From an uncultured Gemmiger sp. (GTDB lineage: Bacteria; Bacillota; Clostridia; Oscillospirales; Ruminococcaceae), in assembly GCA_947629015.1 (NCBI GenBank), contig CANRCB010000021.1:1-34369 (forward strand): DNA of 34,369 nucleotides. Reading direction: 5' to 3'. A program made the position numbers and the translations under genes. Within the stretch, counting starts at the first letter, position 1; each line of letters begins with the position of its first letter. Below are positions 1 to 34,369 of this stretch, in pieces. The notes beneath the pieces were generated by a model. It did not search any database. It saw only the letters and a list, made by a program, of their open reading frames with translations, and was not told the origin of the DNA.

Positions 1-116
1 GATATCCCACTGAGTAATCAGGTAAGACCCCTTGAAGACTACAAGGTTGATAGGCGCGATGTGGAAGTGCGGTGACGCATGCAGCAAGCGCGTACTAATA
101 GGTCGAGGGCTTGACC
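1..116 (+). rRNA. 23S ribosomal RNA, 3' end (partial)
   Basis: The sequence matches the conserved end of bacterial 23S rRNA: the helix with GTGGAAGTGCGGTGACGCAT, then CGTACTAATAGGTCGAGGGC, ending at about TTGACC. The gene starts outside the window. It is followed by a spacer, 5S rRNA and tRNA, the usual Firmicute order. The exact 3' end is set by the conserved terminal motif and could be off by a few bases. Confidence 0.95.
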
Positions 117-216
117 CCATCTTTCTGATACTCTGTTTGCCAAGCAGTTTTCTATTCAGTTTTGAGGGTGTCTCAAAAGCATCCCAAAAGAGAAGCCGAG
201 AACAAACCTCGGCCCC

Positions 217-333
217 GGCCGGTGTCGATAACGGTGAGGTCCCACCTGTTCCCATCCCGAACACAGAAGTTAAGCTCACTCGTGCCGAAGATAGTTGGTT
301 GGCGACGACCTGTGAAAATAGGTAGATGCCGGC
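217..333 (+). rRNA. 5S ribosomal RNA
   Basis: The conserved 5S core CCCATCCCGAACACAGAAGT is present, and the 5' end (GCCGG) pairs with the 3' end (CCGGC) to form helix I. A perfect 10-bp inverted repeat, AAGAGAAGCC at 188-197 and GGCTTCTCTT at 331-340, encloses the gene and probably forms the rRNA processing stem. Ends are estimated from helix I. Confidence 0.95.
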
Positions 334-347
334 TTCTCTTTTTATAA

Positions 348-419
348 GGCCCGTTGGTCAAGCGGTTAAGACAGCGGCCTCTCACGCCGTTAACGTGGGT
401 TCGATTCCCGCACGGGTCA
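348..419 (+). tRNA. tRNA-Glu (anticodon CTC)
   Basis: A full cloverleaf can be drawn. The acceptor stem is GGCCCGT with ACGGGTC, and the anticodon loop CTCTCAC on a GCGGC/GCCGT stem gives anticodon CTC. The T-arm carries GGTTCGATTCC, and the discriminator is A with no encoded CCA. It follows 5S rRNA directly and is probably part of the rRNA operon. Its last 17 bases (403-419) recur exactly at 613-629 and 787-803. Confidence 0.95.
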
Positions 420-420
420 T

Positions 421-456
421 GCAAAAAGCCCCCGCCTTGTGGCGGGGGCTTTTTGC
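421..456 (+). terminator. Rho-independent terminator of the rRNA-tRNA operon
   Basis: A perfect 16-bp stem (GCAAAAAGCCCCCGCC with its complement) and a TTGT loop, with the T-rich side built into the stem, sits two bases after tRNA-Glu. It would end the rRNA operon transcript. Confidence 0.9.
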
Positions 457-465
457 GCCCCGTGC

Positions 466-960
466 GGGAATCGAACAGCCCGTGCCGGCGGTAAAGGGAG
501 CAAGAGCCATACGCGGCCGGGCATTGCCCGGGGCCGGCCTTTTGCGCGGTGAGAAACTACACGTCCCGCCGGCGCGCGATCTGTCCGGCGGACAGTCGCG
601 CAGGGCGCGGGAGATTCCCGCACGGGTCAAAGGAACGCGGGGAATCGAACAGCCCGTGCCGGCGGTAAAGGGAGCAAGAGCCATACGCGGCCGGGTATTG
701 CCCGGGGCCGGCCTTTTGCGCGGTGAGAAACCACACGTCCCGCCGGCGCGCGATCTGTCCGGCGGACAGTCGCGCAGGGCGCGGGAGATTCCCGCACGGG
801 TCAAAGGAACGCGGGGAATCGAACAGCCCGTGCCGGCGGTAAAGGGAGCGCAGACGTGCCGCGGCCGGGCATTACCCGGGGCCGGCCTTTTGCGGAGTGA
901 GACGTGTGGCTGTACGTCAAAAAGCACATCCCTCCGGCAAACAAGCGGCCGCGGCGGTTT
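466..960 (+). repeat. Tandem 174-bp repeats bearing tRNA-Glu 3' ends
   Basis: Units begin near 466, 640 and 814 with an exact 174-bp period. Copies 1 and 2 are nearly identical (one difference is CATTGCCC versus TATTGCCC); copy 3 diverges after about 850. Each complete copy starts with GGGAATCGAACAGCCCG, which contains the tRNA T-arm in reverse. Each ends with GATTCCCGCACGGGTCA, an exact 17-base copy of the 3' end of tRNA-Glu(CTC). Internal hairpins are present (for example CTGTCCGGCGGACAG). Open frames here on both strands follow the repeats and show no protein family; I treat the stretch as non-coding. Confidence 0.85.
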
Positions 961-981
961 TTTCGACTGGCTTTTTTGAAA

Positions 982-1000
982 AGTAGTCAAAAAGTAGTCA
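982..1000 (+). repeat. Integrase arm-site-like direct repeat (outer copy)
   Basis: AGTAGTCAAAAAGTAGTCA is two copies of AGTAGTCA-type sequence and is identical over 19 bases to 1436-1454, just after the integrase stop. Paired short direct repeats beside an integrase are typical arm-binding sites of lambda-type integrases. This copy lies outside the predicted prophage, so it may be a scar of an earlier related element. Confidence 0.5.
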
Positions 1001-1019
1001 GCCTGATAATTTAGCACAA

Positions 1020-1066
1020 AAAAACGCGGCACCCGTCATATGTTTTGACGATGTGCCGCGCTTTTT
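1020..1066. terminator. Bidirectional terminator-like hairpin
   Basis: Inverted arms GCGGCAC (1026-1032) and GTGCCGC (1053-1059), with inner CGTCA/TGACG pairing, are flanked by an A-run on the left and a T-run on the right. It would work in either direction. No gene adjoins it directly. Confidence 0.6.
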
Positions 1067-1071
1067 GCTAT

Positions 1072-1087
1072 GCGCTGGAAGGGACTC
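1072..1087 (-). repeat. Partial copy of tRNA-Arg 3' end (scar)
   Basis: GCGCTGGAAGGGACTC is identical to 1299-1314, the 3' end of the tRNA-Arg fragment, in the same orientation 227 bp away. It then runs into sequence resembling the 174-bp repeats, but inverted (about 1088-1236: the reverse complement carries ACTCGAACAGCCCGTGCCGG and ACACGTCCCGCCGGCG). Probably a remnant of earlier integration or recombination at this tRNA. Confidence 0.55.
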
Positions 1088-1242
1088 TCCCGCGCCCTGT
1101 GCGGCCGTCTGCAAGACGGACCGCACGCCGGCGGGACGTGTGGCTATGCGCTAAAAAAACACATTCCTCCGGCAAACAGGCGGCTGCGGCGGGCCCCTGC
1201 TCTCTTTGCCGCCGGCACGGGCTGTTCGAGTCCCGACTTTTT

Positions 1243-1300
1243 GCATGATATAAAGGCGGGGCCCTGTGGCTCTGCCACGGACCCCGCCTTTATATCATGC
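1243..1300. terminator. Long hairpin beside the tRNA-Arg fragment
   Basis: A 19-bp perfect stem (GCATGATATAAAGGCGGGG and its complement) continues into a second helix around TGTGGC/GCCACG with a 3-base loop. It lies immediately 3' of the tRNA-Arg fragment on the minus strand, so it is probably the original host terminator of that tRNA gene. Confidence 0.7.
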
Positions 1301-1341
1301 GCTGGAAGGGACTCGAACCCCCGGCCTTCTGATTCGTAGTC
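1299..1341 (-). other. attL: 3' part of tRNA-Arg(ACG)
   Basis: Read on the minus strand, the stretch starts inside the anticodon arm (GACTACGAATCAGA: loop CTACGAA, anticodon ACG). It continues through the T-arm GGGGGTTCGAGTCCC to the acceptor end TTCCAGCGC followed by A. The 5' half of the tRNA is absent: upstream sequence changes to phage sequence after base 1341, where the stem should continue. This is what remains when a phage that carries a copy of a tRNA 3' end integrates at the anticodon loop. The integrase gene lies 110 bp away. The intact tRNA-Arg and attR should be at the far end of the prophage, beyond the window. Confidence 0.85.
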
Positions 1342-1435
1342 GTTTTTTGCTGGTCTCATGTGCCGTTGTGTGCAAAATTATTAACGTTATATCGAAAGCA
1401 GAGCGAACATAAAGGAGCATACAGTTGCAGGGGCG

Positions 1436-1454
1436 AGTAGTCAAAAAGTAGTCA
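1436..1454 (+). promoter_or_regulatory. Probable integrase arm-binding repeats
   Basis: Two direct AGTAGTCA motifs lie between the integrase stop codon and the attachment core, matching 982-1000 exactly. The core also contains GTAGTC. The 1342-1451 gap is AT-richer than its surroundings, as expected of an attachment-site arm; no gene is seen in it. Confidence 0.5.
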
Positions 1455-2543
1455 CCCGACTGCGGCAGGAGCGGGTTCCTTTGCAGGCGCCTCGGCCTTT
1501 TTGGGGTTGAAGTAGGCGTTGAGCTGCTCGACCGCATCCATCGCGTCCGCCTGCTCAAGATGGGTGTAAACATTGGCCGTCATCTGGATGCTGGAGTGCC
1601 CCATCAGGCGTTGGGCGGTGCGCAGGTCGATGCCGGCGCGGTAGAGTGTGGTCGCGTAGGTGTGGCGCAGCATATGAGGGGACAGGGAAAAATCGACCAT
1701 CTTTTTTACGTGGGTCCCCCATAAGTGCCGAAAGGCGGAACTTGTCATGATTTCACCGCTACTGGTTGGCACCACAAAAACGCTAAGCCTTGGCGTTGCG
1801 TCCAAGACGTCCCGGAGCGGGTCGGGGATGGGGATCGTGCGGTGCGCGGCTTTGGTTTTGAGCTCGTTGACCGGGTCGGGCTGGTTTCCCAAGAATGTCA
1901 CCGCCCGGCGGACGGTCAGACTGCCGCCACCGAGATCCGCCCACTGCAGTCCCAGGGCCTCCTCCCGGCGCAGGCCGCAATACAAGCACAACGCGCAGAA
2001 TGCCCGCGCGCGGGGCTCGGTCACGGCGGCCATGAGCTGGGCAGCCTCATCGGCGGTCAGATATTTTTTCTTTTCGGGCACGGCGTGCGGGGTGATCTTG
2101 ATGCCATCCGTAGGGTCGGCCAAAATAAGGCGGTTTTGCCGCGCTGTCGTGAAGATCTGCCGCAGGGTGATGAGTACCTTATGCTGCAAACTGCCAGATT
2201 TGTCCGCAACGCCGGCCATGACGGCGCGCACGTGCACGGGTTTGACCTCGCGCAGCTCCAGCGTACCGATGACGGGCATGATGTGCAGGTTGTAGGTGTC
2301 GCGGTACATACGCAGGGTGGCAGCGCGCAGGTCGGTTTTGTAGCTGTGCAGCCAGGTTTTGGCCCAGTCGCCCACCAGGGTGTGGTCGCCGACGGTGAGG
2401 CCGGCGCTGTCCTCGGCGCGCACGGCGGCCACGGCTGCGTTCAACTGCGGCAGCGTGCGCCCGTATACGAGCTTTTGCCGCCCGTCGGACAGGGTCAGCT
2501 TACGCTGGTAGCGGCCGTCCGGCCGCTTTTTGATGGATGCCAT
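1452..2543 (-). CDS. int: Phage tyrosine-type site-specific integrase
   Basis: The 363-residue protein recombines the phage attachment site with the bacterial tRNA-Arg site. An N-terminal arm-binding region comes first, then a core-binding SAM-like domain (about 55-145) and the catalytic domain (about 160-345). Active-site residues of the family are visible: R192 in GLRREE, K229 in LKTK, H290 and R293 in HMLRHT, H316 in LMGHSS and the tyrosine nucleophile Y326 in VYTHL. Length is normal. The ATG is preceded by a good GGAGGTG. The gene faces the attachment site at 1299-1341, the standard arrangement for tRNA-directed integrases. It is the last gene of the minus-strand lysogeny block. Confidence 0.96.
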   Translation of the reverse strand: MASIKKRPDGRYQRKLTLSDGRQKLVYGRTLPQLNAAVAAVRAEDSAGLTVGDHTLVGDWAKTWLHSYKTDLRAATLRMYRDTYNLHIMPVIGTLELREVKPVHVRAVMAGVADKSGSLQHKVLITLRQIFTTARQNRLILADPTDGIKITPHAVPEKKKYLTADEAAQLMAAVTEPRARAFCALCLYCGLRREEALGLQWADLGGGSLTVRRAVTFLGNQPDPVNELKTKAAHRTIPIPDPLRDVLDATPRLSVFVVPTSSGEIMTSSAFRHLWGTHVKKMVDFSLSPHMLRHTYATTLYRAGIDLRTAQRLMGHSSIQMTANVYTHLEQADAMDAVEQLNAYFNPKKAEAPAKEPAPAAVG

Positions 2544-2564
2544 AAAAACACCTCCGGGGTATAC

Positions 2565-2684
2565 TTGCCAAGCCTGCCCCGGAAGTGGTATAATCTCAAG
2601 TGCTGGGCGAGATTATCCCGTTTTGGGGTAGGCTTGTCTATGTGAAGCCGTTGGGTGTTGGCGCGCCCGGCGGCTTTTTATTTT
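2565..2684 (+). ncRNA. Candidate small RNA: promoter to terminator unit
   Basis: On the plus strand, opposite to both neighbouring genes, TTGCCA (2565-2570) and TATAAT (2589-2594) are 18 bp apart. A G-C-rich hairpin (GCCGTTGGG with CCCGGCGGC, 2647-2674) followed by TTTTTATTTT ends the unit. Transcription would give an RNA of about 80 bases from near 2601, with no usable open frame. The same stretch is an imperfect long palindrome (AGCCTGCCCC...GGGGTAGGCT, ATAATCTC...GAGATTAT), so it may instead be an operator upstream of int. Function unknown. Confidence 0.45.
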
Positions 2685-2685
2685 G

Positions 2686-3453
2686 TCAGTACGCCTCGAC
2701 CAGGCGCAAGCGGATCTTGACATCCTGCACGGTCAGGGTCGTGCCTTCCGGCAATTTGATGTTGCTGTATTTCTGTTCATAGAAGCCGCCGTAGTTTTCG
2801 GATTGTGTGGCCATCATTGCATTGATGCCGCCGTCCAAATTGTCAGAGAAGACATTCCCGGCGCCGCTGACGGCCTCGATATCATAGGTGCCGGCGGCAA
2901 AATCTGTGCCGGCGGCAAAGTTGCCGTTTTCCAGCGTGACGGTCTTTTTGGTGGAAGCAGTCTTTTCGTAGCTTTCGAGCCGCGCCTCCAGGTCGGCCGC
3001 GCTGGCGCTGAGCTGCTGCACCTGGGCGGCAAGATCCCGGTTGAGGGCGTTGGCATCCCGCAGGTGGAAAAGCGTGTTGGCGAAAAGCAGTGTCATCGCC
3101 ACAAATGCGAGGGTCAGCGCGATGACCCATGCGCGCAGCGGGTTGGCGGCGGCCGCGGGCCCGGCGGGCTTGCGCTTGACGCCAAGGTTTTTGTAGATCT
3201 CGTCGGCGATGTAGTTGTGCCCGCCCTTGTAGAGCGTTACGCGGTCCCGGGCGAGTTTATCGAGCGCTCTGCAGGCGTTCTCGGTGAGGGTAATGACACT
3301 GTCCTTGTTGACGCCGGGCTTTTTGCTTTCGGCCAGCGCCTGGCGCAGCGCATCATTGGAGGCTTTGATCAGGTCGGAGATCTTTTCGCAGCACGCCTCA
3401 CAATAGCCATCCTTGTAGATGTCGACTTCGCGGCCGCACATTTTGCACTTCAT
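2686..3453 (-). CDS. Zinc-ribbon, single-pass membrane protein of unknown function
   Basis: The 255-residue protein starts with a zinc-ribbon (C3, C6, C18, C21). A charged helical region, one hydrophobic membrane segment (about 107-128, LRAWVIALTLAF...) and a coiled coil (about 129-165) follow. The last 80 residues, with a GTYDIEAVSGAGNV-type motif, look like a small extracytoplasmic beta domain seen in Firmicute surface proteins. The ribosome binding site is AGGAGGG. It lies 20 bp after the NYN gene and probably shares its mRNA. Genes in this position, between repressor and integrase, are often expressed in the lysogen (superinfection exclusion, lysogenic conversion). That role is inference; nothing in the sequence proves it. 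Confidence 0.8.
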   Translation of the reverse strand: MKCKMCGREVDIYKDGYCEACCEKISDLIKASNDALRQALAESKKPGVNKDSVITLTENACRALDKLARDRVTLYKGGHNYIADEIYKNLGVKRKPAGPAAAANPLRAWVIALTLAFVAMTLLFANTLFHLRDANALNRDLAAQVQQLSASAADLEARLESYEKTASTKKTVTLENGNFAAGTDFAAGTYDIEAVSGAGNVFSDNLDGGINAMMATQSENYGGFYEQKYSNIKLPEGTTLTVQDVKIRLRLVEAY

Positions 3454-3473
3454 CCGGGGTGCCCTCCTGTTTG

Positions 3474-4163
3474 TTACTTTACAGGCTCCGCCTGCTGGGC
3501 CTTTTTGCTGCTTGGAAACTTTGGGCTGTGCAGACCATCGATGTGCTCAAACAGTTCGGGGCGGATATTCGCCCACATGGGATCAAGCAGGAAATCGATT
3601 CCCTCACGGCGGGCCAGCTTGGCAGCGGGAACGAAATCGCTGTCGCCGGAGATCAGAATGATTTGGTCGACCTGCTTTTTGTAGGCAAGGGAGGCGATGT
3701 CCAGGCCAATCCGCATATCAACGCCCTTTTGCTGAATGGTGAAGGTAAAATCTTTTTCCTGCACATCCGAAAGTGCAAGGCTGCCGGCAAAAAGGCGCTT
3801 GGTGGTATCCGGGTTGAGGGTGTAGGCGGCAATGCTTGACAGTTGGCCCAGCCGCAGGGCAAATTTGCGCCGGCGCTTCAATTCTTCCAGAAAGGCATTC
3901 GACCAAGTAAAGGTATCAGATTTATCGAGCTGGACATTTTGCCTGGTCAGCGGATGGTATACACTTTTGTTTTTGAGCGGAGCACAATCATAATAAAAAA
4001 CACGGTACAGGTGCCGAGATTCGTTGCCGTCCTTTTCTTTCAGGTGCGCAAGGCAGTACTCCTGCAGTTCCTGTGCGCGTTCCCCCGCCGATTTTGGGCC
4101 CCATAGAAAGTTGGCACGCTTGCGGTAAAATCCGCCGTCAACAAGGATCGCTGTGCGGGTCAT
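3474..4163 (-). CDS. NYN-domain (PIN-like) putative ribonuclease
   Basis: The 229-residue protein belongs to the NYN/DUF88 (LabA-like) group of PIN-fold, metal-dependent nucleases. Acidic residues in the expected places are D9 in ILVDGGF, D59 in FYYDC, D149/D155 in KGVDMRIGLDIA, and D174/D176 in ISGDSDF. The C-terminus is basic and Q-rich. An upstream TTG in frame at 4184 is possible, but ATG 4163 has AAAGGATG at the right distance and was chosen. A strong minus-strand promoter lies about 120 bp upstream, giving a leader of about 110 bases. RNA cleavage is expected from the family; a role in defence or lysogeny control is inference from position. Confidence 0.85.
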   Translation of the reverse strand: MTRTAILVDGGFYRKRANFLWGPKSAGERAQELQEYCLAHLKEKDGNESRHLYRVFYYDCAPLKNKSVYHPLTRQNVQLDKSDTFTWSNAFLEELKRRRKFALRLGQLSSIAAYTLNPDTTKRLFAGSLALSDVQEKDFTFTIQQKGVDMRIGLDIASLAYKKQVDQIILISGDSDFVPAAKLARREGIDFLLDPMWANIRPELFEHIDGLHSPKFPSSKKAQQAEPVK

Positions 4164-4281
4164 CGCTTTCACATCCTTTTGCAAAATAAATAAAGGCCCA
4201 AGGATTCAGCCGTTCCCATATCGTGGGGGCCTACTACCAAGGGCCTGTTAAGCAAAGCACACGGTGTATCCGTGTAGCCTT

Positions 4282-4310
4282 ATTATATGCAACAGGCCCC
4301 AAAAAGTCAA
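4282..4310 (-). promoter_or_regulatory. Promoter of the NYN / membrane-protein operon
   Basis: On the minus strand TTGACT (-35, 4305-4310) and TATAAT (-10, 4282-4287) are separated by 17 bp. The inverted repeat GGGCCTGTT (4240-4248) / AACAGGCCC (4291-4299) overlaps the promoter, and the leader holds an ACACGG-N5-CCGTGT hairpin (4259-4275). An AGGCCC/GGGCCT pair followed by TTTATTTATTTT in the leader could be an attenuator; this part is weak. Confidence 0.7.
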
Positions 4311-4321
4311 CAAAAATTTAG

Positions 4322-4675
4322 TTACGCCTGCCGGGGAAGAGGATCAGCCTGGGCTTTTTCCCCGGCGATGGCCTGGTATTGCTGTTCCAAAATCATATCG
4401 ACCGCCTCGCGGCCGCGCTTGTCCAGGGCGCGGTATTTTTGTATATGGCGGTACTCTTCAACCGTCAAACCCTCCAAATCGTCAACACCGAGCAGCCATG
4501 AAGAATCAACACCAAGTTCTTTGATTATAGCTTTCAACCTGAAGAGGTCGGGTTCGCGGAATCCGGTTTCATAGCCTGCGTATGTGCTGCCAGCGATGCC
4601 TAAACGTTCAGCCATTTCTTTTTGTGTGAGACCTTTTTCCTTACGTGCATGGCGCAGACGTTCCCCAAACTCCAA
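4322..4675 (-). CDS. CI-like repressor (XRE family helix-turn-helix)
   Basis: About 117 residues. An N-terminal XRE helix-turn-helix (FGERLRHARKEKGLTQKEMA, then LGIAGSTYAGYETG) is followed by a linker and a C-terminal helix RALDKRGREAVDMIL common in short phage repressors. There is no LexA-type peptidase domain, so induction would not be by self-cleavage. I chose TTG 4675 because AGGAGG (4683-4688) sits 7 bases before it; the GTG at 4684 would overlap that site. The gene is divergent from the Cro-like gene across a shared operator region, and it probably represses the rightward early promoter and maintains lysogeny. Confidence 0.88.
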   Translation of the reverse strand: MEFGERLRHARKEKGLTQKEMAERLGIAGSTYAGYETGFREPDLFRLKAIIKELGVDSSWLLGVDDLEGLTVEEYRHIQKYRALDKRGREAVDMILEQQYQAIAGEKAQADPLPRQA

Positions 4676-4698
4676 CGGTAACACCTCCTAATGGCACA

Positions 4699-4727
4699 AG
4701 AATATCACACAGCGCAGGCATAGTCAA
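4699..4727 (-). promoter_or_regulatory. Repressor promoter (leftward)
   Basis: On the minus strand TTGACT (4722-4727) and TATTCT (4699-4704) are 17 bp apart, just upstream of the repressor ribosome binding site. Confidence 0.75.
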
Positions 4728-4733
4728 GTAAAA

Positions 4734-4766
4734 GTTTTGCAAAATGCAAAGTTTTTCTTGCAAAAC
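4734..4766. promoter_or_regulatory. Candidate repressor operators
   Basis: GTTTTGCAA (4734-4742) and TTGCAAAAC (4758-4766) form an inverted repeat. The first arm lies in the palindrome TTTTGCAAAA, and ATGCAAA sits between the arms. The site lies between the two divergent -35 elements, where a CI/Cro pair would bind. Confidence 0.6.
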
Positions 4767-4768
4767 GC

Positions 4769-4797
4769 TTGACAACTACGCAGATAGAGAGTATCAT
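4769..4797 (+). promoter_or_regulatory. Early rightward promoter
   Basis: TTGACA (4769-4774) and TATCAT (4792-4797) are separated by 17 bp. It drives the Cro-like gene and the early operon. Confidence 0.8.
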
Positions 4798-4800
4798 GTA

Positions 4801-4831
4801 CCCAAAGCTACGCGATACGCGTAGCTTTGGG
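4801..4831. promoter_or_regulatory. 13-bp palindrome at the early transcript start
   Basis: CCCAAAGCTACGC and GCGTAGCTTTGGG are perfect inverted arms around a 5-base loop. The palindrome begins 3 bases after the -10 element and its right arm supplies the first G's of the Cro-like gene's ribosome binding site. It can act as a DNA operator or as an RNA hairpin masking translation. Confidence 0.65.
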
Positions 4832-4842
4832 AGGTGAATTTC

Positions 4843-5055
4843 ATGTTTCGCAATCTCGAGGCTGAACAGCACAGGAATGGTTTGACGGACGCTGATGTGG
4901 CAGAGATTTTGGGCATTACCCGCACGACCTACAACGCCAAAAAGAACCGTGGCAATTTTACCTTTTCCGAAATCAGAAAACTGCTGAGTTTGTTCCGGGT
5001 TACTTTTGAGTACCTTTTCGAGACCGAGGGCGACGCGCCCCCACAGGCCAGCTGA
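4843..5055 (+). CDS. Cro-like helix-turn-helix protein
   Basis: The 70-residue protein has one helix-turn-helix, LTDADVAEILGITRTTYNAK, followed by the FTFSEIRKLLSLF helix of XRE-like small regulators. ATG 4843 is used because GGGAGGTG ends 6 bases earlier; the in-frame GTG at 4834 would be inside that site. It is the first gene of the rightward early operon opposite the CI-like gene, so it probably represses the leftward promoter during lytic growth. Confidence 0.8.
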   Translation: MFRNLEAEQHRNGLTDADVAEILGITRTTYNAKKNRGNFTFSEIRKLLSLFRVTFEYLFETEGDAPPQAS

Positions 5056-5057
5056 GC

Positions 5058-5074
5058 GTGTCCATCCTGGACAC
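5058..5074. promoter_or_regulatory. Dispersed palindrome, site 1
   Basis: GTGTCCATCCTGGACAC: 7-bp arms GTGTCCA/TGGACAC around 3 bases, between the Cro-like gene and the next gene. Identical arms occur at 15811, 17087 and 23850; a one-mismatch version occurs at 29778. It is probably a protein-binding site (see findings). Confidence 0.7.
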
Positions 5075-5088
5075 GGAGGGAGGTAGCA

Positions 5089-5370
5089 ATGGCAAGCACA
5101 AAACAGGATGCGCCGCACATCGACGTCGGCGGTTGGGCCACGGTCAGCCTGGTCAAGGATCGCATACGCATTGAACTCCAGAAGGAGGGTACGGATGAAC
5201 TCCTGCGCGCGCTGTATTCCCACAAGGAATCGCTGGCAGGGACGGTGCAGGGCATGGAAACCGACGCCAAGCTCTGTGAGATCATGGGCGGCGACCCGCA
5301 GCCCTACAGGCAGGAACTGGAAAAAGCCACGGCATTGTACAAGGCACTTCTGGAGTTCCGTTACCGGTGA
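5089..5370 (+). CDS. Early phage protein of unknown function
   Basis: The 93-residue protein is mostly alpha-helical by composition, with a beta-like start (GGWATVSLVKDRIRIEL). I recognise no family. The ribosome binding site GGAGGGAGG precedes the ATG. It lies 33 bp after the Cro-like gene, with the GTGTCC...GGACAC palindrome in between, and is probably co-transcribed with it. Confidence 0.75.
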   Translation: MASTKQDAPHIDVGGWATVSLVKDRIRIELQKEGTDELLRALYSHKESLAGTVQGMETDAKLCEIMGGDPQPYRQELEKATALYKALLEFRYR

Positions 5371-5429
5371 GCGTGGCACATTGGTATGCGGCCTGCCGGC
5401 CGCTGCCGTATCAGATAAGGAGGCGACCC

Positions 5430-5765
5430 ATGGAAAACCAACGGATTGACGGCATCCTGGATGCCTTTGCGGAGCTGCTGGCGCAGCGCGTGGCGGAGAA
5501 GCTGGGCGGGGTAACGGGCGGCAAAGAGGTGTACACCTACGATGAGCTTGCCGAGCGGTACGGCATGAGCAAGGCCAGCATTCGGCGCCTGGCGGCGGCC
5601 GGCGCTTTTGGCGAGCTGGTCAACGTGGGGGCGCGCAGCCACCGTGTGACGGCGGCCGGCGTGCGTCAATTTGAGAATTCGCGCAGCGGCGGGGGGATGG
5701 CGGCTGCCAGCGCTGCGCCAACCGGCAAGCGCCATGCAGCCCGGCGGGATCCCGGCCCGATCTGA
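5430..5765 (+). CDS. Excisionase-like helix-turn-helix protein
   Basis: The 111-residue protein starts with a helical N-terminus (FAELLAQRVAEKL). A winged-helix domain of the excisionase/MerR-like (HTH_17) type follows: YTYDELAERYGMSKASIRRL, with RSHRVTAAGVRQFE as the wing and last helix. The tail is low-complexity (SGGGMAAASAAP). ATG 5430 is supported by AAGGAGG. Such small early proteins often direct excision with the integrase, or act as early regulators. The DNA-binding fold is clear; the excision role is inferred. Confidence 0.75.
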   Translation: MENQRIDGILDAFAELLAQRVAEKLGGVTGGKEVYTYDELAERYGMSKASIRRLAAAGAFGELVNVGARSHRVTAAGVRQFENSRSGGGMAAASAAPTGKRHAARRDPGPI

Positions 5766-5949
5766 GACAGAGGGATCACATATGCGTCCACTGGGGGCCG
5801 GTTTATGACCCCGTTGGCCGTCAACAGGCCGGAGAATGAGCGGCTATACCTGTAAGGGGGACGCCGGACGTTGACAGCGCCGGGTTGTGACACACCACAC
5901 GGCTGCAATAAAAAGCGCGTTTGGCGGTATCGGCGCATAATTGACCGCT

Positions 5950-6485
5950 GCCAGGTGGCGATGCGGCTTTTTCACATCCGGGCCAAACCGCCATACCCGG
6001 TACCGCGCGGGCCGTCATCTGCCGCGCGGAGCGGGGTGCCCCCGCTGAGGTGAGAGCGGGCGCCTTATAAGCGCTTGACGACGGTTCGAATCCGCCCCTG
6101 ACGATAGCGCCCAGCGGGCGTTGAAGCGCGAGAAGTCAGGTAGACGGTGAATCCCGTTTGGCCGATGAAAAGACGCAGCGCAGGCGCGAAAGATATGACC
6201 CGTTGGCAAGGACACAAATGTCCCTGCCACGGTTTATATACCAGCCGCCACGAAAGACCGGGCAACATTGTGGGAAATGGCTATCCCGGCTGCAACCGCG
6301 AGAAACATAGCGGTGACAGCTCGGAGAGACGGGCTTTTGCTAATAGAGGCTACTCTTTGCAGAGGGTGAGCGGATGAAAACCCCGCTTGGCGGCCCGGAA
6401 GAGACGGGCAACACGCGGGTGCCAGGTTTGGGGGCGGGTTTCGCGCAGTTCCCCGCCCAGCGGTTCGATTCCGCCCACCTGCTTT
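5950..6485 (+). ncRNA. Candidate large structured RNA with tRNA-like parts
   Basis: From 5766 to 6512 no convincing protein gene is visible, but stem-loops with A/G-rich loops are dense. CCGCGCGG pairs at 6003-6010/6022-6029. TGGCAAGGACA pairs with TGTCCCTGCCA at 6204-6229 with one mismatch. ACCGC/GCGGT encloses GAGAAACATA at 6295-6314. CCGGG/CCCGG is at 6258-6289, GCCCG-GAAGAGA-CGGGC at 6393-6409, and GGGCGGG/CCCGCCC at 6432-6458. A T-arm mimic, GCGG-TTCGATT-CCGC, lies at 6460-6474. CAGGTGG (5952-5958) can pair with CCACCTG (6475-6481) to close the whole domain. Known phage RNAs of this kind (GOLLD, ROOL) are 500-800 bases and often sit beside tRNAs. Ends and identity are inferred. Confidence 0.45.
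6031..6104 (+). other. tRNA-like segment (anticodon arm TAT, T-arm), degenerate
   Basis: Parts fit a tRNA. A D-arm-like GCTG-AGGTGA-GAGC (three pairs) is followed by an anticodon arm GGCGC-CTTATAA-GCGCT (anticodon TAT, Ile). A 4-base variable loop leads to a T-arm GACGG-TTCGAAT-CCGCC with one mismatch, then CCTGACG and A. The matching 5' acceptor strand is not in place; CGTCA at 6013-6017 could pair with TGACG (6099-6103), but a 6-bp hairpin (6031-6045) intervenes. It is either a decayed tRNA or a tRNA-like domain of the structured RNA. Confidence 0.45.
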
Positions 6486-6512
6486 TAGACAGAAGGCAAA
6501 GGAAGTGGCACT

Positions 6513-6662
6513 GTGCGGGTGGGCTTGATCGATGTAGACGGGCACAACTATCCAAATCTGCCGCTGATGAAGCTGTCCGCATGGCACAAGGCCCGCGGCG
6601 CTGCGCCTTTTGCCATGTTGCTTGCAAGGCGGGGCCGCACAGTTACAGGGCAGCATGGCTGA
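6513..6662 (+). pseudogene. Truncated N-terminus of a phage 'GLIDVDGHN' protein
   Basis: The 49 codons start GTG after AAAGGA and read VGLIDVDGHNYPNLPLMK, then LSAWHKARG. As I recall it, this matches the conserved N-terminus of a much longer phage protein (often annotated radical-SAM-like) whose sequence normally continues GD-VEW after this point. Here the similarity stops at KARG and the frame closes at TGA 6660, so the gene looks broken by a deletion or frameshift. A short functional peptide cannot be excluded. Confidence 0.55.
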
Positions 6663-6710
6663 CGGAGTTTTGGCGGCGGCAATATAAAACCCAAAAAAGG
6701 AGTGAACCCC

Positions 6711-6941
6711 ATGAGCAAAGAGATTTACATCGTAAGCCCCGGCAGGATGCACGACATCGTCCTGCGGCCCGGCGACCCCACCAACGCGGGGCGGTTCCTG
6801 TGCCTTGAGAAGATCGACGGCCCCGGCAGAGACCCCGTGCTGGTCGCCTGCGACAACACCACCGGCGCCGCGTGGACCTTTGAGTTCAGCAGCGTGCCGG
6901 AGGCTACGGAGTGGCTGAGAAAGGAGGCGCCCTGTGGATAA
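6711..6941 (+). CDS. Small early phage protein of unknown function
   Basis: The 76-residue protein (MSKEIYIVSPGRMHD...) mixes beta-like and polar segments and matches no family I know. AAAAAAGGAG precedes ATG 6711. Its end overlaps the next gene by 8 bp, implying translational coupling in the early operon. Confidence 0.7.
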   Translation: MSKEIYIVSPGRMHDIVLRPGDPTNAGRFLCLEKIDGPGRDPVLVACDNTTGAAWTFEFSSVPEATEWLRKEAPCG

Positions 6942-7206
6942 GGAACAAACCACATTAAAGCCCTGCCCGTTTTGCGGCGGCAAAGCAAAAGTGCTTGAAG
7001 GCACAACAAGCAGTATTTTTGGTCATCTTTTCTACGACTACTGCGTCAAGTGTGCGGATTGCTCCGCGTTCCTTGGGCTGTATCAGGTCGGCGACTCCGC
7101 CGAGTTTGGCCTGCTGTACGATACCGAAAAAGAGGCCATAGAGGCATGGAACACAAGAGCCGCACAGGAAGGAACCCCGGAACAGGAGGCGACCGGCCAT
7201 GAGTAA
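6934..7206 (+). CDS. Lar-family zinc-ribbon protein (restriction alleviation-like)
   Basis: The 90-residue protein opens LKPCPFCGGKA (CPFC knuckle), has a second pair in CVKCADC, and ends with EKEAIEAWNTRA, the signature of the Lar family. E. coli Rac prophage Lar relieves type I restriction by stimulating the host methylase. Many phage homologues are known only by sequence, so that activity is an inference here. GTG 6934 is preceded by AAAGGAGG. Confidence 0.82.
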   Translation: MDKEQTTLKPCPFCGGKAKVLEGTTSSIFGHLFYDYCVKCADCSAFLGLYQVGDSAEFGLLYDTEKEAIEAWNTRAAQEGTPEQEATGHE

Positions 7207-7828
7207 AAAAGGACTGGCAGCAGCTGCAGGCATACCGGGCCACCGGCATGACGCCTTCAACTACCAGCGGGTTTATATTTGCAGCCCCTACCGGGGCGAC
7301 CCGAAGAAAAACGCCGAGCTGGCCCGCGCCTTCTGCCTGTCAATCGTCAAACGGTTCCCGCGCTCGATACCCATCGCCCCGCACATCTACTTCACGCAGT
7401 TTTTGAGCGATGACGACCCGGCGCAGCGGGATGCGGGGCTGGCGATGGGCCGGGCGATCCTCGCCACCTGCCAAGTGGTTTTGATTTTCGGCAGCGACGT
7501 CAGCGAAGGCATGAGAGCCGAGCTGCAAGAGGCGGCCCGCCTCGGCATCCCGGTATTCAATGGAGTGGCGGCAACAGCGGGCGTTGTTTCGGAAATGACC
7601 GTCGATTTTTGGGAAAAGCTGGTCGGCATCCCGAAACCCGCGCCCGTCGAGTGCCCGGCCCGCCGCCTGATAGACCCCGCGGATTTTGAGAGGTATATGC
7701 TTTTTGAATACCCGCACACACCCGGGAACCGGGACGCCGACATCGACGATGACAGCCTGCGGGCCATCCTCGACGCCGCCCACGAATACGCCAGGGCAAG
7801 GGGAATCGCCACCGACGGCAAGAAGTAA
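7199..7828 (+). CDS. Nucleoside-deoxyribosyltransferase-like protein (DUF4406/DUF7768 type)
   Basis: The 209-residue protein contains YICSPYRGD near the N-terminus, PIAPHIYFTQFL in the middle and FGSDVSEGMRAELQEAA before a short strand LGIPVFNG. This is the pattern of the phage nucleoside 2-deoxyribosyltransferase-like fold. The family is common in phage early regions; its substrates are unknown. CAGGAGG supports ATG 7199, which overlaps the Lar-like gene by 8 bp. A C-terminal extension (about 150-209) is not conserved in what I recognise. Confidence 0.78.
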   Translation: MSKKGLAAAAGIPGHRHDAFNYQRVYICSPYRGDPKKNAELARAFCLSIVKRFPRSIPIAPHIYFTQFLSDDDPAQRDAGLAMGRAILATCQVVLIFGSDVSEGMRAELQEAARLGIPVFNGVAATAGVVSEMTVDFWEKLVGIPKPAPVECPARRLIDPADFERYMLFEYPHTPGNRDADIDDDSLRAILDAAHEYARARGIATDGKK

Positions 7829-7879
7829 GGAACGTCGGCGCGCCGAGCGGGAAGTGCCGGGGCAGATGCGCTTTGAGGG

Positions 7880-7969
7880 ATGGGCATGACGCACCTTTCG
7901 TTGTTTTCCGGCATCGGCGGGCTGGATCTGGCCCGGCGGGAGAGGCGGGGGTGCTCCCGCCCCCGATAA
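7880..7969 (+). pseudogene. Remnant of a cytosine-C5 DNA methyltransferase
   Basis: Twenty-nine codons read MTHLSLFSGIGGLDLA, the start and motif I (AdoMet-binding FSGIGG) of C5-cytosine methyltransferases. After ARRER the frame closes at TAA 7967. All other motifs (PC, ENV, the target domain) are missing. A GC hairpin (GGCGGG-N6-CCCGCC) lies at the break. The gene was probably deleted to its first 20 or so codons; the peptide cannot be active. Confidence 0.75.
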
Positions 7970-7997
7970 TCTTAAACACAGGGAGGCTTTTGCTGCT

Positions 7998-8537
7998 GTG
8001 AAGCAAATAAGGACGCCTGCGCTCAGCGTAGCGGATGTCGCCCGTGCCGCCGATGCTGCCGGCATGAGCTATGGCAAGTATGTGCAGCAGATAGAAAAGG
8101 GGCGCAGCCAGGCCAGCGGTACCGCCGCTAAACCTGATACTGTTGCCAAGCCCGGCAACACAGTTATCAAGCCTGGCGATGCAGACACGCCAGAGCGCCG
8201 CGCACGAAAACAGCCGCCGGCGCCGCCGGAGGTCAGGGCCGCGGCGGTGCGGGCCGTGCTGGAGGGAGAATGCAGCGTGCGGGAAGCGGCCAAAAGGACC
8301 GGGTACCCGCGCGCCTCGGTGTACTGGTGGCTGCGTGTTGCGCAAGGCGGCAGGTCGCGGGGCGCGGACGCAACCCACAAGTATGTAAAGGCAAGCCCTG
8401 AGGCCAAAGCCGAGGCGGTGCGCACGGTGATGGCAGGCGAGCTCACGGTAAAGGAAGCGGCCGCTGCCATCGGCGTGTGTACCAATACGGTATACCTTTG
8501 GCTGAAAAAAGAAAAACAAAGAAAGGAGGGCAGATGA
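7998..8537 (+). CDS. Protein with two homologous helix-turn-helix units
   Basis: The 179-residue protein has a short N-terminal motif (ADAAGMSYGKYVQQIEKG), a Pro/Lys/Thr linker, and two similar helix-turn-helix repeats. The first is PEVRAAAVRAVLEGECSVRE followed by AAKRTGYPRASVYWWL; the second is PEAKAEAVRTVMAGELTVKE followed by AAAAIGVCTNTVYLWL. These resemble transposase/resolvase-type HTH units without a catalytic domain, so it probably binds DNA as a regulator. GTG 7998 follows GGGAGG at a rather long 11 bases. Its end overlaps the next ATG (ATGA). Confidence 0.78.
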   Translation: MKQIRTPALSVADVARAADAAGMSYGKYVQQIEKGRSQASGTAAKPDTVAKPGNTVIKPGDADTPERRARKQPPAPPEVRAAAVRAVLEGECSVREAAKRTGYPRASVYWWLRVAQGGRSRGADATHKYVKASPEAKAEAVRTVMAGELTVKEAAAAIGVCTNTVYLWLKKEKQRKEGR

Positions 8538-9196
8538 TCATGACGACATCTGCAAAAAACCAGACACCGCGGGCGCCCAAACCGCAGGATCCGGTCGCTG
8601 TGCATATGGATGGGCCGGTGTGTGTGGACGTGTGCCGCCGCGGCCTTTTGCTGCCGGATCCGAAACTGCCGGTGCTGACGCCGCCGGAGGCAGTCGGCGT
8701 GCAGCTGGCCGAGGTCAAAGGGGAGGCAACGCTGCTGCGCCTCGCGCTGCGCCCGGAAGCGTTGTGTGCGCTGCTGGACAAGGCATTCACACCCTGGGGC
8801 TGGTGCTGCCGGCGCTACAGCTGCGGCAGCGTGTTGTACACGGCGCTGGGGCTCTATAACAGCCGCACCGGGCAGATGGAGTACAAGGACGCCCCGGCGG
8901 GCCCGGTGGGGCGAAATGCCCCGGATCCGGCCGCCATAGCGGCGGACAGCGGGCTGGCGCGTGCCTCGGCGATGTGGGGCATTTGTGCCGATGTACAGTG
9001 CCTGCCGGCCCTGCGCGTGCCGACCGAGAAGGTGGGCGTTGTACCGGTGCCGGCCAAGGATGGTAAGACCGTTGCGGGCTACCGGCTGGCACAGCCGCTG
9101 CGCGTGGAGCAGTTTGCCCGCGACGAGGCCGGGCGCATCACGCACGTCCAGTTTGCAACGGCGACGGGGGCTAAGTTCGTATGGCCGGAAAGCTGA
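8534..9196 (+). CDS. Phage recombination-module protein (distant Rad52-like pattern)
   Basis: The 220-residue protein contains FTPWGWCCRRYSCGSVLYTAL, G-(L)YNSRTG-YKDAPAG, and an Ala-rich helix ending SAMWGICADVQCLPAL. The order of W/Y, K-D-G and a late WGI-LP motif recalls Rad52/Sak-type single-strand annealing proteins, but the match is weak. The next genes (NinB-like, HNH-like, SSB) are recombination genes, which fits. GGAGGG precedes ATG 8534; an upstream extension was rejected. It overlaps the following gene by 16 bp. Function is unproven. Confidence 0.7.
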   Translation: MIMTTSAKNQTPRAPKPQDPVAVHMDGPVCVDVCRRGLLLPDPKLPVLTPPEAVGVQLAEVKGEATLLRLALRPEALCALLDKAFTPWGWCCRRYSCGSVLYTALGLYNSRTGQMEYKDAPAGPVGRNAPDPAAIAADSGLARASAMWGICADVQCLPALRVPTEKVGVVPVPAKDGKTVAGYRLAQPLRVEQFARDEAGRITHVQFATATGAKFVWPES

Positions 9197-9723
9197 TAGC
9201 ACGGCTGCCGGTCAGCTTTTCCGGCAGCACGTGGAATGTTGACCCCGCCTACCGGTGGGAGCGCAAGCGCCTGTATGAGCGCTGCGGCGCGCTCAGCCGC
9301 GACGGCCCCGTGCGGTTGGTGGTGGAGATCCGCAGGGAAACCAACGCCCGCACACTGGATCAAAACCGGATGATGTGGCGGCTTTTGCGCATCATGGCCG
9401 AGCAGGACGACGGGCACGCCGGAAAAACGAGCGCCGAGGACTGCTATATCCGGCTGCTGGAGGAGCTTGGCGCGCAGGTCGACTACCTGGAAGTGCCTAT
9501 CCGCGCCGTGCCGCTGCTCAAAGAAGCGTGGCGGGTGGTCAAGATCATCGAGCTCAAGCCCGGCAACAAGGCCACCGTCAAGTGCGTAGCCGGCTCCAGC
9601 CATTTTGACCGCGCGCAGATGCGGGATTTTATCGACGCGATCTTCGACCGCCTGGCCGAGATGGGTGTGGACGATGCCGAAGTGACAGACTACTACCGGC
9701 AGTGGGGCGCGGCGCATGAGTAG
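9181..9723 (+). CDS. NinB-like recombination protein
   Basis: The 180-residue protein has RTLDQNRMMWRLLRIMA after an N-terminal beta region, the signature of NinB/Orf-type recombination mediators. The second half (VKCVAGSSHFDRAQMRDFID, then YYRQWG) follows the usual phage pattern. NinB/Orf of lambda assists strand exchange on SSB-coated DNA. It sits in a chain of overlapping genes with the preceding protein and the HNH-like protein. Family assignment rests on the LDQN motif and context. Confidence 0.7.
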   Translation: MAGKLIARLPVSFSGSTWNVDPAYRWERKRLYERCGALSRDGPVRLVVEIRRETNARTLDQNRMMWRLLRIMAEQDDGHAGKTSAEDCYIRLLEELGAQVDYLEVPIRAVPLLKEAWRVVKIIELKPGNKATVKCVAGSSHFDRAQMRDFIDAIFDRLAEMGVDDAEVTDYYRQWGAAHE

Positions 9724-10015
9724 AAGTATCTTGCAGGCGGCACACGAGTGCTATATCTGCCGGGCGGTCTACAACGTGCGTACGCCCGGCGGGTTGGAGG
9801 AACACCATGTCTTTCCCGGTAAACCGGGGCGTGCTTTGAGCGAAGAATACGGCCTCAAGGTGTGGCTGTGCGCGCCGCACCACCGTGACCCGGTGTTCGG
9901 TGTGCACTTTGACCCGGACATGATGCTCTGGCTCAAGCGGCGTGGCCAGCAAGCCTTTGAGCGCACCCATACCAGGGAAGAATTTGTCCGTCTGTTTGGC
10001 GGGAACTATCTGTGA
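9716..10015 (+). CDS. HNH-like zinc-binding nuclease
   Basis: The 99-residue protein has CYIC at the start (C12-C15), LEEHHVFPGKPGR, VWLCAPHHRDP and a C-terminal GQQAFERTH...FVRLFGGNYL tail. The Cys and paired His residues fit a small HNH/treble-clef nuclease of a kind common in phage recombination modules. The ATG overlaps the preceding stop region by 8 bp. Substrate unknown; a recombination-intermediate role is inferred from position. Confidence 0.72.
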   Translation: MSRSILQAAHECYICRAVYNVRTPGGLEEHHVFPGKPGRALSEEYGLKVWLCAPHHRDPVFGVHFDPDMMLWLKRRGQQAFERTHTREEFVRLFGGNYL

Positions 10016-10029
10016 AGGAGGTATTTTAC

Positions 10030-10395
10030 TTGGCGTACATAGCCGAAAGAAAAAGCGTTTTGGAGATGGCCCGCGGGGCTATCATGGAAAAGGTCGACGT
10101 CGAGCTCGACCGTGTGATGCAGAACATCATGGACCCCAATACCCCCCCTAAGGCCAAACGCCGCATCACGCTGACGCTGGAGTTCAGCCCGGCCGAGAAC
10201 CGGGCACGCATCGACATGAAGGCCCACTGCAAGAGCACGCTGGCCCCGAACATTGAGACCAGTACGGCCATTTGCATCACCAAAGGCCGTCAGGGTGAGC
10301 TGCTTGTTGCGGAGCTGCTGCCGCAGATCCCCGGCCAACTGGATGTGGACGGCAACGAAGCCCCGACGCCGGCGTTTGCCCGCATCGGGCACTGA
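10030..10395 (+). CDS. Conserved-type early phage protein, unknown function
   Basis: I place the start at TTG 10030, 8 bases after AAGGAGG (10015-10021); an in-frame GTG at 10012 would precede that site. The 121-residue product has a helical N-terminus and a beta-rich centre (KRRITLTLEFSPAENRARID), then IPGQLDVDG near the end. Such proteins are often found just before the next gene in Firmicute phages, but no activity is known to me. Confidence 0.72.
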   Translation: MAYIAERKSVLEMARGAIMEKVDVELDRVMQNIMDPNTPPKAKRRITLTLEFSPAENRARIDMKAHCKSTLAPNIETSTAICITKGRQGELLVAELLPQIPGQLDVDGNEAPTPAFARIGH

Positions 10396-10414
10396 TTGAA
10401 AGGAGACAAAACCC

Positions 10415-11161
10415 ATGAGCGACAACATTTTGGTCAATGCCATCCGGGAAATCGTCGGGATGGCCAAGCCGCAGATCTACGGCATCGAGGGGCACCAATA
10501 TGCCAGCGCTGAGCTGGTCGAGGTGCTCCCGCATGAAGACGTGCCGGATGCGCTGACCGTCCATACGCTGAAAAGCCTTGCCGACTACATCCGGCGAGAA
10601 GGCGTGAAGCACGCCGACAAGGAACACCCCCTCTTTGTGGAGGTGGACAGCTACAGGAGCGTGACGGTGCGCAGCTCGCTGACAGCCGGCCTGAGCACGA
10701 ATTTCCTGCGCCGCACCTTCTACCGTGCCGAGAGTGACGTGCCACGGTTTGAACTCGGCTGGATGGATCTGGAAAAGCGCATCATCCAACTGCGCGCCCA
10801 GTGCGCCGATACGGACGGCCGCAACGAGCTGCTGGAGATGCTGAGTTCCGTCTGCCGGGAGGAGGGCACCGTCAGCAGCGACAACGGTGTCACGCAGGAG
10901 GTCATCGTGCGCGAGGGCGTCGCCTTAAAGGAGATGGCACAGGTGAAGCCTTACGTCACGCTGCAGCCGTACCGTACTTTTTTGGAGGTCGAACAACCGG
11001 TCAGCGAGTTCCTGCTGCGCCTCGATAAGGACTGCAATGTCGGCCTGTTCGAGGCGGACGGCGGCGCCTGGAAGCTGGAGGCGGCGCGGAACATCGGGTC
11101 CTGCCTTGAGACCGAGCTCGCGCAGGAGATCAACGACGGGCTCGTGATGGTGACGATCTGA
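10415..11161 (+). CDS. Conserved-type phage protein beside SSB, unknown function
   Basis: The 248-residue protein contains LTVHTLKSLADYI, a beta section with VDSYRSVTVRSSL, GVTQEVIVREGVAL, LQPYRTFLEVEQPVSEFLLR and GLFEADGGAWKLEA. The arrangement is one I associate with phage proteins encoded next to single-strand DNA-binding proteins. No catalytic motif is evident; it may be a structural partner in recombination or replication. AAAGGAGA precedes the ATG, and the stop overlaps the SSB start (TGATG). Confidence 0.72.
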   Translation: MSDNILVNAIREIVGMAKPQIYGIEGHQYASAELVEVLPHEDVPDALTVHTLKSLADYIRREGVKHADKEHPLFVEVDSYRSVTVRSSLTAGLSTNFLRRTFYRAESDVPRFELGWMDLEKRIIQLRAQCADTDGRNELLEMLSSVCREEGTVSSDNGVTQEVIVREGVALKEMAQVKPYVTLQPYRTFLEVEQPVSEFLLRLDKDCNVGLFEADGGAWKLEAARNIGSCLETELAQEINDGLVMVTI

Positions 11162-11592
11162 TGATGAATGTTGTTTGCCTGATGGGCCGGCTGGTGGCCG
11201 ACCCGGCGCTGCGCCAGACAACGACCGGGCGCAGCGTGGCGAGCTTCCGCATCGCCGTCGACCGCAACAACAAGCGCGACGCCGACGGTAGCCGCCCGGC
11301 GGATTTCTTTGACGTGGTCGCGTGGGAGCACACGGCCGATTTTGTGGCCAGGCATTTTGCCAAGGGGGATCTGGTCGCCGTAGAAGGGCGACTGCAGAGC
11401 CGCACGTGGCAGGATGACAGCGGCTCGAAGCGGCAGGTGGTCGAGGTGGTTGCGGGCTCGGTGCACTTTACCGGCGAACGTGCCCGGCGGGACCATGCCG
11501 AGACCGCCCCGGCGGCGCCGGCCTATACGGGCGCAGCGATGGATGCCGATGGCTTTGTTGACCTTGGGGGCGGCGGAGATATACCCTTTTAG
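11161..11592 (+). CDS. ssb: Single-stranded DNA-binding protein
   Basis: The 143-residue protein has the SSB OB-fold: MNVVCLMGRLVADPALR at the start, VASFRIAVDRN, FFDVVAWEHTADFV and GDLVAVEGRLQSRTW. A disordered A/P/G linker and an acidic tail ending DIPF follow; that tail recruits replication and recombination partners. It coats single-stranded phage DNA. The start could be either of the first two ATG codons. It follows the recombination genes and precedes the replication initiator. Confidence 0.96.
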   Translation: MMNVVCLMGRLVADPALRQTTTGRSVASFRIAVDRNNKRDADGSRPADFFDVVAWEHTADFVARHFAKGDLVAVEGRLQSRTWQDDSGSKRQVVEVVAGSVHFTGERARRDHAETAPAAPAYTGAAMDADGFVDLGGGGDIPF

Positions 11593-11617
11593 GATCCGCT
11601 GACCTTTGGTGTATCCC

Positions 11618-11657
11618 GGGGCCGCGTTTTGCGCAAAAACGCGGAAAATGCGGCCCC
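11618..11657 (+). terminator. Hairpin between ssb and the replication genes
   Basis: GGGGCCGC (11618-11625) and GCGGCCCC (11650-11657) pair, and GCGTTTT/AAAACGC pair inside. It is not followed by a clean T-run (TGTATTAAAG), so it may be an attenuator or mRNA-processing hairpin rather than a full terminator. Confidence 0.45.
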
Positions 11658-11692
11658 TGTATTAAAGTTAGCCATTTTTAGGAGGTACAGCC

Positions 11693-12541
11693 ATGGAAAG
11701 GCCCAGCTTTTTTGCCGTGCTGCCGGCAAGCGTGCGCTACGATGCGCGGTTGAGCGCCTCGGAGAAGATCTTTTTTGCCGAGATCACCAGCCTGACCGAA
11801 GATGAGGGGTATTGCTACGCCAGCAATGCCTATTTCTGTCAGTTGTACGACGCCGGGGAACGCACGGTACAACGCTGGCTGAAAGATCTGCAGGCGGCGG
11901 GATACATACGCATCGAACCGGCAGCTGCCGGTGAGGATGCCCGCCCGCGGCGTATCTTTATGGCCGGCGGCGCGGTGCGCGGCGCCGATGTGGCCGCAGC
12001 GGCTGAGAGGGTGCCAAAAATGGCGCCGGGGGGTGCCAAAAATGGCGGGGAGGGGGTGCCAAAAATGGCGCCGCCTACTTCTAAGAACAATAAAGATATA
12101 ACATATACGGGCGCGCGCGTGCGCGCGAAAGAGCCCGTGAAGGTGCCTTCCGGCAGAGCAGAGGGGCTGCTGCCCGTTTCGGTACCAGAAGCATCGCAGG
12201 AGCGGGAGGTGCGGGAAGTCTTTGAGAGGTTCACGGACGACGGACGGTTGCTCGCAGCGCTCAAGGATTTTGCCGAACATCGCAAAGCAAAGAAAAAGCC
12301 TTTGACCAAGCTGGCAGCGCGGCGGCTCGTATCAAAACTGCAGGGGCTCGCTTCGGATGCCGATGCCAGAGACCCGCGCGACTATATGCGCGCCGCGCTC
12401 GATGAGAGCATCCTCAATGGTTGGACGGACGTGTACGCGGTCAAGGAATACCGGCCCAGCCCGCCGCCGGCCGTTCCGGGTAGCGGCACGGACCATCCGC
12501 GGGTGATACGGGCCGGTGTCGACGCTGCCGATCTGTTCTGA
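11693..12541 (+). CDS. Replication initiator / helicase loader with N-terminal HTH
   Basis: The 282-residue protein begins SFFAVLPASVRYDARLSASE and continues through YCYASNAYFCQLYDAGERTV to WLKDLQAAGYIRIE. This is the winged-helix (HTH_36) of phage initiators of the DnaD-like kind. A low-complexity linker (about 100-165) repeats VPKMAP because its DNA holds the iterons at 12009-12070. The C-terminal helices (about 175-250) would contact the DnaB-like helicase encoded next. AGGAGG precedes ATG 11693. It probably binds the origin within its own gene and loads the helicase. Confidence 0.85.
   Translation: MERPSFFAVLPASVRYDARLSASEKIFFAEITSLTEDEGYCYASNAYFCQLYDAGERTVQRWLKDLQAAGYIRIEPAAAGEDARPRRIFMAGGAVRGADVAAAAERVPKMAPGGAKNGGEGVPKMAPPTSKNNKDITYTGARVRAKEPVKVPSGRAEGLLPVSVPEASQEREVREVFERFTDDGRLLAALKDFAEHRKAKKKPLTKLAARRLVSKLQGLASDADARDPRDYMRAALDESILNGWTDVYAVKEYRPSPPPAVPGSGTDHPRVIRAGVDAADLF
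12009..12108 (+). other. Predicted phage replication origin (iterons plus AT-rich stretch)
   Basis: GGGTGCCAAAAATGGCG occurs exactly at 12009-12025, 12031-12047 and 12054-12070, with 22- and 23-bp periods (about two helical turns). Each copy contains the inverted repeat GCCA/TGGC. A clearly AT-rich stretch (12077-12107), unusual in this GC-rich region, follows directly. Origins inside the initiator gene are typical of lambda and many Firmicute phages. Confidence 0.75.
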
Positions 12542-12554
12542 CGGAGGTGTGCAG

Positions 12555-13892
12555 ATGGGACAATCCTTGACGACTGAACAGCGGGTGCAGATGGCATTCC
12601 TGGGTGCCGCGTTGATGGCCCCGCAGGCCTGCCGGGAACAGATACAGGCCCTCACGCCAGCCATGTTTGATGAAGGCCCTGCACGGGATACCTTTGCGGC
12701 GCTTTACAGTATGACGGCCGCGGGGCGCGGCATCGACGTCGTCACGATCGCGCAGGAAGTTGGGGCGGGCGGAAGAGAATATGTCCTCCTCTGCGCCGAA
12801 ACGGCGCCATCGGTGTCCAACGCCGATGAGTACGCGCAGGGTGTTTTTGAAAATTACCGGAGACGCCGGTTGGCCGACCTGTGCCTGGCGCTTTCGGTGG
12901 CGGCAACCAGGGATGGTAGCGATAAGATATGCGCAAAGATGGCCGCAGAGCTTGCCTTTCAAAATGCTCTGTGCCAAAACCGGAGCGATGCCAGCGCGCG
13001 GGAATGGGCCGACGTGGTGGACGAGGCGCTGGCCGCGTTGAGCAGCCCGGACACAAACCTCAAGACCGGGTGGAATACGGTGGACCGTTTCGGCCTGTTC
13101 CAGCGTGAAAATGTGGTGGTCATTGCAGGGCGGCCCGGCGGCGGCAAGACGGATCTGGCACTGACGTTGGCGGCAAGGCTCTCGAAACGATATCGCGTTC
13201 TGTACCTGACGTTGGAAGAAACGCGCGTGCGGCTGATGAACCGCGTCATTTCCAAGGCGTGCCGCATCGACCACACCCGCATCCGCGACAGGCAGCTGAC
13301 GGCGGAAGAGCTTGAGACCATCCGCAATGCCGCCGATGCGCTGCGGCGGCACCACAATATGGTCATTGACGAGGGCGGCAGCATGACGGCCGGGCAGGTG
13401 AGGGCCAAGGTGCTCAAGTACAGCCCGGATGTATGTATCGTTGACCATTGCGGCCTGCTGGCGGCCGAAGATCCGCGGCAAAAACGGGTGGAGGTCATCA
13501 CCGACGCAACCAACCGCCTCAAGCAGATGGCCAAGGAATTGGGTATCGTGGTCGTGGAGCTGGTGCAGCTCAACCGTCAAACCGACAGGCGCGGCGGCGG
13601 CAGCGCGGCAGATCTCGCCGACCTTAAAGGCAGCGGAAGCTATGAGGAGGATGCCAATGCGGTGCTGTTCATCGAGAGCGGTGTGGACGGCCGACAAGAG
13701 CCGTTGCACGGGGCGGATGCCTTCCGCGAGGTGGACATCCGGGTGGCGAAAAACCGCGACGGCGAGACAGGGCGTTTCCCGATGCGGTGGCAGCCGCAGT
13801 ATCACGACTGGACGCCAGACACCAAAAAGATGGGGTACGGCATGGACGTGGGCGGGTATGCCGGGCCGGACTACGAGCAGACAGGATTTTGA
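12555..13892 (+). CDS. Replicative DNA helicase (DnaB-like)
   Basis: The 445-residue protein has the DnaB N-terminal helical domain (1-110) and a RecA-type ATPase domain. Walker A is AGRPGGGKTD (191-200), the catalytic glutamate is in LYLTLEE, Walker B is in VCIVDHCGLL, and LVQLNRQTDRR carries the sensor and DNA-binding loop. LADLKGSGSYEEDANAVLFI follows, as in DnaB. It unwinds DNA ahead of the fork as a hexamer. GGAGGTG supports ATG 12555; a longer reading from 12516 lacks a binding site. It directly follows its presumed loader. Confidence 0.95.
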   Translation: MGQSLTTEQRVQMAFLGAALMAPQACREQIQALTPAMFDEGPARDTFAALYSMTAAGRGIDVVTIAQEVGAGGREYVLLCAETAPSVSNADEYAQGVFENYRRRRLADLCLALSVAATRDGSDKICAKMAAELAFQNALCQNRSDASAREWADVVDEALAALSSPDTNLKTGWNTVDRFGLFQRENVVVIAGRPGGGKTDLALTLAARLSKRYRVLYLTLEETRVRLMNRVISKACRIDHTRIRDRQLTAEELETIRNAADALRRHHNMVIDEGGSMTAGQVRAKVLKYSPDVCIVDHCGLLAAEDPRQKRVEVITDATNRLKQMAKELGIVVVELVQLNRQTDRRGGGSAADLADLKGSGSYEEDANAVLFIESGVDGRQEPLHGADAFREVDIRVAKNRDGETGRFPMRWQPQYHDWTPDTKKMGYGMDVGGYAGPDYEQTGF

Positions 13893-13940
13893 ACCCATGC
13901 CCCCGGCGGGGCGGACATACACAAGGAGGTATTTTGCACC

Positions 13941-14747
13941 ATGAAGACCATCGCGATCATCAACCTGAAGGGCGGGGTGGGCAAGAGCGTAACCACCGTC
14001 AACCTGGCGGAGCGGCTGGCGGCGCGCGGCTACAGCGTGCTGGTCGGCGACCTTGACAAGCAGGCCAACACCACCAAGTTTTTCCACCTGCTGGACTATG
14101 ACCGGCCCAGCATGAGCGACATCCTCAAAGAAACGGCGGGCATCCACGATATACTTGGACGGTGTGTTTTCAAGACGCCTGGCAGTACGCTGACCATCGA
14201 CGTGTTGCCGGCCAACATGACGCTGCTGGCCGCCAACCGCGAGGTGCTGCTGGATATGCTGCATCCGCAGCAGAACCGGCTGCGGGCGGCGCTGCAGCCG
14301 CTGCGCACGCTGTACGACGCGGTGCTGCTGGACTGCCCGCCGGATCTTGACATAGGCAGCATCAACGCCCTGTGCGCGGCGGATCGGGTCATCGTGCCGG
14401 TGGACTGCGACGAGTGGGCCTCGGATGGGCTGGATGTGATGCTGGAGCAGATCAGGGCCGTGCGCGACGGGTTCAACCCGGAGCTGCGGCTGCTGGGCGT
14501 GCTGATCACCAAGTATCTGCGCACCAACCACAATGCCCGCGTGGCCAAAGAGCTTGCCCGGCGGGATGTGCCGCTTTTGACCACCGTCATCCGGCAGACC
14601 GTCAAGGTCAAGGAGAGCATTGCGGCGCACAAGCCGCTGGCGCTGTACGACGCCGGCTGCACCGCCGCGCAGGACTATGACGCGCTGGCGGATGAGGTGA
14701 TACTGAAAACCGGAATGCCGGCAGCACAGCACAAGGAGGAAAATTGA
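13941..14747 (+). CDS. parA: ParA-type partition ATPase
   Basis: The 268-residue protein has the deviant Walker A KGGVGKS (10-16), DLDKQANTT (A' motif), and LLDCPPDLDIGSINAL (Walker B), as in Soj/ParA ATPases. There is no N-terminal helix-turn-helix, so it resembles type Ib or chromosomal Soj rather than P1 ParA. It would move ParB-bound DNA along the nucleoid. AAGGAGG precedes the ATG, and parB starts one base after its stop. Partition genes in a prophage suggest plasmid-like or extrachromosomal stages, or a regulatory use. Confidence 0.94.
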   Translation: MKTIAIINLKGGVGKSVTTVNLAERLAARGYSVLVGDLDKQANTTKFFHLLDYDRPSMSDILKETAGIHDILGRCVFKTPGSTLTIDVLPANMTLLAANREVLLDMLHPQQNRLRAALQPLRTLYDAVLLDCPPDLDIGSINALCAADRVIVPVDCDEWASDGLDVMLEQIRAVRDGFNPELRLLGVLITKYLRTNHNARVAKELARRDVPLLTTVIRQTVKVKESIAAHKPLALYDAGCTAAQDYDALADEVILKTGMPAAQHKEEN

Positions 14748-14748
14748 A

Positions 14749-16176
14749 ATGGCAGGCTTTTCCATCAATTCCATTCTGAACGGCGTCAGCCAGGCGCCGG
14801 CCGGGGAGCGCATGGATGTGGCGCTCATCGAGCATGACCGCATCCGGCCAAACCCTGAAAACCAGAAGATCTATGTCATCGGCAACGTGGATGCGCTCAA
14901 GGCCGACATTTTGGCAAACGGGTTGCGCCAGCCCCTCGAAGTGATACCGGCCGGGGACGGCGGCTACATACTGCTGGGCGGTGAACGGCGTTGGACGGCG
15001 CTGGGGCAGCTGGTCACCGAAGGGCAGGAGCGCTTTGCCCGCGTGCCGTGCATCGTGCGCGAGAGCCACGGCGCGGACGACGACCTGCTGGCGTTGATCA
15101 CCGCGAACAGCACCGCGCGCGAGCTGACCGATGGCGAGCGCCTGGCGCAGTATGAGGCGCTTAAACGCATCTACGAGAAGAAAAAGGCCAGCGGTGGCCT
15201 CTCCGGCCGCGTGCGGGACGCGATGGCCGAAGTGTTGGGTGTGGGCGCCGGGACGTTGGGGCGGCTCAACGCCATCTCCGAGCACTGCACCAACGAGGTC
15301 AAGGCGATGCTGCGCGAGGGCAAGACCACGCTGACCAGGGCCTACGACGCCAGTAAACTGTGGCCGCGCCAGCAGGCGAAGTACTGCCGCGACGGGTATG
15401 CGCCGAAACTGCCGGGTGTCAATGACGAACTGTACGAGAAGGTAAGAAACTGGGCAGCGGAAAACCTCCCGTTCGAGGGCGTCGACTGGATGGCCGACGA
15501 CTACTACAAATGCGGGTTCTGCGACAGTCTCGGAAAGCTCGAAGGCAGGAGCTTTGATATGCGGAACGGCCTGCGTGCGGTGCTTCAACCCAGCAGGTGG
15601 AACGTGACTTTTTTCCTGCTCAATACCGAAGACGAGAACGACGCCTATGCTGTGGGGAACATTACACCATATCACCTGTATATGGCTGCGCGCAAGGTGC
15701 ATCTGACGCCGGAGCAAAAGGCGGAGCTGGAGGCGCGCAGGGCGGCGCCATCGACGGCCGGGGATGCGGATGACCCGGCGGAGCCGGAGACCGCGGCGCC
15801 CGGCGGGGATGTGTCCAGTGTGGACACGCGCGAGGAGCGGCTTGATGAGATCGTCGACGAGCTGATGACCGGCGAGTTGCCGGGGATGTGGACGCTGATG
15901 CGGCATGACGGTATCCTGCACATCGGCAGCTATATTCTCGACCTGCCGGATGAGCAGCACTTGATGATGATCAACCTTGAGGGCGAAGTGAACGACGAGA
16001 ACGACCGCCTGTATCTGCGTGTGCATAACAACGGTGCGATCATCCCGATGGATGAGGAGAGCCCCGACTACATCGGCTGGATGAACGTTTATGGGAATGA
16101 TGACCCTATCCGTACCGCGCTGCGCGATGCGGCCGAGCTGCTGCTGGACGGGGAGGCGGCTGACCATGCGGATTAA
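14749..16176 (+). CDS. parB: ParB-like DNA-binding protein (CTPase type)
   Basis: The 475-residue protein has the ParB/Srx N-terminal domain: IRPNPENQK, LKADILANGLRQPLEVIP, and the CTP-binding GGERRWTAL. A central helix-turn-helix region follows (LSGRVRDAMAEVLGVGAGTL). The C-terminal half (about 225-475) is much longer than in ordinary ParB. It carries CGFC, an acidic linker and a mixed alpha/beta end of unknown role. AAGGAGG precedes the start. The gene contains one of the GTGTCC...GGACAC palindromes (15811-15827), which may be its own binding site. Confidence 0.92.
   Translation: MAGFSINSILNGVSQAPAGERMDVALIEHDRIRPNPENQKIYVIGNVDALKADILANGLRQPLEVIPAGDGGYILLGGERRWTALGQLVTEGQERFARVPCIVRESHGADDDLLALITANSTARELTDGERLAQYEALKRIYEKKKASGGLSGRVRDAMAEVLGVGAGTLGRLNAISEHCTNEVKAMLREGKTTLTRAYDASKLWPRQQAKYCRDGYAPKLPGVNDELYEKVRNWAAENLPFEGVDWMADDYYKCGFCDSLGKLEGRSFDMRNGLRAVLQPSRWNVTFFLLNTEDENDAYAVGNITPYHLYMAARKVHLTPEQKAELEARRAAPSTAGDADDPAEPETAAPGGDVSSVDTREERLDEIVDELMTGELPGMWTLMRHDGILHIGSYILDLPDEQHLMMINLEGEVNDENDRLYLRVHNNGAIIPMDEESPDYIGWMNVYGNDDPIRTALRDAAELLLDGEAADHAD
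15811..15827. promoter_or_regulatory. Dispersed palindrome, site 2 (inside parB)
   Basis: GTGTCCAGTGTGGACAC has the same 7-bp arms as the site at 5058. It lies in the low-complexity linker coding part of parB, a region free to hold a DNA site. Confidence 0.7.
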
Positions 16177-16390
16177 AATGCTGCGCACGGTGCACCCGTT
16201 CATGGATGCGCCCGCGTCGGACTTTGCCGTGCTGTGCGCGGCCATGCCCAGCCTGGCAAATAGAGTGTTGGAGGCTGGCGAGGTGTACGAAGCGGGCACA
16301 ACGCCGCGGGGTGCTGTCTATGCGCGGCTGCCGGATGGCAGTGTGATGGGCGTGAAGCCGGACGAATGCGAGTTTGTGGAGGGATCATGA
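16166..16390 (+). CDS. Small phage protein of unknown function
   Basis: The 74-residue protein (MRIKMLRTVHPFMDAPASDF...) is mainly beta-strand-like, with a VYARLPDGSVMGVKPDECEF end as in small SH3-like folds. ATG 16166 lies in the last codons of parB with GGGAGG ahead, so translation is coupled. Longer readings from 16091 overlap parB too far and lack a binding site. Confidence 0.65.
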   Translation: MRIKMLRTVHPFMDAPASDFAVLCAAMPSLANRVLEAGEVYEAGTTPRGAVYARLPDGSVMGVKPDECEFVEGS

Positions 16391-16548
16391 TGTATCTGTA
16401 CCAGGTAACAGACCCGGCGGGGCGGGTGCTCATGCAGACCACCGACCCGCGTTGTACCTATGCGCCGGATGTCGAGCGGGCCATTAGGCGCGCGGGGTTC
16501 CGCATCAAAGTGCAACAGGATCCGGCGGACGGCGACGACAACAACTGA
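16387..16548 (+). CDS. Small phage protein of unknown function
   Basis: The 53-residue protein (MMYLYQVTDPAGRVLMQTTD...) overlaps the previous stop by 4 bases and has GGAGGG just upstream of a double ATG. It has short beta-like segments and an acidic end. No family recognised. The gene chain and ribosome binding site are the main support. Confidence 0.6.
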   Translation: MMYLYQVTDPAGRVLMQTTDPRCTYAPDVERAIRRAGFRIKVQQDPADGDDNN

Positions 16549-16571
16549 CAGGCGACGATGGGGTGAGAGCG

Positions 16572-17003
16572 GTGGATACGGTCGAATTTTTGCGGGGATA
16601 TCAGCGCGCTGTGCGGGAATGGCGCCGCCTGTGCGATGAGGCCGACCGGATGCGCGCGCTCGGCGTGCGGGTCAGCAAGGCGTTCGGCGGCATACCGGCC
16701 GATGCGGGCGGGCACAGTAAGATCGAGGCCGCGCTGGAGGGCGTCGAGAACGTGCTGGAGCAGGCTGACGCCGCCAAGGTGGACGTCGAGACCCGGCGGG
16801 GCGAGGTCTGCGCCGCCATCGACCGCCTGCCGGATGAGCGGCATCGCCTTGTCCTGCGGTTGCGGTATCTGAACGGGTACTCCTGGCGGCTGGTTGCCGA
16901 GCACTCCGGCTATGAGGAGCGCCACGCGCGCCGCCTGCACCGCGAGGCCGTTGCCTGGCTCGATGCGAACCCTGCAAAGGAGGCGGGCAAAGATGCCCTT
17001 TAA
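16572..17003 (+). CDS. ArpU / sigma-region-4-like late regulator
   Basis: The 143-residue protein has N-terminal helices (VEFLRGYQRAVREWRRLCDE) and a C-terminal sigma-70 region-4-like helix-turn-helix: AIDRLPDERHRLVLRLRYLN followed by GYSWRLVAEHSGYEERHARR. Proteins of this type end the early region of many Firmicute phages and switch on packaging and structural genes. Here the methylase-terminase operon follows. The start is uncertain: GTG 16572 gives the usual beginning, GTG 16563 is also possible; neither has a strong binding site. Confidence 0.78.
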   Translation: MDTVEFLRGYQRAVREWRRLCDEADRMRALGVRVSKAFGGIPADAGGHSKIEAALEGVENVLEQADAAKVDVETRRGEVCAAIDRLPDERHRLVLRLRYLNGYSWRLVAEHSGYEERHARRLHREAVAWLDANPAKEAGKDAL

Positions 17004-17086
17004 TGTCCGCTTTTTGTGTGCTATTCTGGTATTGTGCAAAGCACGAAAGCGAACCGCCCAACGCTTTGGTGTACCTCCTTCACAGT

Positions 17087-17103
17087 GTGTCCAACCTGGA
17101 CAC
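17087..17103. promoter_or_regulatory. Dispersed palindrome, site 3
   Basis: GTGTCCAACCTGGACAC lies in the 157-bp gap between the late regulator and the methyltransferase, 3 bp before a terminator. It has the same arms as sites 1, 2 and 4. Confidence 0.7.
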
Positions 17104-17105
17104 GG

Positions 17106-17137
17106 ACCCGACGTATGCAACGCGTCGGGTTTTATAT
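17106..17137 (+). terminator. Terminator of the early operon
   Basis: ACCCGACG and CGTCGGGT form an 8-bp stem with a 9-base loop, followed by TTTATATTT. It separates the early genes from the late operon. No convincing standard promoter is seen in the short gap before the methyltransferase, consistent with late transcription needing a phage factor. Confidence 0.8.
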
Positions 17138-17160
17138 TTGATGTACGGGGATAGTTTTAT

Positions 17161-17955
17161 ATGATCAAGCTGCTGCATGGGGACTGCCTTGAAAGGTTGA
17201 CCGAGATTCCGGACGGATCGGTGCATATGGTGTTGACCGATCCGCCGTATTCCTCCGGCGGGCTGTTTGCGGGGGACAGGAAGCGGGACACGCGGGTCAA
17301 GTATATCGGAAATGAGTTCAACGGCGCGGCGCGGTTCCGAAGTTTCAGCGGCGACAACATGGATCAGCGCAGCTTTACCGAATTTTTGCGGATGGTTCTG
17401 TTCAAGTGCCGGCAAAAGACGGTGCCCGGCGGCATCTGCGGGGTGTTTATCGACTGGCGAAACCTGCCGGCGGTGACGGATGCATTGCAGGCGGCCGGCT
17501 GGGTGTGGAGGGGCATCGTGGTGTGGAACAAGGGCGTGAGCCGGCCGGTTCTCGGGCGATACAGAAACGACTGCGAATTTTTCCCATGGGCGACAAATGG
17601 TCCGAGGGAAGCTGCGCCGGTTGATAGCTGTTCTATTCTACCGGGCTTCTATAATGTGCCGAGCGTGACGACCGGCAGGAGACACCACCAAACCGAAAAA
17701 CCTGTGCCGCTGCTGGAACGCCTGATAGAGCTTTGTCCGGCCGGCAGCACAGTTCTGGATCCGTTTATGGGCAGCGGCAGTACCGGCGTGGCTTGTGCAA
17801 AAACAGGCCGCGATTTTGTGGGAATTGAGTTGGACGTCGGGTATTATGACACAGCACGGCTTCGCATTGAAGGCGTTGAAAATGCTGCGGGGGGGGGTAC
17901 TGCGCAAATGTCTTTGTTTGCGCCGCCTGACAAACCCGGCGAGGCGGAAAACTGA
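17161..17955 (+). CDS. DNA methyltransferase, beta class (N6-adenine or N4-cytosine)
   Basis: The 264-residue protein has the catalytic DPPY (27-30) first and the AdoMet-binding DPFMGSGSTG (200-209) late, the beta-class order, with HQTEKP (176-181) between. Length fits solitary phage methylases. It probably protects phage DNA from host restriction or marks it. No partner endonuclease of a restriction system is seen; the following HNH gene belongs to packaging. A 9-G tract (17889-17897) near the C-terminus could shift the last 20 codons without touching the catalytic motifs. The binding site is weak (GGGGATAG). Confidence 0.92.
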   Translation: MIKLLHGDCLERLTEIPDGSVHMVLTDPPYSSGGLFAGDRKRDTRVKYIGNEFNGAARFRSFSGDNMDQRSFTEFLRMVLFKCRQKTVPGGICGVFIDWRNLPAVTDALQAAGWVWRGIVVWNKGVSRPVLGRYRNDCEFFPWATNGPREAAPVDSCSILPGFYNVPSVTTGRRHHQTEKPVPLLERLIELCPAGSTVLDPFMGSGSTGVACAKTGRDFVGIELDVGYYDTARLRIEGVENAAGGGTAQMSLFAPPDKPGEAEN

Positions 17956-18275
17956 TGGCAAAAGAATGGGCAAAGCCTTTTTACAATTCCGTTGAGTGGA
18001 AGACCCTGCGCCTGCAAATGCTGCAACGATGCGGGCGCGTGTGTGAGATGTGCGGCGGCTATGCCACCGAGGTACACCACGAGATAGAGCTGACACCGGC
18101 AAACATAGGCGACCCGACGGTGGCACTTAACCCGAAGCTGCTGCACTGCCTGTGCGGCGACTGCCACAAAAAAGAAACGAAACGGCAGCAGGGGAAGTAC
18201 TGCCAGCCGGACTGCGATGACGGATTTTTCTTTGACGAAAGCGGAATGCTGACCCCCCGGGGGGATGCGTTATAA
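17955..18275 (+). CDS. HNH endonuclease of the packaging module
   Basis: The 106-residue protein has CEMC (30-33), EVHHEIELTPANI, and CLCGDCHKK, the zinc-binding HNH fold of small phage nucleases encoded just before terminase. In HK97-like phages this protein joins terminase for cutting at cos. The ATG overlaps the methylase stop (ATGATG context). The next 95 bp (18276-18370) hold no gene and are GC-rich; by analogy the cos site may be here, but I see no proof. Confidence 0.92.
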   Translation: MAKEWAKPFYNSVEWKTLRLQMLQRCGRVCEMCGGYATEVHHEIELTPANIGDPTVALNPKLLHCLCGDCHKKETKRQQGKYCQPDCDDGFFFDESGMLTPRGDAL

Positions 18276-18370
18276 ATCATGGCGCCAAAAGACCGCGCGC
18301 CACCCACACGCAGGACCGCCCGGGTTGCGCATGGGGGGTGTGGTATCCGAGGGGGTGCAGATAGTTCAAT

Positions 18371-18763
18371 ATGGCAAAAGTAAGGGAATTTACAAAAGCG
18401 AAACGGTCGAAATTGCAGAGGATGGAGAGGGATCGCCTGAGTAAGATAGAGGGCTACTTTTCCTCTGACCACGACCGGATCCTTGTGGGTGGCCTGCTTG
18501 ATGACCTGGCATTTTTATGGGTCCAGATGGAGGAGGCCAAGGACGACATCCTGCAAAACGGCATCGTTGAGACCTACCAAAATGGCGCCAACCAAAGCGG
18601 CCGCAAAAAAAGCAGTGCCGTTGAAACCTATGACAAAGCTGTCAACAACCGGCTCAAAATCATCCGCCAGCTGGTCGATATGCTGCCGCGACCCACTGTG
18701 CAGGAGCCTGGCGGCGAGGCGGGCGAACTGGAGCGCTTTATCCGTGATGGCCTGCACAGCTAA
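18371..18763 (+). CDS. terS: Terminase small subunit (P27-like)
   Basis: The 130-residue protein is basic at the N-terminus (VREFTKAKRSKLQRMERD), then helical (GGLLDDLAFLWVQMEEAKDD), with QNGANQSGRKKSSAVETYDK and LKIIRQLVDMLP as in P27-type small terminases. It recognises the packaging site and loads the large subunit. The stretch GAGGGGG upstream is rather far from the ATG. Its end overlaps the large subunit by 17 bp. Confidence 0.88.
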   Translation: MAKVREFTKAKRSKLQRMERDRLSKIEGYFSSDHDRILVGGLLDDLAFLWVQMEEAKDDILQNGIVETYQNGANQSGRKKSSAVETYDKAVNNRLKIIRQLVDMLPRPTVQEPGGEAGELERFIRDGLHS

Positions 18764-20468
18764 TTACGAAAGCGCGGCGGCCGTCATCACAAATTGGCCA
18801 AAGGTCTATCTGGCAGCTATTGAGCGGGGCGAGGAGGTCGTCAGCCACGAGATCCGTGCCGTTTACGAACGCGAGTGCCTTTGGATGGACAAGCCTCCGG
18901 AGGATCCCGATTGGCATTTCATCTTCGACGCTGGGCGCGGCCTGCGCCCCATCACGTTCATTGAGCGCTTTTGTAAGCAGAGTAAGGGGAAACTGGGGGC
19001 GCCTCTCCACTTGCAACTGTTCCAGAAGGCCAAACTTCAGCTTGCGTTTGGCTGGCTTGACAGCGAAACCGGCCTGCGCCGATTCCGTGAGGTCATTGAT
19101 ATGCGGGGCCGTAAATGCGGAAAATCCACCGAGACGGCCGCGGTCGCGCTTTATTGTTTGGTCGCCGACGGTGAAGGCGGCCCCGAGGTATATTGCTGTG
19201 CCAACAAGCTGGATCAATCGAAGCTGATCTTCCGGGAAGCCTGTAACATGGTGCGACAATCGCCGGCACTCAATGCCAGGCTGACAAAGCGCCGTAGTGA
19301 TATCTATGATGACAAGACGCTTGGGGTCATGGCGCCGCTTGCGGCAGACAGCAGCACGCTGGATGGCCTGAACACCAGTTTCTTTTGTTTGGACGAATGG
19401 CATGAGGCGAAGACCAGTGAAGTATTCGATGTCATGTTCCAAAGCCAGTACGCGCGCCGGCAGCCGCTCGCGTGGCTGATCACCACAAACGGCTTTGTGC
19501 GCGGCGGTTTCTTCGATGATCACATCAAACTCGCGGCAGGTATCGCCCTGTGGACAGACGGCTACCATGATTTCAGCGTTCTGCCGCTGCTGTACAAGCT
19601 GGATGACCGGGCTGAGTTTGCTGACCCGCACGCATGGGCCAAGGCCAATCCCGGCCTCGGCGCCATCAAAGACGCAAAGAAACTGGCGGAGAACGTCAAA
19701 CGCGCCGAGCGGGATCCCAGCTTCAAAGAGACAGTGATGGCAAAGGACTTTAACCAGCCATCGACAGGCAATTCCTCGTGGCTGAGCTACGACGCTGTCC
19801 GGAACAGCACAACTGTACCGCTCTCTTACCTGGAACACAGCTACGCTATTGGCGGCTGCGACTTGAGCTCCACGACCGACCTGACCTGTGCCACACTGTT
19901 GATCCGCCGCCCCGGCGACGAGATGTACTACGTTTTGCAGCAGTATTTTATGCCGGAAGCCCGCCTGCTGGAGACGGAAGCCGTCACAGCCGGCAGCCGG
20001 GAGGCGCCATACCGACGGTGGGCGGAGGCTGGTTGGCTAACCATCTGTGAAGGTAGCCGGGTAAACTTCCACGACGTAACGCTGTGGTTCGTCGAGATGG
20101 TGCAAAAACATGACATTCGGCCGTTGTGGGTCTGTTACGATGCGGCACTGTCCGGCTATTGGGTGCCGGAAATGCAGGAATACGGTTTCGACATGGAGCG
20201 CATCCGCCAAGGCCCCTTTACCTGGAGCTACCCGATGAAGGACCTAGGTGCTGCGCTTACGGATCACAAGGTCGTATATAACGACAATCCTCTGCTGTTC
20301 TGGTGTCTGACCAACACAGACAAAAAAAGCCTGAACGCAAACGGCATCGAAACCATCCAGCCGGTCAAAAAGAGCAGCAACCGCCGCATCGATGGTATGG
20401 TCAGCCTGCTCAATGCCTGGGTCGGGTATTGCAACCATACAGACGAGTATATGACATTCTTGAGGTGA
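18747..20468 (+). CDS. terL: Terminase large subunit
   Basis: The 573-residue protein has the ATPase Walker A RGRKCGKS (120-127), Walker B SFFCLDEWHE (211-220), coupling region LITTN (244-248), and the RuvC-like nuclease beginning GGCDLSSTTDLT (369-380), with further acidic residues downstream (CYDAALSG). It drives DNA into the prohead and cuts it. Start ATG 18747 overlaps the small subunit; the frame is open further upstream but that part does not look like terminase. Confidence 0.96.
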   Translation: MACTANYESAAAVITNWPKVYLAAIERGEEVVSHEIRAVYERECLWMDKPPEDPDWHFIFDAGRGLRPITFIERFCKQSKGKLGAPLHLQLFQKAKLQLAFGWLDSETGLRRFREVIDMRGRKCGKSTETAAVALYCLVADGEGGPEVYCCANKLDQSKLIFREACNMVRQSPALNARLTKRRSDIYDDKTLGVMAPLAADSSTLDGLNTSFFCLDEWHEAKTSEVFDVMFQSQYARRQPLAWLITTNGFVRGGFFDDHIKLAAGIALWTDGYHDFSVLPLLYKLDDRAEFADPHAWAKANPGLGAIKDAKKLAENVKRAERDPSFKETVMAKDFNQPSTGNSSWLSYDAVRNSTTVPLSYLEHSYAIGGCDLSSTTDLTCATLLIRRPGDEMYYVLQQYFMPEARLLETEAVTAGSREAPYRRWAEAGWLTICEGSRVNFHDVTLWFVEMVQKHDIRPLWVCYDAALSGYWVPEMQEYGFDMERIRQGPFTWSYPMKDLGAALTDHKVVYNDNPLLFWCLTNTDKKSLNANGIETIQPVKKSSNRRIDGMVSLLNAWVGYCNHTDEYMTFLR

Positions 20469-20472
20469 TAGC

Positions 20473-21702
20473 GTGGGCATTATCAGTAATTTCATATCGA
20501 GCCTGCGCTCGCGCGTGGTGTATATTTCGTCGGCGAGCGCCCGTAGCCGTCAAACGCCGATCGGCCTTGAACAACAGGCAAGTTGCCGCAGTATCTTGGA
20601 CTGCAACAGCGCTCATGTGGCGATGGCACAGGTGTTGCACGTTGTTAAAGACGACCAAGACCGCGTGCGGGCTGTGAACCGCAAAAGCCCGTACACGCGC
20701 CTGTTTGAGCGCCCAAATCCCATGATGAGCCGCTACGACTTCCTCTATGCGTTGACCTGGCAGCTGCAGCTGAAAAACACAGCGCTCGCTTGGGTCGAGT
20801 GGGAGGGGGTGACCCCGAAAAACATCTGGCCCATTGCGTACCGGTCGTTCGAGTTCCTGGAATTGGCTGACGGCGGCTATGCCGTGCAGTTTACTGACAC
20901 CGACGGTGCGCAGAGACTTTTGCACCTTGAGGACGTTGTGATCCTGCGCCGCCACTACGACGGAAGTGGTGTTGCCGGCTTGGACAACCGCGCGGCAGAC
21001 CCGATCCTTGACTTGGTCAATGACCTTGATGCCGGTTTGGCGGATGCCGTAACGTTCAGCAACCGCATCCACGGTATTTTAAAACAGCGAAAAGCCATGC
21101 TGGCAAGCAGCGACGTGGAGGCCAGCCAGAAAGCGTTCCGGGGGCGTATGGAACAGGCGGCCAAGACTGGTGGCGGCATCATTACGCTGGATGCCACGGA
21201 GGACTATACGCCCCTCAGTGCAAATACCTGGACAGCGAATGCGGCGCAGCTGAAAAACGTCTCTGACCGACTGAACGCCTACTGGCGGACGCCGCCCGAT
21301 GTCGTATCGGGTACCGCCAGCGAGCAGACGATGCAGAATTACTATGACGGCATCGTTGATCCGATTTGGGAGGCAATGGGACAGGCGTTCACCGCGGCCC
21401 TGTTTACCGCGAGGGAATATGGTCACGGCAACCGCATCATGGTCGTCGGGACGGCTGCTGCCGGTGCCAGCTGGGCAACGAGGCTGTCGATCATCAATGA
21501 CAGCAAGGAGATGGGCCTGCTGACCGTGAACGAACAGCGTGCGCTGCTCAATTATCCGCCGGTTGAGGACGGCGATGTGCGCCTGATCAGTTTGAATTAC
21601 GTCAAGTCTGGGGACCAGAGCAAATATCAGCTCGGTAAAGATACCAAAGATGAACCCAACACAGGAAAGGAGCCGGAACAAAATGCCATACCTGCCGAAT
21701 GA
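20473..21702 (+). CDS. HK97-type portal protein
   Basis: The 409-residue protein shows the HK97 portal pattern: short basic N-terminus, SILDCNSAHVAMAQVLHVVK, PNPMMSRYDFLYALTWQLQL, then DVVILRRHY and LNAYWRTPPDVVSGTASEQT. It forms the ring at the capsid vertex through which DNA passes. GTG 20473 follows GAGGTGATA. It lies between terminase and protease as in HK97. Confidence 0.94.
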   Translation: MGIISNFISSLRSRVVYISSASARSRQTPIGLEQQASCRSILDCNSAHVAMAQVLHVVKDDQDRVRAVNRKSPYTRLFERPNPMMSRYDFLYALTWQLQLKNTALAWVEWEGVTPKNIWPIAYRSFEFLELADGGYAVQFTDTDGAQRLLHLEDVVILRRHYDGSGVAGLDNRAADPILDLVNDLDAGLADAVTFSNRIHGILKQRKAMLASSDVEASQKAFRGRMEQAAKTGGGIITLDATEDYTPLSANTWTANAAQLKNVSDRLNAYWRTPPDVVSGTASEQTMQNYYDGIVDPIWEAMGQAFTAALFTAREYGHGNRIMVVGTAAAGASWATRLSIINDSKEMGLLTVNEQRALLNYPPVEDGDVRLISLNYVKSGDQSKYQLGKDTKDEPNTGKEPEQNAIPAE

Positions 21703-22303
21703 GCGCGAATATCGCTCGGTGGCCCTGATGAATGCCTTGAGCGGATCACAAGATCGACATTACAACAGCGATTTTTATGTGGAGGGCTATGCCACCACCT
21801 ACAACCAACCATATGAACTGGGAGAGTTTGATGGTATAGCATACCGCGAACAAATCGACCGTCACGCGCTGGATGGCGCCGACCTTTCGGATGTGATCAT
21901 GCAGCTGAACCATGCCGGGCGGGTGATGGCCCGCATCAGCAACGATACGCTGTTCCTGAACCCTGACGATCAACACGGCCTGTTCTTTGCCGGGGATCTT
22001 TCCCGCAGCGATCTGGGACATCAGATCTATTCCGATATCGCCGCCGGCCTTTTGACGGGCTGCTCCTGGTGCTTTACCGTGGCCGAGGATGAGTATGACG
22101 TCGCAACTCATACACGCACCATCAAAAAAATCCGCAAGGTGTACGATGTGAGCGTTGTGAGCATCCCCGCCAATCCGGCGACTGATGTGAGCGCAAGAAG
22201 TTTCTGTGAGCGGATGGCTGCAGAAGCCAGACAGCGGGAGGCAGCTGAACTTGCGCGCCGTGAAAGGCTGCAGGTGGAGTGCCTTGCGCTTTTACGGATA
22301 TAA
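21683..22303 (+). CDS. Prohead protease (HK97 gp4 / U35 family)
   Basis: The 206-residue serine protease has FYVEGYATTYNQPY near the start, histidine H77 in MQLNHAGRVMA, and the catalytic serine S128 in GLLTGCSWCFTV, followed by VYDVSVVSIPANPAT. It cleaves the capsid N-terminal scaffold during maturation. AAAGGAG precedes ATG 21683, which overlaps the portal end by 20 bp. Confidence 0.94.
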   Translation: MPYLPNEREYRSVALMNALSGSQDRHYNSDFYVEGYATTYNQPYELGEFDGIAYREQIDRHALDGADLSDVIMQLNHAGRVMARISNDTLFLNPDDQHGLFFAGDLSRSDLGHQIYSDIAAGLLTGCSWCFTVAEDEYDVATHTRTIKKIRKVYDVSVVSIPANPATDVSARSFCERMAAEARQREAAELARRERLQVECLALLRI

Positions 22304-22346
22304 ACCGACTTCTACCCCACAAAAAACAGAAAGCGAGGAGAAAACC

Positions 22347-23501
22347 ATGCATCCGAACACCGAACGCATCCACGAGATCGAGGCTCGGCGCGCCGCGCTG
22401 CTTGCCGAGGCCCAGAACCCCGACACCACCACCGAGCGCCTGCAGGAGATCAGCGAGGAGGCTCGCGGGCTCAATGAGGAGCTTGCGCAGCTTGAAACGC
22501 GCAACAGCTTGGCCGGCCAGCTGGCGCCGCACACCACGCCGGCCGCCCCTGCGGCATCGGAGGGGCGCGGTACCATCACGAGCGGTGGCGTTTTTGAGCG
22601 CCGCGCGCACGAGTTTGCCCGCAGTGGCCACATGACCACGCCGCTGTTTGACCGTTCCGGCAACGAGCATCGCAGCTTGCTGGTTTCCAGTGGCAAGCTG
22701 GCCACTCCGACGGCCGTGCTCAACGAGGTCGGCGCGCTGCCGGCCGGCACCAGTGGCATCCTGGAGGATGTGCACGTCATTGACGCTACCGGCACCGGGG
22801 CGTATGAGGTGCCCTACAAAAAGACTGACGCCAAGGCAGCTGACCACACCGAAGGCGAGAAGTATGCCGGCACTGGCCCCACCTTTGACAAGGTGACCAT
22901 CTCACCCGTGGACTGGGGTGTGCTGGATTCCGTGGGCAACCAGGTGTCCAAGATGACCCCCGTCGCCTATGCCAATGAGGTGCAGGTCAGTGCCGTGCAG
23001 GCCCTGTATGCAGAGGCTGAGCACAAGATCCTCACCGCGCTTTCCACCAGCGATCTGCTGGAAAAGCGTGCGGACGTTGCCATCGATGCAAACTATCTGC
23101 GCAATGTCGTGCTGGGCTTCAAACCGGTCAAGGGCAAGGGTCCGTGTGTTTTGTATGTCGGCCGTGAGGATCTGGCAGCCATCGGCGCCGTGCGCGGCAC
23201 CAGCGAGAAGAAGCCGTTGTACGAAATCACCTTTGACAACGAGGAAAACACCGCCGGCATCATCAAGGAGGGCGGCATGGCCAGCCGCTTCCGCATCTGC
23301 GACGACCTGGAGGCGGGCACACAGTACTATGGCCAGCCGCGCAACATCAAGTTGCCGATCTGGGGCGACTACGAGATCAAGACCGATGAAGGCGGCCACT
23401 ACTTTGACGAGGGCCTGATGGGCATCCGCGCCAATGTGACCGCTGGCAGCGCTCTGGGGGCGTGGCACGGTATGCAGCAGATCAAGCAGGCCGGCGAATA
23501 A
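22347..23501 (+). CDS. Major capsid protein (HK97 fold)
   Basis: The 384-residue protein begins with a charged coiled coil (about 1-60) that acts as the scaffold or delta domain removed by the protease, then a Gly/Ala-rich linker. The HK97 shell domain starts near residue 80-110 (GTSGILEDVHVIDATGTGAY, KVTISPVDWGVLDSVGNQVS, MGIRANVTAGSALGAWHGM). GAGGAG precedes ATG 22347. Confidence 0.94.
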   Translation: MHPNTERIHEIEARRAALLAEAQNPDTTTERLQEISEEARGLNEELAQLETRNSLAGQLAPHTTPAAPAASEGRGTITSGGVFERRAHEFARSGHMTTPLFDRSGNEHRSLLVSSGKLATPTAVLNEVGALPAGTSGILEDVHVIDATGTGAYEVPYKKTDAKAADHTEGEKYAGTGPTFDKVTISPVDWGVLDSVGNQVSKMTPVAYANEVQVSAVQALYAEAEHKILTALSTSDLLEKRADVAIDANYLRNVVLGFKPVKGKGPCVLYVGREDLAAIGAVRGTSEKKPLYEITFDNEENTAGIIKEGGMASRFRICDDLEAGTQYYGQPRNIKLPIWGDYEIKTDEGGHYFDEGLMGIRANVTAGSALGAWHGMQQIKQAGE

Positions 23502-23518
23502 GCCGACGGGGGATCTAC

Positions 23519-23830
23519 ATGGTAAGCGATGAGTACCTTGCAAAGATCCGCTTTGCGGTGCGCCGGTCGACCGGCAACAAGGATGTCGACACGGAGTTGA
23601 CAGACATCATCGAGCAGGCGCGTGCGGATATGATCCGCAAAGGTGTGTCGGAGACGGTCGCCAACGACGAGAGCGACGCGATGGTGCTGGGGGCCGTGCG
23701 CAGCTTTGCCCGCTGGCGCTTTGGTATCGGCGGCGATGACGCCGATACCAACCATGCGGCCTACGATATCGACACTGAGCAGCTTCGCAAGACGGCTGCC
23801 AGAGCGGAGGCACCTAATGTATTTCAGTGA
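23519..23830 (+). CDS. Head-tail connector (HK97 gp6-like)
   Basis: The 103-residue helical protein (YLAKIRFAVRRSTGNKDVDT, IIEQARADMIRKGV, AVRSFARWRFG) has the pattern of gp6-like adaptors that form a ring under the portal. Start ATG 23519 follows CGGGGGA. It ends overlapping the next gene by 14 bp. Confidence 0.86.
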   Translation: MVSDEYLAKIRFAVRRSTGNKDVDTELTDIIEQARADMIRKGVSETVANDESDAMVLGAVRSFARWRFGIGGDDADTNHAAYDIDTEQLRKTAARAEAPNVFQ

Positions 23831-24167
23831 TGAGATCGAGCTGGGGAACGTGTCCAGCCTGGACACACCTACCGGCGAGGGGTATCCGCAAGAGCGGGTG
23901 TTCACACCTGACCGGAAAGTCTATGCCGATCTGCGCAGTGTGCGCAGGGAAGAGTTTTACAAGGCGGCCGCTGCCGGCATAGCGGCGGCCGCCATCTTTG
24001 CTGTGCACCCGGAAGATTACCGCGGCGAGAGTGCCGTGCGCCATGCCGGCCGCCTGTATGCGGTCGTGCGCAGCTATGAAAACGGCAAAGAAGTTGAACT
24101 GACGTGCAAAAACCTGACCACGACACCCGGCGCTATACCAGACAAAGGAGCCAGCCATGCGATTTGA
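23817..24167 (+). CDS. Head closure / head-tail adaptor protein
   Basis: The 116-residue beta-rich protein (ERVFTPDRKVYADLRSVRRE, RHAGRLYAVVRSYENGKEVE) matches SPP1 gp16-type head-completion proteins in size and position. The dispersed palindrome at 23850-23866 lies in its first codons. Overlaps both neighbours. Confidence 0.82.
   Translation: MYFSDEIELGNVSSLDTPTGEGYPQERVFTPDRKVYADLRSVRREEFYKAAAAGIAAAAIFAVHPEDYRGESAVRHAGRLYAVVRSYENGKEVELTCKNLTTTPGAIPDKGASHAI
23850..23866. promoter_or_regulatory. Dispersed palindrome, site 4
   Basis: GTGTCCAGCCTGGACAC lies 33 bases into the head-closure gene, in its variable N-terminus. Arms are identical to sites 1-3. Confidence 0.7.
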
Positions 24168-24579
24168 GCCTTTCGTGCCACAGGAAATGTTCCGCCAGCT
24201 GGAACGTATGGAGCGCTTGGATGAACTGGCTCCTAAAATGCTGGAGGCGGGTGCCGCCCCGGTGGTGGAAAGCATCCGCAAGCGCGTCGATGCTCATACG
24301 CGAACAGGTGCGCTGGCAAACAGTGTGCGTCCCGGCCGTGTGGTCAAAAGCAAACGTACCGGCAGTTTCAGCCTTCCCGTGCGATTTTGGGGGTATGACA
24401 AAAGCCGGAAGCCTACGCCAGGCTACCCGCGCGGCGTGCCCAATGCTGTGAAGGCGGCCGGCCTTGAGTATGGCAACGCCCACCAAGCTGCCGAGCCGTT
24501 TATCCAGGCGGCCGCAAACGAAGCTGCCAACACCGCGGCAACGGCTATGCAGGGCGTATTTGAGGAGGCTCTCAAATGA
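24157..24579 (+). CDS. HK97 gp10-like head-tail joining protein
   Basis: The 140-residue protein has APVVESIRKRVDAHTRTGAL followed by ANSVRP, then GYDKSR..GVPNAVKAAGLEYGN and AEPFIQAAANEAA, the gp10 family signature of tail-completion proteins. It acts at the head-tail joint. Overlaps neighbours by 11 and 4 bp. Confidence 0.92.
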   Translation: MRFEPFVPQEMFRQLERMERLDELAPKMLEAGAAPVVESIRKRVDAHTRTGALANSVRPGRVVKSKRTGSFSLPVRFWGYDKSRKPTPGYPRGVPNAVKAAGLEYGNAHQAAEPFIQAAANEAANTAATAMQGVFEEALK

Positions 24580-24938
24580 GCGGCCTGGAGACGCTGCGCG
24601 CGGCGCTGCTGCCGCTTGGCGTGCCGGTATACCCACAGGTCTACCCCGCCAGCGACCCGGATGAGGTCTTGCCGGACGATTACATCATCATCACGCCAGT
24701 CTATGGCGCGCCAGATGTGTATGCGGGCGATACCGATGAGTACGCCTCCGAGCAGCTGCGCGCCAGCTGGTATAGCCGCGGCGGCAATACCGGCCACGCA
24801 AGCCGGATGCGCGCGAAGGCGCGCGCCCTTGGCTTTATGGTTCTGGATGATACCGTCGGCTATGACGCCGAAACCAAACATTACATCGCCCATCAGGAGT
24901 TTCTATGGGTAAGGGGGAATGACGACAATGGCACTTAA
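24576..24938 (+). CDS. Tail terminator / minor tail completion protein
   Basis: The 120-residue protein starts LRAALLPLGVPVYPQVYPAS and has YIIITPVYGAPDVYAGDTDE and RASWYSRGG, in the pattern and position of tail-terminator proteins encoded before the major tail protein. It caps the tail tube. ATGA overlap with the gp10-like gene. Confidence 0.8.
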   Translation: MSGLETLRAALLPLGVPVYPQVYPASDPDEVLPDDYIIITPVYGAPDVYAGDTDEYASEQLRASWYSRGGNTGHASRMRAKARALGFMVLDDTVGYDAETKHYIAHQEFLWVRGNDDNGT

Positions 24939-25518
24939 AGGTCAAAAGATGCAGGGCTATTGCCCGCTGACCATCACAGAGAACAAGGACGGCACCACCA
25001 CTGAGGTGCCCGGCACCGGGAAGATCACCCGGCACGTGATCAGCTTCAACGGCGCAAAGGGCTCCGACAGTAGCGATATGTATGCCGGTGATGTGCTTGA
25101 TTTCACCGCTCCGGCCAACGAGGGCACTGTCCAGTTTGTGCTCAGCCAGCTGCCGCTGGAAGATGAGGCTGTTTTTGGCGGCCACAGCTACAGCGAGGAG
25201 ACCGGCCTGGTCGACAAAGAGGGCGATGCGCCTCCGTTTTTGCGTTATGCCTGCCTTGGCGTCGGGTCGAAAAAAGACGAAGACAATAAGCAAAAGGATT
25301 TCTATCGCCTTTTGATGTACCACAAGGTGCAGATGGGGCCTATCGAGGACGTGTTGCAGACGCAGGAAAAGACTGTGAAATGGCAAAGCCATACCTGCGC
25401 GGGCAAGTGCTACTACGACAATGAACACCTGATGGTAACAAAAAGGGATTTTGACGCCGACAATTACGCCGACGCCGTAAAGGCGATGAAAACCTTCCTG
25501 AACATTACGGAGGAGTGA
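24919..25518 (+). CDS. Major tail tube protein
   Basis: The 199-residue protein contains GQKMQGYCPLT near the N-terminus and VLDFTAPANEGTVQFVLSQL-like strands, then KDFYRLLMYHKVQMGPIEDV and TLEVKW-like TVKWQSHTCAGKCYYD. It fits Firmicute siphovirus major tail proteins and lies right before the tail chaperones. The start may be ATG 24919 (AAGGGGGA ahead) or ATG 24928. Confidence 0.88.
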   Translation: MTTMALKGQKMQGYCPLTITENKDGTTTEVPGTGKITRHVISFNGAKGSDSSDMYAGDVLDFTAPANEGTVQFVLSQLPLEDEAVFGGHSYSEETGLVDKEGDAPPFLRYACLGVGSKKDEDNKQKDFYRLLMYHKVQMGPIEDVLQTQEKTVKWQSHTCAGKCYYDNEHLMVTKRDFDADNYADAVKAMKTFLNITEE

Positions 25519-25523
25519 GCCGT

Positions 25524-26003
25524 ATGCGGTACATCACCTTGGGCGGGGTCAAATACCCCATACAAGCCACCGTCGGCGTGATCGGCGACGCGACCGAGCG
25601 GCTTTTGCAATGCCTTGCCGAGGCAGAGGAGCGCGCCCAGGACGAGGCCGACGAGCGCGGCCTGGACGACGCACACCGTGAAAAGCTGGTCACGCGGAGG
25701 CGTGAGGCTGCTCATCGGCGGTATCTTGCCGACGCGCGTAACAGCCTGGCTGTGATCGCGGATCTTGTCAATGCAGCTGTCGCGCGCGAGAAGTTGCTGA
25801 ACGGCAAGGATATTGCCGCAGAGGTGCCGCATTACCCGTTGACTGCTGAAAAACTCGTGCTCATTGCCTCCGCGGAGGATCTGAACGGGGAAGAAAACAG
25901 CAAGGCCATCGCGGCCGAGCTGGCTGAATGGGGCCCACCCGGCGAAAAAAAAGTGGCCGCCAACCGCCTGATGACGGCGGCGCAGATGATCCTGACGGCA
26001 TAA
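25524..26003 (+). CDS. Tail assembly chaperone (G-type)
   Basis: The 159-residue protein is the short product of the tail-chaperone pair; it is very charged and helical in the middle (RAQDEADERGLDDAHREKLV), fitting a chaperone that coats the tape measure. The zero-frame codons GAA AAA AAA GTG contain A-AAA-AAA at 25946-25952. A -1 shift there continues into an overlapping frame. Confidence 0.85.
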   Translation: MRYITLGGVKYPIQATVGVIGDATERLLQCLAEAEERAQDEADERGLDDAHREKLVTRRREAAHRRYLADARNSLAVIADLVNAAVAREKLLNGKDIAAEVPHYPLTAEKLVLIASAEDLNGEENSKAIAAELAEWGPPGEKKVAANRLMTAAQMILTA

Positions 26004-26176
26004 GGGGAACCTTTGCCCGGCTCCAATATGGTACCTGCACCATACTGGGGTACACCCTTGCGGAATATCGACTGCTAACCCTGCGGGAGATCGACCGCCA
26101 GATGCAGATCCATGCGCAGACGGTTGGCGAAGCGACCGGCGCCGACAATGTTGACGAAGATGGGGTGAGTTTTTAA
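25524..26176 (+). CDS. Tail assembly chaperone GT, by -1 frameshift
   Basis: Ribosomes slipping -1 on A-AAA-AAA (25946-25952, in correct codon phase) would resume at AGT 25952 and read SGRQPPDDGG... FARLQYGTCTILGYTLAEYR ... GVSF to TAA 26176. This gives a product of about 217 residues. The added 74 residues have the T-domain pattern that binds the tail tube and tape measure. Position between major tail and tape measure genes is diagnostic, and the second frame has no start or ribosome binding site of its own in a good place. Confidence 0.85.
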
Positions 26177-27910
26177 ATGCCCAGCAATTTGCCGAAAATC
26201 GGCGCACAGATGGTGCTGGAGGGTGAGCGGGAATACCGCGATGCTTTACGCAATATCAATGCCGGCTTACAGGTGAATTATGCGCAAATGGCCCTTGCGG
26301 CCGAGCAGGCGCGCACCATGGGCAGCGAGGAAGCCGCGCTACGTGCCAAAAGCGAAGCCCTTGGCGACGCAATCACCAGCCAGCGTGAAAAGGTGGCCTT
26401 GTTGGCCGACCGTGTGGCCTACGCCGCCCAAACCTATGGTGAGGGCAGCGATAAGGCCCTTTCTTACCAGGCAACACTGCTGCGCGCTGAGGCCCAACTC
26501 GCCAAGATGGAGGGCACACAGGCGGAATATACAGCCGCACTGGCCGAGTGTACCGATGCGCAGAACGAGACCGCGGAGGCCGCCGAGGACAGCGCGCAGC
26601 GCTTTCTCAGCCTGGCTGACGTGGTCAATGACGTTTGTGATGCCTTTGGTATCAGCCTGCCACCGGCGCTGCAGGGCGCCGTTGACAAGCTGGGCAACGT
26701 CAACGCTGCTGCGGCCGGGGCTGTCACTGTTGTTGGCGGGCTGGTCGCGGGGCTGGGCTCGTTGACGATGGAAACCAGTAAAACCGCCGACGATTTGCTG
26801 ACCCTGAGCGCGCAGACGGGGCTTTCCACCGACCAGTTGCAGGAATTTGCCTATGCCAGCGAGCTTGTGGACGTCAGTATGGACACGCTGCAGGGCAGCC
26901 TTTCCAAGTTGACCAACAATATGCAGGATGCGGCCAAGGGCAGCGGTAACGCGCACGATGCTTTTGATAAGCTCGGCGTAAAGGTGGCGGACGCGCATGG
27001 CAAGCTGCGCGATGCCGATGAGGTCTTTTTGGATGTCATCGACGCGCTGGGGCAGGTCGAAGGCGCCACCGACCGCGACGCGCTGGCCATGGATATCTTT
27101 GGCCGCAGCGCACAAGATCTGAACCCCTTGATTCAGGCAGGCAGTGACCGTCTGGCCGAACTTGCTGAGCAGGCCCATGAGGCAGGTTATGTGCTTGATA
27201 ACGAGACGCTGCAGAGTTTCGGCGCGCTTGATGATTCGATGCAGGAACTGGACAAAAAGTTTGATGCCGTCAAGCGCACGCTGGCGCAGGCGCTTTTGCC
27301 GGTGCTCTCGACACTGGCGGAGTTCCTTTCCAGCATCCCCACAGATGTGATCACCTTTGTGGCGGCCGCCGGCAGTGCGGTGCTGGTGATCACCAGCGTG
27401 GCCAAAGCAATTACCTCGGTTTCCAGTGCAATGGCGATTCTATCGCCGGCGTTGGCGGGGGTGGGCACCGGTGCGGCCATCGCCGGCGGAGGGCTCACCT
27501 CAATGCTGCCGATCATCATGGGTGTTGTGGCGGCAGGGTTGCTGCTCGTCAGTGTGTTCATGATGGTCAAGGACATTTTTGGCGGCACGAATGAATCTTC
27601 ACGGGATATGAACCGCACGCTTGCCCAAGTCAACAACACGGTGGCCAATATGCCGCGGCACGCGCGCGGTACGCCCTATTGGGGCGGCGGCGAGACGTGG
27701 GTCGGCGAAGAAGGCCCGGAGCGCGTTGTGCTGCCGCGCGGTACGCGCATCTATTCAGCCACGCAAAGCCGTATGGCGGCAGGTGATACGGGCGGCAGTT
27801 CGGTCATCATCCAGAGCCTGAATGTGACCATAGATGCCAAAAATGTCCGGGAGTTCAACGATATCGTAAGGATCGCCGAGAATGAGGCGACGCGGATCCG
27901 CCAGGGGTGA
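26177..27910 (+). CDS. Tape measure protein
   Basis: The 577-residue protein has an N-terminal helical region (ALRNINAGLQVNYAQMALAA...), a long alpha-helical centre with TADDLLTLSAQTGLSTDQLQ and FGRSAQDLNPLIQAGSD, two hydrophobic stretches (about 390-470), and a C-terminal Gly-rich part (VGEEGPERVVLPRG). This is the usual plan for siphovirus tape measures; the length implies a fairly short tail. ATG starts right after the frameshift product's stop. Confidence 0.94.
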   Translation: MPSNLPKIGAQMVLEGEREYRDALRNINAGLQVNYAQMALAAEQARTMGSEEAALRAKSEALGDAITSQREKVALLADRVAYAAQTYGEGSDKALSYQATLLRAEAQLAKMEGTQAEYTAALAECTDAQNETAEAAEDSAQRFLSLADVVNDVCDAFGISLPPALQGAVDKLGNVNAAAAGAVTVVGGLVAGLGSLTMETSKTADDLLTLSAQTGLSTDQLQEFAYASELVDVSMDTLQGSLSKLTNNMQDAAKGSGNAHDAFDKLGVKVADAHGKLRDADEVFLDVIDALGQVEGATDRDALAMDIFGRSAQDLNPLIQAGSDRLAELAEQAHEAGYVLDNETLQSFGALDDSMQELDKKFDAVKRTLAQALLPVLSTLAEFLSSIPTDVITFVAAAGSAVLVITSVAKAITSVSSAMAILSPALAGVGTGAAIAGGGLTSMLPIIMGVVAAGLLLVSVFMMVKDIFGGTNESSRDMNRTLAQVNNTVANMPRHARGTPYWGGGETWVGEEGPERVVLPRGTRIYSATQSRMAAGDTGGSSVIIQSLNVTIDAKNVREFNDIVRIAENEATRIRQG

Positions 27911-27914
27911 AACA

Positions 27915-30900
27915 ATGGCTATAAAAAAGACAGCAACACAGGTGTCCCGCAATATTAACTATTATGGATTTACGATGGTAGGCATAGAGCCCAAAATGGG
28001 CGACGGGATGATTGTGGATGGAAATGTATCAGTCACGATGACTGTGGCCAATTATGACGCAACATGTGGGGCCCTTATATCAGGTAGCGTACGACTGTAT
28101 CCAACAAACTTTGAGCCTTTTTCTTTTGACGTATATATACACACGTTAGAAACTGAAGGTGATCGATCGTATATTGGTTTCCATTATGAAAATTATCCGT
28201 CGACATCAGATGCGAGTGTCAGGAGAGAGGTCGATGTACGAGATCTGACGGCATCTTGGACGGAATATCGTCAATATGTTACACCCAGTATCCGTACGCC
28301 TGTTGGGACTTATATAAAAATTCCAACCTGCACTTTCCAGTGGACGAACGATGCAGTCTTTCCTAGCGATGCACAACTCAGCTGGGTACAGATCCGGGCA
28401 AAAGGTGCAGAGGAATATGTCAATTTGGCAAGCGTTGCGGGTATTGGTACGGAGTTGACGGCCCGCATCCCCGATGACATCCTGGCCGCAGAGGGCTTTG
28501 ACTGGCGTGTGGCGACGCTTTCGGAACTCGGCAACTGGAAATACAGCGCGGAGGCAAGTTGTACATATAAGGTGCCGAGTTTGAGTGCCACGGGTCTTTA
28601 TCCCACCGGGACGATCTATCAGGGCTTTGCAACGACCTTTGGTTGGAGCCTTAAAAGCTCTGAGGCCGGCGTATACCAGACTGGTGCCACGCTGCAGTAC
28701 AGGGAGGGACCCAGCGGCACAATCAAATCGGCTGCCACGGTAACCGGCCAAACGAGCACGGTCACCGTAGGCGCCAATATTCTGCCCGCCGGTAGTCTGC
28801 AATGGCGCGTCATCATTACCACCAATGCGGAAATAACAGTTGAAAGCGCTTGGCAAAACTGCAACAACGCTGTACCGCCTGTAAGTCTTACGGATTTATC
28901 ACCAACTGGTACGATATACCAAGGCTTCCCGCAAGTTTTCCGTTGGAAGTTTAGCAGCACGCTGCAGGGTGTTTCACAAACCAAAGCGGAGATCCATTAC
29001 CGTGCAAAGGGTGCTTCTGATTATCAGGTGACCGGCAATGTAACCGGAGATGGCGGCACGGTAACGGTGGCAGCCAATGTCCTGCCAAAGGGTGCTTTTG
29101 AATGGTGCGTTATGGTCACCATCAATACTGGCCATACATCTACAAGCGCCTGGCAAAGCTGCAACAACGCAGAGCCTCCACTCACACTGAGCGATCTCTA
29201 CCCCACCCAGAAAACCTATCATGGTTTCCCGCAGATTTTCCGGTGGGCGCTCAGCTGCCCTGTGGCGGGCGTATATCAAACCGGCGCTGAGATACAGTAT
29301 CGCTCGGAAGGTTCGGCGAGCTATAAGGTTGCGGGCAGGGCATCTGGCAGTGCCAACAATACCACGGTTGCCGGTAACGTTTTGCCTGTTGGGAAATTTG
29401 ATTGGCGGGTCATGGTTACCGTCAACACCGGGCATACAGCCACAAGTGCTTGGCAGAACTGCACCAACGTCGAGGTGGCGATCTCCGTCACCGGTATGTT
29501 TCCGGACGCCTCCGGCCAAGCCCCCAGCAAGGTGCAGAACCGCTTTGGCTGGACGTTCGTAGCCGATGATGAGGATGCGCCTGGCGCAGTAACACAAGTG
29601 AGCGCCGTATTCCATTGGCGTCCGGCGGGACAGGGGGCATACAAAAACGTCAACGTGGCGGGCACGGCACAGTATGTTGATATTCCGGCGGGGGTTTTCC
29701 CAGCCAAAAGCCGCATCGACTGGTATGTCGAGGTTGTAGCCAACACGGGCACAAAAGCTACCAGCGCGGTGGTCACTGTGTCCACAGCGGACACGCTTTC
29801 GACCCCGGTGGCCATCAGCCCGGCAGGATCGTTTTTAGATGACAGCGTGGAAGGTATCCTGTTCACTTGGCAGCATACCAATACCACAGGAACCCCACAG
29901 ACCGGCTATGAGCTGAGTTACAGCCGCGACAGTGGCGCCTCATATACGGTGATGCAGACGGCGGACGGGGCTGCCGTAAGCTGGCGAAGTGAACCCAAGG
30001 CGTTCCCGGTGACGACGATCTATTGGCGCGTGCGCACCAAAAACAGCGACGGTGACTACGGCAACTACAGCGCACCGGCGATTTTTGCGGTACGCCGCAA
30101 TCCGGATGCGCCGGCCATCACTTTTTTTGACCAAAAGCCGCTTCCCTCGATTGCCTGGCAGAGCGAATCGCAGACGGGATTTGAGGTTGAGATCGATGGA
30201 AAGAGTTACGGAATGCGCTATGGTTCTGATAAGATGTGGCGCAGCCCTGATCTGCTGGCCGATGGGCAGCATACCATCCGGGTGCGTATCGTGAACCAAT
30301 ACCGTGATATCAGTGATTGGGCTGCGGTGACGGTGAACGTACAGAACATACCGCGCGAGGGTGTGCGCCTCTCCGTTGCGGAGGAATGGGCACAGGTGCG
30401 GGCCAGTTGGGAACTGGCCGAGGGCTTTGTGACCGTCTGCCTCTTGCGGGACGGGGTGCTCATTGCGGTACTGGCCATGCAGGCCGGCGGGTACGTGGAT
30501 CGCACCAGTGTGGGCAGCCACAGCTATGTGCTGCGGGCTTTTGACCCCGACGGATACTATACCGACAGCGCGCCCGCGACAGCTGCCCCACGCGTGCCGT
30601 ATGCGGCCATTGGGCCACTGCTGGGAGATGACTGGATCGCACTCAAATATTCGCCCTCGCTCGACCGTTACAGCTGCAACGACAGCCAGCAGGGCAGCTT
30701 TGTGCAGTTTTACGGTCAGAAGCGCCCCGTATGGCGTCCCTCCGGCAGCCAGCGCACGGTGCACAGCCTGAGCTATGCGAAAAAGCGCGGCGAGGATCTG
30801 GTTCCGCTGTTGAGCCTGGAGGGCCAGGTGGCCGTATATAAGGACTACGAGGGACACCTGGCCGTTGGCGTGTTTTCCACGGTGCAGATGGGCTGCGGAC

Positions 30901-30968
30901 TCATGCGCGGCATCAAAGCCGAGATCACAGAGACACAGCGGGAGGAGTTGAGCTATGCGTCGGTTTGA
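27915..30968 (+). CDS. Large repeat-containing tail protein (probable tip/adhesion)
   Basis: The 1017-residue protein has three closely related repeats of about 98 residues, from near 220 to 510. Each shows YPTGTIYQGF or a variant, FGW/FRW, GVYQTGA, a beta run, ILPAG..WRV, then SAWQNCNN. More distant Ig/FN3-like domains follow (TIYWRVRTKNSDGDYGNYSA, HTIRVRIVNQYRDISDWAAV). It probably forms the distal tail or an adhesion module after the tape measure. The first 165 codons are much AT-richer than the rest, suggesting exchange. A dispersed palindrome (29778-29794) lies within it. GGGGTGAAAC precedes ATG 27915. Confidence 0.82.
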   Translation: MAIKKTATQVSRNINYYGFTMVGIEPKMGDGMIVDGNVSVTMTVANYDATCGALISGSVRLYPTNFEPFSFDVYIHTLETEGDRSYIGFHYENYPSTSDASVRREVDVRDLTASWTEYRQYVTPSIRTPVGTYIKIPTCTFQWTNDAVFPSDAQLSWVQIRAKGAEEYVNLASVAGIGTELTARIPDDILAAEGFDWRVATLSELGNWKYSAEASCTYKVPSLSATGLYPTGTIYQGFATTFGWSLKSSEAGVYQTGATLQYREGPSGTIKSAATVTGQTSTVTVGANILPAGSLQWRVIITTNAEITVESAWQNCNNAVPPVSLTDLSPTGTIYQGFPQVFRWKFSSTLQGVSQTKAEIHYRAKGASDYQVTGNVTGDGGTVTVAANVLPKGAFEWCVMVTINTGHTSTSAWQSCNNAEPPLTLSDLYPTQKTYHGFPQIFRWALSCPVAGVYQTGAEIQYRSEGSASYKVAGRASGSANNTTVAGNVLPVGKFDWRVMVTVNTGHTATSAWQNCTNVEVAISVTGMFPDASGQAPSKVQNRFGWTFVADDEDAPGAVTQVSAVFHWRPAGQGAYKNVNVAGTAQYVDIPAGVFPAKSRIDWYVEVVANTGTKATSAVVTVSTADTLSTPVAISPAGSFLDDSVEGILFTWQHTNTTGTPQTGYELSYSRDSGASYTVMQTADGAAVSWRSEPKAFPVTTIYWRVRTKNSDGDYGNYSAPAIFAVRRNPDAPAITFFDQKPLPSIAWQSESQTGFEVEIDGKSYGMRYGSDKMWRSPDLLADGQHTIRVRIVNQYRDISDWAAVTVNVQNIPREGVRLSVAEEWAQVRASWELAEGFVTVCLLRDGVLIAVLAMQAGGYVDRTSVGSHSYVLRAFDPDGYYTDSAPATAAPRVPYAAIGPLLGDDWIALKYSPSLDRYSCNDSQQGSFVQFYGQKRPVWRPSGSQRTVHSLSYAKKRGEDLVPLLSLEGQVAVYKDYEGHLAVGVFSTVQMGCGLMRGIKAEITETQREELSYASV
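29778..29794. promoter_or_regulatory. Dispersed palindrome, site 5 (one mismatch)
   Basis: GTGTCCACAGCGGACAC keeps the outer 6-bp arms GTGTCC/GGACAC with one arm position changed. It lies in a linker-coding part of the tail gene and is the weakest of the five. Confidence 0.5.
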
Positions 30969-31998
30969 GTTTTGGGCGCAGCGCAATGGCGCCAACTACC
31001 GGCAGCTGCAGGTACCGGATGACGACACGCCGACCGTGACCTGGACAGGGGACGCCAAAATCAAGCGCACGGCCAGCCTGCGGTGTGCGGTGGACAGGGA
31101 CATCGACTGGCTTACGGATCTGCTCAGCGTGCAGATGCTGGGCGACGACCTGGGGCAGCCCGTGCCGTTGGGGTTGTTTTATGTGACGACCGCCCCGGAG
31201 AAGGAGGGAGAGGATGGACAGCGTTATTGGAACCTTACCGGCTACGACCTGGCTTATTCGCTTTCCAACCTGGGGGTGCTGGAGCACCCGCTGACGGTGC
31301 TTGCCGGCACAAAGTATACCGACGCCATCAGCGCGCAGCTGGTATCTGCCGGCGTGACGCGTTTGCGCATCACTGCCAGTAAAGAAATTTTGCCGGTTGC
31401 AAAGGAATTCGAAACAGGCACCTCGCTATATGAGATCGTTGAGACGCTGCGGCAGGACATCAACTACCGCGCCCTTTGGTTTGATGGTGACGGCACGGCT
31501 GTCATGGAACCGTGGGCGCCGGCCACCGTCAGTGCGCGCGCACACGTGTATGAAGTGCGGCCGGGCGAATGCATCCTGCGCGGCGGCCTTGACAAAAATG
31601 AGGACACCTTCGACGCTGCGAACGTGTTCATCAGCATCGTGGATAGCCCGGATATCAGTACCGAGCTGCGCGCCGAGGCGGTGAACGACTACAACGATAG
31701 CCCATTGAGCGTACAGCGGCGCGGACGCCGTATCCCGGAGGTGCAGTACCTTGACAGCATCGCAAGTCTGGATGCGTTGCATACTCATGCCAACAACCGC
31801 AAAATCCTGAGCATGATGAGCAGCACAGTCTACACGTTTTATACCGATTCCATCAGTGAGAGCGAGCACGGCCTGAATGATGCCATTATCCTGCAGCGGG
31901 ATGATATCGGTTTGTTGGAAGAACAGGACTGGAGCATTGAGTGCACACCGGCGGGGTTGATGACGCACACGGCCAGGGAGGTGTTTTACAATGTCTGA
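30955..31998 (+). CDS. Tail/baseplate hub-type protein
   Basis: The 347-residue protein has VTWTGDAKIKRTASLRCAVD, GLFYVTTAPEKEGEDGQRYW and ITASKEILPVAKEFETGTSL, as in Firmicute siphovirus tail-hub proteins that join the tube to the host-binding parts. The C-terminal half carries conserved strands (FDAANVFISIVDSPD, LLEEQDWSIECTPAGLMTHT). No lysis domain is visible. It overlaps both neighbours, so the tail-tip genes are translationally coupled. Confidence 0.78.
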   Translation: MRRFEFWAQRNGANYRQLQVPDDDTPTVTWTGDAKIKRTASLRCAVDRDIDWLTDLLSVQMLGDDLGQPVPLGLFYVTTAPEKEGEDGQRYWNLTGYDLAYSLSNLGVLEHPLTVLAGTKYTDAISAQLVSAGVTRLRITASKEILPVAKEFETGTSLYEIVETLRQDINYRALWFDGDGTAVMEPWAPATVSARAHVYEVRPGECILRGGLDKNEDTFDAANVFISIVDSPDISTELRAEAVNDYNDSPLSVQRRGRRIPEVQYLDSIASLDALHTHANNRKILSMMSSTVYTFYTDSISESEHGLNDAIILQRDDIGLLEEQDWSIECTPAGLMTHTAREVFYNV

Positions 31999-32257
31999 CA
32001 TGGTCGGATACGTAGACTGCAAAAATCTGGAGCAGGCGCATACCGGCAGGACCAGCAACCTTGCCACGGTCGCGGAGGTTTTTGCCGATGGGGTCACGCT
32101 GATCCTGCCGGGGGAGAGCACACCCGGCATCAAGCGCTACCCCTTTAATGCGGCGTGCAGCTTCCAACCGGGGCAGCGGGTACACATTGCACGCGAAGGC
32201 GGGACGATTCTTGTTGAATATCCAATAGGAGGGTCAACCAGTGCAGCTTCGATTTGA
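31991..32257 (+). CDS. Small tail protein, OB/spike-like
   Basis: The 88-residue beta-rich protein (ATVAEVFADGVTLILPGEST, FQPGQRVHIAREGGTILVEY) resembles small OB-fold baseplate or spike-type proteins encoded after the hub. AGGGAGG lies before ATG 31991, and its end overlaps the next gene by 17 bp. Function is inferred from order and fold-like pattern. Confidence 0.7.
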   Translation: MSDMVGYVDCKNLEQAHTGRTSNLATVAEVFADGVTLILPGESTPGIKRYPFNAACSFQPGQRVHIAREGGTILVEYPIGGSTSAASI

Positions 32258-33260
32258 CGAAAATAAGGTTCTGCATACGCAGCCTATTGCGCGTCTCTTC
32301 CGTGAAGGCGAGAAGAATGTGGAAAGCATCAGCATTCTCGGGCCGGGCAAATACAACGATATTCAGTTAAGCCGCCTGAACTGGATTGTATACGGCAACT
32401 TTGCCGATTATGAAGAAACTGCCCTGCAAATGCTGGAGGCAAGCGATGCGGGCGATAGTGTGCAGCTGCTGTGGGTACCGGATGAAGGGTTTACCGCACA
32501 CGCCGGCGGGTTAAAGCTATATTTGGCGGGCACAGATGAATCCGGTGAGCAGGTGATAAAAATCTGTGGCGATGGCCAGCTGCTGGTGTGCCCGACGGCC
32601 CGCCATGAGACCGTTGCCGCCGCAAGTGGTCTGGAAAAAATCTATGCCGCAGTTTCGGCTGCGATTTTACAGGCAAAGCAATTTGCCGCCGCTGCCAAAA
32701 GCTGGGCAATAGGCGAGGGAATGGACGATGAGCGCCCTGACGAGGGAACCGAAAACGCCAAAACCTATGCCGCAAAAGCAGATGCCAGTACAAAGGCGGC
32801 AGCCAAGAGCGCCGCGGACGCAAGCGCCAGTGAGGCTAATGCAAAACTCCATGAGCAGGCCGCAGGGCAAAACGCCGACCGTGCCGACGCGGCCGCCGAT
32901 TCCGCCGCCGGCGACGCCGAGCGCGCCGAGGCCGCCGCCAAGCTGGCGCAGGCCATCGCCCAGGGCCAAAAGGGCTACTACCCAACGCCCGCGGATCTGA
33001 AAGCCGCCTTCCCTTCCGGTGAGGACGGCGACTGGGCCATCGTCGGCTCCACCGACACCATCTGGATCTGGGATTCCGACGACGGGCAATGGGAGGACAG
33101 CGGCAACAAGACCGACCTGTCCAACTATTACACCAAGGAAGAGGTCGACGACCTGCTCAATGAACTGCAAACCGCCCTTGGCCGGCAGATCACCGAGGCC
33201 ACCACCGCCATCACCGACGCCGAGATCGACGCCATGGTCACCGAGATTTTCGGCGCGTAA
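32241..33260 (+). CDS. Baseplate / upper tail fibre protein
   Basis: The 339-residue protein has an N-terminal BppU-like beta domain (LRFDENKVLHTQPIARLF, RLNWIVYGNF). An Ala-rich coiled coil follows (about 135-240, KAAAKSAADASASEANAK). A small domain GYYPTPADLKAAFPSGEDGD is followed by WAIVGSTDTIWIWD, and a C-terminal anchor NYYTKEEVDDLLNEL closes the protein. The plan is typical of trimeric fibre proteins linking the tail tip to receptor-binding parts. GTG 32241 follows AGGAGGG. Confidence 0.82.
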   Translation: MQLRFDENKVLHTQPIARLFREGEKNVESISILGPGKYNDIQLSRLNWIVYGNFADYEETALQMLEASDAGDSVQLLWVPDEGFTAHAGGLKLYLAGTDESGEQVIKICGDGQLLVCPTARHETVAAASGLEKIYAAVSAAILQAKQFAAAAKSWAIGEGMDDERPDEGTENAKTYAAKADASTKAAAKSAADASASEANAKLHEQAAGQNADRADAAADSAAGDAERAEAAAKLAQAIAQGQKGYYPTPADLKAAFPSGEDGDWAIVGSTDTIWIWDSDDGQWEDSGNKTDLSNYYTKEEVDDLLNELQTALGRQITEATTAITDAEIDAMVTEIFGA

Positions 33261-33274
33261 AGGAGGGAAACACC

Positions 33275-34087
33275 ATGGACAGCATTTTGAAGGCCCCCGG
33301 CCTGCGGCACCTGCTGGCAAAGCTCAAGGAGCGGATGGATACGGCCGCGCCCCGCCCCAACCTGTTGGACAACTGGTATTTTACCGACCCCATCAACCAG
33401 CGCGGTGTGAGCGGGACGGTATCGGATACCGGCTATTTTATCGACCGGTGGAAGCTCGTTTCCGGCACCGTGCAGCTGACCGCCTCGGGGCTGGTGCTCA
33501 ACGGCAGCATCGCCCAAATTCTGGAAACGGACCCGGGGGGCACCGTCACGGCCACCGCCCTCACCACGGGCGGCCCCGTCGCGGCCGCCTACAGCGCCGC
33601 CGCCAAAACCTTCACCATTACCTCCGCCGGCGGCACCATCCTCGCCGCCAAGCTGGAGCTGGGCGCGCAGCAGACCCTTGTCCGGCAGGATCGCGGCGCC
33701 TGGGTGCTGCGCGACGCGCCGCCCGACCGGGCGCTGGAGCTCGCCAAATGCCAGCGCTACCAGATGGTATTGACGGACGGCTCGGTGGCCGATGAATTCT
33801 CCTTCACCGGTATCGGGGTGGCGTATACGGAGCACAACGCCCTGATCCTCATCCCCATCCCGCAGAATTTCCGCACCGTCAAAAACGTAGAGCACCGTGG
33901 GACATTCTATCTGTTTGGCGACAGCCGGCAGCAGATCCCGACGACCAGCTTGAAAATGGACCGCCGTAGCAAGGCGTATGTGGATATCATCATCGAGACG
34001 GACCATAGCCTGACCGTCGGCGAGACGATGCTCCTGCGGACGATGAGCGAACAGGACAGCTTCCTGATGCTGGACGCAAATTTGTAA
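33275..34087 (+). CDS. Tail fibre / receptor-binding-type protein
   Basis: The 270-residue protein has GLRHLLAKLKERMD, then NLLDNWYFTDPINQRGVSGT, a carbohydrate-binding-like or fibre tip start seen in many Firmicute phages, and a beta-rich remainder (DRWKLVSGTVQLTASGLVL). The middle lists repeated TLTTGG- and ITSAGG-type strands. AAAGGAGGG precedes the ATG. The next gene begins with nearly the same GLRHLLAQLN, suggesting gene duplication. Confidence 0.82.
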   Translation: MDSILKAPGLRHLLAKLKERMDTAAPRPNLLDNWYFTDPINQRGVSGTVSDTGYFIDRWKLVSGTVQLTASGLVLNGSIAQILETDPGGTVTATALTTGGPVAAAYSAAAKTFTITSAGGTILAAKLELGAQQTLVRQDRGAWVLRDAPPDRALELAKCQRYQMVLTDGSVADEFSFTGIGVAYTEHNALILIPIPQNFRTVKNVEHRGTFYLFGDSRQQIPTTSLKMDRRSKAYVDIIIETDHSLTVGETMLLRTMSEQDSFLMLDANL

Positions 34088-34111
34088 AAGGCACAGAGAA
34101 AGGAGAAAAAC

Positions 34112-34369
34112 ATGGCCTTTTTGGATACCAACGGCCTGCGCCATCTTTTGGCGCAGCTGAACCCCGCGGGGGGGGGGTAAAATCGCCCAAAAGATCATTG
34201 ACACCGCCTTAAAAGGCACCGCCGCCGCGGCAAACAAGCTGGCCGCAGCCCGCAGCCTGAAGGTAAACCTTGCCCGCACCGCTACCTCCACTTTTGACGG
34301 CTCGGCCGCGCAGGAGGAGATCCCGGTAAAAGGTACATTGCCCATCGCCAACGGCGGCACGGGGGCCGG
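34112..34369 (+). CDS. Tail fibre gene with frame-closing 10-G tract, partial
   Basis: ATG 34112 (AAAGGAG ahead) reads MAFLDTNGLRHLLAQLN, PAGGG, then stops at TAA 34178 immediately after ten G (34168-34177). If one G is lost, translation runs on as GKIAQKIIDTALKG, then LKVNLARTATSTFDGSA, VKGTLPIANGGTGA and stays open to the window edge. That is a typical tail-fibre sequence, so the gene is probably real and phase-variable, or the G count is a sequencing error. The stretch after the tract is given here as part of the same gene. Confidence 0.7.

Follow-up and report, generated by a model that had tools for sequence, protein, structure and literature searches.

A dispersed palindrome as the probable parS-type site of a long ParB in a Gemmiger prophage

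The contig CANRCB010000021.1 of an uncultured Gemmiger sp., analysed over its full 34,369 nucleotides (the window), carries an integrated prophage in which the palindrome GTGTCCA-N3-TGGACAC recurs. The question raised by this locus is which protein reads the palindrome, and to what end. A pattern scan of the window with up to one mismatch found five places (Table 1), of which sites 1 to 4 are perfect and site 5 has a T to C change at motif position 11, an inner mismatch. These are the same places that had been listed in a preliminary description of the DNA, which also regarded the motif as beyond chance. Dinucleotide shuffles of the window bear this out, with a mean of 0.01 places and none of 100 shuffles reaching five. 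When up to three mismatches were allowed, there were eight places in the window versus 1.27 expected.

Table 1. Coordinates of the palindrome copies and associated features in the window.
Feature	Position	Strand	Description
attL region	1296..1345	.	repeat common to contig C23 1441-1478, by reading
Separate operator-like palindrome	4807..4825	.	GCTACGCGATACGCGTAGC; between PR-like promoter and cro; outside the ParB set
Site 1	5058..5074	.	GTGTCCATCCTGGACAC; gap from cro stop to first early gene
parA	13941..14747	+	268 aa Walker-type ATPase; PF13614 E 1.2e-42, phrog_164 E 4.5e-56
parB	14749..16176	+	475 aa; PF02195 E 3.4e-6, phrog_4715 E 8.2e-37
Predicted recognition helix of ParB HTH	15247..15285	+	residues 167-179; model pLDDT about 96-98
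Site 2	15811..15827	.	GTGTCCAGTGTGGACAC; within parB, in frame, VSSVDT
Site 3	17087..17103	.	GTGTCCAACCTGGACAC; intergenic, ArpU-like gene to methylase/packaging genes
Terminator-like hairpin	17104..17132	+	directly after site 3; consensus match only
Site 4	23850..23866	.	GTGTCCAGCCTGGACAC; 5' end of head-tail adaptor gene 23817-24167, VSSLDT
Site 5	29778..29794	.	GTGTCCACAGCGGACAC; within tail gene, VSTADT; outer 6+6 intact

The source genome (G000; 2,214,481 bases in 75 contigs, 87% complete) contains six places with up to one mismatch, five on the window contig and one at 1301-1317 of contig C23, while the reversed pattern has none. Contig C23 starts within a glycosyl hydrolase 25 lysin, followed by a holin, the sixth site, an att repeat and an intact tRNA, an order that suggests the right end of the prophage (attR). 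Since the sixth copy sits between the holin and attR, all six copies belong to one prophage, and no site was found outside it in this 87% complete genome. The concern that the motif might be equally common across the host chromosome was thus not borne out. At 25 sites from five Gemmiger prophages, a pyrimidine always precedes the palindrome and a purine always follows it; because these flanks are invariant, the fuller site in the five prophages may be written as YGTGTCCRNNNYGGACACR. The sixth copy and the flank rule are additions to the preliminary description.

The adjacent parA and parB genes provide the pairing of a Walker-type ATPase with a ParB that is expected of a ParABS system, and their lengths and domain matches agree with the earlier claim of a ParA-ParB pair with an atypically long ParB. 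The PF02195 score of ParB is 27.4 bits against a cut-off of 26.3. From a structure model and a fold search, ParB is composed of a CTPase fold, an HTH domain, a further domain, a linker and a C-terminal part, and so has the ParB_N/CTPase fold and HTH that ParABS requires. Profile matches in the PDB were Noc, Spo0J, ParB and KorB; Noc, ParB and KorB also match the fold and HTH of the structure model. Residues beyond about 225 returned no fold in the search listing, which means little. The predicted recognition helix, in which R172 is invariant in 46 of 46 aligned ParBs, would read the site. In the aligned rows (46/46), G78, R80, R81, N120 and R124 are invariant as well, and position 119 is A, T, S or G. 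By alignment with Noc, position 119 would be equivalent to B. subtilis E111, a catalytic residue whose role is described in the available text of PMC8494293, and the glutamate is therefore missing. By reading, the ParA-binding motif (L/F/I)G(K/R)G(L/F/I), as defined in the accessible part of PMC12704722, is absent near the ParB N terminus (MAGFSINSILNGVSQ); like the glutamate, it is a mark of canonical chromosomal ParB (Spo0J).

If this ParB recognizes the palindrome, the two should occur together. A scan of 100 genomes identified 54 site places and seven places for the reversed pattern. The five genomes with a ParB of the window clade (G000, G001, G004, G011 and G023) account for 27 of the 54, and 25 of these 27 fall in the ParB-bearing prophage, which in G023 was joined from two contigs by inference. 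Each of the five has a parA gene next to parB. The proposal that the sites track parB is supported by these counts; the accompanying view that the motif in relatives lacking parAB would speak against a ParB site finds some material too, as the remaining 27 places are spread over 17 genomes that have no ParB of this clade. Neither ParA nor ParB was detected on the stretches G031:C2, G010:C10 and G009:C25, which have three, two and one sites, respectively. The genes beside several of the ParB-less sites resemble the site-flanking genes of ParB phages.

A motif scan of a virus collection found at least 120 loci and, among the matches listed, 21 multi-site records. ParA is present in 19 of the 21 listed and ParB in 13 by ParB_N, with ParB in two others identified by tblastn. 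The reversed pattern, searched in an equal amount of DNA, gave 113 loci, all of them single-site and with no ParB or ParA; comparing the listed motif loci with these, the association has a Fisher p of 2e-4 for ParB and 2e-6 for ParA. A ParB match is absent from six of the 21 listed records. In two of the six, G108 and G116, a DUF3102 protein takes the place of ParB and the site is identical, and in the other four, the fragments G104, G105, G110 and G120, neither ParB nor a substitute was found. The source genome of G104 is also that of G103, which bears ParB.

The reverse search, by ParB sequence alone, returned 32 loci, 15 of which have GTGTCC-N5-GGACAC, so that the motif was recovered in about half of the records. 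Among 29 whole records of ParB relatives, 14 have exact sites, six have sites with one mismatch only (20/29 at up to one mismatch) and nine have none; the reversed control was found in 0 of 29. A site lies between -60 and +75 nt of the gene start in eight of 29 distinct ParB-found genes versus 0.24 expected. The nine window-clade ParBs comprise eight with exact sites and one with a switched site. Not every ParB uses this site, since none was found for two other Gemmiger ParBs (L187 and L192) within the 20 kb scanned. Where a palindrome is repeated at least three times at a ParB-found locus, it is a different one in four of ten cases.

Three ParB relatives that have no copy of the motif carry symmetric variants of it. 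G150 contains 12 perfect copies and one near-perfect copy of GTGTCAC-N3-GTGACAC, which is found in none of the 28 other records. L376 and L377 each have two copies of GTGCCC-N5-GGGCAC, one of them near the start of parB, where it encodes VPESGT rather than VSNSDT while the palindrome is retained. Eight of the 29 records have neither the motif, at up to one mismatch, nor the GTGTCAC variant. A comparison of the ParBs identified no clear recognition-helix residue that follows the site variants. A seven-copy palindrome of L344, CTCCCC-N6-GGGGAG, was discarded as an exception as it has long conserved flanks like those of a host dispersed repeat; L344 additionally has two GTGTCC sites.

From ParB association, sites at parB starts and symmetric variants, the palindrome is very probably a parS-type site of the phage's own ParB, with about six copies forming a distributed centromere. 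This comparison of sequences supports the reading given in the preliminary description, and the sites lie, as stated there, in gaps or coding stretches, with one in parB. Site 1 begins 2 bp past the cro stop, and a site near the repressor/early region is also found in G001, G004 and G011. Site 2 falls in the low-confidence linker of ParB (low pLDDT), ahead of the C-terminal part, and the parB linker of G011 also has a copy with one mismatch. Site 3 lies directly 5' of the terminator-like hairpin, which is followed by the methylase gene; all five Gemmiger ParB prophages have a site after the ArpU-like gene, and in four it precedes a detected HNH or methylase gene. Like the gene holding site 4, the annotated head-tail adaptor gene of Cormatin, an inducible prophage of the cultured host Flavonifractor plautii with four sites, contains a site. 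By reading, the three coding copies in the window share one frame, V-S-x-x-D-T. Even spacing is not general, as the probability of a largest gap so small was 0.029, 0.794, 0.061 and 0.185 in four phages.

Sites recur by the repressor/early region, between the ArpU-like gene and the packaging genes, and past the holin, which may instead point to a KorB-like regulator, in which ParB-bound sites mainly control the early, late and lysis operons remotely via sliding clamps and partition is secondary. KorB is among the structural matches of ParB, and a host already segregates an integrated prophage. However, the constant presence of ParA beside ParB, the location of several sites within structural genes and the lack of a promoter-like match over site 1 or site 3 make this alternative a possible but rather doubtful one. 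Its probability overlaps with that of a ParB centromere because the binding step is common to both.

It is improbable that some other factor common to these mobile elements reads the site, with ParB or the DUF3102 protein merely a neighbour. While the site-bearing stretches without detected ParB and the two phages with DUF3102 in its place would fit such a factor, the position of the site is fixed at parB, there are ParB relatives with switched sites, and, with the window proteins as queries, none had a match in all of the Gemmiger stretches that carry sites. Use of the sites by the phage repressor or Cro as operators or stoperators, which the preliminary description had offered as an alternative for a second repressor, is suggested by their dispersal and by the copy directly past cro, but is very unlikely. 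At the operator position, from the promoter to cro, lies a different palindrome that has a single copy in the window. The site stays constant across phages whose cI-like repressor varies, being 84% alike in G011 and 36-40% alike in G001, G010:C10 and G073, with none found in G004. Other phages also have the site at the start of parB. An RNA hairpin or terminator element with a 7-bp stem and a 3-nt loop, to which the hairpin after site 3 and the C23:1301 copy (by reading, within a longer inverted repeat and then T; 0 matches in a terminator scan for short loops only) might point, is just as remote, since all 12 outer bases are kept in 25 copies of the five ParB prophages and just five further copies have one mismatch, so that what is maintained is a particular sequence and not simply a stem, the Y/R flank outside the stem is conserved, most copies have no T run and a stem pair is broken in site 5.

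The palindrome appears to belong to a known kind of system, with a site class and a layout that seem not to have been described; no description of a GTGTCC/GGACAC site was found in the open-licence literature, which only weakly supports its absence from print. Phage N15 has IR sites that are dispersed in its genome. The Sop system of N15 is similar in that a phage ParA/ParB-type pair is accompanied by four separate palindromic sites, IR1-IR4 (PMC7205306, available portion). In contrast, the N15 prophage is a linear plasmid with the sites GTGCGACC/GGTCGCAC, and the prophage of the window is integrated and has copies within structural genes. KorB of plasmid RK2, a ParB-fold protein with an HTH, has dispersed operators that differ from GTGTCCA-N3-TGGACAC and acts in long-range regulation; it shares 14% identity with the window ParB over the aligned region. 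Noc has many dispersed sites and, with chromosomal ParB/Spo0J, gives the best PDB profile and fold matches to the N-domain and HTH of the window ParB. The window ParB differs from these in its length of 475 aa and its non-glutamate residue at the position aligned to B. subtilis E111. Canonical parS with one mismatch is absent from G000; with two mismatches, GTTCCACGTGGAAC was found beside the chromosomal parB genes of five genomes, with two copies in each, an assignment that rests on position because the reversed control matched more often in total, and this host palindrome differs from the phage site. Mycobacteriophage stoperators also lie across a temperate phage genome (PMC9283540) but are asymmetric and bound by the immunity repressor, whereas the window site is palindromic and tracks ParA/ParB. 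The ParB-CTPase fold survey of PMC12704722 includes, in its accessible part, divergent prophage and plasmid ParB-like proteins without the usual ParA-binding motif; no site for phage ParBs was found there, and "palindrom" does not occur in the main text.

With the palindrome as a ParB site, an HTH dimer of ParB would read GTGTCC/GGACAC, and binding would load ParB as a CTP-bound clamp able to slide into the adjacent DNA. ParA could then move or position the ParB-coated phage DNA, either an excised circle or replicating copies and possibly the integrated prophage too. As copies sit at the start of the early region, before the late genes and past the holin, one may guess that ParB dampens or insulates transcription of early and late genes. 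A broader and decidedly tentative reading is that of a widespread phage centromere class, whose ParB clamps would bind CTP but hydrolyse it poorly, given that none of the 46 aligned rows has the E111-type glutamate. Loaded at fixed sites close to operon boundaries, at parB and within virion genes, the clamps would cover the phage genome in full and tie its positioning to early-late-lysis transcription even when integrated, and some ParB-less phages would use the ParB of a co-resident phage.

The palindrome gives a large and little-studied group of phage ParB proteins a candidate centromere defined by sequence. The natural variants GTGTCAC and GTGCCC offer pairs for the study of changes in ParB specificity. 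Cormatin, for which the table in the available portion of PMC10197239 gives no 3C signal, offers a test case whose host is in culture. The finding also raises the question of why an integrated prophage retains a full ParABS set across its genome.

The dispersed palindrome GTGTCCA-N3-TGGACAC is best read, on sequence grounds, as a distributed parS set that would be read by the phage's own ParB. The copies listed in the preliminary description, four perfect and one with an inner mismatch, were recovered by a scan of the window, and their excess over chance was upheld, with shuffled sequences giving 0.01. The window, which is all of contig C21 of its genome, opens with the end of an rRNA operon, followed by the prophage in the order integrase, repressor/cro, replication genes (SSB, DnaB), ParA, ParB, ArpU-like, methylase, terminase, head and tail (several names by reading). 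The right end (lysin, holin, attR and tRNA) forms the start of contig C23, where a sixth copy was found. No further place with one mismatch or fewer occurs in the 2.2 Mb host genome, which is 87% complete. These and other features are collected in the table.

Coordinates of the palindrome sites and of other features of the window and related records
Feature	Location	Remarks
Perfect sites	window 5058, 15811, 17087, 23850	
Site with one inner mismatch	window 29778	
Sixth site	C23:1301	
Right-end/att stretch repeated left of attL	window 950-1078; locus L005 1331-1460	by reading
Apparent remnant of another integration	window about 420-1300	att repeat left of attL; by reading
Operator-like palindrome GCTACGCGATACGCGTAGC	window 4807-4825	once in window; PR-like promoter on one side, cro on other
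Stretch of ~0.95 kb without convincing gene	window 5766-6710	borderline tRNA-like Rfam match, 6044-6096
Cormatin ParB	L373 27019-28569	annotated hypothetical protein; adjoins ParA-like protein
DUF3102 protein, phage with same dispersed site	L014 11711-12430	directly after ParA
DUF3102 protein, phage with same dispersed site	L104 721-1659	
Prophage with three sites at usual kinds of places	G031:C2 143727-166550	ParA/ParB not detected
GTGTCCGGTTTGGACAC, two identical copies	G041:C214 423-457	4.7 kb contig; starts 18 bp apart
CTCCCCTTGCCAGGGGAG-type repeat, seven copies	L344 3289-9836	flanks long and conserved; probably dispersed repeat of host

Five Gemmiger prophages, covered in seven stretches, supplied 25 sites for an alignment, each chosen by its 12 outer bases. 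Positions 7 and 11 are A/T in 48 of 50 half-site readings, the central bases are free, and a pyrimidine always precedes and a purine always follows the site, a rule that is weaker in other lineages (57/76). Certain places are used repeatedly in the Gemmiger prophages: the early region, the surroundings of parAB, the point downstream of the ArpU-like gene and before the packaging genes, and the vicinity of the head genes. G000, the window's own genome, and the relatives G001 and G004 also have a site after the holin.

Across 100 genomes, including G000, the relaxed pattern was found at 54 places in 22 genomes and the reversed pattern at 7. The expectation that the sites track parB held in part: the five genomes with a window-clade ParB hold 27 of the 54 places, 25 of them inside the ParB prophage (G000 6/6, G001 5/5, G004 6/7, G011 3/3 and G023 5/6, the last count spanning two contigs that each carry part of parB), while the other 27 lie in 17 genomes. 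The clustering in G004 cannot be put down to assembly, this genome being one 3.2 Mb contig. For two unrelated ParBs of Gemmiger the 20 kb covered contains no site, and a different palindrome, GTTCCACGTGGAAC, adjoins the host chromosomal parB genes.

In the IMG/VR viral collection the motif was found in at least 120 loci, including at least 21 that have more than one site; a scan with the reversed pattern found 113 loci, every one of them with a single site. Compared in nearly equal amounts of DNA, relatives of the window ParB were present, among the matches listed, in 13 of 120 motif loci versus 0 of 113 control loci (Fisher p 2e-4), and relatives of the window ParA in 19 of 120 versus 0 of 113 (p 2e-6). 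When whole records were considered, ParB_N matched (E <=0.001) 13 of the 21 multi-site records among the matches listed versus 1 of 15 controls, or 8 versus 0 over the curated cut-off. Two further multi-site records have a ParB by tblastn, two of the remaining six carry a DUF3102 protein, and nothing was found in the other four, all fragments.

The reverse route, a query with a ParB alignment alone, gave 32 viral loci, 15 of which contain GTGTCC-N5-GGACAC, some being near-copies of each other. A palindrome of any kind repeated at least three times occurs in 10 of 31 such loci versus 4 of 113 controls; it is the same site in six and another in four (L344, L349, L355, L361). Among 29 whole records of ParB relatives, exact copies are present in 14, a further 6 have copies with one mismatch but no exact one, and neither kind occurs in 9; the reversed control gives 0 of 29. 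With start codons picked by script, 23 of 61 distinct ParB-like frames have a site no more than about 60 nt from the parB start. In 15 it falls within the beginning of the coding sequence, always in one and the same frame, and in 8 it is upstream, three of these being out of frame with parB (L347, L351, L364). Because many of the 61 were found via the motif, the figure free of this bias is 8 of 29 distinct ParBs, versus 0.24 expected.

Variants that keep the symmetry were also found. The GTGTCC site is absent from L343, one of nine window-clade ParBs. The 45 kb record of L343 contains GTGTCAC-N3-GTGACAC in 12 perfect copies and one near-perfect copy, and this variant occurs in none of the other 28 records. 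Five phage-database records were identified by a ParB query, three having exact sites (4, 4 and 1). The remaining two, L376 and L377, each have two GTGCCC-N5-GGGCAC, one near the parB start, where the encoded peptide changes from VSNSDT to VPESGT with the palindrome kept; this suggests that the DNA rather than the peptide is conserved. Cormatin, an inducible F. plautii prophage, has one site next to terS and others within its head-tail adaptor gene, a hypothetical gene and the start of its ParB. Counting against the parS reading, the published table gives Cormatin no 3C signal, either in vitro or in vivo, but does list virome and circularisation signals (PMC10197239).

In its N domain and HTH the window ParB matches Noc, ParB and KorB, both by profile and by fold, and its structure model (mean pLDDT 78) is mostly above 90 for residues of about 21-240. 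All 46 aligned ParBs share G78, R80, R81, N120 and R124. At the position aligned with B. subtilis E111 all 46 have A, T, S or G; at the one aligned with E78, 36 have H, 9 (including the window) have E and 1 has G. The B. subtilis E78Q and E111Q proteins are described as losing CTP hydrolysis and spreading more widely (PMC8494293). We infer that the phage ParB would bind CTP, with weak or different hydrolysis.

Counting against a ParB-read parS, ParA/ParB were not detected in the site-bearing stretches of three contigs (G031:C2, G010:C10, G009:C25). The neighbors of several of these sites resemble the site-flanking genes of ParB phages; such cases could therefore reflect an exchange of modules or reliance on a co-resident ParB. 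A DUF3102 protein replaces ParB in G108 and G116, immediately 3' of ParA in G108; thus, the site may track whichever protein partners ParA, and not just ParB, with the DUF3102 protein a possible alternative ParB in phages that share the site.

Taken as a distributed parS set, the palindromes are very probably bound by the phage ParB; the purpose of the set is held less firmly. N15, KorB and Noc are systems of the same known kind. Within the limits of the literature searched, what appears to be new is the class of site, its setting in an integrated prophage and its recurrent placement.
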